Below the pieces are notes generated by a model that was not told where the DNA came from, made no database searches, and saw nothing but the letters and a program-made list of their open reading frames with translations. From positions 186,001 through 250,000 of the forward strand of contig JABABD010000005.1 in assembly GCA_014238425.1 (NCBI GenBank): DNA of 64,000 bases, in the 5' to 3' direction. Positions 1 through 64,000 of this stretch are shown here, piece by piece. Source of the DNA: Flavobacteriaceae bacterium (GTDB taxonomy: Bacteria; Bacteroidota; Bacteroidia; Flavobacteriales; Flavobacteriaceae). The first letter of the stretch is position 1. Every line of letters starts with the position of its first letter. Made by a program: the position numbers and the translations under genes.

Positions 1-563
1 AGTTTTTGTAATCCGCGATTGGATATACAAAGTGATTCGCTGAGCTTATCTAAAGAGACATATTGTTTAGATTTCAGTGCATTAATAGCGAAAGGTAATC
101 TTGAATCAAGATCGGTTAATTCAATTCTTTGAACTAGGAATAATTCTAGAGCAATAAATTTCTGCTCAATAGAAGTAAGCTCTTTTAACTGGCACTTGAT
201 TCTGCTCAGGTCACTCTCTGAAAAAAATATGTTTGGATCAGATAAAGAATCATGTAATTCTTGTGCAGGAATAGGGTTTAAGTAATAAAGGCCATAGCTA
301 TTGAATTGAACTGTCATGAATTTCATACCTATGTATGGTAGAAAAGCAACTGTACTGGCGCAAGATGCATACAAGGAATGTTCAGTTAAAGAATGATTGA
401 TATAAATATCTTTATCTAAAGACAATACAAGATTACTGGTAGCGTTAGGGAAAATGGCCGTAAAGCCATCAAAATGATCTTCTGAAGTAATTTCAACGTA
501 GCTGATGAAATTGATTATTTGTCTTAGTCCTTTATCTTTTGGGATGTATATCTTTTGAATCAT
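1..563 (-). CDS. AraC-type transcriptional regulator, C-terminus cut by window edge
   Basis: Open frame on the minus strand starting with ATG at 563 and running off the left edge, giving about 187 residues with no stop. It starts MIQKIYIPKDKGLRQII and the last visible part, around LDKLSESLCISNRGLQKL, looks like the first helix-turn-helix of an AraC/XylS DNA-binding domain. The first 150 or so residues would be the N-terminal sensing part, as in the flavobacterial regulators with an undefined N-terminal domain. The missing part would hold the second helix-turn-helix. A 60-bp repeat lies 42 bp upstream of the start, at the same distance as its second copy lies from the LuxR-type gene at 2631-3167. 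Family assignment is inferred from the partial helix-turn-helix, so it is moderately certain. Confidence 0.7.
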   Translation of the reverse strand, partial: MIQKIYIPKDKGLRQIINFISYVEITSEDHFDGFTAIFPNATSNLVLSLDKDIYINHSLTEHSLYASCASTVAFLPYIGMKFMTVQFNSYGLYYLNPIPAQELHDSLSDPNIFFSESDLSRIKCQLKELTSIEQKFIALELFLVQRIELTDLDSRLPFAINALKSKQYVSLDKLSESLCISNRGLQK

Positions 564-604
564 AAATCACCTAATAATTGTCACAACAAACATGATATGA
601 GTTG

Positions 605-664
605 TTTATATCAGCAGTTAAACGAAGTTCGACTTTTTATTTCAGTAAGTCAAGTTTAGTTTTG
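605..664. repeat. 60-bp direct repeat, copy A (relic of glycosyltransferase 3' end)
   Basis: Matches 3211-3270 at 58 of 60 positions by eye, and weaker similarity continues upstream to about 578. In the minus-strand direction, 664-637 reads as the last codons of the glycosyltransferase at 3243-4706 (KTKLDLLK followed by TAA), so this is a detached copy of that gene's 3' end plus its downstream spacer. The 2.5-kb segment between the two copies carries two accessory genes. Confidence 0.9.
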
Positions 665-817
665 AAGTTTCGTTTTACGGTCTTGTGTATTAAACGTAGT
701 GTTTTGACTACTGTTTTTTTAGATTTATGTTTTGTTTATTAAGTGTAAAGTTTTTCATTCTCTTTACTATTTTAGCTATGCTTTATACACGTTGTTGTAA
801 ATAGTTTTAACCCAATA
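664..817. other. Non-coding spacer after repeat copy A
   Basis: About 150 bp of AT-rich sequence with no ORF between the first 60-bp repeat copy and the metallopeptidase-like gene. It includes a motif (TTTACAACAACGTGTATAAA on the minus strand, 781-800) that I recall, without certainty, as recurrent in flavobacterial intergenic regions. Confidence 0.4.
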
Positions 818-2530
818 TTATTTCTTTACAATTTCCAAATCTTCTGTACCTTTTATTTTAGCTACTTCCCATCCTTCATTTAATTCTATTTCATAAAAAT
901 CTCCATAGATTTTATTTCCTTCTATTTTTGTTGGTAATGGAAACATGTAAGTTGTGGTTTCAATATTTTTAAGTTTTAATATACCTCCCTCTCCTAACTT
1001 ATCTTTTCCAGAAATGATATGAAAGTTTCCAAAATTTTCACCAGAAAGGTCAGTTCCCTTAGCTCCTGAATAAACAATCCCATAATCATCTAAAATTAAA
1101 GTCCCATTCATATTAAAGGACAGACTAAACTTTTTGTCTACCAAAATTGTTTTAAGTGTGGGCTGTGTGATCAATAAATTTGTGTAATAAGCAGTAAGTT
1201 TTTCAAATTCAATTTTTCTCTCTGCTTCTTCTTGGTTAATGTTCTTAAAATTATTTCTTTGTTTCGCTGCGAATATTGCGTTTTCGTCTGTTAGAATCGT
1301 GTTTTTTAAATACTGCTTTTCGTAGATCTCTAAAAAATTAAAAATCTTGTCTAATTCAAGTCTCCAATCCATTTTTAAATAATCAAATAATATTCCATAA
1401 GCAGGTCCTGTTGCATATGGAAAAGGTCTTGTATAGGTTTCAGCAGACTCTCTGTTATTGATTTCATTTATGGCGTACTGATACTTATTGGTTACGGTTG
1501 ATAGTTTAATTCCAGTATAATTTGCAAGTCCTTCAACTGTTTCTAATTCAATTTCTTCTTCTAAATAAGCACTATATTTTGCCTGTCTTATTTTTCTCAT
1601 TATCAAGGCATCATTAACATATGATGCCACAATAGTTGCATCTGCACTTTTATCAGCTTGATGTAAGGCATTTTTAAGTGCTTGATACTCTAGACGCATT
1701 AAGAGTCTTGCGTCAAATTTGTCTAAATACGGTATTGGATTAGCTCTTAAATTAGTATTGTCTGCAAGGTGTGCTAGATGAAAAAGTTCGTGAATAATCG
1801 TGGCACTGTTATCATTTATAGAATTAATCATTACTGTAGCATACTTGACTCCTCTGTAATCTTGAGTCGTATTTGTAAAGCTTAACTCATTTTCTTTAAA
1901 CTTTGTGTAATACAAAATAGAATCTTTTGTTTCACTACCTATAAGTTCTTCAAGACTGTAGATAGTTTTATCATAATCGATGACTAAAACTTTTGGATTC
2001 CATAAATTTATTTTCCACAATGAGCCATAGTCGGAAGTAAGAATTTCTTTTGCTTTAAAAAGTTCTTTTTTAATAGCTTTACGATTCCTCTCAGGTGCTG
2101 TATCTATATTTTGTTGCACGTTCTTTAATATATTATTCCATCTGCTAGAATACTTATGTAGTTCTTTTAAATCTGTATCAGATTTTATATGATCTAAATT
2201 TGAATAAAACTTTTCCTCTACAACATATTCTAGCCAATTTAATGCTTTCTTATGTTCGCCATTTAATGAGTAAGTACAAGCAGCATTATATATGCCATTA
2301 TTATAGATTAAATTTCCATTCTCTTCAAAAAATAAATCAAAATTTTTAGCTGAATTTTTATAATCTTTTGTTTCGTAATGTGCCATAGCAGCATTATAAA
2401 TACTATCCAGCAAAACTTCATCAACTTTCTTTTTTTGCATTACATCAGATGATTTATTTGTCCCAATATTATTGCAAGAGAATAAGAATAATGCACTGGT
2501 GAACAATAAAAATGTAATCAGGGTTTTCAT
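818..2530 (-). CDS. Putative gluzincin-type metallopeptidase lipoprotein with TPR-like N-terminus
   Basis: 570 residues. A lipoprotein signal is visible (LFLFSC, Cys19 as the lipidated residue), so the protein should be membrane anchored outside the cytoplasm. Residues about 40-135 resemble TPR helices (AMAHYETKDYKNSAKNF, then YNAACTYSLNGEHKKAL). A zinc-binding HELFH motif sits at 247-251 and a downstream ETVEGLANY segment offers Glu333 as a possible third ligand, the arrangement of gluzincins. The C-terminal 100 residues are beta-rich and may be a separate domain. I do not recognise a named family. It lies in a segment flanked by 60-bp direct repeats, next to a LuxR-type gene, and is probably acquired. 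Substrate unknown. Confidence 0.75.
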   Translation of the reverse strand: MKTLITFLLFTSALFLFSCNNIGTNKSSDVMQKKKVDEVLLDSIYNAAMAHYETKDYKNSAKNFDLFFEENGNLIYNNGIYNAACTYSLNGEHKKALNWLEYVVEEKFYSNLDHIKSDTDLKELHKYSSRWNNILKNVQQNIDTAPERNRKAIKKELFKAKEILTSDYGSLWKINLWNPKVLVIDYDKTIYSLEELIGSETKDSILYYTKFKENELSFTNTTQDYRGVKYATVMINSINDNSATIIHELFHLAHLADNTNLRANPIPYLDKFDARLLMRLEYQALKNALHQADKSADATIVASYVNDALIMRKIRQAKYSAYLEEEIELETVEGLANYTGIKLSTVTNKYQYAINEINNRESAETYTRPFPYATGPAYGILFDYLKMDWRLELDKIFNFLEIYEKQYLKNTILTDENAIFAAKQRNNFKNINQEEAERKIEFEKLTAYYTNLLITQPTLKTILVDKKFSLSFNMNGTLILDDYGIVYSGAKGTDLSGENFGNFHIISGKDKLGEGGILKLKNIETTTYMFPLPTKIEGNKIYGDFYEIELNEGWEVAKIKGTEDLEIVKK

Positions 2531-2630
2531 AGCTATAGAGTTAATTTAAATATTGAGTAAATGAAAACAAAATAGCTAATTAAGAGAAATTATTTGGGGT
2601 GGATTTTAGGGTCTAAACCCATGAATTTTC

Positions 2631-3167
2631 TTAAAAATAATTAAGATTAGTTTTAAGCTCTTTTCTTGATGAAATGTTTAATTTTCTATAAATATTGTTT
2701 ACATGTGTTTTTACAGTACTCATGCTAATACAAAGTTCTTCTGCGATTTGAAGATTTGTTTTATCTGAATTAATTAGCCTTACTATATTGAGTTCCTGTT
2801 TTGTTAACCTATTTTTAGAGCTACCTTTTTTTCTCTTAAAAAAATAGTAAATAGATAAGCCTATTATTCCAGCTATAAGTAGTATAATACCAAATAAGGC
2901 CCAACTATATAGCTTTTTGGTGCTTTTTGAATTGTCTATGCTAATTAATTGAAGAGAGTCTCCATTTTTAGTAATATTATAAGACCTTATATCTGAATTT
3001 TTAGTAGAATCTATATTTGTTGAAGCGTTTGAATCATTTATAATGATAGTATCTTGTTTCATTACCACAGTAAGCGATTCTTGTGATATAACAGAAAAAG
3101 GCATTAAAAGAACTACAAAAAGATATACTTTGTATATAATGTGTTTGACTAAAATTACCTTAATCAT
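2631..3167 (-). CDS. Membrane-tethered LuxR-type (GerE helix-turn-helix) regulator
   Basis: 178 residues. Order of parts: an N-terminal signal or anchor sequence (about 1-28, ending near VISQ), an extracytoplasmic stretch of about 55 residues, one transmembrane helix (about 87-109, WALFGIILLIAGIIGLSIYY) followed by positive residues, and a C-terminal LuxR/GerE helix-turn-helix (about 118-175: LTKQELNIVRLI, then STVKTHVNNIYRKL). Flavobacterial proteins of this layout usually have TPRs in the N-terminal part; here it is short and has none, so it could be a trimmed member. The topology implies that a signal outside the inner membrane reaches a DNA-binding domain inside. It precedes the peptidase-like gene by 100 bp on the same strand and may control or sense it. 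Confidence 0.75.
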   Translation of the reverse strand: MIKVILVKHIIYKVYLFVVLLMPFSVISQESLTVVMKQDTIIINDSNASTNIDSTKNSDIRSYNITKNGDSLQLISIDNSKSTKKLYSWALFGIILLIAGIIGLSIYYFFKRKKGSSKNRLTKQELNIVRLINSDKTNLQIAEELCISMSTVKTHVNNIYRKLNISSRKELKTNLNYF

Positions 3168-3210
3168 TTTAAATTGGTTACAATAAGTATGATATGAACT
3201 GTTTTAATTA

Positions 3211-3270
3211 TTTATATCAACAGTTAAACGAAGTTCGACTTTTTATTTAAGTAAGTCAAGTTTAGTTTTG
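3211..3270. repeat. 60-bp direct repeat, copy B (intact 3' end of glycosyltransferase)
   Basis: Partner of 605-664. It includes the last nine codons and stop of the glycosyltransferase at 3243-4706 plus 32 bp of downstream spacer. Two differences from copy A are visible, one of them in the codon before the stop (TTA AAA here, against CTG AAA in the relic). Confidence 0.9.
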
Positions 3271-4706
3271 TGATGGATTCTTATAATATCCCAAAAGAAA
3301 ACTCCATAAATGATTACATACTCCAAACCAATGATCCAGAGGTTTTCCGACTTGTCAGCTTTGTCAATATTGATATAAGCTAAATAACTCAAAATAATGA
3401 CAAAACTCCACACTAGCGGAAACTTATAATTCGTAAAGATTGAAAGCAGCAATAATGTGGCCACATACCAAGGATGTACTGTTGTTGCTGTAAAGAAATA
3501 GAAGGATAATACTAATAACATAGCCGACATGAGTTGAGGCATATTTTTATTTCTTCTGATAAATGTCATTAACAATACAAGCCCAACAACTATAAGAGGA
3601 ATGTACTTCCCAATAATGGCAATCTCATTATAACCTCTAAAAGTGTAGCCTATCTCGCGAGCGATGTAATACAAACTCGCATTAAACTCAAAATTCTGGA
3701 ACCAAAGCCCAACCGTTTCAGCGTAATTAGTTACGAATTTTGGAGAATAAAAAGGTGAAAAAAGAAGCATAGTAACGAAACCAACAATAGCATAAAACCC
3801 AATTAGCTTAGTCATTCTAAATATTAGTGAAGAATGTATTACTTGAGATTTCTCGACTCCGCTCGAAAGGACAGTATCATTTTCTCTGTTAATCATTGTG
3901 TCGCCCCGAGCGGAGTCGAGAGGTTTTTTCGAAACGAACCACTGAAAAAACAACGGTAAAAATATCAATGGAATTAATTTAACTGAAACCGACAAGGCAA
4001 ATAAAACAGCTGCCCATTGCCATTTTCCTTTATGAAGCACATACATACTCCAAATCAAGAAGAAAATCATCACTCCTTCAAAATGAAGATTACCAGTCAA
4101 TTCAATAATAATAAATGGATTTAGGATATACCAGAAAATACGATTTACAGGAATATTGAGTCGCTCTAATAGCTTTTTTCCGAAGTAAAGGGTACCAATA
4201 TCTGCAGCAATAATGAGTATACGCATCACAACAGCAGAACCCAAAATACTCTTTCCGGAAAATAGGCCAGCAATGACAAAACAAAGTTGATTAATAGGTG
4301 GATAATTGGTGTAATGACTTGCATTAAGAGCACCCATCCCGGCATATAATTCTTGAGCTTGATTTATTGGAAGTTCATTATTTATTAGAAAAGATTCAAC
4401 AGTATATAAATAAGGATTGAATCCTTCTATAATCATACGGCCGTCCCATATAAAACGATAGAAATCCTGAGATAGATTCGGCGTAGCAAGAAGTAATACT
4501 AGCCTGAAAAGTATAGCAATACCGATCAAGAACCTAAAATCATGTTTCTTGATCTGTATCAGTTTGTAAAACAAGAAAAACAAAGCCGTATATAGGCTAA
4601 CAAGCTTAATGTAGTCCGTCCTAACTAGGTCGTAAGCAAAAACAGCATAAAAAATGATGCTTAGTAATGAAAGCATCAATGGTATTCTGTTAATTTTAGA
4701 TAGCAT
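3243..4706 (-). CDS. Polytopic membrane glycosyltransferase (mannosyltransferase-like, GT-C)
   Basis: 487 residues, about a dozen hydrophobic helices, with an early acidic loop (LSQDFYRFIWDGRMI, about 78-92) typical of GT-C enzymes that use polyprenyl-phosphate sugars. It is the last gene of a compact operon and its start overlaps the stop of the GT2 gene upstream by one base. A likely role is adding a sugar to a lipid-linked or extracytoplasmic acceptor; donor and acceptor cannot be read from the sequence. Residues about 262-285 are encoded by a palindromic element inserted in frame (see 3851-3921), which adds a charged loop between two membrane segments. Whether that loop is tolerated is unknown, but the frame is intact from start to stop. 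The 3' end is duplicated at 605-664. Confidence 0.8.
   Translation of the reverse strand: MLSKINRIPLMLSLLSIIFYAVFAYDLVRTDYIKLVSLYTALFFLFYKLIQIKKHDFRFLIGIAILFRLVLLLATPNLSQDFYRFIWDGRMIIEGFNPYLYTVESFLINNELPINQAQELYAGMGALNASHYTNYPPINQLCFVIAGLFSGKSILGSAVVMRILIIAADIGTLYFGKKLLERLNIPVNRIFWYILNPFIIIELTGNLHFEGVMIFFLIWSMYVLHKGKWQWAAVLFALSVSVKLIPLIFLPLFFQWFVSKKPLDSARGDTMINRENDTVLSSGVEKSQVIHSSLIFRMTKLIGFYAIVGFVTMLLFSPFYSPKFVTNYAETVGLWFQNFEFNASLYYIAREIGYTFRGYNEIAIIGKYIPLIVVGLVLLMTFIRRNKNMPQLMSAMLLVLSFYFFTATTVHPWYVATLLLLSIFTNYKFPLVWSFVIILSYLAYINIDKADKSENLWIIGLEYVIIYGVFFWDIIRIHHKTKLDLLK
3851..3921. repeat. Palindromic (REP-like) element inserted in frame in a glycosyltransferase gene
   Basis: Two perfect 15-bp arms, TCTCGACTCCGCTCG at 3851-3865 and its reverse complement at 3907-3921, separated by 41 bp. 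The G+C-rich arms contrast with the AT-rich gene around them. The element is read through as about 24 extra residues (PLDSARGDT, then SSGVEKS) without a stop or frame change. Arms of this kind recur as dispersed repeats in flavobacterial genomes as far as I recall. Confidence 0.85.
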
Positions 4707-6202
4707 TACGCTCTCGAAGTTAGTGATTTAAAGAATACGTAACCAAAACCACAGAAAAGCATTAAATGAAACGGAAATAGCCCAAAGTCACCACCTTGAT
4801 CTCCAACCACAAAGGCACTATACATTCCGAAAGCAAAATAAATCATTAATAAGCCTTCAAGAATAACGTTTGTTGATAGCTTTTTCTTAAGGTATTTATT
4901 GCCTTTCCAAGAATCTTTTAATGAGTTTATGTTAAATTTAGGCGTGCGTATAAAATCACTTCGTTTACCAATATGGCCTTCAAAAACAGCAATTGAGTTA
5001 TGTAATGAAAAACCCATTGCTATGGAAAAGAATGTAAAGAACATCGCTATGTAATTAAAGAAGCTCTTGGCGCCTCCTCCATAAATTTTCTTATACATAA
5101 ACCAATAACAGATAAAGAAAATGACGGTGCTAATAACAAAGAAGCTCATGACGAAGAAATACGCCTTTAAATGCTCATATTCATTCTTTATATAAAGCAT
5201 TGGAATACTCAAAACAGCCACTATAAGTATATTCAAGAACATAGTGCTATTTAGTAAATGTAAAATACCGTGGACTTTAGTTTTGAATGGCATGGCTTTA
5301 CTCTTAATGATCTGGCCAAGCATTTTTCTAAAATTCTCCGCCCCGCCTTTATTCCATCTAAATTGTTGTGATCGTGCAGCACTTATTACAACTGGTAATT
5401 CTGAAGGCGTCTCTACATCTTCCAAGTATTTGAATTTCCAGTTTTTTAGTTGTGCTCTATAACTTAAATCTAAATCCTCCGTCAATGTATCTCCAGACCA
5501 ATTACCAGCATCTATTATACATTCCTTTCTCCAGACTCCTGCGGTACCATTAAAGTTTATAAAATGCCCATGACTATTACGTCCAGTTTGTTCCAAGGTA
5601 AAATGTGCATCCAATGCAAAGGCTTGAACTTTTGTAAGCAGTGAGTAATCTCTGTTAATATGACTCCAACGCGTTTGAACAACACCAATTTCTTCATTCT
5701 TAAAATGAGGAATGGTACGTTTTAACCAATCTTTTTTCGGTAAGAAATCCGAATCGAAAATAGCAATGAATTCACCTTTAGCAATTCTCAGGCCTTCTTT
5801 TAAAGCACCAGCTTTAAAACCCTCACGATTAGTACGGTGTATATGTATAATGTCTAATCCAGAAGATTGTAATTTTTTTATTTGAGCTGCTGTAGATTGA
5901 ACAGTTTCATCTGTAGAATCGTCTAATACTTGAATTTCAAGTTTGTTTTTTGGGTAGTCAATTTCCGCAATATTGTCTAACAAGCGTTCCATCACATACA
6001 TCTCATTAAAAACAGGAAGTTGTATAGTAACATGAGGGATTTCTTTTGGGTCATTCAAGTTAAACTTAGGACTATTGTCATCTTTAGCCTTTGACTGTGC
6101 TCGAATATAATTGAATAGAAGGTTCAATTGCGCAAGAGCATAAGCAAATATGAGCACTAGTGCAATGGTATATATGATGATAATTATAGATTCGAAAATC
6201 AT
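4706..6202 (-). CDS. GT2 family processive-type membrane glycosyltransferase (cellulose-synthase-like)
   Basis: 498 residues. One N-terminal membrane helix, a cytoplasmic GT2 domain and three to four C-terminal helices. Key motifs are visible in order: DDSTDETV (nucleotide-binding aspartates), IFDSDFLP (DxD metal site), TEDLDLSYRAQ (TED catalytic base) and QQFRW (QxxRW). These define the BcsA/CESA-like or glucomannan-synthase-like group that uses nucleotide sugars. It overlaps the upstream GT2 gene by four bases and the downstream GT-C gene by one base, so the three are surely co-transcribed. The product, a polymer or a single-step glycolipid, is not determined by the sequence. Confidence 0.88.
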   Translation of the reverse strand: MIFESIIIIIYTIALVLIFAYALAQLNLLFNYIRAQSKAKDDNSPKFNLNDPKEIPHVTIQLPVFNEMYVMERLLDNIAEIDYPKNKLEIQVLDDSTDETVQSTAAQIKKLQSSGLDIIHIHRTNREGFKAGALKEGLRIAKGEFIAIFDSDFLPKKDWLKRTIPHFKNEEIGVVQTRWSHINRDYSLLTKVQAFALDAHFTLEQTGRNSHGHFINFNGTAGVWRKECIIDAGNWSGDTLTEDLDLSYRAQLKNWKFKYLEDVETPSELPVVISAARSQQFRWNKGGAENFRKMLGQIIKSKAMPFKTKVHGILHLLNSTMFLNILIVAVLSIPMLYIKNEYEHLKAYFFVMSFFVISTVIFFICYWFMYKKIYGGGAKSFFNYIAMFFTFFSIAMGFSLHNSIAVFEGHIGKRSDFIRTPKFNINSLKDSWKGNKYLKKKLSTNVILEGLLMIYFAFGMYSAFVVGDQGGDFGLFPFHLMLFCGFGYVFFKSLTSRA

Positions 6203-6891
6203 TTTTTGAAACTGTATTTAAAAATCCAACTTAAGATTTTCACGCCTGCAAATATAGCACCTTTTACCGTTCCAGAAACTTTTGACACACCAATTCTGTT
6301 ACGATAATTAACAGGGATTTCTGTATATGTCATTTTTTTCTTTAAGACTTTTAATTGCATTTCTACTGTCCAGCCATACGTTTTGTCTTCCATATTTAGA
6401 GCTAACAACTTATCATATTTTATGGCTCTAAATGGCCCAAGATCACTGAATTTAGCACGAAAGAACAATCGCATTAATGATGTTGCTAACCAATTGCCAA
6501 ATATTTGCGGAAACGTCATAGATCCTTCTTCACGTAGTCGTTTTACTCTAGCACCAATTACAAAATCTAAGCCTTCATTTATTATTGGAGACACAATTTT
6601 TGTCAATTCTTCTGGATAATCACTATAATCACCATCCAAGAAAACGATAATATCTGGTTTTTCATCTTGAGAGGCTATATGCTCCATACCCTTTAAACAG
6701 GCATAACCATAACCTCTTCTGGTTTCAGAAAGCACAGTGGCACCAGCTTTCTTTGCATTGAGTTCAGTATCGTCAGTTGAATTGTTACTTACTACAATGA
6801 CTTCGTCAGTTATGTTAGGGATATCGTTTACGACATGCACAATAGAATCTGCTTCGTTATAAGCAGGAATGATGACTTTTATTTTGGTCAT
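6199..6891 (-). CDS. GT2 family glycosyltransferase (dolichyl-phosphate-sugar-synthase-like)
   Basis: 230 residues with no clear membrane anchor apart from a mildly hydrophobic C-terminus. The GT-A fold is shown by VIIPAYNEADSI at the start, VSNNSTDDT, and VFLDGDYSDYP with its DxD metal site near residue 87. Proteins of this size and motif set often make polyprenyl-phosphate sugars, which fits the neighbouring GT-C gene that would need such a donor (inference). Its start overlaps the stop of the MORN-type gene by four bases and its stop overlaps the next GT2 gene by four bases. Confidence 0.85.
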   Translation of the reverse strand: MTKIKVIIPAYNEADSIVHVVNDIPNITDEVIVVSNNSTDDTELNAKKAGATVLSETRRGYGYACLKGMEHIASQDEKPDIIVFLDGDYSDYPEELTKIVSPIINEGLDFVIGARVKRLREEGSMTFPQIFGNWLATSLMRLFFRAKFSDLGPFRAIKYDKLLALNMEDKTYGWTVEMQLKVLKKKMTYTEIPVNYRNRIGVSKVSGTVKGAIFAGVKILSWIFKYSFKK

Positions 6892-7790
6892 TGAAGATCC
6901 GATAGTTTATTTTCTTTTTTAAAGGATTTGAGGTCGGTCCATTCCTTTAATTTTTTTCCAGCACTGTATTTTTCTGCCTTAATGAGTTTTTTGTTTTCAT
7001 ATCTTAAACAATACCCGTTTTTTTGATTGTTTTTTAACTGACATTTGTGATTTATCACTTCCATGTCATCATAAAACAACCACCATTTGCTCTTTAAGCC
7101 ATTTACATAGTGGCCTTCACTTTTCTTAGTGCCGTCTTGGCGATAAAAATGCCAATAATCTGAAGGTTTTCCTAATTTTATATTCCCGGATTTTTCTAAT
7201 TTACCGTTTTTATGATAGAATTTCCAGTAGCCATTTTGTAAACCATCGTTAAAGTTTCCTTCATTTTTCAATTTACCATTTTTGTAGTATGCTTTCCAAT
7301 ACCTTGAAGGTTTTCCTTTATTTAGTGCGCCTTCATTTTTTAATTTTCCGTTATTGAAATATACTTTGGAATAACCAGATTGCTTTCCATCTATATAATT
7401 CCCTTCTTGTTTTAAAGAACCATTTTCATGATAATGCTTCCAATGATTGGCTTCTTTATCGTTATCGTAATAGCCTTCTTTTTTAAGCTTTTCATTGTTG
7501 GAATAGTAACTCCAAAAACCTGTTTTTTTTCCCTCTTGAAAGCGTCCAATAGCTTTAAGAGTCTTGTCATTGTAGTAGAAATTCCAATACCCCGTTTCTT
7601 TATTATTAATGAATTCCCCTGTTTTTTTAAGAGTTCCATCATGATGATAAAATTTCCAGTAATCTGTTTTTTGATTGTTTTCTTGCCACCCTTCTTCTTT
7701 TATAGTGCCGTTGTCAAAATAATTTTTTTGATAGGCCTTTTGTGCTGCTACTGCAGTGCTCAAAAAACAAATAAGGATAAATAATCTCAT
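6888..7790 (-). CDS. MORN-variant (YwqK-type) repeat protein, secreted
   Basis: 300 residues. An N-terminal signal peptide (about 1-17, ending AVAAQ) is followed by about ten tandem repeats of 23-24 residues with the pattern YYxNGKLKxEGxFxxGxxxGYWKFY. These are MORN-variant repeats, often annotated as YwqK-family antitoxin; no toxin partner is visible here and the name should not be taken as function. It sits inside the redox and glycosyltransferase operon with a one-base overlap to the polyferredoxin gene upstream and a four-base overlap downstream. A structural or binding role in the periplasm is plausible. Confidence 0.85.
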   Translation of the reverse strand: MRLFILICFLSTAVAAQKAYQKNYFDNGTIKEEGWQENNQKTDYWKFYHHDGTLKKTGEFINNKETGYWNFYYNDKTLKAIGRFQEGKKTGFWSYYSNNEKLKKEGYYDNDKEANHWKHYHENGSLKQEGNYIDGKQSGYSKVYFNNGKLKNEGALNKGKPSRYWKAYYKNGKLKNEGNFNDGLQNGYWKFYHKNGKLEKSGNIKLGKPSDYWHFYRQDGTKKSEGHYVNGLKSKWWLFYDDMEVINHKCQLKNNQKNGYCLRYENKKLIKAEKYSAGKKLKEWTDLKSFKKENKLSDLQ

Positions 7791-9412
7791 TATTTTTGAT
7801 TTACTAGGTCCATTAAATTTACATCATTACCCAAAAGAACATCTGTGGGGTTTATGCGCCCCGCTTCCGGACCGTTCTCTAATTTCAAAACACCTCTTGG
7901 GCATACTGCTGAGCAAATGCCACAACCTACACAGCTAGAACGAACGATATTCTCGCCTTTCTGTGCGTATGCACGCACATCAATGCCTTGCTCACAATAC
8001 GTAGAGCAATTTCCACATGAGATACATTGTCCACCATTGGTTGTAATCCTGAAACGTGATTTAAAACGTTGTACAAGTCCAAGATATGCTGCTAATGGGC
8101 ATCCAAAACGACACCAAACGCGATTTCCGAATATCGGATAGAAACCAGTTCCGATGACACCTGCGAACCAAGCACCAATCAAGAAACTATAAGTATCCTT
8201 GATCCACTGAGACTTAATACCTAAAAACGCTTCGGCACCAGAGAAATAACAATATAAGGTCACTACGGTCATGATCAATGAGAATACGAGTACGCTATGT
8301 ACCACCCAACGCTCCAACTTCCATGATTTCAATGTTTTGCTAGAATGTTGTCTGTAAGGGTCGCCAAGCGTTTCGGCAAGTCCGCCACAACCACAAACCC
8401 AGCTACAATACCATCTTTTTCCGAAGAAATAAACCATTAACGGCACGATAATAAGAGTGAGTACGATACCCCAAACTAGTATGAATAGACCAATGGAGCC
8501 ACTTTCTGTTAAGGCATCGAGATTCCATTCAAAGAAGAAATCGTAATCCAAAGGGAAAGCATTCTTAAAGTCGTAACCAGGCATATTCAAGCTAGTCATA
8601 ATCTCTGGAATCAGGAATGCGAATACAATCTGGAAGAACAGGACCGAGGTGGTACGCATGACCTGATACTTATTATGTCTGTATTTAATATACATACGCA
8701 CTGCCATGACCATCATAACCGTGCAGTACAAGAATCCGTAGACAAACCATTGACTCGCCTCGCCACCGCTCAATACCTTACTAATAGGGTCTAGAATGAA
8801 GGTCCAATTAACCACATAATCTGGCATGAAATAAAGCATTAGGTAGAAGGTGACCAGAAATATCAATACCATCCAAGCAATCCAACCGCGATTAGTACTT
8901 GCCTCATGATATACGCCATTATTCTTAATGCCTTTTCTACCCAAGAGGATGAGGTTTGGTAAGATGAACAATAACGCACCTATAATACTTAACCCAAATG
9001 TCAGCCACCACATAAGTCCAGCATTTTCTTTGATGACTCCAGAGCCTGCTTTTTTTGCAATGTCATAACTTAAGGTATGTGGCTTTCCATAAATTTTATA
9101 TTGGAATTGCTCTCCTTTTTTATCCCAGTTTTTTTCCGCGTCATATTTTGCGATCAAGGCGTCGTAATGGTCATTAGAAGCTTGATAGGCATCGCGGACA
9201 CGGCTTGAAAATTGAAAAATATTTAAGTCTTCCTTAGTGACAACGGCCTTTTTGAGTACGCCTTTTATAATCTCACTTTTATAACCTTTAGAATCAAGAA
9301 AGGTGTCTAATTCTGATTCAGTGAGACTGAAAGAGCCTGTAAAAAGACTACCTGTGAAAATTGCCAATCCAGTTAAGAATATGACTAATCCTATATATCG
9401 TATTGCTTTCAT
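7790..9412 (-). CDS. Membrane polyferredoxin (NapH/NosR/FixG-like 4Fe-4S protein)
   Basis: 540 residues with an N-terminal membrane helix, a periplasmic stretch and about five further helices. Cysteine motifs appear in order: WYCSWVCGCGG near residue 335, NRVWCRFGCP near 430, then two 4Fe-4S ferredoxin clusters, CISCGNCSTYCEQG and CVGCGICSAVCPRG, between about 465 and 515. This is the layout of quinol- or NADH-linked electron-transfer proteins such as NapH, NosR and CcoG. It is 14 bp downstream of an FAD/NAD(P) oxidoreductase, a natural electron donor. The terminal acceptor is unknown; no nos, nap or cytochrome oxidase genes are in the window. Confidence 0.88.
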   Translation of the reverse strand: MKAIRYIGLVIFLTGLAIFTGSLFTGSFSLTESELDTFLDSKGYKSEIIKGVLKKAVVTKEDLNIFQFSSRVRDAYQASNDHYDALIAKYDAEKNWDKKGEQFQYKIYGKPHTLSYDIAKKAGSGVIKENAGLMWWLTFGLSIIGALLFILPNLILLGRKGIKNNGVYHEASTNRGWIAWMVLIFLVTFYLMLYFMPDYVVNWTFILDPISKVLSGGEASQWFVYGFLYCTVMMVMAVRMYIKYRHNKYQVMRTTSVLFFQIVFAFLIPEIMTSLNMPGYDFKNAFPLDYDFFFEWNLDALTESGSIGLFILVWGIVLTLIIVPLMVYFFGKRWYCSWVCGCGGLAETLGDPYRQHSSKTLKSWKLERWVVHSVLVFSLIMTVVTLYCYFSGAEAFLGIKSQWIKDTYSFLIGAWFAGVIGTGFYPIFGNRVWCRFGCPLAAYLGLVQRFKSRFRITTNGGQCISCGNCSTYCEQGIDVRAYAQKGENIVRSSCVGCGICSAVCPRGVLKLENGPEAGRINPTDVLLGNDVNLMDLVNQK

Positions 9413-9426
9413 ATGCTTTATTTGAT

Positions 9427-10764
9427 TTACGCGAAAATGCGTTTCCAGCTTTTCTTTTTCAGTTGAATATTAGTGCTGTTCTCTTGATTAAATTTTGAAA
9501 CAATATCCTTTTCATGAAGTTTATAGAATTCCGGATCAAAATTTGCATCAGCTAAATGTTCTAGAACATAATGTACCGAACGCTTTTCTGTCAATATTTT
9601 ATCAAAGAATTCATGGCGCATTCGAATTCCAAAGTTGTTAATACCTATAAACTCATGTGTATTCTTATCGTAATTAATGTGAATGCACTTGTTGCCATCT
9701 TTATGTTCCCAATAAAAGCGAGCTTCATTGTCTTTTGGTTGTGCCCATACCCAACCGTAGGTCTGGTATTCAATATCTATAAATTTTGCAGAGTTGAACC
9801 AGTGTCCAGGTTTATATTCAATGCGATTGCCACAAATGGTTTGGGCCAATGTTTCTCCCATCATTCGTCCTGTATACCAAACGGCTTCAATTGGCCGTCG
9901 CTGGTCAATGGCTTCATGTTGTTCGGCACAATCGCCAATAGCATAAATGTCAGGCAGGTTGGTTTCTAAAAAACGATTGACTTTTACGCCACGACCTGTT
10001 TCAATACCTGAATCTTTTATAAAATCAATGTTGGGTGAAACACCTGCAGTCAATCCAACGACATCGCAAGCAATTTCTTCTCCAGTTTCCTGTATAATAA
10101 CAGATTTTACTTTCCCGTTCTCGTCCGAAACAATTTCTTTTAAGTTGTTAGACAAGCGCAAATCAATACCGTTATTGATGATTTCTCGATTTATCATCGC
10201 CGATTCACCTTCTGGTAAAACACCATCCCAGAAACTAGTTTCTCGAACTAGAAAAGTTACTGGAATATGTCTTGAATGCAACATCTCTGCTAATTCAATA
10301 CCTATAAGTCCACCACCCACGATTACAGCGCGTTTGCAAATTTTATTGTTAGGCGCGTACTTTTCAAGGTTGTCGAGATCTTGTTTATGATACATACCCA
10401 TAACACCATCAAGATCTTGTCCTGGCCAACCAAATTTGTTAGGCTTACTACCAGTGGCAATCACCAATGTATCATATTCTAAAGTATCACCTTCGGTAAA
10501 ATGAAGGGTTTTCGATTTGGTTTCTATGTGTTTTACATATCCTTTTTTGAGATTGATTCTGTTTTTTTTCCAGAACCAATCCTCATATGGTTGGGTATGT
10601 TCGAACTTCATATGACCCATATATACGTACATAAGTGCAGTGCGAGAAAAGAAATAATCTGTTTCGGCTGAAACAATGGTAATTTTCTTATCGGATAGTT
10701 TTCTAATATGCCTCGCAGCAGTAACACCAGAAATACCATTTCCTATAATAACAATATGCTCCAT
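9427..10764 (-). CDS. FAD/NAD(P)-dependent oxidoreductase (pyridine nucleotide-disulfide fold)
   Basis: 445 residues. The FAD-binding GxGxxG motif is at the start (VIIGNGISGVTAARHIR), a second Rossmann motif for NAD(P)H follows in the middle (AVIVGGGLIGIELAEML), and the conserved IYAIGDCAE segment closes the FAD site. There is no redox-active CxxxxC near the N-terminus, so it resembles nitrite-reductase-like or rubredoxin-reductase-like FAD enzymes rather than disulfide reductases. It is the first gene of the minus-strand operon 10764 to 3243 and probably feeds electrons to the polyferredoxin downstream (inference). The 199-bp divergent spacer to 10964 should hold promoters for both directions. 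Confidence 0.88.
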   Translation of the reverse strand: MEHIVIIGNGISGVTAARHIRKLSDKKITIVSAETDYFFSRTALMYVYMGHMKFEHTQPYEDWFWKKNRINLKKGYVKHIETKSKTLHFTEGDTLEYDTLVIATGSKPNKFGWPGQDLDGVMGMYHKQDLDNLEKYAPNNKICKRAVIVGGGLIGIELAEMLHSRHIPVTFLVRETSFWDGVLPEGESAMINREIINNGIDLRLSNNLKEIVSDENGKVKSVIIQETGEEIACDVVGLTAGVSPNIDFIKDSGIETGRGVKVNRFLETNLPDIYAIGDCAEQHEAIDQRRPIEAVWYTGRMMGETLAQTICGNRIEYKPGHWFNSAKFIDIEYQTYGWVWAQPKDNEARFYWEHKDGNKCIHINYDKNTHEFIGINNFGIRMRHEFFDKILTEKRSVHYVLEHLADANFDPEFYKLHEKDIVSKFNQENSTNIQLKKKSWKRIFA

Positions 10765-10963
10765 AGATTCTTAGTTGATGAGTTGTAAGTCGTTTTTAAA
10801 GATAGAAACTTAAAGTGATAGTTTTAATTTAGAATAGATATAAATTAGGGTATTTCTGTAAGTTACTGTTATAATTGTGGACGCACATTTTTTTGATTTT
10901 TATTGTAAGTCGCTTGAAATGTCCTCGACATAAGCACCAACAAATAATGAAAATTTAACAGTT

Positions 10964-11680
10964 ATGAAAACCAGAATAGCCTTACTGACAATTGGTTTAT
11001 TGTTCCTATCTAACGGAGCATTTGGACAAGATGTAAATACCTTCTTTGCTAATGCGAATACATTTTTTAAAACCTATGTATCTAACGGTAAAGTTGACTA
11101 TAAGTCTATAAATAATGACGCAACGAGTTTAAATGAGCTCTTGTTGCTTGCAAAGGAGATTAAAGTCTCTAAAAACGATGCAGAAGTATATCAAGCTTTT
11201 TGGATCAATGCTTACAACATATCGGTCATTAGAGGAATAATAGATAACTATCCTATTAAATCACCATTAGATAAGGCTGGATTCTTTGATAAGACTAAGC
11301 ATGATTTAGGAGGAAAAAATATCACTTTGAACGATATTGAACATAAATTACTTCGAGGGCAATTCAATGATGCTCGATTTCACTTTGTTTTGGTCTGCGG
11401 GGCTTTAGGTTGCCCTCCATTAATTAGTCAAGTCTATCTTCCTAATACATTAGATGCACAACTTGAAAAGCAAACAAAGATTGCTATTAATGGGAGCTTT
11501 ATTAGAGTGAATGCTAAGAAGAAAAGAGTACAAGGTTCTGAGATTTTGAAGTGGTATAAGGAAGATTTTGTAAAGGATGGATCAGAAATTGACTTTCTAA
11601 ATAAGTACAGGAAAGAGAAAATTCCTGAAAATTTTAAGCTATCGTACTTTCCTTATAATTGGAACATAAACAAACAATAA
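10964..11680 (+). CDS. DUF547 protein, secreted (first of two in the window)
   Basis: 238 residues with an N-terminal signal peptide (about 1-21, ending GAFGQ). The DUF547 domain is recognised by AFWINAYNISVIRGI, HFVLVCGALGCPPL and ILKWYKEDF; a conserved Cys-His pair in the family could be catalytic, but no activity is established. A second DUF547 protein is encoded at 19346-20260. DUF547 genes often accompany arsenosugar clusters and glycosyltransferases in flavobacteria, as far as I recall. It starts a plus-strand run of envelope genes, divergent from the redox operon. Confidence 0.85.
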   Translation: MKTRIALLTIGLLFLSNGAFGQDVNTFFANANTFFKTYVSNGKVDYKSINNDATSLNELLLLAKEIKVSKNDAEVYQAFWINAYNISVIRGIIDNYPIKSPLDKAGFFDKTKHDLGGKNITLNDIEHKLLRGQFNDARFHFVLVCGALGCPPLISQVYLPNTLDAQLEKQTKIAINGSFIRVNAKKKRVQGSEILKWYKEDFVKDGSEIDFLNKYRKEKIPENFKLSYFPYNWNINKQ

Positions 11681-11766
11681 CTAGTCTTCACTTAACCGGC
11701 TTGGCTTTAAAAGGGGAAGCTTGGCTGGTAGGTGAGGCACAACCAAACGAATTAAAACAACAAATT

Positions 11767-12666
11767 ATGAAAAAGACAATTATTTCAACATTTGCATTGC
11801 TAATTACTTTAGCAAGCTTTGCTCAAGATGATGATCAGCCAGTAAAAAGTAATATCCAAGAGTATACGCCTTCAAAACTTCTAAGTAAAGGGCAATGGGA
11901 CATTAAATGGTTTAATAATTTATACACCCAAACTGAAAGTACTTTTAGTGAAGGGAAAGAGCCTAGACAAACATTTTTCACTTCAACAATTGATGTGTTT
12001 ACAGGAGTTTCTGAAAACAGTACATTTAATGTTGGATTGTTATTAGAATTTAGATCTAATGTTATTGGCAACAGAAGTGCATTTGATGTGTTTTCTTTTG
12101 ATGGAGAATCAGGGACAGCACGTTCTGGGTTTACATCGTTTGCTCCAGCTGTAAAGTTTAACCCAATTAAGAGTGTTAGCAATTTTACAATTCAATCGGC
12201 ATTTCATATTCCGTTGGTAGATCAGGAAACAGATGGCGGCGTGTTTTTAGATCAAAAAGGATTTATTTTTCAGAATCGTTTTTTCTATGATTACACTTTT
12301 CCAAGTGGTGATTGGCAGTTATTTACTGAGCTCAATGCAGAGTATAACTTTGGAAAAAAAACCGTACAAGATTCTAATTTCGATACCATTGAAGGAAGTT
12401 TCGCTAACAATAGTTTAAGCCTTACGCCAGGCGTGTTTTTAAGCTATTTCCCTAGTCAAAAATTCACTGTTCTGGCATTAGTACAGCATTCACAACGTAT
12501 TGATACGGGAAATGATTTCGAACAGGATTTTACAGCAGTAGGTGGAGGCGCGAAGTATCAATTAAACGATGTGTTGAACATTGAAGCTTTATATACCAAC
12601 TTTGTTAGAGGGAATAATACAGGTTTAGGGCAAACGTTTAACATAGGCTTGAGAGCTTTATTTTAA
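11767..12666 (+). CDS. Outer-membrane beta-barrel protein (transporter-like)
   Basis: 299 residues from the ATG at 11767, chosen because it opens a clean signal peptide (MKKTIISTFALLITLASFAQ); the frame is open further upstream but overlaps the DUF547 gene and lacks a signal. The mature part alternates polar and hydrophobic residues, with many aromatic residues and a C-terminus ending in Phe (GLRALF), the usual beta-barrel sorting signal. No named family is certain; it resembles the MetA-like phenol-pathway barrel group. Its stop overlaps the next start (TAATG), so 11767-14674 looks like one operon. Confidence 0.75.
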   Translation: MKKTIISTFALLITLASFAQDDDQPVKSNIQEYTPSKLLSKGQWDIKWFNNLYTQTESTFSEGKEPRQTFFTSTIDVFTGVSENSTFNVGLLLEFRSNVIGNRSAFDVFSFDGESGTARSGFTSFAPAVKFNPIKSVSNFTIQSAFHIPLVDQETDGGVFLDQKGFIFQNRFFYDYTFPSGDWQLFTELNAEYNFGKKTVQDSNFDTIEGSFANNSLSLTPGVFLSYFPSQKFTVLALVQHSQRIDTGNDFEQDFTAVGGGAKYQLNDVLNIEALYTNFVRGNNTGLGQTFNIGLRALF

Positions 12667-13409
12667 TGATCATTAAATTAAGTCGCTACGTATATATATT
12701 TGTACTATCATTAACGATAGTGTCATGTTCTAATAAAGAGAATGTACTCAGTGATGATAGTTTATCAACGTATTTAAAAAGTAGGGTTTTTGAAACAGGG
12801 GCTGTTATAACTTGTGCAGCCAGTGCTGAGAATGCAAATGATGTTTTAGTGTTTTATTATGCTGAAATAGGTGCTTCAAATATAAGGTTGTACGAATCAC
12901 TTGATATGGAAATAAACCCTAATGAGTTTTTAAATTATACTATTGTTGAAGTCGAACCTACACCATTTTTTAATGGTTATCTTGGAAAATTCACTAGAGA
13001 CATAGCCTCGGAGAAATGGATTATTGTAACGTATGAGCTCAATAATGATGTTAAAGTTTCTAATCCTATCCGAACGAAACAATTTACCAAGCCATCAATT
13101 TGGTCAGATGCAGTGAATATAGATTATACAGCAGCATTGATGCCAAGATTCAATTGGACAAATAATGCTTTTGGAGGCAATGCTATATATTTTCAAGTGA
13201 TTTCGGATACAGAAGATAATTTGCTTTCAGGCACATATACGTTTGAAAATGAATTTCAGTATTATAATACTTCCAATGTGGTGTTGAACATTACTACAGA
13301 AACCCCACCAAATTTATTGGTAGGAAATCTGTATAAGTTCACGCTTATGGATGTAAGTGAAGATAATTGGGTAAATACCATCATCCAAAAAACCTTTGTG
13401 GCGCAATGA
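12666..13409 (+). CDS. Hypothetical lipoprotein
   Basis: 247 residues with a lipoprotein signal (SLTIVSC, Cys21). The rest is acidic and beta-rich with no motif I recognise. It is translationally coupled on both sides: start in the TAATG overlap with the barrel protein, stop in the ATGA overlap with the Omp85-like gene. The position between two outer-membrane barrels suggests a surface or periplasmic partner (inference). Confidence 0.75.
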   Translation: MIIKLSRYVYIFVLSLTIVSCSNKENVLSDDSLSTYLKSRVFETGAVITCAASAENANDVLVFYYAEIGASNIRLYESLDMEINPNEFLNYTIVEVEPTPFFNGYLGKFTRDIASEKWIIVTYELNNDVKVSNPIRTKQFTKPSIWSDAVNIDYTAALMPRFNWTNNAFGGNAIYFQVISDTEDNLLSGTYTFENEFQYYNTSNVVLNITTETPPNLLVGNLYKFTLMDVSEDNWVNTIIQKTFVAQ

Positions 13410-14674
13410 AACATATGCTATATTTATTTCTATGCGTTACTTTTTTTACAAACTTTACATTTGCTCAAGAATCTGTTGTATCTGAATTGAAAATAGAAGG
13501 GAATGAAAAAACAAAATCTTCTTTTTTAAAACGATTAACACTAGTTAAATCTGGAAGCATTCTAGATTCTACAGCTATTGAAGCAGATATTAGACGTTTA
13601 AAGCTGTTGCCTTCTGTAGCAAATGCGACTTATATAGTAACTTCTGTTACACAAAACAGCTATGATGTTATTTATAGTATAGATGAAAACTTCACTATCA
13701 TTCCAGGTCTTAATATATCTACAGCGAATAACGGAGAATTTGCATTTCGAGCATCTATATTCGAGTTCAATTTATTCGGAAGAAATCAGCTAATAGGTGG
13801 GTTTTATCGTCGCGATGTGTTTAATTCTTTTGGTGCCTTTTGGGAAGCTCCATATATATTTACACGTAAATTAGGTATTGGACTAAATTATCAAAATTTA
13901 GTGTCCCAAGAGCCTGTTTTCTTTGAAAATGATAATACTGTTAATTATAAGTTCGATAGCAAGGCTTTTGAAATATACTTTCAGTACGAATATAATTTTC
14001 ATAACCGCTTTGAACTTGGTATAAACGTATCTAAAGAAGATTATAACTTTATAGAAGGGAATTTACCAAACGGAACCCCAAATCAATTAGATGCTAATAA
14101 AATTGCTTTAATTGGTGAGTATGAATACAATACTATCAATATTGACTATCAGTACAAATCAGGATTTAGGAGTTTGTTGAACTTTAGACTTGTAACTGGA
14201 GGTAACGACTTTCTGAAAAACACATTTATTGGACGCAATGATTTCGAGTATTTTAGGCGTATTGGCCTAAAAGGAAATTGGGCAAATCGATTACGTTTAG
14301 CCTTTGCTTCTAATGATAATACACCTTTCGCCCCTTTTGCGGTGGATAATCAGCTTAACATTAGAGGTACAGGAAATACTATTGATAGAGGCACTGCAGC
14401 TATTGTTATTAATACAGAATACAGGCACACATTATACGAAAAAGGTTGGTTTGTTGTGCAAGGTAACGCGTTTATAGATGCAGGGTCTTGGAGAAACCCA
14501 GGAGGAAACCTGAAAGGGTTGATAGATGGTAGTACCATTAGGTTTTATCCAGGTTTAGGATTTAGATTTATTCATAAAAAAATATTCAATGCTGTTTTCA
14601 GATTAGATTATGGTTATGGCATAGGGAATGATGCTACTAATGGAATTGTTTTTGGTATTGGACAATATTTTTGA
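13406..14674 (+). CDS. Omp85-like outer-membrane protein with one POTRA domain (copy 1)
   Basis: 422 residues from the ATG at 13406, which overlaps the previous stop (ATGA) and opens a signal peptide ending TFAQ. Residues about 20-100 form one POTRA-like domain (VVSELKIEGNEKTKSSFLKR, then IRRLKLLPSVANATY). The remainder is a beta-barrel with an NIRGTGN segment matching the conserved (V/I)RG loop of Omp85 proteins, and it ends in Phe (GIGQYF). BamA has five POTRAs and TamA three, so this is a reduced member. The next gene is a close paralogue, 35 bp away. Likely cargo: a lipoprotein or surface protein from the same operon (inference). Confidence 0.83.
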   Translation: MKHMLYLFLCVTFFTNFTFAQESVVSELKIEGNEKTKSSFLKRLTLVKSGSILDSTAIEADIRRLKLLPSVANATYIVTSVTQNSYDVIYSIDENFTIIPGLNISTANNGEFAFRASIFEFNLFGRNQLIGGFYRRDVFNSFGAFWEAPYIFTRKLGIGLNYQNLVSQEPVFFENDNTVNYKFDSKAFEIYFQYEYNFHNRFELGINVSKEDYNFIEGNLPNGTPNQLDANKIALIGEYEYNTINIDYQYKSGFRSLLNFRLVTGGNDFLKNTFIGRNDFEYFRRIGLKGNWANRLRLAFASNDNTPFAPFAVDNQLNIRGTGNTIDRGTAAIVINTEYRHTLYEKGWFVVQGNAFIDAGSWRNPGGNLKGLIDGSTIRFYPGLGFRFIHKKIFNAVFRLDYGYGIGNDATNGIVFGIGQYF

Positions 14675-14709
14675 ATATAAAGCATTAATTTTAAGATAAT
14701 CTATATATA

Positions 14710-15972
14710 ATGCTGAGAAATAAACTCATCTTTTTTTTGATATTCACTTGTTTTTACTCCTTAGCGCAAGATGCTATAGTAGAAGATCTTAAGGTGCAAG
14801 GCAATAAAAAACTAAAGACATCTTTTGTTAAAAAATTGTCGTCTATTAAAGCTGGTGTCACTCTAGATTCTTTGTTAATTGAAGAAGATATTAAACGCTT
14901 AAAACGCCTGCCATCTGTAGCGCATGCTTACTATCAAATCTTTTTATCCCATGATAATAGATATAATGTATTTTATAATATAGAAGAGAATTTTACCATT
15001 ATACCATCCGCAAGCTTGTATACTACAAATGATGACGAATTTGCGTATCGTGTAGGACTTTATGAGTTTAATTTATTGGGACAAGGTGTAACCTTTGGAG
15101 GATTTTATCAAAAGGATATCTATGATTCTTATGGTATTAACCTGAGAGCACCTTATCTATTCAGTAAGAAGGCTGGTTTAACCATCAACTATCAAGATTT
15201 AACCACTCAAGAACCAGTTTTTTTTAATAATACCACAGCAGATTATAAGTATAATAATAAATCGTTTGAGGTGTTAGGTTTGTATGAATTTGATTTTCAT
15301 AATCGACTAGAACTCGGAATCAATTATTTTACAGAGAATTACGACTATAAATCTGGAGCTACTAGCCCTGATGTGCCTCAGGACCTTAGTGTCAAGAAAC
15401 TTCTTTACAAAGGAATTTATGAGTACAATAACCTAGATTATTATTATCAATATGTTTCTGGTTTCAAGAGCACTTTCAATTTTCAATATGTCACAAGTAG
15501 GGATGAAACTTTACCAGAATTCTTGATAGGGTGGAATGACTTTTCATATTTTAAGAGAATAGGGCAAAAAGGCAATTGGGCAACACGATTAAGATTGGGG
15601 ATCTCTACAAATAACGACTCTCCTTTCGCGCCATTTTCGGTAGATAATAATTTGAATGTCAGGGGTGTTGGTAATATTATTGATCGCGGTACTGCAGCTA
15701 TTGTCCTTAATACAGAATATAGACATACACTTTATGAGAAAGGTTGGTTCACTCTGCAGGGCAATGCTTTTGTCGATGCTGGATCTTGGAGGAATCCAGG
15801 AGGTGATTTCGGCGATTTTAGTGATTCACAAAATATAAGGATTTATCCAGGTTTAGGGTTGCGATTCATACATAAGCGTATTTTTAATGCTATTTTTAGA
15901 ATTGATTATGGATATGGTATCACACAAGATGCAACTAGCGGATTGGTATTTGGTATAGGTCAATATTTTTAA
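14710..15972 (+). CDS. Omp85-like outer-membrane protein with one POTRA domain (copy 2)
   Basis: 420 residues. Signal peptide (about 1-19, ending SLAQ), one POTRA-like domain (VEDLKVQGNKKLKTSFVKK, RLPSVAHAYY) and a barrel with NVRGVGN and a GIGQYF end identical to that of copy 1. The two proteins align along their whole length with long matching blocks near the C-terminus (DRGTAAIV, NTEYRHTLYEKGW). This is a tandem duplication whose copies have diverged, mostly in the loops, which suggests different cargo or surface exposure. It may be read from the upstream promoter because the gap is only 35 bp. Confidence 0.83.
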   Translation: MLRNKLIFFLIFTCFYSLAQDAIVEDLKVQGNKKLKTSFVKKLSSIKAGVTLDSLLIEEDIKRLKRLPSVAHAYYQIFLSHDNRYNVFYNIEENFTIIPSASLYTTNDDEFAYRVGLYEFNLLGQGVTFGGFYQKDIYDSYGINLRAPYLFSKKAGLTINYQDLTTQEPVFFNNTTADYKYNNKSFEVLGLYEFDFHNRLELGINYFTENYDYKSGATSPDVPQDLSVKKLLYKGIYEYNNLDYYYQYVSGFKSTFNFQYVTSRDETLPEFLIGWNDFSYFKRIGQKGNWATRLRLGISTNNDSPFAPFSVDNNLNVRGVGNIIDRGTAAIVLNTEYRHTLYEKGWFTLQGNAFVDAGSWRNPGGDFGDFSDSQNIRIYPGLGLRFIHKRIFNAIFRIDYGYGITQDATSGLVFGIGQYF

Positions 15973-16021
15973 GATTCTGTTAAATTCTTAAATGGCATTT
16001 TAGCTTTGTTTATATTTAGAC

Positions 16022-17032
16022 ATGTCAAAGCTATTCCCTACTCTTTTTATCGTTGTATTCTTAATGTCTTGTGCTGCTATAATCCCTACGCAAGAAAAAA
16101 TCAATGGCGTTAGTTTTGTAGCTTCTCCCGAAGCTGTATCACAAGAACATGTAAATCCTGTAGTTAAGGTAAATGCTAATTATGCTGCAGTCATGCCGTT
16201 CGGGTTTATTCGCGATTTACAGTCACCTGAGATAGTTCACAATACTGATAGACAATGGTTCGGCGAAACACGTGCTGGGGCAAAGCAATATATTGAGATG
16301 CTACACAAAAATAATATCAAAGTGATGGTCAAGCCTCAAATATGGATTTGGAGAGGAGAGTTTACTGGGCATTTAAAAATGGAATCGGAAGATAGTTGGA
16401 AAGCTTTAGAAACTTCCTATGAAAGTTTTATTATGGAATATGCCGAATTAGCAGAAGAAGTTAAAGCTGATATGTATTGCATCGGGACAGAACTTAATGC
16501 GTTTGTTAGTGCCAGGCCAGAATTTTGGAATCAGTTAATAGAAAAGATTAAAACTATATACAAAGGCAAGTTGACCTATGCCGAAAACTGGGATACCTTT
16601 GCTAATGTGCCCTTTTGGAAAGCATTAGATTTTATAGGTATTGATGCTTATTTTCCTTTAAGCGATGAAAAAACGCCTACGCTCGATTCTCTTAAATTAG
16701 GTTGGCAGCCACATAAAGAAAAGATTTTGAAACTACATAGAGAGATAGATAAACCCATTTTATTTACAGAGTTTGGTTATAGAAGCACGAATTTTACAGC
16801 CAAAGAGCCTTGGGACTCAAATCACAAAAAAAAGGATATGAACCTTGAAGGACAAACTATCGCTCTTCAGGCATTATTTGATGAATTCTGGCAAGAAGAT
16901 TGGTTTGCCGGTGGATTTATTTGGAAATGGTTTCATGCGCACGATAGAGTTGGAGGTAAGAACGATTCTCAATTCACACCTCAGAATAAACCAGCAGAGG
17001 AATTGGTAAGAATGACATACAGTAAAGATTAA
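16022..17032 (+). CDS. Glycoside hydrolase family 113-like lipoprotein
   Basis: 336 residues with a lipoprotein signal (VVFLMSC, Cys17). The TIM-barrel enzyme is recognised by MVKPQIWIWRGEFTG, the acid/base region MYCIGTELN (Glu157) and the nucleophile region ILFTEFGYRS (Glu250), followed by GGFIWKW. GH113 enzymes are beta-mannanases or related hydrolases; the flavobacterial lipoprotein members are not well defined. A TAnnTTTG box (TAGCTTTG, 16001-16008) lies 13 bp before the start and could be its own -7 element, although a good -33 TTTG is not evident. It may trim a mannan-like glycan, perhaps one made by the glycosyltransferases at 3.2-6.9 kb (speculative). Confidence 0.78.
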   Translation: MSKLFPTLFIVVFLMSCAAIIPTQEKINGVSFVASPEAVSQEHVNPVVKVNANYAAVMPFGFIRDLQSPEIVHNTDRQWFGETRAGAKQYIEMLHKNNIKVMVKPQIWIWRGEFTGHLKMESEDSWKALETSYESFIMEYAELAEEVKADMYCIGTELNAFVSARPEFWNQLIEKIKTIYKGKLTYAENWDTFANVPFWKALDFIGIDAYFPLSDEKTPTLDSLKLGWQPHKEKILKLHREIDKPILFTEFGYRSTNFTAKEPWDSNHKKKDMNLEGQTIALQALFDEFWQEDWFAGGFIWKWFHAHDRVGGKNDSQFTPQNKPAEELVRMTYSKD

Positions 17033-17033
17033 A

Positions 17034-17069
17034 GATTTGAATGGCTTTTTGAATTCAGCCATTCAAATC
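17034..17069. terminator. Inverted repeat between convergent genes
   Basis: Thirteen-base arms (GATTTGAATGGCT and its complement) separated by a 10-base loop, two bases after the GH113-like stop and 18 bp before the stop of the opposite-strand gene. There is no clear T-run, so it is a weak candidate for a shared terminator. Confidence 0.5.
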
Positions 17070-17086
17070 ACTACAAGAAGGATGTC

Positions 17087-18385
17087 TTATTCACCAATTT
17101 TTCTTAAATATTCTATATCATTTTCAACGGTAAGCAACATTAGGCTAGTTGCAGTGCAGAACACGGGACTTGTTATGCAATGATGACCATTCCAACTACC
17201 ATCTTCGTTCTGTATTTTTAATATCCGACCACTCATATTATCGTACCATTTTTTCCAATCTTTGTCTTGATTCACGACTAAAGATTCACCTGTCTGTAAA
17301 AAACTCAAGAATTCCTCTCCACCATTGTTACCAAACCCATCTAGAACATCTTCTCTTTGAGCTGTAGTTTTCGCTGATTGATATACATTGTACGAAGTTG
17401 AGTATTTTAAAGCTTCGCTCTCCGATAATCCAGATTTTTGTAAGTTTTCAACGGTAATTTTATCGTTCTTATTTAATTTTCCATTGACTTTTGCCTCTGC
17501 TAAAATTTCTTTTGCTTTACGAGCATCTTTCGAGCTAGCTCGTACACTTCCGCTAACGGCATATAGCATTATACCTGCACCATCTTCAGTTTTAACGGAA
17601 CCCGTTTTTTCGTCGAAATTTTGCTCATTATAATTTTTTGTCTTTTCTAAGATTTTAGCATCTACAATTACTCCCACAGCTTGAGCAGATTCTAGAGCGC
17701 TATTTGCCATACTACTTTGCAGAACACCTGCCCAACCAGCTCCACGTTGTTTTCCGTATTCATCAGTGCCGTCTTGAATTTTTGAAACGCAAATATCGAG
17801 ACAACGCTCCAGTCGTTTTCTGTCTAGACCTTCAATATCCCTAGCAATCAAATTTGACAGTAATTGGGCGGTCATAACAGCGTCGATGTTTTCGCCAAGT
17901 TTTCTTTGTATTTGTGTGCCTCGAACATCAGTAATATATTTAGAGTTCTTTGGAGTTCCTTCTATTGTTACAAGGATATAATTTATAGCTTTTTTAAGGT
18001 TTGAAGAGTGTTCACTATTCTTCAAATCGATACCACTTCTTAATAGAGACATGGCAACCATTGAAGTTGTTGCAGGATCCGCAGGTACTGCGTGAGGGTT
18101 TCTTACATTTTGAGCGCTATGACTTCCGGCTCCATAACCACCATTAGATAACTGTGCTTTTGAAAGCCACAACAGTCCATCTTTAACTGCGAAATTCAGA
18201 TTTTCATTTGTTTTGTAAATATTGAAGTTTTCAGATGATTGCTCTCCCATTACGGTCTGAAATACACAACCATCTATGGTTGTCAAGGTTCTTTTATCCT
18301 TCTTGTCAGAGTTCTTAATTGAAGTCAGTACGAATAAACTAATTACTAGTAAAGATAGACCGACCAATATTGTCTTTGTTTTCAT
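17087..18385 (-). CDS. Prenyltransferase/squalene-cyclase-repeat (alpha/alpha toroid) protein
   Basis: 432 residues with an N-terminal membrane anchor or signal (about 1-23). Two repeats typical of the prenyltransferase and squalene-hopene cyclase fold are visible: ...LLWLSKAQLSNGGYGAGS near residues 75-90 and ILKIQNEDGSWNGHHC near 390-405. The DxDD motif of squalene-hopene cyclases is not seen, so cyclase activity is doubtful; an extracytoplasmic binding or processing role is as likely. It faces the GH113-like gene tail to tail. The 179-bp spacer upstream (18386-18564) contains no gene I can support. Confidence 0.7.
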   Translation of the reverse strand: MKTKTILVGLSLLVISLFVLTSIKNSDKKDKRTLTTIDGCVFQTVMGEQSSENFNIYKTNENLNFAVKDGLLWLSKAQLSNGGYGAGSHSAQNVRNPHAVPADPATTSMVAMSLLRSGIDLKNSEHSSNLKKAINYILVTIEGTPKNSKYITDVRGTQIQRKLGENIDAVMTAQLLSNLIARDIEGLDRKRLERCLDICVSKIQDGTDEYGKQRGAGWAGVLQSSMANSALESAQAVGVIVDAKILEKTKNYNEQNFDEKTGSVKTEDGAGIMLYAVSGSVRASSKDARKAKEILAEAKVNGKLNKNDKITVENLQKSGLSESEALKYSTSYNVYQSAKTTAQREDVLDGFGNNGGEEFLSFLQTGESLVVNQDKDWKKWYDNMSGRILKIQNEDGSWNGHHCITSPVFCTATSLMLLTVENDIEYLRKIGE

Positions 18386-18564
18386 AGTTGTGATTTTTAG
18401 TTTTGAATGAAATTACACCCTTTGGAGAAAGGTGAAAAACTATATTGAGTGAGTGTTGTACTTGACTGAGTATAGCAGGTGTTACATTGAGTGTACAGGT
18501 TCTAATCTTGTATTTGAGAAATATAAGACCCACTTTTAAGAATAAGAAATATTATAAAAAGAGA

Positions 18565-19353
18565 CTAAGAAATATTCTTTAGGTAATACCGATGCAATTC
18601 TTCGGCACTTGCACCAAACCATTTTTTTAAATAAATGGTACAGAAATGGTACTGTAATTTCCAAATACCATTGTTGTCATAGCGACGCGCTGAGGTAGTT
18701 ATCCATTGCTGGATTACCACAAATTGATTACGAGCATAGAGCTTATTAATTAGGTCGTTATCTTCGTATATGGTAAATCTTTCATCAAACTTACCGAGTT
18801 CTTCAAACAAGGTTTTAGTAATGAATTGACTTTGGTCACCTCCACGACAAGCTCGCCATTTAAATTGCGTTAACCAACTTACCAATCGTAACCACCAATG
18901 AGAATGGTCGAATTTCATCTTAAAGCATCCAGCAGGATTTCCATTGTTTACTTCCAAAATAATTGATTTGTCAAAATTTTTAGGCGGAAAAGAATCTGCA
19001 TGTAAGAAATAGAGAATTTGCCCTGAAGTAACTTTAGCTCCAGCATTCATCTGTTTAGCACGGCCTTTTTTAGAATTTAGGAATTTGACGTCAGTTCGAG
19101 TGAAATTCTCTTTAGAGAATTTTGTATCGAGAACCTTTTTATTAGTTTCTCGATACGATTCTTCACTTGACCCAGAATCACTCGAAGTGACAATGTTTTT
19201 TACAATTTCTTCAGTTCTATCGATACTGCCACCATCAACCACGATTATATCAGCTATGTTTTCTTTTGAAGAGTTTTCAATCAGATGAGTTAACAATTTC
19301 TCAATGGTTTTTTCTTCATTTAACACAGGAATAATAATGGATATTTTATTCAT
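18565..19353 (-). CDS. TIGR04283-type glycosyltransferase of arsenosugar biosynthesis, with in-frame insert
   Basis: 262 residues, GT2 fold: ISIIIPVLNEEKTI at the start, IIVVDGGSIDRT, GRAKQMNAGA and LYFLHADSFPP are the hallmarks of the TIGR04283 group, which accompanies ArsM and ArsS in bacteria making arsenosugars. It is the only member of the set away from the main cluster at 28.1-32.5 kb. Residues about 54-88 (from TSSDSGSS to FTRTD) are extra relative to the usual family spacing between DRTEEIVKN and the GRAKQ motif, and are encoded by a multi-hairpin element (19091-19190) that keeps the frame. The start overlaps the 3' end of the DUF547 lipoprotein gene by eight bases. Confidence 0.85.
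   Translation of the reverse strand: MNKISIIIPVLNEEKTIEKLLTHLIENSSKENIADIIVVDGGSIDRTEEIVKNIVTSSDSGSSEESYRETNKKVLDTKFSKENFTRTDVKFLNSKKGRAKQMNAGAKVTSGQILYFLHADSFPPKNFDKSIILEVNNGNPAGCFKMKFDHSHWWLRLVSWLTQFKWRACRGGDQSQFITKTLFEELGKFDERFTIYEDNDLINKLYARNQFVVIQQWITTSARRYDNNGIWKLQYHFCTIYLKKWFGASAEELHRYYLKNIS
19091..19190. repeat. Compound palindromic element inserted in frame in the TIGR04283 gene
   Basis: Three nested or adjacent hairpins in 100 bp: outer arms TCAGTTCGAGTGA (19091-19103) and TCACTCGAAGTGA (19178-19190), pairing at 12 of 13 positions; a perfect 7-bp stem at 19104-19121; and a perfect 10-bp stem GTATCGAGAA (19124-19133) with 19147-19156. The arms resemble those at 3851-3921 in carrying TCGA-centred sequence. 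It is translated as about 33 residues with no stop. Confidence 0.83.
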
Positions 19354-20260
19354 TCAACGCCCAATTATAATCTTTAAAACTCTTTTTTGCATTTGGAGAG
19401 ATCGTCACATCTGTATATGCATTCAAGAAGTCAATTAATGAATTTCCGTTCTTTTTAAAATCTCCACCGTACCATTTAAAAATCTTAGAAAGTTTAATGC
19501 CTTTTTCAGAAATATTGTTTTTCGTACTATCATTTAGGAAACCGCGAGTTAGTAAGGATAAATCTTCTTCAAGATTATTAGCTGTAAATGCCTTGTTATA
19601 CAATTTTGGACAGGATACAGCAGCACAAACCAAAGCAAAATGAATTCTTGGTTCGCCCATTTTTCTTATAATTCTATGTTCTACATCATTAAGTGTATAC
19701 CATTTTTCACCTATTTTTATGAAGCGGTGACTCCACGGTCCTTTTATATCTTTAATACTTTTTGTGGGGTAATTGTCTAGAATGAGTTTTACTGTGAAAG
19801 CATTATATACGTTCATCCAATAAGCCAAAGTGGCACTTTTAGACCACGATTCTTGAGGAGGGTTTTCGGATAAAGATTTTAGATAAAAGTTAAATTCTTT
19901 TTTGTCGGCTCTAAACCCTTTATAGTTGACATTGCCTTTATTTGAAACGTGCTTTTGCAATAAATCATCCCACAAGCTATGGTCAAATACTATAGAAGTT
20001 ACCTCTTCAATAATTATCGAGTTTTCATCTAAGTTTACGACATCGTTTGTTACTTCAGTATTTATGTCTTCTTTTTCAGTCTCTTCGTTAATTTTTGGAG
20101 TTTCTACAGTTGTAATTGATTTAGAAGTCTTAGGAGTTTCAGTAACTTCTACTTTTGCCATCTCTTTTGAGTCTTGTTTTGCGGTTTTCTCTGCAATACG
20201 TTTTGTTCCGCAACAAGAAGAAATTAATAAGGTGATTACTATGAGGCTTAGGTGTTTCAT
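19346..20260 (-). CDS. DUF547 lipoprotein (second of two)
   Basis: 304 residues. Lipoprotein signal LLISSCC with Cys16 as the likely lipidated residue, then about 80 residues of Glu/Lys/Thr-rich linker, then the DUF547 domain (TLAYWMNVYNAFTVKLIL, HFALVCAAVSCPKLY, IFKWYGGDFKK). It is co-transcribed with the TIGR04283 glycosyltransferase, with overlapping ends. In this context a role in arsenosugar or arsenolipid handling at the membrane is plausible, but no DUF547 reaction is established. Confidence 0.83.
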   Translation of the reverse strand: MKHLSLIVITLLISSCCGTKRIAEKTAKQDSKEMAKVEVTETPKTSKSITTVETPKINEETEKEDINTEVTNDVVNLDENSIIIEEVTSIVFDHSLWDDLLQKHVSNKGNVNYKGFRADKKEFNFYLKSLSENPPQESWSKSATLAYWMNVYNAFTVKLILDNYPTKSIKDIKGPWSHRFIKIGEKWYTLNDVEHRIIRKMGEPRIHFALVCAAVSCPKLYNKAFTANNLEEDLSLLTRGFLNDSTKNNISEKGIKLSKIFKWYGGDFKKNGNSLIDFLNAYTDVTISPNAKKSFKDYNWALNE

Positions 20261-20305
20261 TTTTTAGCTTATAAGATTTTAAATATCTAGGTATTTTATA
20301 AATTT

Positions 20306-21415
20306 TTAGATGATTTCAAGTACTTTAAACAATAATGCGCTTATAGCTGCCGCAATAGGAAGCGTAAGTACCCAAGATAAAACTATTTTAGAAATCATTT
20401 TAGTATCTGCTTTTTTGGTAGCTGTGCCAATTCCGAAAATGGAACCTACAGATACATGGGTGGTGGATACCGGAAGTCCATGAATACTTGCTGTTGTTAC
20501 TAGTAATCCTGTAATAAGATTAGCTGTAAATCCTTGTCCAGTATTCATAGGCGTAATTTTCTTGCTGATATTCACGCCCACTTTTTTTGCATTCATTAAC
20601 CCACCTATTGCCATGGTAATTGCTACCACAATCATACTCCATTTTATATCAAAGGCATTTATGATTAATAAAAGACCTACAATTTTTGGTGTGTCATTAA
20701 GTCCACGTGCAAAACTTACGACTCCAGCACTTAAATAATGAAGGCTGTCTAAAAGACTTTGAGAACTAATTCCGAAAAGTTTGCCTTCATAAATTTCAAT
20801 ATTTTTATTTGTAATAGTGGCAGAAATTTTTGTTTTAAGTGATGCTGCCTGATCCATGTTATGGGTTTGAACTTTTACACCTTCTTCTTCACGAATTAAC
20901 AAGCTTGTTTTTTTAGTAACCCCAAGCCGTTTTCTGAAAAATCTAAAAATCACATAAACAATTAAACTAAGTAATGCGGCCATTAAGGGACTAACAATAA
21001 GTGGCATTAAAAAGGTATTTCCTAGTCGTGCGAAATTAAAATCAGTGCCAACAGCCATGACGCCTGCACCAAAGAGAGCTCCAACGAGACTGTGAGTCGT
21101 TGAAATAGGCATTCCTATTTTGGTTGCAATCAATACTGTTATAGCAGCGCCTAATGCTATTGAAATAGCAAAAATGGGCATTTGGATCAATTCATTAGGT
21201 ACTAATCCTTTACCAGAAAAATTCTTGATCAATTCAGAAGCTAAGAAAATTGCTGCGACCGATCCAGAAAAAGTAGTGATTGTAGCCCAGCTTATTGCCT
21301 TTTTGTAATTGGTGGTTCCACTTCCGAAAAGGGTGGCTACACCTTTGAAATTATCATTTGCTCCATTACTGTAGGCTAGGAAACATGCCGAAATAAATAA
21401 GAGGACTAAAATCAT
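20306..21415 (-). CDS. PiT-family inorganic phosphate permease
   Basis: 369 residues, ten or so membrane helices in two inverted halves. The PiT signature is seen twice in related form: NGANDNFKG at residues 17-25 and ARGLNDTPK in the second half; GxPxSTTH motifs appear in both halves (MPISTTHSLVG, LPVSTTHVSVG). It imports phosphate with protons or sodium and can also carry arsenate. Its place beside the TIGR04283 glycosyltransferase is meaningful for arsenic entry, although phosphate is the default substrate. It is at the short end for the family. Confidence 0.9.
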   Translation of the reverse strand: MILVLLFISACFLAYSNGANDNFKGVATLFGSGTTNYKKAISWATITTFSGSVAAIFLASELIKNFSGKGLVPNELIQMPIFAISIALGAAITVLIATKIGMPISTTHSLVGALFGAGVMAVGTDFNFARLGNTFLMPLIVSPLMAALLSLIVYVIFRFFRKRLGVTKKTSLLIREEEGVKVQTHNMDQAASLKTKISATITNKNIEIYEGKLFGISSQSLLDSLHYLSAGVVSFARGLNDTPKIVGLLLIINAFDIKWSMIVVAITMAIGGLMNAKKVGVNISKKITPMNTGQGFTANLITGLLVTTASIHGLPVSTTHVSVGSIFGIGTATKKADTKMISKIVLSWVLTLPIAAAISALLFKVLEII

Positions 21416-21560
21416 ATAGTATTGTGTTGATGATGTTTTTGACGTTAGATTATGTAGTTACTTACGAAAGTTTAATAATTGTAGTTTTAAATAATTAAGC
21501 TTAAATGTAACCTTTTTGTAATTTAATGGTCTTCATTGCAAACCACCAACAAAAAAAGAA

Positions 21561-22091
21561 TTGAAACAGCTAACCGACGAAGAGTTAATGCATGATGTTG
21601 CAGGAGGCAATTTGGATGCTATGACCTTTATTTTTGAACGCTATCATTTGAGAATATACAATTTTCTCTATCAAATGTTAAGAGATAAAGATGTAGCAGA
21701 GGATATCACTCAAAATGTATTTTATAAAGCTATTCGTTACCGATCATCGTATAAAGGAGGTCAGTTTGTGTCTTGGATTTTTAAGATAGCCAGAAATTTG
21801 TTGTCTAGTCATTACCAAGAAAAGCAGCGTTCATTCAACAATATAAAAGTTGATGATTTGAGCGAAGAGATTGAAATCAATAAGCGCGATAGCACAGAAG
21901 ATATTGCGCATTTGCATAGTGTTTTAAAGACATTAAAAGAGGAAGATCGTGAATTGATCATTATGAATAGATTACAAGGCATGAAGTATGACGCGATCGC
22001 AGTGATTACGAACAGTACAGAAGGTGCTGTAAAAGTGAAGGTGCATAGAATAATAAAAAAATTAAGAACGGTATATTTTGAAACTACTTAG
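21561..22091 (+). CDS. ECF-type RNA polymerase sigma factor
   Basis: 176 residues. Region 2 is visible as FIFERYHLRIYNFLY, then DVAEDITQNVFYKAIR; region 4 as LIIMNRLQGMKYDAIA and TEGAVKVKVHRIIKK. The start is TTG at 21561: the conserved N-terminus MKQLTDEELMHDVAGG needs it, and the first in-frame ATG would remove nine residues. An unusual start in a short regulatory gene may keep expression low. It is followed after two bases by an anti-sigma factor gene and then two DUF4097-like genes, forming one operon that the sigma factor may activate itself. Confidence 0.9.
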   Translation: MKQLTDEELMHDVAGGNLDAMTFIFERYHLRIYNFLYQMLRDKDVAEDITQNVFYKAIRYRSSYKGGQFVSWIFKIARNLLSSHYQEKQRSFNNIKVDDLSEEIEINKRDSTEDIAHLHSVLKTLKEEDRELIIMNRLQGMKYDAIAVITNSTEGAVKVKVHRIIKKLRTVYFETT

Positions 22092-22093
22092 TT

Positions 22094-22882
22094 ATGAACT
22101 GTAAAGACATAGAGATTAAAATAATAGACTTTATTGATAAGCAATTGTCAGAAAGTGAATCGAAGCTAATGCAAGAACATATTGATTCGTGTATTTCTTG
22201 TAAGGCTAATTATGAAGAAACAATGGTTTTGATGGGCGCTTTTAAAAATGAAGAGCAGATAACCCCAAGTGATGATTTAAGAAAGAACTTTTTGAACCAA
22301 TTGGATGAAGAAAAACAGTTACAACAGACGCAGGTAGTTCAATTAAATCAAGCACCTAGTTTTAACTGGAAACAAGCGTTTCAAATTGCCGCCTCTTTCT
22401 TGCTGCTATTTTTAGGCTTCTTTGCTGGTAATTATACATCAAAGCAGAAAGCTTCAGAAGAAATAGCCGTGCTACAAGAACAAACTATAGAATTAAAAGA
22501 AAATATGATGCTTGCCATGATGGATAACCGATCTGCAAGCAAGCGTATTCAAGGTGTACAATACTTAGATGAATTTTCTAATCCAGATGAAACCATCGTA
22601 AAAGCTTTAGTCGCCAGAATGTTGCTTGATGAGAATACAAATGTTCGTTTAACCGCCGTAAATGCTTTGCAAGCATTCATAGCATCTGAAACTGTTAAAA
22701 ACGGATTTGTAAAGGCATTGGGAACAGAAAAGGATCCAGGTATCCAGATAACAATTATCCAAGCATTAGTGAAGATTCAAGAGAAGAAAGCGTTGTTGCC
22801 TATGCAACGGTTATTGGAAAATAATGAAACGCAACTTTTTGTAAAAGAAGAAATCAAATCAACTATATCAAATATCATTTAA
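22094..22882 (+). CDS. Anti-sigma factor with zinc-finger head and HEAT-repeat tail
   Basis: 262 residues. The N-terminal HxxxCxxC zinc-binding motif of ZAS/zf-HC2 anti-sigma factors is present (His29, Cys33, Cys36), a single membrane helix lies near residues 93-110 (AASFLLLFLGFFAG), and the part outside the membrane has HEAT-like repeats (about 145-260: PDETIVKALVARMLLDENTN, VRLTAVNALQAF). It should hold the ECF sigma factor encoded two bases upstream at the membrane. The HEAT part is the probable sensor or scaffold and may bind the DUF4097-like products of the same operon (inference). Confidence 0.87.
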   Translation: MNCKDIEIKIIDFIDKQLSESESKLMQEHIDSCISCKANYEETMVLMGAFKNEEQITPSDDLRKNFLNQLDEEKQLQQTQVVQLNQAPSFNWKQAFQIAASFLLLFLGFFAGNYTSKQKASEEIAVLQEQTIELKENMMLAMMDNRSASKRIQGVQYLDEFSNPDETIVKALVARMLLDENTNVRLTAVNALQAFIASETVKNGFVKALGTEKDPGIQITIIQALVKIQEKKALLPMQRLLENNETQLFVKEEIKSTISNII

Positions 22883-22901
22883 AATCAAAAAACGAATAGT
22901 C

Positions 22902-23651
22902 ATGAAAAAAACAAGAATCCTTTATGTAGTGCTGTTGTTTGTCTTAACGGCAAGTGCACAAGAATATACGCATTCTCTTCAAGATGTGGAATGGGTAAAA
23001 ATTGAATCGAGAACCGATGTCATCGTAAAAACCCATAGCAATAATGAACTACACATAACCGGAGGAATTAAGTATCAAGTCCCAGAACGAGCCAAGGGCC
23101 TTAAGTTGGTTGGTGAAGAAGGAAAAGATAACACCGACGTTGGTTTTTATGTGATCAAGGAAGGAAGTACATTAATTGTCAAAAATCTTCGGAGATCCAA
23201 AAAAGCAGAAATTTACTTACCAGCTTCACAAAACATTTCTGTAACTACAAATTGGAATGGTGGAATCAAGATAGATGGTTTTAAAGGAGAAGTCGAAGCG
23301 AATTCTAGGTTGAACGGAAGTGTTGTAATAGAGAACGTTAGTGGCCCTTTAACTGCAAACTCTTTAAACGGACAAATTGATGTCGTTTTCTCTAAAGTGA
23401 GCCAAGAATCTCCCATTACAATATACTCTACTAATGGGGCTCTAGATATTGCTATGCAAGGAAATACGCCTGCAGACTTAGTGCTTAGCTCAATAAACGG
23501 CGCTATTTATACCGATTTTGAATTGAAGCTGCCAGAAAAAAAGGGACTTAAACCTATTGCAGCTAAAAAGGTTAAAGGTGTCATTAATAATGGAGGTGTT
23601 GATATTCGATTAAGTACTACAAACGGTAACATTTATTTAAGAAAACAATAA
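22902..23651 (+). CDS. DUF4097-like beta-repeat protein, secreted (copy 1)
   Basis: 249 residues. Signal peptide about 1-19 ending TASAQ, followed by a right-handed beta-solenoid made of short repeats of the form ...GxVxANSxNGxI (GEVEANSRLNGSVVIENV, GPLTANSLNGQIDVVF). This is the DUF4097 type of putative adhesin fold. It lies 19 bp downstream of the anti-sigma factor and 18 bp upstream of a related gene. Such proteins often belong to envelope-stress or cell-surface regulons run by ECF sigma factors. Confidence 0.8.
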   Translation: MKKTRILYVVLLFVLTASAQEYTHSLQDVEWVKIESRTDVIVKTHSNNELHITGGIKYQVPERAKGLKLVGEEGKDNTDVGFYVIKEGSTLIVKNLRRSKKAEIYLPASQNISVTTNWNGGIKIDGFKGEVEANSRLNGSVVIENVSGPLTANSLNGQIDVVFSKVSQESPITIYSTNGALDIAMQGNTPADLVLSSINGAIYTDFELKLPEKKGLKPIAAKKVKGVINNGGVDIRLSTTNGNIYLRKQ

Positions 23652-23669
23652 TCAAGAAAAACGAATATT

Positions 23670-24383
23670 ATGAGACAATCAGTAATTATATTATTGTTAA
23701 GCTTCATTAGCCTTACAATGAATGCACAAAAAATAATTGAAAAAACCATAAATTACAACAATCAACGAATAGATTTGGACGTAAAATTCGCATCCAATAT
23801 AGAAGTAAAAACTTGGGATAAATCAACTGTTTATTTTAAGGCAGACATTAAATCATTCGATGATAAATTCATAGACCTTTACGAATTGGACGTAGATGAG
23901 GGTTCAAGTAGGATTGCTATTATATCGAATGCTGCTCCGGTTTTTAAAGCGGCTAGAAAAGATTGTAAAAAGAATAACACAGGTAAAAAAGAGAACTGTT
24001 ATAATACAGGAGACCTGTTTGAATTTAACTATGTGCTTTACGTGCCAAAGAATGCTCAATTCAAGGTCAGTAGTATTAACGGAAATTTAAAATCTGATAA
24101 TGTTGAAGGCGAGTTTACGGCGGATCTAATCAATGGAAATATTGAGATAGCAAATTATTCTGGCAATCTTGACTTGAAAACCATTAATGGTATTATAGAT
24201 TTGAAAATGATTAATGCCAATCTAGTGGCAGAAACAATTCATGGCGATATTTTTGCAGATGAAAAGTTAGATCTAGCGTTTCGTAATCGTCATGTTGGGC
24301 AAAAAATATCAGGCAGTACGGGAAATGGAAGTAATAATTTACGACTAAATACTATAAATGGAAACATGTATCTAAGATTGTAA
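23670..24383 (+). CDS. DUF4097-like beta-repeat protein, secreted (copy 2)
   Basis: 237 residues. Signal peptide about 1-19 (ending MNAQ), then beta-strand repeats (KVSSINGNLKSDNVEGEF, IEIANYSGNLDLKTINGI) and a closing NTINGNMYLRL matching the NLYLR-type end of the preceding protein. A small Cys pair (KDCKKNNTGKKENCYN) in the first third could form a disulfide loop. It ends the sigma factor operon and is followed by a strong hairpin terminator. Confidence 0.8.
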   Translation: MRQSVIILLLSFISLTMNAQKIIEKTINYNNQRIDLDVKFASNIEVKTWDKSTVYFKADIKSFDDKFIDLYELDVDEGSSRIAIISNAAPVFKAARKDCKKNNTGKKENCYNTGDLFEFNYVLYVPKNAQFKVSSINGNLKSDNVEGEFTADLINGNIEIANYSGNLDLKTINGIIDLKMINANLVAETIHGDIFADEKLDLAFRNRHVGQKISGSTGNGSNNLRLNTINGNMYLRL

Positions 24384-24400
24384 TTATAACTGCTTCAGCT

Positions 24401-24439
24401 AATACAAAAGGACCATTATTAAAATGATCTTTTTGTATT
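24401..24439 (+). terminator. Hairpin terminator after the sigma factor operon
   Basis: Arms AATACAAAAGGACCATT and AATGATCTTTTTGTATT pair with a few mismatches around an ATTAA loop, and T-runs lie in the 3' arm. It is the first hairpin after the stop at 24383. Confidence 0.65.
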
Positions 24440-24461
24440 ATTAGAAATAAGGACTATTATT

Positions 24462-24540
24462 TTAACAGCAATCACGACCATAGTGATATGTAGAATCACT
24501 AATAAATATACCCTCTCTGTTCTATTAAGTGCCGCTAGGG
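24462..24540 (-). pseudogene. Relic of the arsM 3' end
   Basis: On the minus strand this reads NREGIFISDSTYHYGRDCC followed by a stop, against NRDDIFISDSTYHYDGGGCC at the end of the intact arsM-like gene (28115-29086). Nucleotide identity is high over about 75 bp with one short gap and one short insertion. The similarity stops upstream, where in-frame stops appear. Only the last 20 or so codons are present, so it is a fragment left by an insertion or rearrangement, not a decayed full gene. Confidence 0.85.
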
Positions 24541-24589
24541 TTTACTCTTTCATGCAGTACTTTCGTTAATCTTCTGTTAAAAACATTAT

Positions 24590-24634
24590 GTTCTATGCTA
24601 ATAGAACAAAAAATACGTTCTATATTCGTAGAAT
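24590..24634 (+). promoter_or_regulatory. Paired BlaI-type operators upstream of blaI/blaR-like genes
   Basis: Two 18-bp palindromes 27 bp apart: GTTCTATGCTAATAGAAC at 24590-24607 (perfect 7-bp arms) and GTTCTATATTCGTAGAAT at 24617-24634. The pair lies 19 bp before the repressor gene, indicating autoregulation. The same pair recurs at 26140-26185 and 27438-27482. Confidence 0.8.
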
Positions 24635-24652
24635 AAACTTAATAATTTTGCT

Positions 24653-25024
24653 ATGCAACTTACGCCAACGGAAGAAAAATTAATGCACTTTTTATGGGAA
24701 CGGAAAAAGTCGGGCTTGAAGGATTTGCTAAATGATTTTCCAGAACCAAAACCTGCTAAAACTACGGTAGCAACATTATTAAAGAGGATGATAGATAAAA
24801 AATTCATATCCTATAAAGAAATAAATGGTAAAAGAGAATATTATCCTTTAATAAAAAAGCATGCGTATTCTTCTAAGCGTATTAACCGATTAATTAAAAG
24901 TTTTTTCAATGATTCTCCTGCTCAATTGGCTTCTTTCTGTACTACAGAAACCAATTTATCCACTTCTGAGTTAGAGGAACTTAGGGGTCTTATTGATGAA
25001 AAAATCAAAAAGCAAAAAAAATGA
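24653..25024 (+). CDS. BlaI/MecI/CopY-family repressor
   Basis: 123 residues, the usual length for the family. The winged helix-turn-helix is in the first 70 residues (LTPTEEKLMHFLWERK, then AKTTVATLLKRMIDKKFISY), followed by the dimerisation helices. In BlaI/MecI systems the repressor is inactivated by cleavage between the two parts after its membrane protease partner senses a signal. The M56 protease gene starts inside its stop codon (ATGA overlap), the classic two-gene arrangement. It lies just downstream of paired palindromes and should repress its own promoter and those at 26.1 and 27.4 kb. Confidence 0.9.
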   Translation: MQLTPTEEKLMHFLWERKKSGLKDLLNDFPEPKPAKTTVATLLKRMIDKKFISYKEINGKREYYPLIKKHAYSSKRINRLIKSFFNDSPAQLASFCTTETNLSTSELEELRGLIDEKIKKQKK

Positions 25025-25986
25025 TAGCCTTTATAATTAAGTCAATTGTTTGTTCGGCATTATTATATGCTGTTTATGTTATTTTCTTGGAAAAGCAAAA
25101 AATGCATCAGTTTAATCGATTTTACTTGCTTAGTATTCCTATATTTTCAATAGTCCTGCCAAATTTGGTAATACACACAGAATCTGAAGTTATTTCGCCG
25201 TTAAATTATATATCTAATGTGGCACTCGATTCTTTCCAGTTGGTGGATTATATGAACTATATCATAGGAGTTTATACGATAGTGGTGGTGGTATTATCAT
25301 ATAGATTTTTGATTGTTCTACAATCTGTTCTTAGGACTATTAAAGAAAACCCTAAAATTAACTACAATACCAGCACCATTGTGTTATTAAAGGAAAACAT
25401 ACTACCTCATACTTTTTTAGGATATGTTTTTGTAAATAAAGAAACGTACGAATCACAAGAGATTGGAGATGAATTATTAACACATGAACTTACGCATGTC
25501 GGGGAAAGGCATACAATTGATATACTTTTAGTTGAATTGTTCCATATTATTTTTTGGTTCAACCCAATAGTAGTTTTGTTAAAAAAGTCCATTCGATTAA
25601 ATCACGAATTCATCGCGGATGATGCTGTTATAAACACGTTTGAAGACACCATCGAATATCAGCATATTCTGTTGACCTTAGCCACATGGGATAATAGTAA
25701 TGGTTTAACAAGTAATTTGAATTATTCACTTACTAAAAAGAGGTTTTCAATGATGGTCAAAAAAAGCTCTAATCTTAGAATGAATATAACGCGTTTTTCA
25801 ATAATCCCTATTTTGATGCTATTTGTTTTTTTATTTGCTAATACAAGCGTTTCTGAAGAGCATAAAGGAGGAGAGCATGGCTACGAAAATGCTGTTTTAG
25901 ATGAGGAGGAAAGAAATCATCATGAAATTGAAGGTTCTAATGAAAGCCATGGAAATGAAAATCGGAACTTGGAACATAATGATTAG
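25021..25986 (+). CDS. BlaR1-like M56 membrane metalloprotease with His-rich tail, no penicillin-binding domain
   Basis: 321 residues. Four to five membrane helices (about 1-22, 36-52, 78-100, 168-188, 257-274) surround the zinc protease site HELTH at 155-159, with Glu196 in NHEFIADD as the likely third ligand. BlaR1 and MecR1 carry a C-terminal penicillin-binding sensor of about 250 residues; here it is replaced by about 47 extracytoplasmic residues with six histidines and many acidic residues (EEHKGGEHGYEN, RNHHEIEG, LEHND). This argues for metal or another cationic signal instead of a beta-lactam. The tail matches the His/Glu-rich composition of the lipoprotein encoded next. Activation should lead to cleavage of the BlaI-type partner (known of the family, inferred here). 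Confidence 0.85.
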   Translation: MIAFIIKSIVCSALLYAVYVIFLEKQKMHQFNRFYLLSIPIFSIVLPNLVIHTESEVISPLNYISNVALDSFQLVDYMNYIIGVYTIVVVVLSYRFLIVLQSVLRTIKENPKINYNTSTIVLLKENILPHTFLGYVFVNKETYESQEIGDELLTHELTHVGERHTIDILLVELFHIIFWFNPIVVLLKKSIRLNHEFIADDAVINTFEDTIEYQHILLTLATWDNSNGLTSNLNYSLTKKRFSMMVKKSSNLRMNITRFSIIPILMLFVFLFANTSVSEEHKGGEHGYENAVLDEEERNHHEIEGSNESHGNENRNLEHND

Positions 25987-26139
25987 GGCATCTTAATTGT
26001 TTCTTACTCATCAAAAATTATTTTATATCTTCTTTTTTAAATGCAATCTCTTTATTATTCTCAGATCGACCTTGATCTTATCTTTTTGTGGTAGTTGCAT
26101 CTGTTTATACAATTGTTAGTTAAGTTTTAGTTAAATAAT

Positions 26140-26185
26140 GTTCTATATTTGTAGAACAAAAATATATATTCTATATTTGTAGAAC
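26140..26185 (+). promoter_or_regulatory. Paired operators overlapping a Bacteroidetes promoter
   Basis: GTTCTATATTTGTAGAAC at 26140-26157 and ATTCTATATTTGTAGAAC at 26168-26185, 28 bp apart. The second palindrome contains TATATTTG (26172-26179), a match to the -7 consensus TAnnTTTG, and the first contains TTTG at 26148-26151, 20 bp upstream of it, a good -33 element. The operator pair therefore appears to be the promoter itself, so repressor binding would block RNA polymerase. It lies 31 bp before the start of the His-rich lipoprotein gene. Confidence 0.8.
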
Positions 26186-26215
26186 AAAATTCAATATTAA
26201 CTAAAAAGAAACGAA

Positions 26216-26881
26216 ATGACTAAAAAATTTAATACGTTCAGAATTCCGAGAAAAACTTTGTTGATGTCACTAATGATGTGTGGCCTATTTCTTTGTTCGT
26301 GCAAGTCCAATGCTCAAGAGCATAAAGAAAAAGAAAGAACACATAAAGAAGGGGCCGGACATGACAGAGATGGTGAAGGTCATGGTAAAGAAGTAAAAGG
26401 TCATGACAATGATTCTAGACATAAGATGTCCAAAGAAAGAGGTGAGCACCTAGAAGGTGAACGTGGTGAACATAATAGAGACACTGGCGAAAGTCGAGAA
26501 GGAGAAGAAGACGGAACTCAATTTAGTTTGAACGATACTTATAATGTAACCAAACACGGTGTGCAATTAATATTGAAGTACGACAGATCGAGCAATGCTT
26601 TTAAAGGCTATATGTTAAATACTACAGTTAAAAACATTGAACGCGCAAGAGTTGAAGTTCATTTGTCCAATGGTACTGAACTGGGTCCAACCAAGGCAAT
26701 AACTTTGGCGCCTAAAATGAAACAGGAAGTTGTGCTCAAAGCAACGGATAAGCCTTTTAAATCTTGGTCAACACATGCCGAAGTTGGTAATAATGAACAT
26801 GGTCATGAGTCAGAAATGAGAGAAGGTCATTCTAAAAGGGAAAAGGGAGAACATGGAGGTGACAAAAAGGATAATCAATAA
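26216..26881 (+). CDS. His/Glu-rich lipoprotein with FxLYD-like domain (BlaI regulon member 1)
   Basis: 221 residues. A lipoprotein signal ends at LFLCSC (Cys29). Residues about 35-100 are low complexity and rich in His, Glu, Lys, Gly and Asp (blocks such as EHKEKERTHKEG, GHDRDGEGHGK), and a second such tail closes the protein. Between them lies a compact beta domain of about 85 residues (FSLNDTYNVTKHGVQLIL, VEVHLSNGTELGPTKAI, THAEVG) shared with the next two lipoproteins. The His-rich arms could bind metal at the cell surface; the beta domain resembles FxLYD-type modules only loosely. Expression is probably set by the paired operators just upstream. Confidence 0.78.
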   Translation: MTKKFNTFRIPRKTLLMSLMMCGLFLCSCKSNAQEHKEKERTHKEGAGHDRDGEGHGKEVKGHDNDSRHKMSKERGEHLEGERGEHNRDTGESREGEEDGTQFSLNDTYNVTKHGVQLILKYDRSSNAFKGYMLNTTVKNIERARVEVHLSNGTELGPTKAITLAPKMKQEVVLKATDKPFKSWSTHAEVGNNEHGHESEMREGHSKREKGEHGGDKKDNQ

Positions 26882-26905
26882 TTTATTTAGAACGAAAACA
26901 GTATC

Positions 26906-27325
26906 ATGAAAAAAGCAGTTTTAATTTTAGCACTAATTATGATAGCCTTTTGTTGCTCAAAAGAAGGAGGAGAAGGGTCAGAGGGACCTGAAGGAGGCAA
27001 TGAAGGTGGCAATGAGTCAGGCATGCTCTGGGGAATCAATGATACAGCAGACGAGATAGTAAATGGTATTCATCTAATTTTGACTTATGATGCCACGACA
27101 TCATCCTTTATTGGAACCCTAGAAAACATAAATACAAATAGAGTGCCTCAAGTGAGAGTAGAAGTTCATGTATTTGATGCCAATAACAATAGCACAGAAT
27201 TCGGACCGACAACTCCAATTGATATGGATCCTGGAGAAATGAGGGATGTCACCTTGACCATAACCGGTGGAACAACCTTTATACAGTTTAATATGCATCC
27301 AGAGGTTGGTGGATCTGGGTCTTGA
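26906..27325 (+). CDS. Small lipoprotein with FxLYD-like domain (BlaI regulon member 2)
   Basis: 139 residues. Lipoprotein signal ending MIAFCC, a short Gly/Glu-rich linker (GGEGSEGPEGGNEGG), then the same beta domain as its neighbours (WGINDTADEIVNGIHLIL, VRVEVHVFDANNN, FNMHPEVGG). It follows the His-rich lipoprotein gene by 24 bp and probably shares its promoter, and a hairpin terminator follows. It lacks the His-rich arms. The similarity to the third member is high across the domain (STEFGPT, HPEVG), so the three genes arose by duplication. Confidence 0.78.
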   Translation: MKKAVLILALIMIAFCCSKEGGEGSEGPEGGNEGGNESGMLWGINDTADEIVNGIHLILTYDATTSSFIGTLENINTNRVPQVRVEVHVFDANNNSTEFGPTTPIDMDPGEMRDVTLTITGGTTFIQFNMHPEVGGSGS

Positions 27326-27354
27326 TTAATAGCTATTTCATAACACTACATTTT

Positions 27355-27384
27355 AAGCCGAGATTATTTTTCTCGGCTTTTATA
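27355..27384 (+). terminator. Hairpin terminator after the second lipoprotein gene
   Basis: Perfect 8-bp arms AAGCCGAG and CTCGGCTT around a 9-base loop, followed by TTTAT. It closes the 26216-27325 transcript. Confidence 0.75.
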
Positions 27385-27437
27385 TACCACAATCATTAGT
27401 TTTTAGCTATAAGTTAAATGCATGTTAAAATTAAAAT

Positions 27438-27482
27438 GTTCTACACTTTTAGAACAAAAATAACGTTCTATATGCGTAGAAC
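27438..27482 (+). promoter_or_regulatory. Paired operators upstream of the third lipoprotein gene
   Basis: GTTCTACACTTTTAGAAC at 27438-27455 and GTTCTATATGCGTAGAAC at 27465-27482, 27 bp apart, matching the pairs before the repressor gene and the first lipoprotein gene. The gene starts 81 bp further on, so this leader is longer than at the other two sites. Confidence 0.78.
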
Positions 27483-27563
27483 AAAATATCAAAATAAACG
27501 AACTGGCCAATGAATTAAAATTACTTGTTTATCAATTTTACAAACCTTTAAATTTTATTTATT

Positions 27564-28037
27564 ATGAAGAAGACAATTTTAATTTTTACAATGCTCTTGA
27601 CATTATCTCTTATCTCAGTTTCTTGCTCAAAAGACAGTACTGGAGAATCTGGATCGGAAGGACCCGAAGGAACGGAGCAAGGTAATGGAGAAGGTGCAGA
27701 AGGTGGAAGTGAGCAGGGCGAATCTGGTATGCGATGGGGAATTAACCAAACTGCTGATGAGGTTATTAATGGTATCCATGCCATTATTACTTATAATGCA
27801 GCTGCTAATGCTTTTGAAGGAACATTTGAAAACTTAAACTCAAATGTTGCTCAACAAACAAGGTTAGAGACTCATGTTTTTGATGCTAATGGGAATAGTA
27901 CAGAATTTGGACCGACTCCAGGAGTTGATATGCAACCTGGAGAAATACGAAATATTACTTTATCAATTACAACTGGAGCAAATTTTGTAGAATTTACAAT
28001 GCATCCAGAAGTTGGTACTGCTGGAAGTGGTGGTTAA
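27564..28037 (+). CDS. Small lipoprotein with FxLYD-like domain (BlaI regulon member 3)
   Basis: 157 residues. Lipoprotein signal ending LISVSC (Cys21), a Gly/Glu/Ser linker (GSEGPEGTEQGNGEGAEG), then the shared beta domain (WGINQTADEVINGIHAII, TRLETHVFDANGNSTEFG, FTMHPEVG). It has its own operator pair and is followed by a bidirectional terminator shared with arsM. Function unknown. The conserved terminal HPEVG with its histidine, present in members 2 and 3 and as HAEVG in member 1, could be a metal ligand (inference). Confidence 0.78.
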   Translation: MKKTILIFTMLLTLSLISVSCSKDSTGESGSEGPEGTEQGNGEGAEGGSEQGESGMRWGINQTADEVINGIHAIITYNAAANAFEGTFENLNSNVAQQTRLETHVFDANGNSTEFGPTPGVDMQPGEIRNITLSITTGANFVEFTMHPEVGTAGSGG

Positions 28038-28061
28038 TTGTGTTTTACTTTGTGTTAGTTC

Positions 28062-28097
28062 AAAAGGGCTGGAATTAATTTTAATTCTAGCCCTTTT
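28062..28097. terminator. Bidirectional terminator between lipoprotein gene and arsM
   Basis: Arms AAAAGGGCTGGAATTAA and TTAATTCTAGCCCTTTT pair with one mismatch, with A- and T-runs at both outer edges, so it can stop transcripts arriving from either side (stops at 28037 and 28115). Confidence 0.85.
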
Positions 28098-28114
28098 ATA
28101 TTTTCAACTTTTAA

Positions 28115-29086
28115 TTAACAGCAACCACCACCATCATAATGATATGTGGAATCACTAATAAATATATCATCTCTGTTGAGTGCCGCTAAAGTCCCAGCAG
28201 TTTTATCGCAAACCGCTAAAGGTTGATTCTTTAATAAGATATGCCCAGCATTATCGTCAACATAATCGTCATCACCAAAGTAAATGGCTGCTTTTCCTGT
28301 AAATACACAAGGTCCATCTGCAGGCATAGGATCTTTAATTGCAGCGACTTCAATAGATTCTATATAGATTAATTCATCAGTATCATAATTCTTAGTATCA
28401 AGGATTCTGTATGGCTTTCGAGCACGAATTTCTATGGTGCCGAAACCAGCATCTGTTAACATTTTTACATATTCGGCTATTGGCAAACTTCCGCTTAAAC
28501 ATAAAGCACGTAGCCTATCGTCATTACGAAGATTGTCGTTCATTGGCTGCTCGCACGTAGGGTCGCTCATAACCAATCGGCCATGTGGCTTTAAAACCCG
28601 ATACATTTCTGCAATAGCTTTCTTTAAATCTTCAGCTTTAAATATGTTAAACAAGCAATTTTGAGCTGCGACATCAATGCTATTGTCTTCAACTGGAAGA
28701 TTCATGGCATCTCCTTTTTTAAGGTCAACAAAATCACTCTTAAACCATGGGTTTTGTTTTTCAGCTTCTTTGAAGTTCTGACGAGATGCTTCCAGCATTT
28801 CATCAACTACATCTACACCAATCACGCCTTCTTTTTGACGATTAAAATAAGCAAATTGCAATAGTTCCATGCCACCACCAACACCAACATATAGCATTTT
28901 TGGATTATTAGTTAGGTCCCTAGCATGAACAGTGCTTCCACATCCATAGTTCATTTCTTGCATTATTTTCGGGATTTTCAAACCAGGTAATTCCCATATA
29001 GGGTTGGTTGTACAGCATAATCCAACATCTGGAGTTAATGCCGCTTCTTTATATAAATCGTGAGTTGCTTCTAAGTAATTACTCAT
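28115..29086 (-). CDS. arsM: Arsenosugar biosynthesis arsenite methyltransferase (ArsM-type)
   Basis: 323 residues. A SAM-dependent methyltransferase fold is seen in MLYVGVGGGMELL and GVIGVDVVDEMLE; cysteines that would bind As(III) are the N-terminal pair VGLCCTT (Cys24-25), others in the domain, and a terminal GGGCC. The start MSNYLEATHDLYKEAALTPDVG matches the ArsM subgroup of arsenosugar clusters. It methylates arsenite as the first step to dimethylarsinoyl compounds. It is the last gene of the minus-strand operon that begins at 32452; the gap to the PNP gene is one base. A fragment of its 3' end is found at 24462-24540. Confidence 0.9.
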   Translation of the reverse strand: MSNYLEATHDLYKEAALTPDVGLCCTTNPIWELPGLKIPKIMQEMNYGCGSTVHARDLTNNPKMLYVGVGGGMELLQFAYFNRQKEGVIGVDVVDEMLEASRQNFKEAEKQNPWFKSDFVDLKKGDAMNLPVEDNSIDVAAQNCLFNIFKAEDLKKAIAEMYRVLKPHGRLVMSDPTCEQPMNDNLRNDDRLRALCLSGSLPIAEYVKMLTDAGFGTIEIRARKPYRILDTKNYDTDELIYIESIEVAAIKDPMPADGPCVFTGKAAIYFGDDDYVDDNAGHILLKNQPLAVCDKTAGTLAALNRDDIFISDSTYHYDGGGCC

Positions 29087-29087
29087 A

Positions 29088-29900
29088 TTATAGGGTCTTA
29101 ATTAGTTCTTTAAAAATAGTAATCATATGTGGTTCCGCCTTACCGGCCATTGCAATAATTTCTGGTATGTCAACAGGCTTTAAGTTATCTGGGTCGCATT
29201 CATCAGTCAAAACTGACACGGCAACTACAGATAATTTTAAATGATTAGCTACTATGATCTCAGGAACAGTACTCATACCTACGGCATCTGCTCCAATTAT
29301 TTTAAGCATTCTATATTCAGCACGTGTTTCTAATTGTGGGCCAACTACCGATGCGTAAACACCTTTATGTAATCTAATGTTGTTTTGTTTTGCAATGTTT
29401 TCAATAGCTGAATTGGTTTTGGAATCGTACGGTGCGCTCATATCAGTAAAACGTTCTCCTAGATCTTCGACCCCTTTAAATGCTAGTGGAGAACTTCCTT
29501 GTAGGTTAATATGATCCTCAATAAGCATGAGCTCTCCCTTTTTAAAATTTAGATTGATAGCTCCAGAAGCATTAGAAACTAATAAGGTTTTAATCCCTAA
29601 TTGATGCATGACTCTTACAGGGTATGTAACATCTTGTAATGTATACCCTTCATATAAATGAAAGCGACCTTGCATAACAATTACTTTTTTACCTGACAAT
29701 ACTCCATAAATAAGTTTCCCTTTGTGAAACTCTACTGTGGCTGTTGGAAAGTTGGGAATGTGATTATAACTCACCTCAGAAATAATATCGACATCATTAA
29801 TAAGTGTGCCAAGTCCAGTACCGAGAATAATTCCTATTTCTGGATTTTCAAAACCTTTGGATTGTAGGTATTCAGAAGTTTCTTTTATATGTTTTATCAT
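29088..29900 (-). CDS. Purine-nucleoside phosphorylase of the arsenosugar cluster
   Basis: 270 residues, the usual size of trimeric (class I) PNP. Motifs: IILGTGLGTLINDV at the start, VSNASGAINLNFKKGEL, GPQLETRAEYRMLKIIGADAVGMSTVPE. It cleaves purine nucleosides with phosphate. In this cluster it would act on adenosine bound to the arsenic moiety made by ArsS, releasing adenine and a ribose derivative that the TIGR04282/TIGR04283 transferases can use (known cluster logic, inferred for this strain). A separate housekeeping role in purine salvage is possible. Confidence 0.92.
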   Translation of the reverse strand: MIKHIKETSEYLQSKGFENPEIGIILGTGLGTLINDVDIISEVSYNHIPNFPTATVEFHKGKLIYGVLSGKKVIVMQGRFHLYEGYTLQDVTYPVRVMHQLGIKTLLVSNASGAINLNFKKGELMLIEDHINLQGSSPLAFKGVEDLGERFTDMSAPYDSKTNSAIENIAKQNNIRLHKGVYASVVGPQLETRAEYRMLKIIGADAVGMSTVPEIIVANHLKLSVVAVSVLTDECDPDNLKPVDIPEIIAMAGKAEPHMITIFKELIKTL

Positions 29901-29909
29901 TAAGTTGGT

Positions 29910-30515
29910 TTAATTATTAATAAGCGCTTTTAAAGCGTCAAATTGTTTTAAGTCGTCAAAAGTATCTATATCATTTCTCTCTTCTAAAAGCATATACTTT
30001 TCGTTGACCAAGTTAACTAATGTATCATTTAAAACGGAATCCGTACCCCATTTTTTATTTTGAAATAATTCAGGAATCATTTTTGTTAAACCAAGGAGGT
30101 AATAACCTCCATCTTCTGCAGGTCCAACAATCGTATCGTTTGATTCTAACCGTTCAAAGGCATTTTCCAAGTCAGATTGGTCTAGGTCAAACATGTCAGA
30201 ACCAATAATAATAATATTTTTGAATCCGTTCTTGAATCCATTGGCAAAAGCGGACATCATACGTTCTCCCAAATCATTTCCTAATTGCTGTTTCTTAGTG
30301 TAGAAGTCATTCGACCACATATCCTTATCCCTGATCTTAACTGAGTAATGTACTTCTTTAGTTAGATTTAAGTCTTTGGAGATATTGACCGTATGTTGAA
30401 GAAGAAACTGATAAACCTCAAGTGCTTTTTGATTACCTATGCCAGCCGCTAACCGTGTCTTGACTTTACCCAATTCTGGATTGCGGGTAAATATAATGAG
30501 TAAGTTATCCTTCAT
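29910..30515 (-). CDS. TIGR04282-type arsenosugar biosynthesis transferase
   Basis: 201 residues from the ATG at 30515, which overlaps the stop of the rhodanese gene (TGATG); the open frame extends further but into that gene. Features of the nucleotidyl/glycosyl transferase group are LLIIFTRNPELGKVKTRL at the start, NIIIIGSDMFDL (DxD-like region) and GPAEDGGYYLLGL. It resembles CobA/MobA-type GT-A folds and is one of two transferases of the arsenosugar set, the other being at 18565-19353. It lies between the rhodanese-like and PNP genes in one operon. Confidence 0.88.
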   Translation of the reverse strand: MKDNLLIIFTRNPELGKVKTRLAAGIGNQKALEVYQFLLQHTVNISKDLNLTKEVHYSVKIRDKDMWSNDFYTKKQQLGNDLGERMMSAFANGFKNGFKNIIIIGSDMFDLDQSDLENAFERLESNDTIVGPAEDGGYYLLGLTKMIPELFQNKKWGTDSVLNDTLVNLVNEKYMLLEERNDIDTFDDLKQFDALKALINN

Positions 30516-31006
30516 CAAAAAACCTTCTTGCCATTGATTAACCATTTGCTCCATTGCTTACTACATGCATGAACACTTTCGGTCTCCCTATTAGTATTGT
30601 CATAAACTGGGAAGTTCTTATTTTTCCATTCGAAGATACCGCCATAAAGATTATAGACATTTTTGTAACCCGCTTTTTTAAGTTTTTCAGCTATATCTTC
30701 GGATCTAACACCAAGTGAACAATACACAACTATTTTTTGGTTCTTGTTCTCAATTTTATCCATAACTGTATTTAACGTGAAATAATCATAACCCACAAAG
30801 ATGGCATTTTTAAGATGGCTTACATCGTATTCAAGCCTTTCACGTGCGTCAAGAATTATAGCTTTGGTCTTAGGCATTGCCAGTTCTTCAACAGACATAT
30901 ACGGAATACTTTCATTATTGAATCTGTCCAATACTTGAGACAAGGTCTCTTGGGAGAAGCCAGATATTGAAAAAAAGACAAATATGTAAAATATTAGATT
31001 TTTCAT
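30515..31006 (-). CDS. Secreted rhodanese-like domain protein of the arsenosugar cluster
   Basis: 163 residues from the ATG at 31006, chosen because it opens a signal peptide (MKNLIFYIFVFFSISGFSQ) and lies one base after the ArsS stop. The rhodanese domain (about 35-145) has the active-site loop VYCSLGVRS with Cys96. Rhodanese domains move sulfur or bind anions such as arsenate. In this operon it could bind an arsenical, or supply sulfur for a thio-arsenosugar; neither is proven. Its stop overlaps the next start. Confidence 0.85.
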   Translation of the reverse strand: MKNLIFYIFVFFSISGFSQETLSQVLDRFNNESIPYMSVEELAMPKTKAIILDARERLEYDVSHLKNAIFVGYDYFTLNTVMDKIENKNQKIVVYCSLGVRSEDIAEKLKKAGYKNVYNLYGGIFEWKNKNFPVYDNTNRETESVHACSKQWSKWLINGKKVF

Positions 31007-31007
31007 G

Positions 31008-32063
31008 TTATGCAACAACGCCCTGACAGCTACTCCCTGCACCAGCAGTACAGCCATAACAATGTTGAGATATTACAATATTTCGACCTTCTAATAATTC
31101 TTCATTAAATTCTGAAATGTGTCTAGCTTTACTATTGACTGGGAGCTTTAGCATTTGATTGAAATCGCAGTCATATAAATAACCATCCCAGCTAATAGAT
31201 AATGTATTGATACACATAACGTTTGCGACAGCCGCTGGATTATACGCCTCCACTAGAGCATACATATAATCTTCATAATTTTCTGAGGCTATTAAATAAT
31301 CTAGAAAACGAGCTATAGGAAGGTTGGTAATAGCGAATAGACTATGAAACTGGATATTGAAATCTTCCAAAAGTGCCTTTTTAAAATCCTTTTCCATAGA
31401 CATCTGATCACCTGGTAAAAATGCACCCGAAGGATTATAAACCAAATCTAAACGTAAATCGCTATCTGGCATACCATAACCAACTGCATTTAATTCTTGA
31501 AGTGCTTTTATCGATTTGTCAAAAACGCCATCTCCACGCTGTTTGTCTGTTTTTCCGCGAGTCCAATGTGGCATGGAGCTCACAACGTGTACATTATGTT
31601 TTTTAAAGAATTCGGGTAAATCGTAATATTTTTTATTGGCACGAATAATCGTTAGATTAGAGCGTACTATAAAATCTTTAATACCGACTTTCGCGGCCTC
31701 TTCAACAAACCATCGAAAATCAGGATTCATTTCGGGGGCACCACCTGTTAAATCTAGCGTGTGAGCACCCGAATTTTTGATAACTTCTAAACACTGTTTC
31801 ATTGTGTTGCGTGTCATTATTTCCTTTCGGTCAGGACCTGCATCCACATGACAGTGCTCACAAACTTGGTTACACATATAACCAACATTAATTTGTAGTA
31901 TTTCTAATTTTTTAGCTTTTAATGGAAATTGACTCGTTTCAGATATTTTATTCTTGAATGTTGGTAACTCACCATTTTGGAAGATTCCGTTTGAGAGAAT
32001 TTCCAATTGACGATTGGCATTCGCTAATTCATCATTTCTTTTATGTAGGGATTTTGTAGCCAT
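31008..32063 (-). CDS. arsS: Arsenosugar biosynthesis radical SAM protein ArsS
   Basis: 351 residues. The radical SAM cluster motif is CNQVCEHC (Cys64, Cys68, Cys71), and a C-terminal Cys-rich segment (HCYGCTAGAGSSCQG) would hold auxiliary clusters or arsenic. The end AGAGSSCQGVVA and the start region with FPLKAKKLEILQINVGYMC fit ArsS, which uses SAM to place a 5'-deoxyadenosyl group on dimethylarsinous acid. It is second in the operon after the AhpD-like gene and directly precedes the rhodanese gene. Confidence 0.93.
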   Translation of the reverse strand: MATKSLHKRNDELANANRQLEILSNGIFQNGELPTFKNKISETSQFPLKAKKLEILQINVGYMCNQVCEHCHVDAGPDRKEIMTRNTMKQCLEVIKNSGAHTLDLTGGAPEMNPDFRWFVEEAAKVGIKDFIVRSNLTIIRANKKYYDLPEFFKKHNVHVVSSMPHWTRGKTDKQRGDGVFDKSIKALQELNAVGYGMPDSDLRLDLVYNPSGAFLPGDQMSMEKDFKKALLEDFNIQFHSLFAITNLPIARFLDYLIASENYEDYMYALVEAYNPAAVANVMCINTLSISWDGYLYDCDFNQMLKLPVNSKARHISEFNEELLEGRNIVISQHCYGCTAGAGSSCQGVVA

Positions 32064-32116
32064 GTATTCGTTATGAGTATGAGATATCTATAGTAAGACG
32101 CTTCAATTAAAGAAAC

Positions 32117-32452
32117 TTACATCTCTAACTTATTTACTTTGTTCATCATTTGGACAGCATGTACAAGTGTTGCCCCACTTTCTATAGCGGCACCAACATG
32201 TACTGCTTCCATCATTTCTTCTTTAGTAATACCGCGTTGTAAGCCATCCTTACTATAGGCATCAATACAATAAGGGCATTTCACGACGTGAGAAACAGCT
32301 AAGGCAATTAGTGATTTTTCGCGAGCAGTTAACGCACCTTCTTCAAAGACCTTACCGTAATACTCAAAGAATTTTTCTCCAAGTTCTTCACTCCATTCTG
32401 TTATTTTGCCAAATTTTCTGAGATCAGCTGGGTCGTAATATGTTTTTTGCAT
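32117..32452 (-). CDS. Arsenosugar cluster AhpD-like (carboxymuconolactone-decarboxylase fold) protein
   Basis: 111 residues from the ATG at 32452 (MQKTYYDPADLRKFG); the frame is open for 35 residues upstream but those are not protein-like, and the family starts here. The AhpD-type motif CPYC (Cys59, Cys62) with a downstream His (MMEAVHVG) suggests thiol peroxidase or arsenic-binding activity. It matches the arsenosugar-associated peroxidase-like family. It opens the minus-strand arsenosugar operon that runs to 28115. Confidence 0.9.
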   Translation of the reverse strand: MQKTYYDPADLRKFGKITEWSEELGEKFFEYYGKVFEEGALTAREKSLIALAVSHVVKCPYCIDAYSKDGLQRGITKEEMMEAVHVGAAIESGATLVHAVQMMNKVNKLEM

Positions 32453-32522
32453 AACAATGAGTTCTAAAGAATATAAATCTATGTGATTAAGTCGTAAAAC
32501 AACAAAAATACTTAATCTTAAA

Positions 32523-33974
32523 TTAGAGATAATTTTTTTGTAGGAAATTATCAGCATTTATAAATAATAACCGATCTATGATTTCTTCAGCGCTAATTTT
32601 ATTGTTGGGTAATAGTTTGTCAGAATGATCTCTTAGGAAGTTGTTTGCATGGAATATAAGGTGCTCTCTAATATCTTTCATGTTTTCAGATGTCCAAATA
32701 CCTTTCATAGGGTTAATAATACCGTCAAAATCTGAGCCAATGGCAACGGTTTCCCAGCAAAACAAGCCCGTTTTATTGAGAATTAAAGCACAATGTTCTA
32801 ATTGCCTCCATATTAAAAGTGATTTGCGTTTTAATCGTCTTTTCTTACTAGGAAAGTAGATTCTAGACCTTGCAATAGCTTTATTGCTTCCAATACGTCT
32901 TTCGTCTAGTTGAATACCAAAAATGCCTTTTGACTTTCCAATCCTAACGATTTCTGAGTCGTAGAGGTTAATATCTATATTCTTGAAATTCTTGCTCATT
33001 TCAGAATCAGATATATCCCATTCTTCAATAGAGCGTTTTCCATTTAGCGCACCATGACTTACGATAATAGGAATGTTATCGTTTGCATGTTCTAGTTCAA
33101 GAAGTTTATAATATGATTTTCTGGACGCCGTACTCATATGCTTTATGTCAATAAGTATGCGTTTATCATTGTTATTGTCTAATAACTTCCGTATCACTTT
33201 AAAACCTAGATTTGTTATGTCTGTATTTAGTCCTCTATCTTGATTTTTTTTAATAGCTCCGATAGTAATGCTTCTTGCGTGACCACAAACCTCATTGTAA
33301 AAATGATGCGCTAGTGTAACAAAAAGAGGTCGATGTTGCCAATTTTTTACAGTATTTATATGATTTAAAACATCTGTTTCGATGGCTGTATCTTGATTCA
33401 AGTTCAATCCAGTTTCAAATGCATGAGCCCCTTCAATAGAGTTCACGAGGCTAATGACCTTTCTGGTATCTGAAGACTGTCTCTTATTGTTTTGGATATC
33501 TTCATAATTAGAGACGAGTCTGTAGGTATAATGAATACCGTTAATTTTCTGGGCAAAATTATTGAGTTGTAAATAAAATTGGTACTCATCATTAAGGTCT
33601 TGAAAATAACTATGATGATTTCTTACATGATCTATTCTTTTTTGACTAACGCCAGCAGCCAGATTCACAAGGAAATCGGCTATAAATTTAAAGCCTATAA
33701 TACGTCTTTTTAAAAAATGCTTTTCAAACGGATATAATGCGATAACTACAACATCACAATTTGCCTTTGCTAATGTTGTGAGATCTGTCTGAGTGAATTT
33801 GGTAAGTGTTAGTAGTTTGCTCACCTGTCTTTCTAAGAAATTAGGCGGGCTATAGTGCCATATGGAGTTTTTTCTTCCACTATTTAAGTTGTTTTGTTTA
33901 ATCGGGTCGTATTTAAAACTCTTTCCGTAAGGTTTTAACGACGGATGACAATGTAAATCGATGTATGATGGCAT
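32523..33974 (-). CDS. Membrane dipeptidase-like hydrolase (peptidase M19 family)
   Basis: 483 residues. The amidohydrolase-fold metal motif is at the start (IDLHCHP, His8 and His10), with further signatures NSIEGAHAFE, LAHHFYNEVCGHA, ILIDIKHMS, IIVSHGALNG and GSDFDG near the C-terminus. M19 enzymes cleave dipeptides with a binuclear zinc site. It is larger than renal dipeptidase, with an N-terminal extra region (about 20-150). No signal peptide is visible, so it may be cytoplasmic. It is 71 bp upstream of the arsenosugar operon on the same strand and probably separate from it. Confidence 0.85.
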   Translation of the reverse strand: MPSYIDLHCHPSLKPYGKSFKYDPIKQNNLNSGRKNSIWHYSPPNFLERQVSKLLTLTKFTQTDLTTLAKANCDVVVIALYPFEKHFLKRRIIGFKFIADFLVNLAAGVSQKRIDHVRNHHSYFQDLNDEYQFYLQLNNFAQKINGIHYTYRLVSNYEDIQNNKRQSSDTRKVISLVNSIEGAHAFETGLNLNQDTAIETDVLNHINTVKNWQHRPLFVTLAHHFYNEVCGHARSITIGAIKKNQDRGLNTDITNLGFKVIRKLLDNNNDKRILIDIKHMSTASRKSYYKLLELEHANDNIPIIVSHGALNGKRSIEEWDISDSEMSKNFKNIDINLYDSEIVRIGKSKGIFGIQLDERRIGSNKAIARSRIYFPSKKRRLKRKSLLIWRQLEHCALILNKTGLFCWETVAIGSDFDGIINPMKGIWTSENMKDIREHLIFHANNFLRDHSDKLLPNNKISAEEIIDRLLFINADNFLQKNYL

Positions 33975-34040
33975 GTGCAGTGATCTTTAAGAAAAGATAA
34001 GATACTGATTTTTAGAGCAATCGGCAATGAATTTATGAAA

Positions 34041-34119
34041 TTATAAACAAAAAACCCCAAACCTAAGTTCGGGATTTTAATGTGGTGCCTCCAGCCCCGA
34101 AGCTTCGGGGGAACCAGAG
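34041..34119. repeat. Relic of tRNA-Phe 3' end and terminator, with palindrome in place of T-loop
   Basis: 34041-34094 matches 34418-34471 at 53 of 54 positions and contains the tRNA terminator hairpin plus the last 12 bases of tRNA-Phe (discriminator included). It is followed by a 16-bp perfect palindrome CCCCGAAGCTTCGGGG (34095-34110) exactly where the tRNA has its T-loop, then a short GAACCAGAG stretch like the T-stem. The GIY-YIG gene lies between this relic and the real tRNA. Confidence 0.88.
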
Positions 34120-34122
34120 ATG

Positions 34123-34410
34123 TTATTTTCTTTTTTGTAGAATGTCATCAAGAATTAATTGATTTTCTATCACTTTATTAATAAATTTTCTGCTTTTCAT
34201 CCGCTTGATAAAACGCTCAAGGTAAAGTGCATCTTCTTTGCATTTACAGGAATAACTTAACATTAATTTCCAATCTGTAGCAACTTTTGTGAAATTCGTC
34301 TTGAAGTAATGATTATTATGTTGTTCCAATCGGTTTAGAACATTGGGGCTTTCACCTACATAGTATTTGTCAATGTTTTTAGAGTATATGATATATAAGA
34401 AATGCTTCAT
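34123..34410 (-). CDS. GIY-YIG (URI-type) endonuclease inserted at tRNA-Phe
   Basis: 95 residues from the ATG at 34410 (MKHFLYIIYSKNIDKYYVGES). The frame is open upstream through the tRNA gene but those codons cannot be real. The GIY-YIG fold is shown by the LYIIYS and YYVG strands, Arg27 on the next helix (NVLNRLEQHNN) and Glu65 (ALYLERFIKRMK), the usual catalytic residues. Small URI-type members of this kind are common next to tRNA genes in flavobacteria, as far as I recall. It starts 8 bp past the tRNA terminator repeat and is flanked by copies of the tRNA 3' end, like a mobile cassette. Target and activity are unknown. Confidence 0.88.
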   Translation of the reverse strand: MKHFLYIIYSKNIDKYYVGESPNVLNRLEQHNNHYFKTNFTKVATDWKLMLSYSCKCKEDALYLERFIKRMKSRKFINKVIENQLILDDILQKRK

Positions 34411-34417
34411 AAGAATG

Positions 34418-34471
34418 TTATAAACAAAAAATCCCAAACCTAAGTTCGGGATTTTAATGTGGTGCCTCCAG
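34418..34471 (-). terminator. tRNA-Phe terminator region, copy B of the 54-bp direct repeat
   Basis: In the minus direction, ATCCCGAAC and GTTTGGGAT form a 9-bp hairpin (one G-T pair) followed by a T-run, a Rho-independent terminator directly after tRNA-Phe. The region is repeated at 34041-34094, so transcripts of the GIY-YIG gene have the same terminator. Confidence 0.85.
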
Positions 34472-34532
34472 GAATCGAACCAGGGACACATGGATTTTCA
34501 GTCCATTGCTCTACCAACTGAGCTAAGGCACC
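34460..34532 (-). tRNA. tRNA-Phe (GAA)
   Basis: The minus strand folds as a cloverleaf: acceptor GGTGCCT with AGGCACC plus discriminator A, D-arm GCTC/GAGC, anticodon stem ATGGA/TCCAT with loop CTGAAAA (anticodon GAA), T-loop TTCGATT. No CCA end is encoded. The T-stem has CCTGG on both sides, leaving one T-T mismatch at its centre. The gene is intact, and its 3' end is duplicated at 34083-34094. Confidence 0.95.
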
Positions 34533-34608
34533 ATTCGCATGAATGCGGGTGCAAATATAGTTGCATTTTTATTATTCCCAAAAAGATTATAATAAAAAAA
34601 TGCTTTCG

Positions 34609-34616
34609 TAAATTTG
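34609..34616 (+). promoter_or_regulatory. Candidate -7 element of coaX
   Basis: TAAATTTG matches the Bacteroidetes -7 consensus TAnnTTTG and lies 17 bp before the ATG. No convincing TTTG is seen about 20 bp upstream, so this is tentative. Confidence 0.4.
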
Positions 34617-34633
34617 TAGCTTTTAGCAGTCAC

Positions 34634-35362
34634 ATGAACCTTATCATAGATGTAGGCAATACCTTCGTTAAACTTGCAGTTTTTGCAGATAATACCCTTT
34701 TGTTTAAGCAATCAATTTCACATAAAAATGCTCTGCCGAGTGTAAAAAAAATCATTAAGAGGTACCCTCAACTAAAAAAAGCAATCATTTCTTCTGTTGG
34801 AAAGAGAAATGATGCACTCAAAAAGATTGTTAAAAAAGAGATGGATTTATTGGTTTTGAATTCCAGAACGGAATTACCATTCAAGAATACGTATAGTACT
34901 CCTAAAACACTTGGTGTCGATAGAATTGCATTGGTGAGCGCTTCGGTTGAAAATTTCTCAAAAAACAACACCTTAATCATTGATGCAGGCACGTGTATTA
35001 CCTATGATTTTATTAATACCAAGAATCATTATTTAGGTGGTGCTATTTCTCCAGGAATACAACTCAGATATCAAGCACTTCATAATTTAACAGCAAACCT
35101 ACCGTTATTAAAGGCTGAGTATCCTACTGATATCATTGGAGACTCCACACAACAATCCATTCATTCTGGAGTTGTGAATGGAGTTCTAAAAGAGATGGAT
35201 GGTGTTATTGACGAATATCTACAAGATTATCAAGATTTAACAGTTATTTTAACAGGAGGAGACACGGATTTCTTGGCAAAACGATTAAAAAATAGCATAT
35301 TTGCGAACTCTAATTTTCTATTAGAGGGATTAAACTTTATTTTGGAATATAATTCACACTAA
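34634..35362 (+). CDS. coaX: Type III pantothenate kinase
   Basis: 242 residues from the ATG at 34634; the frame is open upstream through the tRNA, but the family starts at MNLIIDVGNTFVKLAVF. The motifs are the phosphate-binding DVGNT, the GVDRIALV segment and the NTLIIDAGTCITYDFI site, as in other CoaX proteins. It phosphorylates pantothenate in the first step of CoA synthesis and needs no feedback control. It begins a plus-strand run of housekeeping and envelope genes, and its stop overlaps the next start by one base (TAATG). Confidence 0.93.
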   Translation: MNLIIDVGNTFVKLAVFADNTLLFKQSISHKNALPSVKKIIKRYPQLKKAIISSVGKRNDALKKIVKKEMDLLVLNSRTELPFKNTYSTPKTLGVDRIALVSASVENFSKNNTLIIDAGTCITYDFINTKNHYLGGAISPGIQLRYQALHNLTANLPLLKAEYPTDIIGDSTQQSIHSGVVNGVLKEMDGVIDEYLQDYQDLTVILTGGDTDFLAKRLKNSIFANSNFLLEGLNFILEYNSH

Positions 35363-36666
35363 TGATAAAGAAACTAGTAGTAGTTTTAATTGCCATAGTT
35401 ACTTATAGCTCATATGGACAAGAAGGTACAGCTTCTCCATATTCATTTTATGGTATAGGAAGTCTTAAGTTCAAGGGGACAGTTGAGAATAGGAGCATGG
35501 GAGGATTGAGTATTTATACAGATAGTATTCATATGAACCTTAGGAATCCTGCATCTTATGGAGGATTGAATTTAAGTTCTTTAGGTGGCGAAAGCAGACC
35601 CATAAAGTTTACAGTTGGTGGTGGTTATTCTGGGCTTAATTTAAAGACAGATGCTTCAGAAGACCAAACATCATCAACAACGTTTGATTATATAGCTATT
35701 GGTATTCCTGTTGGAAAATTTGGATTTGGTCTTGGTTTGTTACCGTATACTTCTGTTGGATATAAGATTGAATCTGGCGCCCCTGAAATGCCTACAAATA
35801 GATATAATGGTAGTGGAGGTGTTAACAAGGCTTTCTTTTCGGCTGGATATCAATTGAATAAAAACTTTAGCGTTGGCGCAGAAGCGAATTATAATTTTGG
35901 AAATATTCAGAACAATGCCATTGAATTCGTATATGACGCTAATGGAGATCCTGTGCAATACCAGAGTAAAGAAGAAAATCGATCTGATCTCAGTGGTCTG
36001 AACTATAATTTTGGTTTGACATATAAGGGGATGATCAATAAAGATCTGGAATTAGTATCAGGACTGACATTCACACCTAAGAGTGATCTTAATTCAATTA
36101 ATGAAAGAACTATTGCTACTATTGTTATTAATGACCTCACTGGTTTTGAGGCTGTAGTGAATAGCATAGAAGAAGACCTTGAAGCTGATGGTCTAAAGGA
36201 AACTACACAAATTTTACCATCTAAATTATCTTTTGGATTAGGATTAGGTAAGCCAAAAAAGTGGTTTGTTGGTGCAGAATATACCTCTCAAAAAACAAGT
36301 AAGTTCTCTAATAGAATTTTTAATATAGAAAATGCTACCTTTGAAGATGCGAATACATTTGCACTTGGAGGATTTTACATCCCTAAATATAATTCGCTTT
36401 CAAGTTACTGGAAAAGAGCCGTATATCGTGCTGGATTGCGTTTTGAAAATACAGGCTTGAATATCAATACCGAATCTATTAATGAGTTTGGCATATCTTT
36501 TGGAGTAGGATTACCAGTTGGACGATTGTTCTCTAATGCGAACGTTGGTTTTGAGGTTGGAAAAAGAGGAACCACAAAGCAAAATTTAATTCAAGAGAAC
36601 TTTATAAACTTCAACATAAGTCTATCGCTTAATGATAGATGGTTTGTAAAAAGAAAATATGACTAA
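35362..36666 (+). CDS. Outer-membrane beta-barrel protein (FadL-like fold)
   Basis: 434 residues. Signal peptide about 1-19 (ending YGQ), then ASPYSFYGIGSLKFKGTVENR and many alternating beta strands rich in Gly, Phe and Tyr, ending NDRWFVKRKYD. The N-terminal region recalls FadL/PorV-type barrels with an inward plug. It is translationally linked to coaX and precedes a TPR gene, an order conserved in many Flavobacteriaceae from memory. Substrate unknown. Confidence 0.75.
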   Translation: MIKKLVVVLIAIVTYSSYGQEGTASPYSFYGIGSLKFKGTVENRSMGGLSIYTDSIHMNLRNPASYGGLNLSSLGGESRPIKFTVGGGYSGLNLKTDASEDQTSSTTFDYIAIGIPVGKFGFGLGLLPYTSVGYKIESGAPEMPTNRYNGSGGVNKAFFSAGYQLNKNFSVGAEANYNFGNIQNNAIEFVYDANGDPVQYQSKEENRSDLSGLNYNFGLTYKGMINKDLELVSGLTFTPKSDLNSINERTIATIVINDLTGFEAVVNSIEEDLEADGLKETTQILPSKLSFGLGLGKPKKWFVGAEYTSQKTSKFSNRIFNIENATFEDANTFALGGFYIPKYNSLSSYWKRAVYRAGLRFENTGLNINTESINEFGISFGVGLPVGRLFSNANVGFEVGKRGTTKQNLIQENFINFNISLSLNDRWFVKRKYD

Positions 36667-36685
36667 CGAGATTAAATTAAACATT

Positions 36686-38041
36686 ATGAAGACGAAAATT
36701 ACATTATTATTAGCTGTGCTTTTTTTAAGCTTTAATTTTGTGGCTGCACAACCTAATGAAGAAGATCTAAATACACTTTCAATCTTTAGTGAGTACGCTA
36801 AAGCAAAGAACTACGATGCTGCTTATGCACCTTGGATGGAATTAAGACAAAGAAACCCTAAGTTCAATAGAGCTATATATACCTATGGTGAAAGAATCTT
36901 GAAAGATAGAATCAAGAAATCATCTGGTGCTAAAAAAGTTGCCTATGTAAAAGATCTAATGAAGTTATGGGATGAGAGAATGCAGTATTTCGAAGCTAAA
37001 ACACCAAAGGGTAATTTTATGTCCAAGAAAGCTCAATTGATGTATGATAACAAGAGCGAAATGGCTATGCCTGATAAAGAGGTCTACGATGCTTTTGATA
37101 AAGCATATACTGAAGATAAAAAGACATTTACGAACCCTAAAGCCTTATATACTTATTTTTCGACTTTAGTTGATCTTCATAATGCAGGAGCTGTTCCAGT
37201 TCAAGATGTGTTCAATAAGTACGATGATATTACTGAGAAGATCAATAGAGAAATCAAGAATTATTCTGAAAAGCTTAATGCTCTAATCTCTAAAGAAAAC
37301 GGAGGAACGGCGTTGACGTCTAAAGAAGGAAAAGTTAAGAAGTCTGCAAAGAGTTTCTTAAATGCTTATGATAAAATTTCTGGGAGTATTGATTCTAAGT
37401 TAGGAATATTAGCTAACTGTGAGAACTTAATTCCATTATATAATAGAGATTTTGAGCAAATGAAGACAGATCCAGTTTGGTTACAGAGAGCAGCAGGAAG
37501 AATGTCTGCTAAAGACTGTACAAGTGATCCATTGTTCTTTAAATTGGTAAATGCTTACCATAATATTAGCCCATCTGCTAACTCAGCTTACTATTTGGGA
37601 TTGTTAAAGGATAAAGAAGGAAATACTACTGAAGCGATCAATTATTACAATCAAGCAATTGGTTTGGAGACTGATAATTTTGAGAAATCAAAAATCTTAA
37701 AAAAGATTGCTGGAAAACTTAGAAAGAGTCGTAAATATGGTCAGGCTAGAGGTTACTATATGAAAGCTTTAGATGCTAACCCATCAGATGTAAGACCTTA
37801 CTTGGCTATTGCACAGATGTATGCGTCTAGCGCTAATAACTGTGGATCAGACAACTTTAACAAAAGAGCAGTATTCTGGTTAGCGGCTAAAATGGCTAGA
37901 AAAGGTGGTTCATCTAGCACAGCGGCAAATTATATGGCTAAAGCACCTCAAAAAAATGAGATATTTTCAAAAGGTAATGCAGGACAAAAAATAAATATTG
38001 GTTGTTGGATTGGGCGAAGCGTTACAGTGCCAAACTTATAA
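36686..38041 (+). CDS. TPR-repeat periplasmic protein
   Basis: 451 residues from the ATG at 36686, which opens a signal peptide (MKTKITLLLAVLFLSFNFVAAQ); nine further in-frame codons upstream overlap the previous gene and give no signal. TPR helices are clear in the C-terminal third (SAYYLGLLKDKEGNTTEAIN, AINYYNQAIGLETDN, GQARGYYMKALDANP). The N-terminal two thirds are helical with lysine-rich stretches. Gene order with lptC and the FadL-like barrel hints at an envelope-assembly role. Confidence 0.82.
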   Translation: MKTKITLLLAVLFLSFNFVAAQPNEEDLNTLSIFSEYAKAKNYDAAYAPWMELRQRNPKFNRAIYTYGERILKDRIKKSSGAKKVAYVKDLMKLWDERMQYFEAKTPKGNFMSKKAQLMYDNKSEMAMPDKEVYDAFDKAYTEDKKTFTNPKALYTYFSTLVDLHNAGAVPVQDVFNKYDDITEKINREIKNYSEKLNALISKENGGTALTSKEGKVKKSAKSFLNAYDKISGSIDSKLGILANCENLIPLYNRDFEQMKTDPVWLQRAAGRMSAKDCTSDPLFFKLVNAYHNISPSANSAYYLGLLKDKEGNTTEAINYYNQAIGLETDNFEKSKILKKIAGKLRKSRKYGQARGYYMKALDANPSDVRPYLAIAQMYASSANNCGSDNFNKRAVFWLAAKMARKGGSSSTAANYMAKAPQKNEIFSKGNAGQKINIGCWIGRSVTVPNL

Positions 38042-38604
38042 TGCCAAGTAGAATAACATATACTATATTAAACATAGTCACCGTGATAGCGGTGACTATG
38101 TTTTTTTCATGTCAAAACAACTTGAAGGAAGTACAGAAAATTGGTATTTCTGAGAATGAACCAATTGGTATTGCTAAAGATATTAGTTTGAAGTATACCG
38201 ATTCTACAAAGTTAAAAGCACACCTTATCAGCCCAAAAATGATGGATTATTCTAATCGAGATTTTGCATTTAATGAGTTTCCAGAAGGTGTTCATTTGAC
38301 ATTGTTTGATGACATTGGAAGAAAGAGCACAGTGGTTTCTGATTATGCCATCGCCTACGACCATACTAATTTAATCGATCTTCAAGGTAATGTTGTTCTT
38401 ACTACTCATGATGGTAATGTGCTTAACGCTGAACAATTGTATTATGATCAAGTAAAAGACTGGCTTTTTACAAATCAACCGGTGAAATTTACAACTCAAG
38501 ATGCAACGATAAATGGCGGTGGATTTGATTCTAATCTAGATTTTTCGAAGGCAAGTGTTTTAGAAAACAGTGGAACTATGTATATTGAAGAAAAAAACAA
38601 CTAA
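38041..38604 (+). CDS. lptC: LPS export protein LptC
   Basis: 187 residues from the ATG at 38041 (overlap TAATG with the TPR gene). An N-terminal lipoprotein-like anchor (MFFSCQNN) precedes the LptC beta-jellyroll, seen in NLIDLQGNVVLTTHDGNVL and LNAEQLYYDQVKDWLFT. LptC links the inner-membrane LptBFG transporter to LptA and moves LPS across the periplasm. Bacteroidetes LptC often ends in a lipobox-type N-terminus like this one. Confidence 0.88.
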   Translation: MPSRITYTILNIVTVIAVTMFFSCQNNLKEVQKIGISENEPIGIAKDISLKYTDSTKLKAHLISPKMMDYSNRDFAFNEFPEGVHLTLFDDIGRKSTVVSDYAIAYDHTNLIDLQGNVVLTTHDGNVLNAEQLYYDQVKDWLFTNQPVKFTTQDATINGGGFDSNLDFSKASVLENSGTMYIEEKNN

Positions 38605-38608
38605 TAAA

Positions 38609-38803
38609 ATGAAACTCCTTAAACTTTTTCAATACGCCTATGTCATATTTGCTGCCTTATTCTTATATGATGCTATAAGTAATTGGTCAGTAGATAGAAA
38701 TAGATCGTATATCTCGCTTTTGTTTTTTGCACTAGCTATATTCATGTTCTTCTTCCGGAAGAAATTCAGGAAAAAATTTGAAGATAGACAGAATCAGAAA
38801 TAG
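38609..38803 (+). CDS. Small two-helix membrane protein
   Basis: 64 residues from the ATG at 38609, five bases after lptC; the two helices are about 7-20 and 32-47 (SLLFFALAIFMFFF), followed by a basic tail (RKKFRKKFEDRQ). The frame is open upstream inside lptC, but the ATG at 38609 gives a clean membrane protein. No family is recognised. It sits between lptC and the CNNM-type gene in a tight operon. Confidence 0.7.
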   Translation: MKLLKLFQYAYVIFAALFLYDAISNWSVDRNRSYISLLFFALAIFMFFFRKKFRKKFEDRQNQK

Positions 38804-38808
38804 TCATC

Positions 38809-40098
38809 ATGACGATAGAATTTGTCATTATCGTTCTCACATTAATCCTTTCTGCATTTTTTTCAGGGATGGAAATAGCCTATGTGTCTTCTAATAAGAT
38901 GCATATAGAAATAGAGAAGAAACAAGAGACATTTCTAGCGAGAATACTTGCTAAGCTAACTAAAAAACCTTCGAAATTTATTGCTACAATGCTCATAGGC
39001 AATAATATTGCCCTTGTAGTATATGGCTTTTTTATGGGAGATGTACTTATGAATTGGTTTCAATCATTATTGCCTAACCAATATCAAATAGTTAATGCCT
39101 TATTAACCGATTTTAGTTTATTATCACAAACAATAATATCGACCTTAATTATATTGGTTACTGCAGAATTCCTTCCGAAAGTTTTTTTTCAAATTTATGC
39201 CAATAACTTAATAAAAGTATTGGCGTTTCCTGCATATGTATTTTATGGTTTATTCACTTTTATCTCAGATTTTGTTATTTGGATATCAGACATGGTCTTA
39301 AAAAATTTTTTTAGTACTGATGGAGATGAAGTACAACTCGCATTTACTAAAATAGAATTGGGGAATTACATTTCTGAACAAATGCAAACTATTGAAGAAC
39401 ATGATGAGGTAGACGCTGAAATACAAATTTTTCAGAATGCCCTTCAATTTTCCGAAGTGAAATCGCGCGAGGTTATGGTACCACGTACAGAAATCATTGG
39501 AGTTGAAATAGGAGAGACCATAAAAACACTTAAAGATTTATTTACATCTACAGGGCTTTCAAAAATATTAGTTTATAAAAATAATATGGACGATGTAATA
39601 GGCTATGTACATTCGTTTGAATTGTTTAAAAAACCGAAAACAATAAAATCAATTATTTTGCCAGTGGAGTTTGTACCAGAAACGATGCTCGCTAATGATG
39701 TGTTAAATGTACTAATCAAAAAAAGCAAGAGTATAGCTATCGTGCTCGACGAATATGGTGGAACCTCTGGATTAATGACAGTTGAAGATATAGTAGAAGA
39801 ACTTTTTGGAGAGATTGAAGATGAACATGATACTCTGGAGTTTATAGATGAAAAGTTAGACCATAATCATTACAGGCTGTCTGCGAGATTAGAAGTTGAT
39901 TATTTAAATGATACTTATAAGCTTAATCTTCCTGAAAATGAAAACTATGAAACTCTTGGCGGACTCATTGTAGATTTTACCGAAGAGATACCTCGACAAA
40001 ATGAAGAGGTTACTATAAATAATTTTCAATTTGTAATCCTCGAAGTTTCTAACACTAAGATTGATCTTGTTGAACTCACAGTCAATGTTGAAGAATAA
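38809..40098 (+). CDS. CNNM/CorC-type membrane protein (DUF21, CBS pair, CorC_HlyC)
   Basis: 429 residues in the usual order: DUF21 with four helices (about 1-150, AFFSGMEIAYVSSNKMHIE), two CBS domains (about 205-325, MVPRTEIIGVEIGETIK, then SIAIVLDEYGGTSGLMTVED), and a C-terminal CorC_HlyC domain (about 345-425). Members export or sense magnesium or cobalt; the name hemolysin is historical. It lies five bases after the small membrane protein gene. In this genome group the next gene is normally the ppiD-like foldase, but here two extra genes intervene. Confidence 0.9.
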   Translation: MTIEFVIIVLTLILSAFFSGMEIAYVSSNKMHIEIEKKQETFLARILAKLTKKPSKFIATMLIGNNIALVVYGFFMGDVLMNWFQSLLPNQYQIVNALLTDFSLLSQTIISTLIILVTAEFLPKVFFQIYANNLIKVLAFPAYVFYGLFTFISDFVIWISDMVLKNFFSTDGDEVQLAFTKIELGNYISEQMQTIEEHDEVDAEIQIFQNALQFSEVKSREVMVPRTEIIGVEIGETIKTLKDLFTSTGLSKILVYKNNMDDVIGYVHSFELFKKPKTIKSIILPVEFVPETMLANDVLNVLIKKSKSIAIVLDEYGGTSGLMTVEDIVEELFGEIEDEHDTLEFIDEKLDHNHYRLSARLEVDYLNDTYKLNLPENENYETLGGLIVDFTEEIPRQNEEVTINNFQFVILEVSNTKIDLVELTVNVEE

Positions 40099-40263
40099 AA
40101 TTGGTTTTTTGCTTAAACTCATGATATTGACCTGGTATATAAAACGTAGCGAATTTTAGGAATCAACTTTTAGGTAAAACAATGACCTTGAATTCATAAA
40201 TTTCATTACGTATTAATACTTATTCTACTATTTTCAATATTCAATGCTAGGTTTTGTAATTTT

Positions 40264-40653
40264 TTAGAAATTTTCACAATTATTTTTGGAGACTAGAGAG
40301 CATTCATTCTGAGTTTTTTCAATTTTATCTAGGATCATTACTTTCATTTCATTTAAACCTTTTATTTTTTCATCAATTCTAGTAAGTTTTTCTTTGACTT
40401 TAATTGCCATTATTTCACAGGTAGCTATGTTCATGTCAAACATCTCCAATAGTTCTGCAATTTCGTTTAATGTAAAGCCAAAACCTTTAGCCTTCTTTAT
40501 CAAAAACAATCTATTAAGAGTTTCCTCATTATAATTTTTGTAATTATTCCATTCCGAATCTGTTCGATTGACTTTTATGAGCCCCTTCTTTTCGTAAAAT
40601 CGAATTGTATCTCTTGTTAACTTCGTTTTGTTTACTATTTCTCCAATCAGCAT
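40264..40653 (-). CDS. MerR-family regulator, thiol-metal-sensing type
   Basis: 129 residues. The winged helix-turn-helix is at the start (MLIGEIVNKTKLTRDTIRFY, then EKKGLI), followed by the long dimerisation helix. Cys79, Cys118 and Cys126 match in position and spacing the metal-ligand cysteines of MerR (82, 117, 126), so a soft metal such as Hg, Cd, Zn or Cu is likely (inference). It is divergent from the Cys-rich lipoprotein gene at 40748, with a 94-bp shared promoter region. The pair interrupts an otherwise conserved run. Confidence 0.87.
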   Translation of the reverse strand: MLIGEIVNKTKLTRDTIRFYEKKGLIKVNRTDSEWNNYKNYNEETLNRLFLIKKAKGFGFTLNEIAELLEMFDMNIATCEIMAIKVKEKLTRIDEKIKGLNEMKVMILDKIEKTQNECSLVSKNNCENF

Positions 40654-40684
40654 TTTTTTTTACAATTTATCACTTTTTCCCTAG

Positions 40685-40716
40685 ACCGTTGACTATACTC
40701 CATGGTTTATTTTTGT
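40685..40716 (+). promoter_or_regulatory. MerR-controlled promoter candidate
   Basis: An imperfect dyad with ACC (40685-40687) and GGT (40704-40706) flanking a TTGAC (40689-40693); 19 bp after the start of TTGAC comes TATTTTTG (40708-40715 approximately), a match to TAnnTTTG. This gives a Bacteroidetes promoter with the operator between its two elements, as MerR proteins need. The exact dyad is uncertain. Confidence 0.55.
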
Positions 40717-40747
40717 AAAATAATTTTAAATATTAAAAATAGGAAGC

Positions 40748-41254
40748 ATGAAAATATTAAACAAAATCAACGTGGTTATCATTTTGATAATCTTGACTAC
40801 CAGTTGTGGTAACATGGATGCTAGACACTGTTCTAGCGATTGTAAGACTACCAAGACGACATCAAATGTTGTTCAAGACAATGATAGTTCATACGTTTTT
40901 AAATCAAATAATGTAAAAAATGAGAGCATGAGATTTGAATTCAATTCAGACAAACCTTTAGTTTGTATGCTAACAGGAATTGAGCAAGCTGAGCGAAAAG
41001 AAATATTACAGAAGGAAATCTTTTCTCAAGTAAAAAAGATTGAAGAAACTGAGACTGGCTATATTTTCTATTTTAAATATGAAAAGACTTTTTTGTTGAA
41101 AATGACTGACTATGTTATGGCGGAGAATAATTGTTGTCCATTTTTTACGTTTGAAACAAAGTTACATTCTAAGGATGATATTGTCTTAAAAATTTCAAGC
41201 TCTTCTAAACAAGCCAAAGAAATGATTAAGATGACTCTTATTGAGAAGAAATAG
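40748..41254 (+). CDS. Lipoprotein with CCPF-type thiol motif, MerR-linked
   Basis: 168 residues. Lipoprotein signal IILTTSC (Cys20) and a Cys-rich start of the mature part (DARHCSSDCKTT). The C-terminal 90 residues contain MAENNCCPFFTFE and a KISSSSKQAKEMIKMTL end, matching in outline a small domain seen in many bacteria as ERxCCPFxxFxL near MerR genes; I know of no assigned function. Two vicinal Cys plus others suggest soft-metal binding outside the cell membrane. It is divergent from the MerR-type gene and probably induced by it. Confidence 0.72.
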   Translation: MKILNKINVVIILIILTTSCGNMDARHCSSDCKTTKTTSNVVQDNDSSYVFKSNNVKNESMRFEFNSDKPLVCMLTGIEQAERKEILQKEIFSQVKKIEETETGYIFYFKYEKTFLLKMTDYVMAENNCCPFFTFETKLHSKDDIVLKISSSSKQAKEMIKMTLIEKK

Positions 41255-41378
41255 TTAATCGAGTAGAATGGGGTTTCAAAATGGAGCTTAACTAATGCTT
41301 AAGAATAGCAAATTAACTTTTATAATTGAATGGAAAATGGTATTTTCGCGCACTTAAATAGATTAAATTCTACTACAA

Positions 41379-43511
41379 ATGGCAGTTTTAAATAAAATTA
41401 GACAAAGAGGGTTATTCCTCATAATAGTAATAGCATTAGCGTTATTCTCTTTTGTATTAGCGGATCTTTTCAGAAACAGCGATGCTCTGACAAGCAAAGG
41501 TCAAAATATTGTTGCCACAATTAATGGTAAAGATATCTCTAGACAAGAATTTATGGAGAAAGTAGAGCTTGCACAGAGACAAATGGGACCTAATTCAAGC
41601 AGTATTCAGGCAATGAATAGAGTTTGGGATCAGGAAACTAGAAAAGCAGTGATGGAATCTGAGTTTAATGAACTTGGTTTATCTGTTGAAACAGAAGAAA
41701 TGAAGGATTTGCTGAGAACTAGTCTAGCAACTACGCCAGATTTTCAAAATGAAGCGGGATTGTTTGATGAAAATAGACTTAACGAATATATTGCAAATCT
41801 TAAGGAAACATCTAAAAGTGTTGGTTATGCTCAGTGGGTTGAATATGAAAATAACTTAGCATCTAACGCTATGCAGCAAAACTATTTTAATATGGTTAAG
41901 TCTGGATTAGGAGCTACTGTTGCTGAAGGAGAATTAGAGCATATGATGGAGAGTGAGTTAGTTGATATAAAATATATTCAGATTCCATTTAATTCAATTC
42001 CAGATAGTACTATAACTGTTTCTAAATCTGATATTAGTAAATATATTGAAGAAAACAAAAACCGTTTCGAAGTAGAAGAATCTAGAGATATAGTCTATGT
42101 ACAATTTAAAGAAGAAGCATCTTTAGAAGATGAAAATGATTTGATTCTTAAATTAAGAAAGAGATTAATTCCAGAACCTATTTTTGATAGTGGCGTGCAA
42201 GACACGATTACGATACCTGCATTTAAAGACGTTACCGATTATAATACATATGTTAATGTGACTGCCAATTCAGCAATAAAGTATGCGAATCAATATATGT
42301 TTAAATCTGATTTACCAATAGCGTCTGCAGATAGCTTATTTAATTTAAATGTTGGGCAGACGTATGGCCCGTATAAAGAAAGCGGCTATATCAAACTATC
42401 AAAACTTGTGGCAGTAAAACAATTACCAGACTCTGTTAAAGTGAGACACATCCTTGTGCCGTATGGCGGTTCTTTTGGAGGAGATGAGTCTCAAATTAAA
42501 TCAGAAGAAGAGGCAAAGACACTTACTGATAGTCTTTTGACGGTGGTAAAAAGAAACCGCTCTAAATTTCCTGAATTGGTAACAGCCTTTTCTGCTGATA
42601 AAAATAGTATAGAAAAAGGTGGTGTTATTGATTGGTTCACGTATAATGGTATAGGACCAGATATCAGAGATTTTGCTTTTGAAGGGAAAACAGGAGATAT
42701 TGGAATTGTTAAAGCACCTTATGGTTTCCATATCATTGAAATTGAAGGTCAGAAAAACTCTAATAAAGCTGTTAAAGTAGCTACTATTGCAGAAAAGATT
42801 GAACCTTCATCAAGAACTATTGATAATACATTTAACGAAACTTCGAAATTTGAGATTGCAGTAGCAAAGGGGGAATTTGAAGCTGTAGCTAAAGATAATA
42901 ATTATAGTTTGAGACCTGTAAATAGCATTAAAGAGTTAGATGAGAATATTCCTGGTGTTGGTAACCAAAGAGACATTGTAAGATGGGCTTTTAATGAAGA
43001 AAGTAAGGTAGGTGATGTGAAACGATTTAGTTTTAATGGTGGTTATGCCGTAGTGCAATTAAGAGCGCAAAACAAAGCTGGTTTAATGAGTACTGAAGAT
43101 GCATCCGTTACTGCCTTACCTGCAATAAGAAAAGAGAAGAAGGCTGAAATTATAAGAGAAAGAATTTCCGGAAAATCTTTTGAGGATGTTGGTGCTTCAG
43201 AAAACCAAACTATAAAAGTCGCTTCGGCTCTGAATATGAAAAACCCAACCATTAGTGGTGCAGGTAGAGAACTTAAAGTTGTTGGCGCTGCTTTTGGATT
43301 GCAAGAAGGAGCAACCTCTAAACCAATCGATGGTAGCAATGGTGTGTATATAATTCAAGTAACAAAAAAGACACCTGGAGTTAAATTAGATAGTTATCAA
43401 GCAAAAGTGAGTCAGTTGTCTACCCAAAGAGGAAATGCTGTAACCACAAAACTCTATAACGCCCTTAAAGAAGCGGCCGATATTGAAGATAATAGAGCTG
43501 TATTTTATTAA
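41379..43511 (+). CDS. PpiD-like membrane-anchored peptidyl-prolyl isomerase
   Basis: 710 residues. One membrane helix (about 11-30: GLFLIIVIALALFSFVLA), a SurA/PpiD N-terminal chaperone region, and a parvulin (PpiC) domain at about 352-450 (VKVRHILVPYGG, then DKNSIEKGGVIDWF and YGFHIIEIEGQ). A second, degenerate chaperone or PpiC-like region follows (VGNQRDIVRWAFNEE). It should act in the periplasm on outer-membrane proteins, fitting the LPS and barrel genes upstream. A hairpin terminator follows. Confidence 0.88.
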   Translation: MAVLNKIRQRGLFLIIVIALALFSFVLADLFRNSDALTSKGQNIVATINGKDISRQEFMEKVELAQRQMGPNSSSIQAMNRVWDQETRKAVMESEFNELGLSVETEEMKDLLRTSLATTPDFQNEAGLFDENRLNEYIANLKETSKSVGYAQWVEYENNLASNAMQQNYFNMVKSGLGATVAEGELEHMMESELVDIKYIQIPFNSIPDSTITVSKSDISKYIEENKNRFEVEESRDIVYVQFKEEASLEDENDLILKLRKRLIPEPIFDSGVQDTITIPAFKDVTDYNTYVNVTANSAIKYANQYMFKSDLPIASADSLFNLNVGQTYGPYKESGYIKLSKLVAVKQLPDSVKVRHILVPYGGSFGGDESQIKSEEEAKTLTDSLLTVVKRNRSKFPELVTAFSADKNSIEKGGVIDWFTYNGIGPDIRDFAFEGKTGDIGIVKAPYGFHIIEIEGQKNSNKAVKVATIAEKIEPSSRTIDNTFNETSKFEIAVAKGEFEAVAKDNNYSLRPVNSIKELDENIPGVGNQRDIVRWAFNEESKVGDVKRFSFNGGYAVVQLRAQNKAGLMSTEDASVTALPAIRKEKKAEIIRERISGKSFEDVGASENQTIKVASALNMKNPTISGAGRELKVVGAAFGLQEGATSKPIDGSNGVYIIQVTKKTPGVKLDSYQAKVSQLSTQRGNAVTTKLYNALKEAADIEDNRAVFY

Positions 43512-43532
43512 AAAAAATAGTTAATGATTCAT

Positions 43533-43562
43533 AAAAAGGTCTTGCAGATGCAAGACCTTTTT
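43533..43562. terminator. Bidirectional terminator between ppiD-like and GHMP kinase genes
   Basis: Arms AAAAAGGTCTTGCA and TGCAAGACCTTTTT form a 14-bp perfect stem with only two bases between the arms, A-run on one side and T-run on the other. It serves the converging stops at 43511 and 43561. Confidence 0.87.
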
Positions 43563-44487
43563 ATTTTAAAATCATTGTATCAAAAGGGATTATGGTTTCA
43601 TACCCTTTTTCTTTAAAATATTCTGTAGGATCCTTGGTTGCAGTTGCAAGTACAAAATCACCTCCCCAAGCACCAAGACTTTTTACACTTCCATTAAAGT
43701 CATGAAAACGCTGTTCTTTAACTGTAGGCTGATCAATCAATTTCGATATAACCTCTTCATGTTTATTAATAAGAACATTAAAATCATTTAGAGAAGAACA
43801 CCCCAAGATGCTCTTTGTAATACCACTTATAGTATCTATGGCCGATGAGTTCGCGTTCTTTTTTGAGGTGTATCTAGAAATGCCTTCGCGGCTATCTTGT
43901 TTTTTGTTTAGGTGAACAAAATATAAAGCACCTGAAAATACGGGCTCAAAAGTTACTTTTTCTACCAATCTATTATCGTCTTGTTCAGAACCAAAAGATT
44001 CTTTTAATTGATAAATTAACGGGCCATTACTTTTTGCGCAAGCAACATCATAGCCACTACCACCAAAAGTGCTTTTAAGCAGCTTATACGGATCGACCTG
44101 CGCCCAACTAGCTATATTGTTGATCAGAGTTGAAGAAGAACCTAATCCCCAATCTGTAGGAAATTCTAATGTTGTCGTGATTTCATATCCTCGGTTATCA
44201 GATAAAAACTCGGAATTTAGTTGCTTTGATACACCTAATATTTTTTGCAGCATGTTCGCAATCTCATTTTTATTTATAACGGAATCGAGATGTTCTAACT
44301 CAAAGTTATCTTTAAACCATATGCTTCCATCAAAACGAATACTCTTCCAATAGAGTTTATTATCATCGATGGGTTTAATAGTTAGGGATTGCCCTTTTTT
44401 AGTTGGTAGGGCCAGACCTAGCGCGCCATCTAAGACCACATACTCTCCTGTAAGTAATAATTTACCATGACTGTAAAAAGAATGCAT
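43561..44487 (-). CDS. GHMP kinase (GYDIA-type, mevalonate pathway)
   Basis: 308 residues. GHMP motifs: FYSHGKLLLTGEYVVLDGA at the start, the ATP-loop GLGSSSTLINNIASW and the GGSGYDVACA motif that gives the GYDIA family its name (Val for Ile here). It is the Bacteroidetes replacement for mevalonate or phosphomevalonate kinase as far as I recall. It overlaps the HMG-CoA reductase gene by one base, so both are expressed together for isoprenoid synthesis. Confidence 0.88.
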   Translation of the reverse strand: MHSFYSHGKLLLTGEYVVLDGALGLALPTKKGQSLTIKPIDDNKLYWKSIRFDGSIWFKDNFELEHLDSVINKNEIANMLQKILGVSKQLNSEFLSDNRGYEITTTLEFPTDWGLGSSSTLINNIASWAQVDPYKLLKSTFGGSGYDVACAKSNGPLIYQLKESFGSEQDDNRLVEKVTFEPVFSGALYFVHLNKKQDSREGISRYTSKKNANSSAIDTISGITKSILGCSSLNDFNVLINKHEEVISKLIDQPTVKEQRFHDFNGSVKSLGAWGGDFVLATATKDPTEYFKEKGYETIIPFDTMILK

Positions 44488-45803
44488 TAGTGTCTTAGTT
44501 TTTCAAGTTCATCAATAACAGAACGGTGAGTCACCATATGTGTTTTAAAATATTCAATAAGTGTATCTTTTTCAGAAGGAGTAGCGTCAAACTGATTCAA
44601 TATATTCATTAAATGCATTTTCATATGTCCTTGCTGAATTCCTGTAGTGGTTAGCGAACGCAATGCCGCAAAATTCTGAGCCAGCCCGGCAACAGCAACT
44701 ATGTTCATCAGGTCTTTGGCAGAAGGATTTTTAAGCAACTCTAATGCTACCTTTACCATCGGATGCAAGCGTGTAAGTCCTCCAACGGTTCCTAAAGCTA
44801 GTGGGATTTCCATCCAAAATTTAAAAATACCATTGTCAATAGATACATCCGTTAAGCTTGAATACCTTCCATGTCTTGAAGCATAGGCATGAACACCAGC
44901 CTCAACAGCTCTAAAATCATTTCCTGTCGCTAGTACTACGGCATCTATGCCGTTCATAATACCTTTATTGTGAGTGACAGCTCGATAAGGTTCTATCTTA
45001 GCTATATTGACGGCTCTGACAAATTTTTCTACAAACTCTTCTGAGGATATAGTGCTGTCTTCAGTCAATTCTTCAATTTTACAGCTTACTTCAGCTCTTA
45101 CCAGACATTCGGGAACATAATTAGAAAGTATGCTCATCACGATTTGAATATCTTTTTCTATATCACTAAACTCTATATATTTTCGAGCTTCATTTGTAAA
45201 GACTTTTGCAAATTGCTCTAAACAAGAATTAATGAAGTTAGCACCCATAGCGTCTAATGTTTCAAACGTCGCATGGAGCTGATAATAGTTTTCTAAATCT
45301 CTAGTCTTGTTTACTAAAATAATATCAAGAATACCTCCACCGCGTTTTCGCATGTTTTTGGTAATAGAACTCGCCTCAGAAACAAGAGTATTCTTTACGT
45401 TTTTAAAAAACCGTTCTAGTTTATCAAAATCGCCTTTGTACATAAAATGTACTTGACCAATTTTTGTAGTGGAAATGACCTTTGCCTTGAACCCACCTCG
45501 ATCAAACCAAAATTTCGCGGCTTTACTTGCAGCAGCCACAACAGAACTTTCTTCAATGGCCATTGGTATGGCATAAATACTATTGTTAATTAGGAAATTT
45601 GGTGCAATGCCAAAAGGTAAATAATAATTGGTGATCGTATTTTCTATAAATTCATCATGAAGCTGTTGCAACGTACTATCAGAATTCCAATACCTTTTTA
45701 TGATTTCCTTGGTTTCTTCTTTACCTGAAAAGTAGTGCTCAACAATCCAATCTATTTTTTTTGATTTAGAGAATTTTGAAAATCCAGAAACCGATGTACT
45801 CAT
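44487..45803 (-). CDS. mvaA: Hydroxymethylglutaryl-CoA reductase, class II (degradative type)
   Basis: 438 residues. Key segments: LDAMGANFINSCLE, NKGIMNGIDAVVLATGNDFR, GTVGGLTRLHP and GLAQNFAALRSL, then GIQQGHMKMH with the catalytic His. The absence of membrane helices and the length fit class II enzymes, which in bacteria that use the mevalonate route work in synthesis. It forms a two-gene operon with the GHMP kinase. The 183-bp spacer to the divergent DPP-IV gene should hold both promoters; I see no obvious element in it. Confidence 0.92.
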   Translation of the reverse strand: MSTSVSGFSKFSKSKKIDWIVEHYFSGKEETKEIIKRYWNSDSTLQQLHDEFIENTITNYYLPFGIAPNFLINNSIYAIPMAIEESSVVAAASKAAKFWFDRGGFKAKVISTTKIGQVHFMYKGDFDKLERFFKNVKNTLVSEASSITKNMRKRGGGILDIILVNKTRDLENYYQLHATFETLDAMGANFINSCLEQFAKVFTNEARKYIEFSDIEKDIQIVMSILSNYVPECLVRAEVSCKIEELTEDSTISSEEFVEKFVRAVNIAKIEPYRAVTHNKGIMNGIDAVVLATGNDFRAVEAGVHAYASRHGRYSSLTDVSIDNGIFKFWMEIPLALGTVGGLTRLHPMVKVALELLKNPSAKDLMNIVAVAGLAQNFAALRSLTTTGIQQGHMKMHLMNILNQFDATPSEKDTLIEYFKTHMVTHRSVIDELEKLRH

Positions 45804-45986
45804 TTATAGGCGTTTTAGCGATGCAAAGATACTATTCTTGGTATTATTATTGAGCGCTTTCTTTGAGTGCTTATAATTTTGTGTACAGTCTGTTCATTGT
45901 TGAAATGCTAAAAGGTTGTGATACTCACTATGTTTTTTTACATTGCAGGGATGATTATACTGCGAATAATCTAATAGAACTACTAA

Positions 45987-48302
45987 ATGAAATATCTTAA
46001 AGTTACGCTACTGTTGTGTTTTCTGTTTGCAAACCCTCTTCTTGCTCAGAAAAAAGCGATTACTCTAGAGGACATTTGGGATGATACTTTCAAAGCAAAG
46101 TCTATGGATGTACTTCATTCTATGAAAAACGGACAGCAATATTCTGTCTTGTATGCTGATGAAAACCTGAGCACATCTTCAATCGAAATATACGATTACG
46201 AGACACTTCAGAAAGTGAAAACTTTTGTCGACTCTAAAGATTTTCAAGAATTTGATTATTTTACTGATTATACCTTTAGTTCGGACGAAACAAAAGTGAT
46301 TTTAGCAACTGAAGTAGAGCCAATATTCAGACGCTCAAAGAGAGCGAAATATTACGTTTATGATGCTTCAAATAATTCTGTTCAGGCTATATCTGAAGAA
46401 AAAATACAAGAGCCAACGTTCTCACCAGATGGAACAAAGATTGCTTATGGATTTAGTAATGATATATATGTACGAGATTTAGCCACTCAGCAAACAAAGC
46501 GTTTGACGAGTGATGGCTTAAAAGATGAAATAATAAATGGGATTACAGATTGGGTATATGAAGAAGAGTTTAGTTTTGTTAGAGCTTTTGAGTGGAATGC
46601 TAAAGGAGACCGCATTGCATATTTAAAATTTGACGAAACCTTTGTGCCCGAATTTTCAATGGATGTTTATGGTGCCGAATTATATCAGACGCAGCAAAAA
46701 TTCAAATACCCTAAGGCTGGAGAGTTGAATTCAGAGGTGACACTTCACATATATGATTTATTAAAATCTGAATCCAAAAAAGTGTTTTTGAGCGAAGATT
46801 ATAAAGATTATTACATTCCAAGAATCAAGTGGACTAATGACTCAGATGTATTGAGTGCTCAATATATGAATCGTCACCAAAACAAATTGGACCTTTGGAT
46901 GATTAATGCCAACGGCTATGAAAGCGTTATTGCACTGACTGAAGAAGATAAAGCCTATGTAGATGTGACGTTTGATTTAACATTTCTTCCCGATAATAGC
47001 TTTATATGGACGAGTGAAAAGAGCGGAAACAATCATATTTATCATTACAGTCTTGACGGACAACTCCGTAAGCAAGTAACTAGTGGAAATTGGGAAGTGA
47101 CGAACTATTACGGATATGATGAAGCTCAAAATAAAATATTTTACCAATCAACGGAGAATGGTTCTATAAATCGTGGTGTGTATTCGATTAATCTTAAAGG
47201 AAAAAATAAGAAAGCACTAGCTGATAAAGAAGGGCAAAATAGCGCTGCGTTTAGCGCTAATCATTCGTATTTTATAAACACGTATTCCAGTGCAACCACA
47301 CCAACACAATACACGCTTAACGAATCTTCAAAAGGTGATATTGTAAAGACTATTGAAGATAATGAACAGCTTGTTGACGTACTTTCTGGATTTCAAATGT
47401 CTGAAAAAGAATTTGGCACTATTTCGGTCAATGGAAATGATTTGAATATGTGGACGATAAAACCACCAAATTTTGATGTTACCAAAAAATATCCATTATT
47501 GATGTATCAATATTCTGGACCAGGATCCCAATCGGTTTCCAACCGTTGGAATAGCAGTAACGATTATTGGTATCAATCTTTGGCGCAACAAGGCTATATT
47601 GTTGCATGTGTGGATGGAAGAGGTACAGGTTTTAAAGGAGCTGCATTCAAAAAAGTGACTCAGAACGAACTAGGTAAATACGAAGTAGAAGATCAAATAC
47701 AGGCTGCTAAGCAATTGGGAAAATTGCCTTATATCGATGCCGATAATATAGGTATTTGGGGTTGGAGCTATGGCGGTTTTATGAGCAGTAATGCAATACT
47801 GAAAGGAAACGATGTTTTTAAAATGGCGATTGCAGTGGCTCCAGTATCAAGCTGGCGTTTTTATGACACTATTTATACAGAACGTTATATGACGACTCCT
47901 GAAGAGAATCCAACAGGTTATGATGAGAACTCACCAATAAACCATGTTGATAAACTTAAAGGGCATTATATGATTGTTCATGGTACTGGAGACGACAATG
48001 TACATTTACAAAATACCATGCGTATGGTGGAAGCCTTGGTGCAAGCTGATAAGGATTTTGAGTGGATGATCTACCCTGACAAGAGTCACAGTATTCGTGG
48101 TGGTAATACGAGAAAGCATCTGTATAGAAAGATGACTAATTTTGTTAATAGCACAATTGGTAACAAGAATGCTGTAACCACCAATAAAGTATTAAGGGTA
48201 CAGAAAGAGGATATTCCTAAATCTGCAAATCGTTCTAAGCCAACTGGTGTGGATATGAGTGGAAAAACCAAGAAGAAAGACGTCAAGAAAAAAAATAACT
48301 AA
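45987..48302 (+). CDS. Dipeptidyl peptidase IV (S9 family)
   Basis: 771 residues. Signal peptide about 1-20 (ending LLAQ), an eight-bladed propeller in the first 480 residues, and the alpha/beta hydrolase domain with GWSYGG (Ser near 596), GTGDDNVH (Asp near 670) and DKSHSIRGG (His near 703). It removes Xaa-Pro dipeptides from peptides, probably in the periplasm. The C-terminal 60 residues are a Lys-rich extension (KTKKKDVKKKNN) that is not part of the enzyme. The next gene is a peptide transporter, so the two form a peptide uptake unit. Confidence 0.92.
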   Translation: MKYLKVTLLLCFLFANPLLAQKKAITLEDIWDDTFKAKSMDVLHSMKNGQQYSVLYADENLSTSSIEIYDYETLQKVKTFVDSKDFQEFDYFTDYTFSSDETKVILATEVEPIFRRSKRAKYYVYDASNNSVQAISEEKIQEPTFSPDGTKIAYGFSNDIYVRDLATQQTKRLTSDGLKDEIINGITDWVYEEEFSFVRAFEWNAKGDRIAYLKFDETFVPEFSMDVYGAELYQTQQKFKYPKAGELNSEVTLHIYDLLKSESKKVFLSEDYKDYYIPRIKWTNDSDVLSAQYMNRHQNKLDLWMINANGYESVIALTEEDKAYVDVTFDLTFLPDNSFIWTSEKSGNNHIYHYSLDGQLRKQVTSGNWEVTNYYGYDEAQNKIFYQSTENGSINRGVYSINLKGKNKKALADKEGQNSAAFSANHSYFINTYSSATTPTQYTLNESSKGDIVKTIEDNEQLVDVLSGFQMSEKEFGTISVNGNDLNMWTIKPPNFDVTKKYPLLMYQYSGPGSQSVSNRWNSSNDYWYQSLAQQGYIVACVDGRGTGFKGAAFKKVTQNELGKYEVEDQIQAAKQLGKLPYIDADNIGIWGWSYGGFMSSNAILKGNDVFKMAIAVAPVSSWRFYDTIYTERYMTTPEENPTGYDENSPINHVDKLKGHYMIVHGTGDDNVHLQNTMRMVEALVQADKDFEWMIYPDKSHSIRGGNTRKHLYRKMTNFVNSTIGNKNAVTTNKVLRVQKEDIPKSANRSKPTGVDMSGKTKKKDVKKKNN

Positions 48303-48329
48303 CAATAATTACTAACTAATAAATTATCT

Positions 48330-49925
48330 ATGGAATTTAAATTTGGAGGTTCAGAAATAAACCAACGTACGGTGCTCGGTCACCCATCAGGATTATTCGT
48401 TTTATTCTTTACAGAAATGTGGGAACGATTTTCTTATTACGGTATGCGAGCGCTTTTGGTACTATTTTTAGTAACAACGATGCTGGATGAAAACGCAGGT
48501 TGGGGATGGGATCGGGCAGATGCTTTAGTGTTGTATGGATGGTATACTGGTTTGGTTTATTTAACCCCTATTATTGGCGGTTTTATTGCCGATAAATTTA
48601 TGGGTTACAGAAAGGCTGTAATCTTGGGTGCTTTCATTATGACTTTAGGGCACGCTTCCATGGCATTAGAAGGGATGACTTCTATGTTCTTTTATGCGGG
48701 ATTATCATTTCTGATTATTGGTAACGGATTGTTCAAACCAAATATTTCTTCAATGGTGGGTCAGTTATACAAAACGCAAGGAAAAGAAAAAGATGCTGGA
48801 TACACTATTTTTTACATGGGAATCAATGCAGGGGCCTTTTTAGGTATTCTATTGTGTGGTTATATCGGTGAAAATATTGGTTGGCACTATGGATTTGGAT
48901 TAGCTGGTATTTTTATGTTTTTCGGGATGTTGCAATTCTATTTCGCTCAAAAAATATTTGGTAAAATAGGGTTAACACCAAAACAGTTAGGAGATTTTGA
49001 TGATGTTGTGGAAGATAGTATTGAAGAAATAGGTGATACTATTGAAGAAGTCAAGGATGAAGCTGAAAACTCTAAAGTGGTAAGAGATAGACTTATTGTA
49101 ATAGGAATATTTTCATTATTTGTAATATTTTTCTGGTGGGCATTTGAACAAGCAGGTGGATCGATGACGATTTTTGCTGCCGATTATACAGATAGAGCTT
49201 TGGTTGGTGATGCAGCATTGACGTTTAAAATAGTCAATACTATAATTACGGTTGTGCCTATGCTTGTTATTACTTGGGTTTTGATGATGTTATTCAAACA
49301 GACTTATGGTAAATATTCCTTATCGAACATTTTCCTTGGAATCAGTTTTGTTATTATTTGGGGTATTGTGATTTGGATGCTAAACAGAGATTTTCAAGCA
49401 GAAAAAACAGAGGTTCCAGCATCATGGTTCTCTGTCTTGAACTCTTTGTTTATTATTTTATTTGCACCTGTGTTTTCAAAGATTTGGCAAAGTAAATATA
49501 ACCCGTCTGGGCCAGTGAAATTTGCTATTGGTCTATTCTTAGTTGGTTTAGGGTTTGCTGTGTTAGCGTATGGAGCTACAGGGATACCAGATGGTGCAAA
49601 AACCGCCTCAGTAAGTTTAATGTTCCTAGTATTTGCTTACTTCTTCCATACCATGGGAGAGCTTTGTGTTTCTCCTGTCGGGTTATCTTATGTCAGTAAG
49701 TTGGCACCCATTAAACTTGTTGGTTTAATGTTTGGTGTTTGGTTTACGGCGAACTTTTTTGCGAATCTATTAGGAGGCTTTACAGGAAGCTTCATCGATC
49801 CAATTTCTGAGGAATATGGATTGTCAACATTCTTCTTGATATTCACTATAATTCCTATTGCTGCGGCAATAATTATGATGTTGCTGAACCCAATGATGAA
49901 ACGGAAAATGCACGGTATAGAATAA
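48330..49925 (+). CDS. Proton-dependent oligopeptide transporter (POT/PTR2, MFS)
   Basis: 531 residues, 12-14 membrane helices. The POT motifs are FFTEMWERFSYYGMRALLVL near the start and GYTIFYMGINAGAFLG near residue 155. A hydrophilic loop (about 215-255, rich in Glu and Asp: VVEDSIEEIGDTIEEV) sits between helices. It imports di- and tripeptides and lies 27 bp after the DPP-IV gene, which would supply them. A strong terminator follows. Confidence 0.92.
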   Translation: MEFKFGGSEINQRTVLGHPSGLFVLFFTEMWERFSYYGMRALLVLFLVTTMLDENAGWGWDRADALVLYGWYTGLVYLTPIIGGFIADKFMGYRKAVILGAFIMTLGHASMALEGMTSMFFYAGLSFLIIGNGLFKPNISSMVGQLYKTQGKEKDAGYTIFYMGINAGAFLGILLCGYIGENIGWHYGFGLAGIFMFFGMLQFYFAQKIFGKIGLTPKQLGDFDDVVEDSIEEIGDTIEEVKDEAENSKVVRDRLIVIGIFSLFVIFFWWAFEQAGGSMTIFAADYTDRALVGDAALTFKIVNTIITVVPMLVITWVLMMLFKQTYGKYSLSNIFLGISFVIIWGIVIWMLNRDFQAEKTEVPASWFSVLNSLFIILFAPVFSKIWQSKYNPSGPVKFAIGLFLVGLGFAVLAYGATGIPDGAKTASVSLMFLVFAYFFHTMGELCVSPVGLSYVSKLAPIKLVGLMFGVWFTANFFANLLGGFTGSFIDPISEEYGLSTFFLIFTIIPIAAAIIMMLLNPMMKRKMHGIE

Positions 49926-49940
49926 AGAGATTTTTGGTAT

Positions 49941-49977
49941 AAGAAAGCGCCTTTTATTGGGCGTTTTCTTTTTTTTG
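49941..49977 (+). terminator. Hairpin terminator after the peptide transporter gene
   Basis: AAGAAAGCGCC pairs with GGGCGTTTTCTT (with one mismatch) around a TTTTATT loop, followed by a run of eight T. Confidence 0.8.
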
Positions 49978-49985
49978 TAAATTTG
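49978..49985 (+). promoter_or_regulatory. Candidate -7 element of the thioredoxin gene
   Basis: TAAATTTG matches TAnnTTTG and lies 25 bp before the ATG at 50011, right after the terminator. No clear -33 TTTG. Confidence 0.35.
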
Positions 49986-50010
49986 GAATAATAATTGCGA
50001 CTCTATAATC

Positions 50011-50556
50011 ATGAAAAAACTACTTATATATACATTTCTGTTGCTTTCTGCAACGATGTCTCAGGCTCAAGACATTAAATGGGTAAGCATAGAAGAAGCT
50101 CTAGAGCTTCAAAAGACTCAGCCTAAGAAAATTATCATGGATGTGTATACCAATTGGTGTGGACCTTGTAAATTGTTGGATAGAAACACATTTAAAAACA
50201 AGGATGTTGCAAATTATATCAATGAGAATTTTTATGCTGTAAAGTTTAATGGAGAAGGAGATGATACGGTTAATTATAAAGAGAATACATTCACAAACCC
50301 TCAATTTAACCCGGCAAAAGCTAATAAGAGAAACAGCGCGCATCAGTTTGCAAGTTATATGAGAATCAATGCCTACCCAACACTCGTGTTCTTTGATGAA
50401 AAAGGAGACTTTATAACACCAGTAAAAGGATACCAATCGCCTCAACAACTAGAGCTATATTTAAAGCTATTTAAGTCTGATGAGTATAAAAAAATGACGG
50501 ATCAGGAAAAATTTAATGCTTATAGTCAAGCATTTAAGCCTGAGTTCAAGAGTTAA
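50011..50556 (+). CDS. Secreted thioredoxin-fold protein
   Basis: 181 residues. Signal peptide about 1-20 (ending SQAQ) and a thioredoxin fold with the active site NWCGPCKLLD (Cys50, Cys53) and a cis-Pro loop (AYPTLVFFDEKG). The long insertion between the active site and the cis-Pro (ENTFTNPQFNPAKANKRNS) is typical of the flavobacterial thiol-disulfide proteins with a DUF255-like core. It acts in the periplasm on protein disulfides. It stands alone, convergent with comEC. Confidence 0.87.
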   Translation: MKKLLIYTFLLLSATMSQAQDIKWVSIEEALELQKTQPKKIIMDVYTNWCGPCKLLDRNTFKNKDVANYINENFYAVKFNGEGDDTVNYKENTFTNPQFNPAKANKRNSAHQFASYMRINAYPTLVFFDEKGDFITPVKGYQSPQQLELYLKLFKSDEYKKMTDQEKFNAYSQAFKPEFKS

Positions 50557-50574
50557 TGTTAATTGTAGCGCTAA

Positions 50575-52614
50575 TTATTTAGCGTAATCAATTGTGAGAG
50601 CTCCCTTTTTTGCAGTAGCATGGAAAGGGAGTTTTTTATGTTGGCATGTTGCTTCCCATCGAGACACATAACTTTTGTAATTACTTCCATCTGCTATAAT
50701 GAGCTTTGGCTTGAGTTGTTCGATAAGACGATCTAAATTTACTTTTGGAGAATCACGAAGCAATACTATATCAGGTTTAAAACTTACCTTATAAGTCGAT
50801 AAACTATCAACTACCAGTAATATTTTGTCTTTTACTTTATAAACCGAACTTAAACTATCTAAGTCAGTGTTTTTGATGTCTTCTCCAATAATGTAGTTAT
50901 TCAGTACTTTTTCAGAGTTTGGGCTAATTGAGTCAATGTTGTGATACACTTTCAAGTTGTTTGAATTTTGAAATGCCACGATACTATGCCTATTTTTATG
51001 AAATACAGTAAAAGAGCCTGATGTCTCCGTTTTATTGTATATAAATATAGTTTGTGCCAATACGATAGCGAGTAATAAGGGCACAAGTCTTTTAGATTTT
51101 GGCTCTTTAAGTGTGCGAAATCCTAGAACAATTAAAAGATAACTGATGATGATTGCTGATATTCCAAACGAAATGCCTTTAAATAGGAACGCTTCTTGTT
51201 GAGCAATCCAACCAACAAAATTATTTAAAGTACTAATCATACCTCCAAACAATTGTACTATAAATTCTGGTAAAGCATTTATAATCGCAAGTATGATGAC
51301 CAAAACCCCTAACCCTAGAATGACTCCTAAAACTGGAATGATAACTAAATTGGATATAAAGAATAATCCGGGAAACTGATGAAAATAAAATAGACTCAAT
51401 GGAGCTACACCAATTTGAGCGGCAATGGTCACTGTAAAAAGCTTCCAAAAATAATTGGTAACCTTGAGCTTAGGCAACCATAATTTATAAAGCATAGGTT
51501 GTATCCAAACAATAGCAAAAACTGCTATATAGCTTAATTGAAAACCAACATCAAATAAAAATGTGGGTTTAAAAAGCAATAGAATCAATATTGACGTAGC
51601 TAGTGTGTTGAAAATATTTGCAGGACGCTTCATATTCAAGCCAATAGCCACAATGCTAAACATCGTAACTGCCCTAACTATAGATGGAGATAAGCCCGCT
51701 ATAATGGCAAAAAACCAAAGGAGACTCATAATAATAAAGGTTTTAATTAAACGCCCTTTCCTTGAACGCCCTATTGGTTTTAATAAGAATTGAAGAATCA
51801 TTAAGAGAATGCCAACATGCAACCCTGAGACTGCCAGAATATGAATCACTCCTGCAGAAGCATATTGTTGATACATGTTTTTAGATAGATCACGTTTTTG
51901 ACCAAGTAGAATGGCATTAATTATGGCCAATTGGTCATCATTAAAGTGATGCTCATTTAATTTAAAGTTAATAGTTTCACGAATCTGTGCTGCCATTCCG
52001 AAAATTGAGCTCGACTTAGGTTTTTTTATTTTTAATTCGCCCTTTGTAACATGAATTTGGTGATAGACATTCTTTCTTTTGAGATACTCACTATAATCAA
52101 ATTGATAAGGGTTTAGAGGTTTGGTAATTGTTGTTAAAGTAGTTGTAGTAAATAATAAGTCATCTACTTGTAGAGGCTTTATTAAAGAATCCTTATCAAT
52201 ATTAAGTAGAAGTTTTCCTTTCACTTTATAGTTATTAAAAGTGTTTATTTCTACAAAATACTTGTCTTGGTAAAGAGATGGTTTTAAAACCTCAATAACT
52301 TTAAGGTTAAGGCTTTTTGTTTTAGTAAGATCAAAGCTATTAGATTGTGTATAATGGTTTTCCCAGTGTCTTTGGTCATGTATATTGGTTGTTAATAGGC
52401 CAATAGAAAACATAGTTACCAATGCAGTTACTCCAAAATAGAAATTAGTTAATACCTGTCTTTTGCTAATGATATATACAATGGCTAGTATAAGCAAAAA
52501 TGCTATTGTAAGAATGAAAGAAATATGTAATTCAACTTGTATATAATTGCCAAATAAAACACCTAAAATCAAGAATAAGGTCAGCTTTATAATGGTAAAG
52601 TTGATTAATTTCAT
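50575..52614 (-). CDS. comEC: ComEC/Rec2-type DNA uptake channel, without intact metallo-beta-lactamase domain
   Basis: 679 residues. An N-terminal DUF4131-like region (about 40-200) and the competence domain with VSGLHVGILLMILQF at about 262-276, then 7-9 helices. Full-length ComEC has a C-terminal metallo-beta-lactamase domain with an HxHxDH motif; the last 160 residues here lack that motif and look like a remnant (VVDSLSTYKVSFKPDIVLLR). ComEC moves single-stranded DNA across the inner membrane in natural transformation. That matters because of the gene-end duplications in this window, which could be traces of DNA uptake. Confidence 0.88.
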   Translation of the reverse strand: MKLINFTIIKLTLFLILGVLFGNYIQVELHISFILTIAFLLILAIVYIISKRQVLTNFYFGVTALVTMFSIGLLTTNIHDQRHWENHYTQSNSFDLTKTKSLNLKVIEVLKPSLYQDKYFVEINTFNNYKVKGKLLLNIDKDSLIKPLQVDDLLFTTTTLTTITKPLNPYQFDYSEYLKRKNVYHQIHVTKGELKIKKPKSSSIFGMAAQIRETINFKLNEHHFNDDQLAIINAILLGQKRDLSKNMYQQYASAGVIHILAVSGLHVGILLMILQFLLKPIGRSRKGRLIKTFIIMSLLWFFAIIAGLSPSIVRAVTMFSIVAIGLNMKRPANIFNTLATSILILLLFKPTFLFDVGFQLSYIAVFAIVWIQPMLYKLWLPKLKVTNYFWKLFTVTIAAQIGVAPLSLFYFHQFPGLFFISNLVIIPVLGVILGLGVLVIILAIINALPEFIVQLFGGMISTLNNFVGWIAQQEAFLFKGISFGISAIIISYLLIVLGFRTLKEPKSKRLVPLLLAIVLAQTIFIYNKTETSGSFTVFHKNRHSIVAFQNSNNLKVYHNIDSISPNSEKVLNNYIIGEDIKNTDLDSLSSVYKVKDKILLVVDSLSTYKVSFKPDIVLLRDSPKVNLDRLIEQLKPKLIIADGSNYKSYVSRWEATCQHKKLPFHATAKKGALTIDYAK

Positions 52615-52633
52615 TCTTAAAAGATACTAAAAA

Positions 52634-53173
52634 CTACAACACACGCCGTGCTTCATAGAAAGCAAGACGCCAATAACTTTGATTCAAATCAGAGATTATA
52701 ACGCCTTTACTAGAAGTAGAATGAATGAACTCGATTAAACCAGGAAGAGACTCAACAACTAAACCAACATGATTGACCACTTTCTTGTTTTTATTAGTTT
52801 GAAAGAAAAGCAGATCTCCTTTTTGTACATCGTCTAAAGAAATACGTGTTCCTTTTTTAGACATGGCTAACGATGTTCTAGGAATGGCAATAGCCTCTTC
52901 TTTGAAAGCGACATAAATTAATCCTGAACAATCCATGCCTTTTGCTGTTGTACCACCATATTTGTAGCGAACACCGTTGTATTCTTTAGCATTGTTAATA
53001 ATAGTAGAAACAACATCATAACTAGCAATATCGACAGTTTTTGGAGCTTTAGAAGCTGGTTTAGAAACCGTTTGGGTCTGCTCACTTTTTTTGGTAATGA
53101 CTTTTGGTCGTTTTGCCGATTTGCATGAAGACAAACAAAAACTAATAAGTAGGATAAAGGCAATCTTTTGCAT
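52634..53173 (-). CDS. NlpC/P60 (C40) cell-wall peptidase lipoprotein
   Basis: 179 residues from the ATG at 53173; two more codons are open upstream with a GTG at 53179, but the lipoprotein signal MQKIAFILLISFCLSSC starts at the ATG (Cys17). The NlpC/P60 domain has the catalytic Cys in KGMDCSGLIYVAF and His in VVNHVGLVVE. It cleaves peptidoglycan stem peptides, probably at L-Ala-D-Glu or D-Glu-DAP bonds. It is 19 bp upstream of comEC on the same strand. Confidence 0.9.
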   Translation of the reverse strand: MQKIAFILLISFCLSSCKSAKRPKVITKKSEQTQTVSKPASKAPKTVDIASYDVVSTIINNAKEYNGVRYKYGGTTAKGMDCSGLIYVAFKEEAIAIPRTSLAMSKKGTRISLDDVQKGDLLFFQTNKNKKVVNHVGLVVESLPGLIEFIHSTSSKGVIISDLNQSYWRLAFYEARRVL

Positions 53174-53236
53174 GAACACAAATTAAAGGATTTTTATTTA
53201 AAATTAAATATTGTAACTTGTTTTAAAGCCAATAAT

Positions 53237-53590
53237 ATGTTTGCAACAGAAATTATACCGCGTTATTATCCTGATCAAGGAATGAATTTTGGGAGTTTCC
53301 TGATAGTATTTTCTGCATTGTTGTTTTTTCTGCTATTGAATAGGATTTTGCGTAAAAAACCTATTTATTTCATTCCAAAAAAAAATCAAAGCCTTGGGAA
53401 CTACACCTTTAGTTTTGACTCTACAAACACAAAAACAATTGACCTTAATCAACCAAAAAAGCTTTCTTTAATTAGTAAGTTTTTTTTGTACTCAATGATG
53501 GGTATACTTATAATTACACCATTTGATACGTTTATTTGGACTATTGGAGATCATTTTTCGTTCAGTTGGATTTGGGATTTCTCTACTTGA
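53237..53590 (+). CDS. Small membrane protein, unknown function
   Basis: 117 residues from the ATG at 53237 (MFATEIIPRYYPDQGMNFGS); the frame is open upstream over the start of the NlpC/P60 gene, which is not likely coding. Two membrane helices, about 22-36 (FLIVFSALLFFLLLN) and 88-105. A basic loop lies between. No family is recognised. Its 3' end overlaps the opposite-strand lpxB end by eight bases. Confidence 0.65.
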   Translation: MFATEIIPRYYPDQGMNFGSFLIVFSALLFFLLLNRILRKKPIYFIPKKNQSLGNYTFSFDSTNTKTIDLNQPKKLSLISKFFLYSMMGILIITPFDTFIWTIGDHFSFSWIWDFST

Positions 53591-54695
53591 ATTTAGAATA
53601 TATTAATTCAGCTGTCTTTTCGCTAGCACCTTTACCTCCTAATTTTTTTTCCAGTTCATAATAGTTTATAAAGAACTTGGTGCGTTCGAACTCATCTAAA
53701 ATCTTGGTAAGCTCGAGCTTTAAGTTTTTAGCATTGAAGTCATTCTGAATCAATTCTGTGACAACCTCTTGATCCATAATTAGATTGACAAGTGATATAT
53801 AGTCTAGATTTACAACGCGTTTACCTATTTGGTAGGAAATCCAACCGCCTTTATAACAGACCACTTGAGGAACTTTAAAAAGCGCTGTTTCTAAGGTAGC
53901 AGTACCTGAAGTTACTAAAGCAGCCGTTGACACGCTTAGTAAGTCATATGTTTTATTACTTATAAAATGTACATCTGGAGTCGTAATGAAAGGTGAGTAA
54001 AACGAAAAATCTTGACTTGGTGCGCCAGCAATAACAAATTGATACTCTGGAAAATCATGGGTTACGCTTAACATCACCGATAACATTTTTGTTATTTCTT
54101 GCTTCCTGCTTCCCGGAAGCAGTGCTATAATTGGTTTTTCACTAAGATTATGTGTTTTTCTGAATTCATGTTCATCTACTTGATTTCTGCCTGCAATGGC
54201 ATCAATCAATGGATGGCCAACAAAATTTACAGGATAATTATGCTTTTTTTCGTAGAAATCCTTTTCAAAAGGTAATATCACATACATTTCATCCACATCA
54301 CGCTTAATGGACTTAATACGGTTCTCTTTCCAAGCCCATATCTGAGGAGAAATATAATAATGAGTTTTGACGTTTTTCAGTTTTGCCCACTTGGCAATAC
54401 GTAAGTTAAACCCAGGATAATCGATAAAAATAATTGCGTCAGGGCTATAGTTTTCTATATCCTCTTTGCAAAAAGATAAGTTTTTCGCAATAGTTCTTAG
54501 GTTCATGATAACTTCAGCAAACCCCATAAACGCTAGATCGCGATAGTGTTTAACTAATGTGCCTCCAATTGCTTGCATTAAATCACCTCCCCAAAATCTA
54601 AAGTCAGCATCGGCATCCGATTGCTGCAATGCTTTCATAAGATTGGAACCATGAAGATCTCCAGAAGCTTCTCCTACAATAATGTAATATTTCAT
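53583..54695 (-). CDS. lpxB: Lipid-A-disaccharide synthase
   Basis: 370 residues, the usual length. GT19 signatures: VGEASGDLHGSNLMKAL at the start, FIDYPGFNLR, NFVGHPLIDAI and LLPGSRKQEI, and TSGTATLETALFKVPQVVCY near the C-terminus. It joins UDP-diacylglucosamine and lipid X to form the lipid A disaccharide. It is the last gene of a minus-strand group with the 96-residue membrane protein and surE. Confidence 0.95.
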   Translation of the reverse strand: MKYYIIVGEASGDLHGSNLMKALQQSDADADFRFWGGDLMQAIGGTLVKHYRDLAFMGFAEVIMNLRTIAKNLSFCKEDIENYSPDAIIFIDYPGFNLRIAKWAKLKNVKTHYYISPQIWAWKENRIKSIKRDVDEMYVILPFEKDFYEKKHNYPVNFVGHPLIDAIAGRNQVDEHEFRKTHNLSEKPIIALLPGSRKQEITKMLSVMLSVTHDFPEYQFVIAGAPSQDFSFYSPFITTPDVHFISNKTYDLLSVSTAALVTSGTATLETALFKVPQVVCYKGGWISYQIGKRVVNLDYISLVNLIMDQEVVTELIQNDFNAKNLKLELTKILDEFERTKFFINYYELEKKLGGKGASEKTAELIYSKFK

Positions 54696-54698
54696 ATA

Positions 54699-54989
54699 CT
54701 AGAAAAGATACAAATAGTAAACAATAAATGCCATTAAAAAAGTTGATATTAAAACACCACGTGCTCTATAAATTCTATTAGTGTTTAAAAATCTATGAAA
54801 GGCTAATAAACTTGGAATAGAGCTTAGCGCTAATAGTGCCCAAAGCCTATCCTGTTCTAGAATAGTCTTTAATGTTGTAGCAAAAGTAAGCTCTTTATAA
54901 ACACTAAATATTAAAACAGAAAGGGCAAACCCTAACGCCGTGAAAATAATACTAACAACAAAGCCAATTAATAGTTCTTTTTTAATCAT
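54699..54989 (-). CDS. Three-helix membrane protein, unknown function
   Basis: 96 residues, three hydrophobic helices (about 7-29, 45-60, 77-95). No motif is recognised. It lies three bases upstream of lpxB and overlaps the surE stop by eight bases, an order seen in many flavobacteria from memory, so it is likely real. Confidence 0.7.
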   Translation of the reverse strand: MIKKELLIGFVVSIIFTALGFALSVLIFSVYKELTFATTLKTILEQDRLWALLALSSIPSLLAFHRFLNTNRIYRARGVLISTFLMAFIVYYLYLF

Positions 54990-55758
54990 TTAATTTCCAG
55001 GTGTTAAGTTTTTGTAAGGTATGATGGGCGGTTAAATCAAATTGGCATGGGACTAAGGAAACATAACCATTTTCTAGGGCCCATATATCTGTATCTTCGC
55101 CTTTATCTGAGCTAACAAACTTGCCGCTTAACCAGTAATAATCTTTACCCATTGGACTTACGCGTTTGTCAAAATCTTCAACCCAATTTCCTTTTGCCTG
55201 TCTACACACCTTAATACCTTTGATGTTTTCTTTTTTAAGTTTCGGGAAATTCACATTTAACACAACATCGTTAGGTAAACCACTGCTTAATAGATTGATG
55301 ACAATGGTTTTAATATAATCTTCAATCTGCGAAAAATCTGCATCCCAATTATAATCTAATAACGAAAACCCAATGGCAGGAATACCTTCAATCCCAGCTT
55401 CAATAGCGGCGCTCATAGTACCTGAATAGATGACATTAATCGATGAATTTGAACCATGATTTATCCCTGAAACGCATAGATCAGGTCGTCTGTCCAAAAT
55501 TTCGTGAACAGCCAACTTTACACAGTCTGCAGGTGTGCCAGAACAACTATATTCAATAATTTCGGCATTATTTTTACTTACTTTATCGCAATGTAATGTA
55601 GAATCAACTGTTATAGCATGACCCATGCCGCTCTGAGGGCTATCTGGAGCTACAACGACCACATCTCCAATAGTTTTCATAATATTAATAAGCGTCCTGA
55701 TTCCAGGAGCAGTAATCCCATCGTCATTAGTGACAAGTATTAAAGGCTTTTTTTGCAT
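54982..55758 (-). CDS. surE: 5'/3'-nucleotidase SurE
   Basis: 258 residues from the ATG at 55758 (MQKKPLILVTNDDGITAPGI); an ATG seven codons upstream is possible but the family starts here. The metal-binding NDDG is at 11-14, followed by GHAITVDSTL and NHGSNSS. SurE removes phosphate from nucleoside monophosphates and short polyphosphates and helps in stationary phase. It begins the minus-strand group surE, small membrane protein, lpxB. Confidence 0.93.
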   Translation of the reverse strand: MQKKPLILVTNDDGITAPGIRTLINIMKTIGDVVVVAPDSPQSGMGHAITVDSTLHCDKVSKNNAEIIEYSCSGTPADCVKLAVHEILDRRPDLCVSGINHGSNSSINVIYSGTMSAAIEAGIEGIPAIGFSLLDYNWDADFSQIEDYIKTIVINLLSSGLPNDVVLNVNFPKLKKENIKGIKVCRQAKGNWVEDFDKRVSPMGKDYYWLSGKFVSSDKGEDTDIWALENGYVSLVPCQFDLTAHHTLQKLNTWKLND

Positions 55759-55912
55759 TGTAAGAGTAAAATTTAACATAGCAAAAGTAAGTAATTATGT
55801 GTTGAATCGCCTAATTTTAGTGGTTTAACAAAAAATTAGTACCACAACCGATTAATGGCATGGTATTTTCTTTATTTTAGATGAAAATTATAGAATGAAA
55901 CCCTACGATCTT

Positions 55913-58060
55913 ATGAAAAGGAATTATAACATTTTAATGCTCGTTTTGCTACTGGCATTTGCTTCATGCAGTTTTACTACTAAAACCTTCAATGATCCAG
56001 ATAAAGATAAAATGCTCATTCAAATCATTACCTATGTTTTAGAAAGAGGACATTTTGACCCTAAAACTGTTGATGATGCATTTTCTCAAGAGGTGTATGT
56101 TGATTATTTGGAAAATTTAGATCCTCTAAAACGTTATTTCTATGAATCTGATATCAAGGAATTTGACAAATACAAAAACGAAATTGATGATCAATTAAAA
56201 GCTTACGATATTTCATTTTTCAAACTCACACATGAACGTTTGTTAAAGCGTATGACGGAAGCCAAAGAAATCCATCAAACTATTTTATCAAAACCATTTG
56301 ATTTCTCTAAAGATGAAACATTTGATTCTGACTATGAAAACTTACCTTATGTGAGGTCCAAAAAGCAAATGAAAGAACGGTGGAGACAGCAACTAAAATA
56401 TAGCACACTTTCTAATTTTGATGAAAAACTAGAGAATCTTGAAAAAGCCTTTAACAAAGAAAATCAGAATGAAAAGACATTTACAGCTGACTTAAGAAAG
56501 TTGGAAGATATCGAAAAAGAAGCTCGAGAAGCCACTTCAAAATCGTTTGAAGAGTACTTTGATTTTACAGGAGACTTAGAACGGAAAGATTATTTCACTG
56601 TGTATATTAATGCCATTGTTGAAGAATTTGACCCACATACATTCTATTTTGCACCACAAGATAAAGATCGTTTTGATACGGCTATGAAAGGAAGTTTTGA
56701 AGGTATTGGTGCTAGACTTCAAAAGAGAATGGATAATACTAAGATTGTTGATATTATCTCTGGCGGACCTGTTTGGAGACAAAACAAAATAGAAGTAGGA
56801 GATATTATTTTGAAAGTCAGGCAAGAAGATGAAGAAGAAGCCGTTAGTATTGTTGGTATGCGTTTAGATGATGCTATTAAGCTCATTAAAGGACCTAAAG
56901 GTTCTAAGGTGTTCTTGACTATGAAGAAAATAGATGGAACTGTTGAGGATATAGCAATTGTAAGAGATGTGGTTGAGTTAGAGGAAACATATGCTAAATC
57001 ATCTAAAGTTGAGAAAGATGGGAAAACTTTCGGAATCATCAATCTTCCTAAATTTTATGTCGATTTTGATGACTACAACAAACGAAATGCAGCATCAGAT
57101 ATCAAAAAAGAAATAGAGAGATTGAAGGCTGAAGGTATGGAAGGGCTTGTTTTAGATCTTCGTAATAATGGCGGTGGATCACTTCAAACGGTGGTCGACA
57201 TGGCTGGGTTGTTTATAAAAGATGGCCCAATTGTTCAAGTGCGCTCAACTGGAGAACCAAAGGAAGTACTATCAGATAGAGATAAATCTATTGTTTGGGA
57301 TGGTCCTTTTGTAATTTTAGTGAACGAATTATCGGCTTCAGCTTCTGAAATATTGGCAGCTGCAATGCAAGATTATAAACGAGCTATTGTTATAGGAAGT
57401 AAACAAACCTATGGGAAAGGGACTGTACAAAATGTTATTGATCTTAACCGTATGGTGCGTAATAATAAGGGAGCAGATATGGGAGCTCTAAAGTTGACTA
57501 CTCAAAAATTCTATAGAATCAATGGGGGTTCTACGCAGTTAGAAGGTGTTAAAAGTGATGTTGTCGTTCCGGACAGATATAGCTTTATTGATGTAGGAGA
57601 GAAAGACCAAGAAAATCCATTGCCTTGGGATCAAATAGAACCTGTTGATTATGCTATTTGGAATAGTTATTTTGATTATGATGGTACTATTCAGAAAAGT
57701 AAAGAGCGTATGGCAACCAATGAGCAGTTAAAACTTATTGAAGAAAGTGCAAAATGGGTAAAGAAAGTAAGAGATATAGATACGCACTCTCTTAATTATG
57801 ACAATTACAAAGCAAAGACTGAACGTAATGAGTTAGAAGCTAAACGTTTTGATAAGATAGCAGATTACAAAACAGATCTAACATTTAAATCACTACCATA
57901 TGAGATGACATTGGTAGCCAAGGATACTATTTTAAGAGAAAAGCGTAAACGATGGCACGAAAGTTTGAGCAAAGATGTTTATGTAGAAGAAGCTCTTAAT
58001 GTATTGAATGACTTGAAGCTAACATATGGTATCAATAAAGTGGCAGAAGTAAAAGATTAA
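55913..58060 (+). CDS. C-terminal (tail-specific) processing protease, S41A family, lipoprotein
   Basis: 715 residues from the ATG at 55913, which opens the lipoprotein signal ending LAFASC; another ATG six codons upstream (55895) is also possible. In order: an N-terminal Prc/Tsp helical region, a PDZ domain (about 245-350, GSFEGIGARLQ and GGPVWRQNKIEVGD), and the S41 protease with SASASEIL (Ser) and GKGTVQ (Lys), then a C-terminal DUF3340-like region. It degrades proteins with exposed C-termini and processes envelope proteins. Confidence 0.93.
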   Translation: MKRNYNILMLVLLLAFASCSFTTKTFNDPDKDKMLIQIITYVLERGHFDPKTVDDAFSQEVYVDYLENLDPLKRYFYESDIKEFDKYKNEIDDQLKAYDISFFKLTHERLLKRMTEAKEIHQTILSKPFDFSKDETFDSDYENLPYVRSKKQMKERWRQQLKYSTLSNFDEKLENLEKAFNKENQNEKTFTADLRKLEDIEKEAREATSKSFEEYFDFTGDLERKDYFTVYINAIVEEFDPHTFYFAPQDKDRFDTAMKGSFEGIGARLQKRMDNTKIVDIISGGPVWRQNKIEVGDIILKVRQEDEEEAVSIVGMRLDDAIKLIKGPKGSKVFLTMKKIDGTVEDIAIVRDVVELEETYAKSSKVEKDGKTFGIINLPKFYVDFDDYNKRNAASDIKKEIERLKAEGMEGLVLDLRNNGGGSLQTVVDMAGLFIKDGPIVQVRSTGEPKEVLSDRDKSIVWDGPFVILVNELSASASEILAAAMQDYKRAIVIGSKQTYGKGTVQNVIDLNRMVRNNKGADMGALKLTTQKFYRINGGSTQLEGVKSDVVVPDRYSFIDVGEKDQENPLPWDQIEPVDYAIWNSYFDYDGTIQKSKERMATNEQLKLIEESAKWVKKVRDIDTHSLNYDNYKAKTERNELEAKRFDKIADYKTDLTFKSLPYEMTLVAKDTILREKRKRWHESLSKDVYVEEALNVLNDLKLTYGINKVAEVKD

Positions 58061-58073
58061 ATTGCAAAAACAC

Positions 58074-58131
58074 CTCGATGCTTGCATCGAGAGAGTTCTA
58101 ATAAAATTGTCATTCCCGTGAAAACGGGAAT
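58074..58131. repeat. Two adjacent palindromic elements between the protease and permease genes
   Basis: CTCGATG and CATCGAG (58074-58080, 58085-58091) with a 4-base loop, then ATTCCCGT and ACGGGAAT (58112-58119, 58124-58131) with a GAAA-type loop. The second, preceded by TGTC, belongs to a palindrome type found widely in bacteria. One may serve as terminator for the protease gene, but no T-run follows either. Confidence 0.75.
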
Positions 58132-58155
58132 CTAAGTAAAAAAGCATTTTTTACT

Positions 58156-59250
58156 ATGAGCCAATCGGCTAAATCATTATCACAATTAGCGCTCCAGAAG
58201 TTCAAAAAGAACGTTTGGGGCGTTTTCAGTTTTTGGTTCATTATATTAATTGGCTTAGTATCTGTATTTGCCTACACTTTAGCACCGGACAACTCACAGT
58301 ATGCTAATCAAATGCATTTGTCAATACATTCAAAACCGCCTGGCTATAAAGTGTTAATGCTCACTATTCCATCGGAAATTGATACAGAACAATCATTTTT
58401 TGATAAACTGTTCTTCGGAAAGCAAAGCGGAGATACAGAAATTCCGATTATAGAGCATGTATTAGAAGCAAACAAACTCAGGTATACTGAATATACCGCG
58501 GATGGATTAGAAGGCATTACAAAAACTATAAATGCGGATTTCATTATTAATAGCCCTTCAAAAGAATTTATCAAAGAAAGAACTTTTGTCTTTGGAACAG
58601 ATAAATACGGTAGAGATTTATTAAGTCGTGTTTTGGTAGGTGCTAGAATATCTTTTTTTATAGGATTTATTGCCGTTTTTATCTCCTTAGTGATAGGTAT
58701 TTTTATGGGAAGCTTAGCGGGATACTTTGGCGGTAAAGTGGATGCTTTTATTATGTGGATTATTAATGTCACCTGGTCCATTCCCACGCTGTTGTTAGTT
58801 ATAGCCATTACAATAGCATTAGGTAAAGGATTTTGGCAAGTGTTTATTGCGGTTGGGTTGACTATGTGGGTTGAGGTTGCTAGGGTGGTGAGAGGACAAA
58901 TACTTAGTGTTAAAGAAATGCAGTATGTTACAGCAGCAAGAGCATTAGGATATACAGATTTTAGAATCATAACCAAGCATATCTTGCCTAACATTATGGC
59001 ACCAGTCATTGTTATTTCAGCAGCAAACTTTGCAGCTGCTATATTGATAGAAAGCGGACTTAGTTTTTTAGGTATAGGAGCACAACCACCAATGGCGAGT
59101 TGGGGAGCTATGATAAAAGATCATTATAGTTATATTATTCTTGGAAAGCCTTATCTGGCCTTAATTCCTGGGCTTTGTATTATGAGTCTTGTGATGGCGT
59201 TTATGCTAATTGGAAACGCGTTGAGAGATGCTTTGGATGTGAAGAGTTAA
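58156..59250 (+). CDS. ABC transporter permease (DppC/OppC-like)
   Basis: 364 residues. One N-terminal helix (about 20-40), a periplasmic insertion of about 100 residues, then the binding-protein-dependent permease core with five helices. The EAA-type loop is visible (AARALGYTDFRIITKHILPN). No substrate-binding protein, second permease or ATPase lies nearby, so partners must be elsewhere. Peptide import is the usual role of this group. The 3' end is duplicated at 60249-60314. Confidence 0.9.
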   Translation: MSQSAKSLSQLALQKFKKNVWGVFSFWFIILIGLVSVFAYTLAPDNSQYANQMHLSIHSKPPGYKVLMLTIPSEIDTEQSFFDKLFFGKQSGDTEIPIIEHVLEANKLRYTEYTADGLEGITKTINADFIINSPSKEFIKERTFVFGTDKYGRDLLSRVLVGARISFFIGFIAVFISLVIGIFMGSLAGYFGGKVDAFIMWIINVTWSIPTLLLVIAITIALGKGFWQVFIAVGLTMWVEVARVVRGQILSVKEMQYVTAARALGYTDFRIITKHILPNIMAPVIVISAANFAAAILIESGLSFLGIGAQPPMASWGAMIKDHYSYIILGKPYLALIPGLCIMSLVMAFMLIGNALRDALDVKS

Positions 59251-59253
59251 TTT

Positions 59254-60132
59254 TTATGACTCGTTGAAATGCCACATTAATAAGTGGCTTATTTTATTAC
59301 CTTGAGTCATTTTAATGGTCTGATGTGTCGCTTTTAATTTATGTAATTGTTTGTAGAAAGTGTTTAAGTGTTCTTTTCTAGATACAAGTGTCGTGAAGAC
59401 CCCTACTTGTGTTTTGTATGACGTACTTTGTTTCATCATACGCTTTATGAACAATGCTTCGCCACCATTACACCATAATTCATTAGATTGACCGTTAAAG
59501 TTTCGTTTTAATTCCGCAATGGTTTTATCAGGGTTTAAATTTTTTATTTTTTGAAACGCCACCTTATTGGCTTCTTCTTCTGAAGCATAGAAAGGAGGAT
59601 TACACATTGTGAAATGGAAATAGTCGTCTTTTAAGATAATGCCTTCAAATATATGAGCATTTGTTTTTTGATGTCGTATCTCAATATGCTGCTTTAAAGT
59701 TTCATTGGTTTTTACGTTTTGAGTAGCAGCTTCAACGGCTTTAGAATCAATATCAGCACCTACCATATACCATTCAAACAAACAAGCTCCTAAAATTGGA
59801 TAAATGCAATTCGCACCAACACCAATATCTAGACCTTTCAACTGAGAAGGCTGCTTGTCGTATACATTTTCTAATAAGTCGTTTATATATAAAAGATAAT
59901 CAACTCTTCCAGGAATAGCAGGGCATAAATAGTTTTCAGGGATAGTGTAATCTTCAAGCTTATAATGGTGTAGCAATAAGGCTTTATTTAGTTCAAATAC
60001 AGCCACATTATCAGAAAAATCAATAGTTGAAGTGTTAAATTTATTTATAAACGTATGATGCTTAAGTTCAGGATTAGCAATAGTTAGGGCAGGAAGATCA
60101 TATCCATTAATATGTGGGTTTTTAGGATGCAA
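59254..60132 (-). CDS. rlmF: 23S rRNA (adenine1618-N6)-methyltransferase
   Basis: 292 residues. The class I methyltransferase features are KGLDIGVGANCIYPI (SAM site) and the MCNPPFYAS motif (NPPF catalytic motif of N6-adenine methyltransferases). Start MHPKNPHINGYDLPALTIANPEL fits RlmF. It methylates A1618 of 23S rRNA. It is convergent with the permease and lies between the permease 3' end and its relic, so it may be an inserted gene at this site (inference). Confidence 0.92.
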   Translation of the reverse strand: MHPKNPHINGYDLPALTIANPELKHHTFINKFNTSTIDFSDNVAVFELNKALLLHHYKLEDYTIPENYLCPAIPGRVDYLLYINDLLENVYDKQPSQLKGLDIGVGANCIYPILGACLFEWYMVGADIDSKAVEAATQNVKTNETLKQHIEIRHQKTNAHIFEGIILKDDYFHFTMCNPPFYASEEEANKVAFQKIKNLNPDKTIAELKRNFNGQSNELWCNGGEALFIKRMMKQSTSYKTQVGVFTTLVSRKEHLNTFYKQLHKLKATHQTIKMTQGNKISHLLMWHFNES

Positions 60133-60248
60133 GAATATTAAGATTTTGTAGGCAAGATAGGGCTAATCAAATCAATTACCATTCATTAATTCTATTGCTG
60201 TCTAATCTAATAAAGATGAATAGTGATAGGATGCCTGAACTTCTATAA

Positions 60249-60314
60249 CCTTGTATTAAGAGTTTGGTAATGGCTTTTATGTTTATAGGTGACGCCCTAG
60301 ATGTGAAGAGTTGA
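60249..60314 (+). pseudogene. Relic of the DppC-like permease 3' end
   Basis: Reads CIKSLVMAFMFIGDALDVKS then a TGA stop, against CIMSLVMAFMLIGNALRDALDVKS at the end of the permease (58156-59250). One internal deletion of 12 bases is present and the reading frame is kept. Weaker similarity may extend upstream to about 60222. It is on the same strand as the permease gene, 1 kb downstream. Confidence 0.85.
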
Positions 60315-60319
60315 CTTGC

Positions 60320-61615
60320 TTACCGTTTGAAAGCCTCTCTGAATTGATAGAAAAAACGTTCAATCAGCCTAAGGTCTTCGGTAATGATTTCAGCGGTTCC
60401 TCTCATTTCTTGCCTGAATTCTATTTCTTTTTTATAAGATGTAATAAGTTTTTTGGGAAGCGTCACGTCAATTAGATATAAGCCTTCATTATCAGGGATG
60501 AGAGATATGTTCTTTATTATGCCATTCAAAACTCCAAACTCAGCATCTGGATAATTCTCGAGTTTGATATTAACGATTTGACCGGTTTTTATTTTTCCTG
60601 AGTTTTGAGCAGGTGTTTTTAGTTTTGCTATATAAGAAGAGTTTTTACTTGGGATAATGGTAAATACTAAATCGCCTTGATTTACTGTTTGGTTTGTGTT
60701 CCAATAGTTTAAAAAAGAGACGTTACCATCAATATTTGATTTAAGAACATATAGATGCTCCCAATCCCTGAGTGCTTTCTTTAATTGATTAAATGATTGA
60801 ATCACGCTTTTGAGCAATATCATTTCTTCCTTGACTCTATTTATTTCTGTTCCTTTTGAAGTTCTATTTGCATTGCTAATGCTTTCTCGTATTTGGGAAA
60901 TAGAAGATTCAAAATTTTTGAAATTACGTCCTGCTTGGGCATATTCCAATTGCTTGTTATCATAATCTTGTTCAGAAATCACGCCTTTTTCATAAAGTGA
61001 TTTATTCCTATTGAGATCATTTTGTTTAAACTCTAATTCTGTTTTATTAATATCTCGTTGTGATTGCAGACTCCTTAATCTTCTGTTCAATTCAGAGACT
61101 GAAATCCTATTGGCTGTAGCTTCATTTGAAAATGGTTGTAATTCTTTATTGAATTGATATTGGATGTAGTTGTTCTCAAACAAGGCATATTGTGATTCGA
61201 TGTTTCCCAAAAATAGAATTGGTAAACTATCTATCGGAAAACTGAAAGATTTACTATTGACCTGTATGGTATCTAATATGGATTTAAGTTTATAAACATC
61301 AGCATAATTAGCAGTGTTTTCTATTATTGCTAATGGTTCATTAGATGTAACTTCTTGATTATCTTCTACTAAAATAGCATTTATTTTACCCGTGATTTTT
61401 GCAAACTCTTTTTGTGGCGGTATTTGAGTTGTAATAAGCGCTTCTGAGTCAATAATATCCGGATATCTTACAAACCAAGTTATAAACAAAAGCATGAGTA
61501 TTAAACCTAAAAAAAGAATATTTCCCCAACGGATCATCCAATGCGGGATAGCTTCAAGAATATCTTGAACTTCTTCACTTCTTAATTCTATATGGTGTTT
61601 TGTTTCTTCTGGCAT
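60320..61615 (-). CDS. HlyD-family secretion adaptor
   Basis: 431 residues. A short cytoplasmic start, one membrane helix (about 32-52), a barrel-sandwich half (about 60-100: AKITGKINAILVEDNQEV), a long coiled coil (about 150-265: EQDYDNKQLEYAQAGRNF) and the second half with a beta-barrel. It links an inner-membrane ABC exporter to an outer-membrane channel. It follows the C39/ABC exporter gene by two bases and ends just before the permease relic. Confidence 0.9.
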   Translation of the reverse strand: MPEETKHHIELRSEEVQDILEAIPHWMIRWGNILFLGLILMLLFITWFVRYPDIIDSEALITTQIPPQKEFAKITGKINAILVEDNQEVTSNEPLAIIENTANYADVYKLKSILDTIQVNSKSFSFPIDSLPILFLGNIESQYALFENNYIQYQFNKELQPFSNEATANRISVSELNRRLRSLQSQRDINKTELEFKQNDLNRNKSLYEKGVISEQDYDNKQLEYAQAGRNFKNFESSISQIRESISNANRTSKGTEINRVKEEMILLKSVIQSFNQLKKALRDWEHLYVLKSNIDGNVSFLNYWNTNQTVNQGDLVFTIIPSKNSSYIAKLKTPAQNSGKIKTGQIVNIKLENYPDAEFGVLNGIIKNISLIPDNEGLYLIDVTLPKKLITSYKKEIEFRQEMRGTAEIITEDLRLIERFFYQFREAFKR

Positions 61616-61617
61616 TT

Positions 61618-63804
61618 TTATTTACCCAAATTAAGTTGATTTTTTACTAGATTGTAATAGTTTCCTCTTTGTTTTATGAGTTCCTCGTGATTCCCTTTTT
61701 CTACAATTTTACCTTGATCTAGCACCACGATTTGATGAGCGTTTTGTACGGTGCTTAATCGATGTGCGATAACTACCACGGTTTTATCAGTAAAAAAGGT
61801 ATTTAAATTTTCCATAATAGTTTTTTCGTTATTGGCATCGAGTGCTGAAGTTGCTTCATCAAAGAATAAGAATTTGGGATCCTTGTAAACTGCTCTGGCT
61901 ATGAGTAAGCGTTGTTTTTGACCTGTGCTTAAACCAATACCTTCGTTGCCAATTTTGGTATTAAAACCAAGAGGAAGCCCGTCGATATAGTCAGAAATAT
62001 TAGCAACATTAATGGCATGCGCGAGTTTTTCCTTGTCAACAAAATCTGCACCAACAGCTATGTTACTAGCAATAGTGTCATTAAAAATATAACCTTCCTG
62101 CATCACCGTTCCACAATGGTCTCGCCAGACTTTTTGCGATATATTATTTAAATTAAAGTTATCAATAAGTATGTCACCTGTATCAACAGCGTAAAAATGC
62201 AGTAATAGCTTCATTAAAGTAGTTTTTCCACTACCAGAAACGCCTACTATAGCTGTTGTTTTGTTAGCAGGAATGGTAAGTGATACGTCTTTTAAAACAG
62301 GCTCTAATCCACCAGTATAGCGAAATGAAATATTTTTTAGTTGAATATCTGCTTGCTCTGGAATGTCTTTAATCGTTTGATTATCCGGATTTTCTTCATC
62401 TTCTTTATTGTGGATTTCTCCTAAACGATCAATAGATATTTTGGCGTCTTGCACATCTCTCATAAATTCAATGAGCTGTGTAATAGGTGCATTTAATTGC
62501 CCAATAATATAACTAATGGCCAGCATCATTCCTAAGGTGATATCACCATCAATAACCAATTTTGCAGATAAAACGGTAATGAGCATATTCTTAATCTCAT
62601 TAATAAAATTGGAACCAACACTTTGTGTCTGCTCTAAGGCTAAACTTTTAGATGCGATCTTAAAGAGCCGCGCTTGAACATATTCCCAATTCCAACGCAT
62701 GCGTCTTTCGGCATTATGCAATTTAATTTCCTGCATGCCATTAATAAGTTCAATGACCTTACTTTGCTCATCGCTTAGCTGCGAGAAGCGTTTATAATCG
62801 AGTTCTTTTCGTTTTTTAAAGAAGAATAGTACCCATACAAAATATAATATGCTACCCAATACGAAGACCCCAAGTATTTGCATGCTATAATAGCCTAAAA
62901 CAAAGCTGAAAATAATGAGATTGAACATCGAAAAAAGAACGGTAAGTGATGATGTCGTTAGAATGCGCTCAATACGACTATGGTCATTGATCCGTTGCAA
63001 CAGATCCCCAGTCATACGTACATCGAAAAAAGAAATGGGCAATTTCATGAGTTTGATAAAGAAATCTGAAATTAAAGAAATATTTATGCGAGTACTTAAG
63101 TGTAGCAAGATCCAACTACGTATAATTTCTAATGCGGCTTTACCAATAAAGAGAAAGAGTTGCGCTATTAAAATAAGGTAAATGAAATTTAGATCTTGAT
63201 TTTTTATACCAACATCAACGACACTTTGTGTAAGAAAAGGCAAGATGAGTTGCAGTAAACTCCCAGCAAGTAAACCAATAATGAGTTGTACAATAAAAGC
63301 TTTGTATTTAAAGAGATATTTAAATATAAAACCAAATCCAAACTTTTGATCTTCCTCAAAGGCACTTTCATAAAATAGAGGCGTTGGCTCCACCATCAGT
63401 GCAATACCTTCTTGGGTAAACTCGCTAGCATTATTGCCAATCCAATGCTTTAAAAATTCTTCTTTAGTATAAGTGAGTAAGCCATGTGCAGGATCTGAAA
63501 CATACACAATTCCCTTTTTTATTTTATAGATGACGACATAGTGGTTTTTATTCCAATGTACAATGCAAGGTAAAGGAGCTTCTAAGAGCTTATTATACGT
63601 TAATCTAACACCTAAAGAATGAAACCCCATGCTTTCTACAGCCTCACTAAGTCCAAGTAAGCTACTGCCTTCTCGTGTGGTTTCGCTTAGTGTACGGAGT
63701 TGTTGTGTATTAATTGTTTTTCCGTAGTGTTTGGAAATAATTTTAATACAGGTTGGACCGCAATCTTTGGCTTCAGTTTGAGTATAGTGTGGGAATTTTT
63801 TCAA
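61618..63804 (-). CDS. C39 peptidase-ABC exporter (bacteriocin/peptide type)
   Basis: 728 residues. The N-terminal C39 peptidase (about 1-135) has its active Cys15 in KDCGPTCIKII and His in NHYVVIYK, then six membrane helices (about 165-440), then an ABC domain with Walker A GVSGSGKTTLMKLL, signature STGQKQRLLIARAVY and Walker B KFLFFDEATSALD. It cuts double-glycine leader peptides from substrates and exports them. No substrate gene is seen in the 196 bp upstream inside the window; it may lie beyond the right edge. Confidence 0.92.
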   Translation of the reverse strand: MKKFPHYTQTEAKDCGPTCIKIISKHYGKTINTQQLRTLSETTREGSSLLGLSEAVESMGFHSLGVRLTYNKLLEAPLPCIVHWNKNHYVVIYKIKKGIVYVSDPAHGLLTYTKEEFLKHWIGNNASEFTQEGIALMVEPTPLFYESAFEEDQKFGFGFIFKYLFKYKAFIVQLIIGLLAGSLLQLILPFLTQSVVDVGIKNQDLNFIYLILIAQLFLFIGKAALEIIRSWILLHLSTRINISLISDFFIKLMKLPISFFDVRMTGDLLQRINDHSRIERILTTSSLTVLFSMFNLIIFSFVLGYYSMQILGVFVLGSILYFVWVLFFFKKRKELDYKRFSQLSDEQSKVIELINGMQEIKLHNAERRMRWNWEYVQARLFKIASKSLALEQTQSVGSNFINEIKNMLITVLSAKLVIDGDITLGMMLAISYIIGQLNAPITQLIEFMRDVQDAKISIDRLGEIHNKEDEENPDNQTIKDIPEQADIQLKNISFRYTGGLEPVLKDVSLTIPANKTTAIVGVSGSGKTTLMKLLLHFYAVDTGDILIDNFNLNNISQKVWRDHCGTVMQEGYIFNDTIASNIAVGADFVDKEKLAHAINVANISDYIDGLPLGFNTKIGNEGIGLSTGQKQRLLIARAVYKDPKFLFFDEATSALDANNEKTIMENLNTFFTDKTVVVIAHRLSTVQNAHQIVVLDQGKIVEKGNHEELIKQRGNYYNLVKNQLNLGK

Positions 63805-64000
63805 AGAATATTATTTAATGAAAAGTATATTCTATATAGAGTATGCTTTTAGAATAAGAATTATTGATTAATAAATATACAAATATTATTATCTGCGTAA
63901 TGGCCAAGTTCAGATAATGAAAGCGTGCTTACTGCTATACATCAACGATTGCCATAACAGTGTCACCTTGCACTATCAGTAATAGTTTTTTGTTCTTTTT
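63805..64000. other. Right-edge spacer with no gene found
   Basis: The 196 bp upstream of the exporter hold no ORF that I can support. One minus-strand frame is open from the edge to 63935 or so and ends in TAG, too short to judge, and it could be the end of a neighbouring gene. AT-rich stretches near 63870-63890 may contain the exporter promoter. Confidence 0.4.

Follow-up and report, generated by a model that had tools for sequence, protein, structure and literature searches.

Duplicated gene ends at four sites

The window, that is, the whole analysed stretch of 64,000 nucleotides from a Flavobacteriaceae bacterium, contains four sites where the 3′ end of a resident gene is found twice, once intact and once as a diverged copy (relic) beyond an interposed gene or cassette (Table 1). 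These duplications, pointed out in an earlier note on this DNA, proved to be real in alignments. The copies are 97% identical at site 1, where the similarity extends in a weaker form to about 561/3158, and about 81% identical over 79 columns with two indels at site 2. Sites 1, 2, and 3 were recovered by an unguided repeat search as well (repeats D7, D9, and D10), while the repeat of site 4 was absent from its output. Here the alignment of the 66-nt copy is gapped (73 columns, 0.66 identity, score 40), but the duplication is real despite this weak score, since the single oppC end found in two relatives (L017 and L039) aligns to both copies and continues into the HlyD-type gene. The 570-aa protein of the site 1 insert had been taken for a peptidase, a label that found no support, as no Pfam match was obtained and the sole NCBIfam match over the cut-off was a TPR-type domain.

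Table 1. Features of the four sites in the window
Feature	Position	Strand	Evidence
Relic of site 1 gene end, between two cassettes	605..664	-	alignment, repeat search
570-aa protein, site 1 insert	818..2530	-	no Pfam match; NCBIfam TPR end-of-group domain E 2e-8
LuxR-type regulator, site 1 insert	2631..3167	-	PF00196 E 1e-15
Intact 3′ end of site 1 resident gene	3211..3270	-	58/60 identical to 605-664
Membrane glycosyltransferase-like gene, site 1 resident	3243..4706	-	Alg6_Alg8/GT87 just under Pfam cut-offs; matches in 116/149 genomes
Second cassette at arsM end: sigma-70 factor, zf-HC2/HEAT protein, DUF4097 protein, weakly LiaG-like protein	21561..24383	+	family searches
Relic of arsM end, between two cassettes	24462..24540	-	alignment
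BlaI/M56 cassette, five genes, site 2 insert	24653..28037	+	PF03965, PF05569; remaining three genes without Pfam match
Intact 3′ end of arsM	28115..28195	-	about 81% to 24462-24540
arsM, site 2 resident	28115..29086	-	NCBIfam AsSugarArsM E 1e-174
Relic tRNA-Phe 3′ end and terminator, site 3 repeat copy 2	34041..34094	-	alignment, repeat search
16-nt palindrome CCCCGAAGCTTCGGGG in place of relic tRNA's T-loop	34095..34110	.	read in sequence
GIY-YIG nuclease gene, 95 aa	34123..34410	-	Pfam PF01541 E 8e-13 (longer frame)
Intact tRNA-Phe 3′ end and terminator, site 3 repeat copy 1	34418..34471	-	53/54 identical to 34041-34094
Intact tRNA-Phe (GAA), site 3 resident	34459..34532	-	ARAGORN; Rfam RF00005 71.3 bits
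oppC-type permease, site 4 resident	58156..59250	+	PF00528, PF12911
Intact 3′ end of oppC	59173..59250	+	alignment
rlmF, site 4 insert	59254..60132	-	NCBIfam RlmF E 1e-107
Relic of oppC end, adjoins HlyD (arrangement of the empty sites)	60249..60314	+	L017, L039
HlyD-type gene, native neighbour, 3′ end facing oppC	60320..61615	-	PF13437

The comparison with empty sites gave a positive result at sites 4 and 3 (see below for the latter). In the same two relatives, the ends of the HlyD and oppC matches lie 3 bp apart and rlmF is absent, that is, oppC abuts HlyD, and thus the relic of site 4 represents the native oppC/HlyD junction and rlmF is the insert. The relic retains the bases of the orthologues, T (75/80) and G (53/80), at positions where the intact end differs. 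Over the whole repeat, none of the 80 orthologues was closer to the relic than to the intact end, and the same was true for the 29 orthologues at site 2. The earlier note had expected such alignments to tell which copy is native; the proximity of the orthologues to the intact ends would fit decay of the relics and does not prove which copy came in.

The background frequency of such repeats was determined by a uniform test, where the last 75 nt of each gene plus 30 nt served as the query, and a match had to be intergenic, on the same strand, at most 5 kb downstream, non-paralogous, and of score ≥38. Three of the 51 protein genes in the window were positive compared with 1/1532 elsewhere, the latter pooled from a 400-kb sample of the same genome (0/255), 80 other oppC loci (1/1093), and relatives of the glycosyltransferase and arsM loci (0/184). 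The Fisher p values (1.2e-4; 0.004 against the own genome alone) are optimistic, since the window was picked because a reader had noticed its repeats. When the criteria were relaxed, one more 3′-end copy appeared in the own-genome sample (L296); the stricter filter removed it. Gene-end repeats are therefore rare and exceed the chance-level background in the window. It could be argued that sites 1, 2, and 4 reflect chance resemblance or decayed ordinary tandem duplications unrelated to the inserts, as the evidence for site 4 taken alone is weak and the window was singled out by eye. Nevertheless, the excess over the background, the near identity of the site 1 copies, and the collinearity of the site 4 relic with HlyD in two relatives, where the empty site disfavours such an origin, make this explanation very improbable. 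The proposal that accessory DNA was inserted at gene ends, leaving a displaced end behind, holds, considering the empty site at site 4, the empty tRNA-Phe loci at site 3, and the above-background repeats.

The tRNA-Phe site and its GIY-YIG gene

The GIY-YIG frame of site 3 can be read from 34123 to 34491, which takes in tRNA sequence, and the likely start is at 34410. On its other side, the relic copy resumes beyond the 16-nt palindrome with a few further tRNA bases. An alignment of 27 sequences showed that Y6, Y17, G19, T41, E65, and K69 are invariant and R27 and H31 nearly so; the catalytic residues are presumably among Y6, Y17, G19, E65, R27, and H31. The structure model of the protein (pLDDT 93.8) gave 1ZG2 (BH0048), a UPF0213 protein, as the best Foldseek match (E 2.9e-4, TM about 0.54), while the match to Slx1 was above E 0.01. 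Stand-alone GIY-YIG proteins of the UPF0213/YhbQ type are thus similar in size and fold; to our knowledge, these have no tRNA linkage, and the literature found under their names included no title concerned with it. The GIY-YIG fold and the conserved active-site residues are as expected of a free-standing homing endonuclease, and the ORF is indeed free-standing: it lies outside the tRNA and in neither an intron nor an intein, the only Rfam match in the window being the tRNA itself. The adjoining intact tRNA-Phe has an ordinary sequence. Phage relatives of the nuclease were sought in a phage collection, where no match was obtained at E 1e-3. The sequence CCCGATAGCTATCGGG is present three times in this genome. 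The single-palindrome pattern CCCGAWRGCTWYCGGG was rejected because it fails to catch the shorter palindrome of the window.

A tRNA-anchored GIY-YIG family in Bacteroidota

Site 3 is a member of a large Bacteroidota family, in which a gene for a GIY-YIG nuclease of approximately 80–95 aa lies on the strand of a tRNA and a partial copy of the tRNA, often ending in a palindrome, is found on the far side. The family profile was detected in 159/247 genomes of the phylum (E ≤ 1e-8), and the protein of the window had matches in 58/149 genomes of the bacterial family. The genetic context was analysed in a de-duplicated set of 216 nuclease genes at 155 loci, the phylum loci being partly hand-picked to include arrays. 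A tRNA lay at most 400 bp from the nuclease gene in 142/216 cases, always on the same strand (142/142). In the control, 62 of 20,000 draws fell near a tRNA; all six tRNAs concerned were in the own-genome pieces, the 80 oppC loci having contributed none. These pieces received one in five draws, so the rate in the own genome alone would be roughly 1.5%. Flanking direct repeats of score ≥40 were found at 158 of the 213 testable genes and at 8 of 790 random control intervals (this count supersedes the earlier 81/125, obtained with a less strict gene selection). For 19/216 genes, both a nearby tRNA and flanking repeats were missing.

The nuclease tree (118 rows), many forks of which are weak, required 30 changes of tRNA isotype compared with a mean of 86.9 (minimum 80) after shuffling, and 35 changes of host family compared with 44.8 (minimum 40). 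The lineages thus keep their tRNA target while changing host, as expected of homing endonucleases. Median pN/pS values of 0.25–0.37 in six isotype groups indicated purifying selection on the nuclease. Among the matches listed in a search of titles and abstract starts of the open-access literature, nothing concerned chromosomal tRNA-linked GIY-YIG genes; subscription journals and preprints were outside its scope, so absence from print is unproven.

Relics, palindromes, and empty tRNA loci

The tRNA copies beside the nuclease genes were partial in 89 of 91 cases. A palindromic stem of at least 7 was present next to the relic edge in 43/89 partial copies compared with 25/445 control zones, while 46/89 had no such stem in the zone tested. 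By eye, all six tRNA-Phe elements break at the same point of the T-loop, inside GAATCGAAC, and carry a hairpin-like insert there (in G137 the element was read together with its repeat). These structures resemble REP/RAYT repeats in being short dispersed palindromes; however, their position is within the loops of relic tRNAs, next to a GIY-YIG gene. Among the best 30 matching coaX/tRNA-Phe loci, 28 were without a nuclease gene (one of them ends 9 nt past the tRNA and two carry relics), that is, the gene occupies a defined target and is absent from empty alleles, as in the case of homing endonucleases.

Alternatively, the GIY-YIG genes could be passengers at tRNA loci that merely tolerate them, and the tRNA fragments could come from unrelated slippage or tandem duplication. 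Tandem arrays do exist, as two or more nuclease genes were found at 39/155 loci, although these were partly chosen for arrays, and relics unaccompanied by a nuclease gene were seen as well (in L320, L323, and, three in succession, L113). Such a passenger role is unlikely, though, in view of the strict strand agreement, the nuclease lineages that follow tRNA isotype across host families, the identical break point in the tRNA-Phe elements, and the purifying selection; moreover, no tRNA was found within about 1.5 kb of the six other GIY-YIG loci scanned in this genome (L087, L089, L090, L091, L096, and L097).

A putative mechanism for site 3

Regarding the nuclease as the active component, we infer by analogy with the phage enzyme SegB that site 3 was formed by cleavage of a tRNA gene and copying-in during repair. 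The nuclease would cut an element-free tRNA gene in a loop (the T-loop for tRNA-Phe), then one broken end would copy the 3′ half of the donor's tRNA, its terminator, and the nuclease gene, and the far end would be rejoined to the displaced tRNA half of the host with a hairpin at the junction. The outcome would be a whole tRNA with a relic left behind, and later recombination between the repeats could expand or collapse arrays. Both tRNA copies often bear host-specific bases, for example, GTACCAC or GCACCAC, and the copying model therefore needs later gene conversion. Cutting as modelled here would not account for the escape of the carrier either, judging from the ordinary sequence of its intact tRNA-Phe.

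The GIY-YIG nuclease SegB of T-even phages cuts in tRNA genes with a preference for RAWTSGAAC and drives tandem amplification, for which phage recombination genes are required (PMC13096335). The likeness comprises a free-standing GIY-YIG enzyme located next to tRNA genes, which represent many isotypes, a nuclease–tRNA segment that is amplified in tandem, and a preferred motif that fits the T-loop sequence at the break of the tRNA-Phe relics; in contrast, SegB is phage-borne, while the genes described here are chromosomal, bounded by a partial tRNA often with a palindrome, and split into lineages by single tRNA isotype. Truncated gene copies near intact genes are also known from fungal mitochondrial genomes rich in homing endonucleases, but the passages concerned suggest tandem duplication and describe neither tRNA targeting nor a palindrome at the relic (PMC4162613).

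A more far-reaching interpretation, which we put forward tentatively, is that these loci constitute a class of minimal mobile elements of the chromosome, consisting of a single nuclease gene of approximately 85 aa and a hairpin-closed half tRNA. Each lineage would be devoted to one tRNA species, rebuild the tRNA it breaks, and amplify in tandem, and nuclease-less derivatives made up of the hairpin and the tRNA half (after tRNA-Phe in G145 and, three in succession, in G137) would rely on mobilisation in trans, in which case the hairpin-bearing half would be a working end rather than a dead relic. So far, tRNA genes have been known chiefly as places where integrases dock. If true, a widespread nuclease-only strategy would account for many of the small “GIY-YIG family” genes and of the tRNA fragments seen in Bacteroidota. 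It would correspond, on the chromosome, to phage SegB, and the tRNA-specific nucleases that it offers would come with their likely cut sites already mapped, namely by the relic break points.

Origin of sites 1, 2, and 4

The earlier note had suggested one mechanism for all four sites. This was rejected, since the nuclease family represented at site 3 is specific to tRNAs and has a signature of its own, which is missing from the other three, and hence more than one mechanism is likely. We concluded that the four duplications probably arose by at least two processes, site 3 representing the Bacteroidota-wide tRNA-anchored GIY-YIG family that would spread by tRNA-gene cutting and copy-in at repair, and sites 1, 2, and 4 cassettes that probably entered by recombination on the resident gene's own 3′ end. 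One signature, the duplicated gene end, can thus arise through different processes. At sites 1, 2, and 4, DNA bearing the same gene end would have recombined there and joined illegitimately just inside it, and homology-anchored insertion is the origin that we infer for them. Their DNA may have been taken up by transformation, although comEC, despite its location in the window, cannot serve as evidence for this. The search for donors in which the gene end adjoins the insert gave none for these sites; for an oppC–rlmF donor, the 80 oppC loci, reaching at most 10 kb on each side, gave no rlmF match at E ≤ 1e-20. The idea that rlmF inserts serially at gene ends was discarded, as flanking repeats of score ≥40 were found at none of 29 other rlmF loci (the own locus scored 42).

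Attachment sites are classically found in tRNAs and at the 3′ ends of genes, and cis-mobilisable elements accrete, stacking at one site. All four inserts might accordingly be non-autonomous islets of a site-specific, integrase-type process, with attL/attR at gene 3′ ends and a recombinase acting in trans or lost. In agreement with this, direct gene-end repeats lie on both sides of the accessory DNA at sites 1, 2, and 4, as in integrative and cis-mobilisable elements, and two cassettes are stacked at the 3′ end of one gene at sites 1 and 2 with the relic between them, as in accretion. In contrast to such elements, no integrase, nor any other recombinase or nuclease, was recognised among the searched insert genes of sites 1, 2, and 4 (a set that did not extend to the two genes on the left side of the site 1 relic). 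A common terminal motif was not supported either, since no pair of insert ends among these sites reached the reporting score of 28; in the whole comparison only the pair formed by the right end of site 2 and the left end of site 3 did, at 29. A search of the far ends of the first cassettes at sites 1 and 2 brought up no older relic (best scores 26 and 24). Site 3, in turn, contains a nuclease, the family of which tracks tRNA isotype. An integrase-type origin of all four sites is therefore quite unlikely, and homology-anchored insertion remains our preferred explanation for sites 1, 2, and 4. In one genome (G143), the arsM end has PHO4 at a distance of 118 bp, in place of the second cassette of the window.

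Gene-end repeats in the window

The earlier note had claimed that the 3′-ends of four resident genes, namely a glycosyltransferase gene (site 1), arsM (site 2), tRNA-Phe (site 3) and the permease gene oppC (site 4), recur as diverged copies (relics) beyond inserted genes. All four repeats were recovered in place by alignment, with 58 of 60 and 53 of 54 identical positions at sites 1 and 3, respectively, and approximately 81% identity at site 2, while the repeat at site 4 was weak (0.66 identity over 73 columns). The window lies on contig C40 of a 3.75-Mb genome (G000), and further repeats were sought with a uniform test, that is, an intergenic copy of a gene 3′-end at most 5 kb downstream. Within the window, 3 of 51 genes had such a copy. 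The numbers elsewhere were 0 of 255 for a 400-kb stretch sampled from G000, 1 of 1,093 for the 80 oppC loci and 0 of 184 for relatives of the glycosyltransferase and arsM loci. The window stands above background (Fisher p 1.2e-4), a p-value that is too favourable because the window was chosen for having these repeats.

Insertions at the glycosyltransferase, arsM and oppC ends

At site 1, relatives have little DNA between the glycosyltransferase gene and a gene that, by eye, is pseudouridine-synthase-like (approximately 0.4 kb in G007, 1.2 kb in G002), and in the window this interval holds genes of 305 and 275 aa, the relic, a 570-aa gene and a LuxR gene. At site 2, only 118 bp separate the end of the PHO4 gene from that of arsM in G143; in the window this interval is filled by a cassette of four genes, then the relic, then the BlaI cassette. 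The relic divides two cassettes at both sites, and by this gene order the cassettes are stacked. Neither site showed an older relic on the distal side of the first cassette, and no recombinase occurred among the insert genes searched for families (the 570-aa and LuxR genes of site 1, both cassettes of site 2, and rlmF). For both sites, we infer that insertion was anchored by homology to the end of the resident gene. The recurring boxes in front of the BlaI-cassette genes (see the table) are probably operators of this cassette.

The empty-site comparison proposed for these loci succeeded at site 4. In two of the 80 oppC loci (L017 and L039), the 3′-end of the HlyD gene faces and adjoins the oppC end, the matches being 3 bp apart, and both oppC-end copies of the window align at the DNA level to this single end. 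The same alignment shows that the relic continues directly into HlyD. By this alignment, the relic is the native oppC/HlyD junction and rlmF the gene that arrived later. Two silent positions in the relic match 75 and 53 of the 80 orthologues, while the bases of the intact end occur in only 5 and 1, suggesting that the present oppC end came in as well. Over all differing columns the orthologues back the intact end 586 times versus 359 for the relic, and none of the 80 is nearer to the relic overall, which is the pattern expected of a decaying relic. Matches to rlmF, some of them weak, were present in 54 of 100 genomes including G000, and the best identity outside G000 was 59%; on this distribution rlmF is classed as an accessory gene. 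Flanking repeats with a score of at least 40 were absent from all 29 other rlmF loci.

GIY-YIG nuclease genes beside tRNA genes

In G000, relatives of the GIY-YIG gene of site 3 lie beside tRNA-Asn (L084) and tRNA-His (L085), and two further genomes of the same genus have relatives next to tRNA-Phe, Arg, Pro, Val and His. The named relatives with oppC matches mostly bear the label Flavobacteriaceae or belong to genera of this family, and the family and phylum groups searched are called Flavobacteriaceae and Bacteroidota here. Matches were found in 58 of 149 Flavobacteriaceae genomes and, using a 27-sequence profile, in 159 of 247 Bacteroidota genomes with up to 21 copies. The family sample comprised 36 search loci and 60 fetched regions; nine places, all with E above 5e-4, were omitted, including L087 of G000, which has no tRNA nearby. 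The phylum sample comprised 29 automatic loci and 39 of 40 fetched regions among the matches listed, chosen partly to include arrays; the region left out was a misplaced piece of 700 bp. Accepting nuclease genes at E ≤ 1e-5 across at least 60 profile positions and removing duplicate loci (L372, L382 and L373) left 216 genes in 155 loci.

A tRNA gene lay within 400 bp of 142 of these 216 genes, always (142/142) on the same strand, while random 260-bp intervals gave 62 of 20,000 with strand agreement in 35 of 62; the six tRNAs of this control all come from the G000 pieces, for which alone a rate of about 1.5% would be expected. Direct repeats (score ≥ 40) surrounded 76 of 116 and 82 of 97 testable nuclease genes, compared with 8 of 790 random intervals in family loci. 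Altogether, 197 of the 216 genes had a nearby tRNA and/or flanking repeats. Sixteen tRNA labels were represented (Arg, Pro, Asn, Ser, Val, Met, Asp, Ala, Phe, His, Gly, Leu, Lys, Thr and two odd tRNA-like calls). Among nuclease genes at most 100 bp from a tRNA, 67 lay past the tRNA terminator and 36 immediately before the tRNA. As many as seven nuclease units stand in tandem, at near-constant periods of approximately 320–450 bp, in the arrays of L389, L391, L394, L396 and L397 (genomes G369, G379, G329 and G314).

Partial tRNA copies and hairpins

Of the 106 nuclease genes listed at most 120 bp from a tRNA, 7 lacked a copy at the threshold of the context set. By a stricter test, 91 had a far-side copy of the tRNA itself, which was partial in 89. 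The same break points come back within isotypes: position 50 (L115, L117, L125, L130 and L360) or 14 (L084, L114 and L116) in tRNA-Asn, 22 in several cases of tRNA-Arg, 45–47 in four of nine tRNA-Val and 61 in tRNA-Phe (L098 and L099). Next to the truncated edge, 43 of 89 relics had a palindromic stem of 7 or more, compared with 25 of 445 control zones (p 2e-21). The form TCCCGA...TCGGGA was frequent, and GTCACGC...GCGTGAC or CCTGCC...GGCAGG was seen in other cases. The window relic has the palindrome CCCCGAAGCTTCGGGG in place of the T-loop. Another palindrome, CCCGATAGCTATCGGG, is present three times in G000: one copy lies within a tRNA-Asn relic, one in the loop of an apparent tRNA-Asp terminator hairpin and one before a short ORF (ribosomal-protein-like by eye). 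It resembles a hairpin that uses the loops of other hairpins as insertion sites.

Occupied and empty tRNA-Phe loci were compared through coaX, which adjoins tRNA-Phe in all of the best 30 coaX loci from 144 genomes with a match. Only two of them (G000 and G002) carry the nuclease gene. Of the other 28, 25 are clean, L312 stops right after tRNA-Phe, L320 retains a relic with hairpin (read by eye) and L323 a relic without one. The tRNA-Phe elements of G055, G039 (below the threshold of the context set), G137 and G314 share the T-loop break and a hairpin-like insert, perfect or imperfect by eye. Downstream of tRNA-Phe in G137 (L113, contig C1), three tandem units of relic 3′ half, hairpin and terminator without nuclease precede a nuclease gene, which is followed by another copy; these units are possibly a non-autonomous form.

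Possible mechanism and nuclease lineages

According to the report on phage SegB (PMC13096335), this enzyme cuts inside tRNA genes, preferring RAWTSGAAC, and drives tandem amplification via recombination. On the opposite strand, the tRNA-Phe T-loop has the sequence GAATCGAAC, and this sequence contains the break point of the tRNA-Phe relics. From this precedent and these breaks we infer loop cleavage and copying-in: the nuclease would cleave an empty tRNA gene in a loop, the tRNA half, terminator and nuclease gene of the donor would be copied in, and the copied DNA would be rejoined to the displaced tRNA half. The model has two weak points, as host-specific bases in both tRNA copies require later conversion, and it gives no account of carrier self-protection. 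The enzyme fold and the idea of nucleases at tRNA genes are already known; among the literature matches listed, none described chromosomal nuclease lineages that keep to one tRNA isotype and combine tandem arrays with half tRNAs bearing a hairpin.

A tree of 118 nucleases was built from 81 columns with a single sequence for each locus, and 60 of its 115 inner branches are open. Along this tree, the isotype label changed 30 times versus a shuffled mean of 86.9 (minimum 80 in 200 shuffles), host family 35 versus 44.8 times, and isotype within Flavobacteriaceae alone 18 versus 50.1 times. By these counts, nuclease lineages follow the tRNA isotype more than the host. Median pN/pS per isotype group was 0.25–0.37 (pairs 60–97% identical; only two pairs for Phe), and the key residues are conserved. 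The structure was predicted confidently, the nearest match being UPF0213 1ZG2 (E 2.9e-4), followed by Slx1 (E 0.02 and above).

Coordinates of additional features in the window and elsewhere in G000
Feature	Location	Position	Description
BlaI-cassette boxes	window	24575-24637, 26131-26198, 27423-27495	recurring, TTCTA...TAGAA-like, preceding cassette genes
Paralogous stretches	window	27113-27310, 27819-28016	two adjacent genes of the BlaI cassette region
Coding repeat array	window	7114-7661	72-bp period, within gene 6888-7790
Paralogous genes	window	13367-15972	adjacent, 72-76% identity across 281 and 136 bp
Palindrome CCCGATAGCTATCGGG	L110, contig C40	73561-73576	
Palindrome CCCGATAGCTATCGGG	L109, contig C22		
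Palindrome CCCGATAGCTATCGGG	L108, contig C9		
Gene-end repeat (looser test only)	L296, contig C22	11774-14953	3′-end of a 308-aa gene, with a second copy ~2.2 kb further downstream where another gene begins
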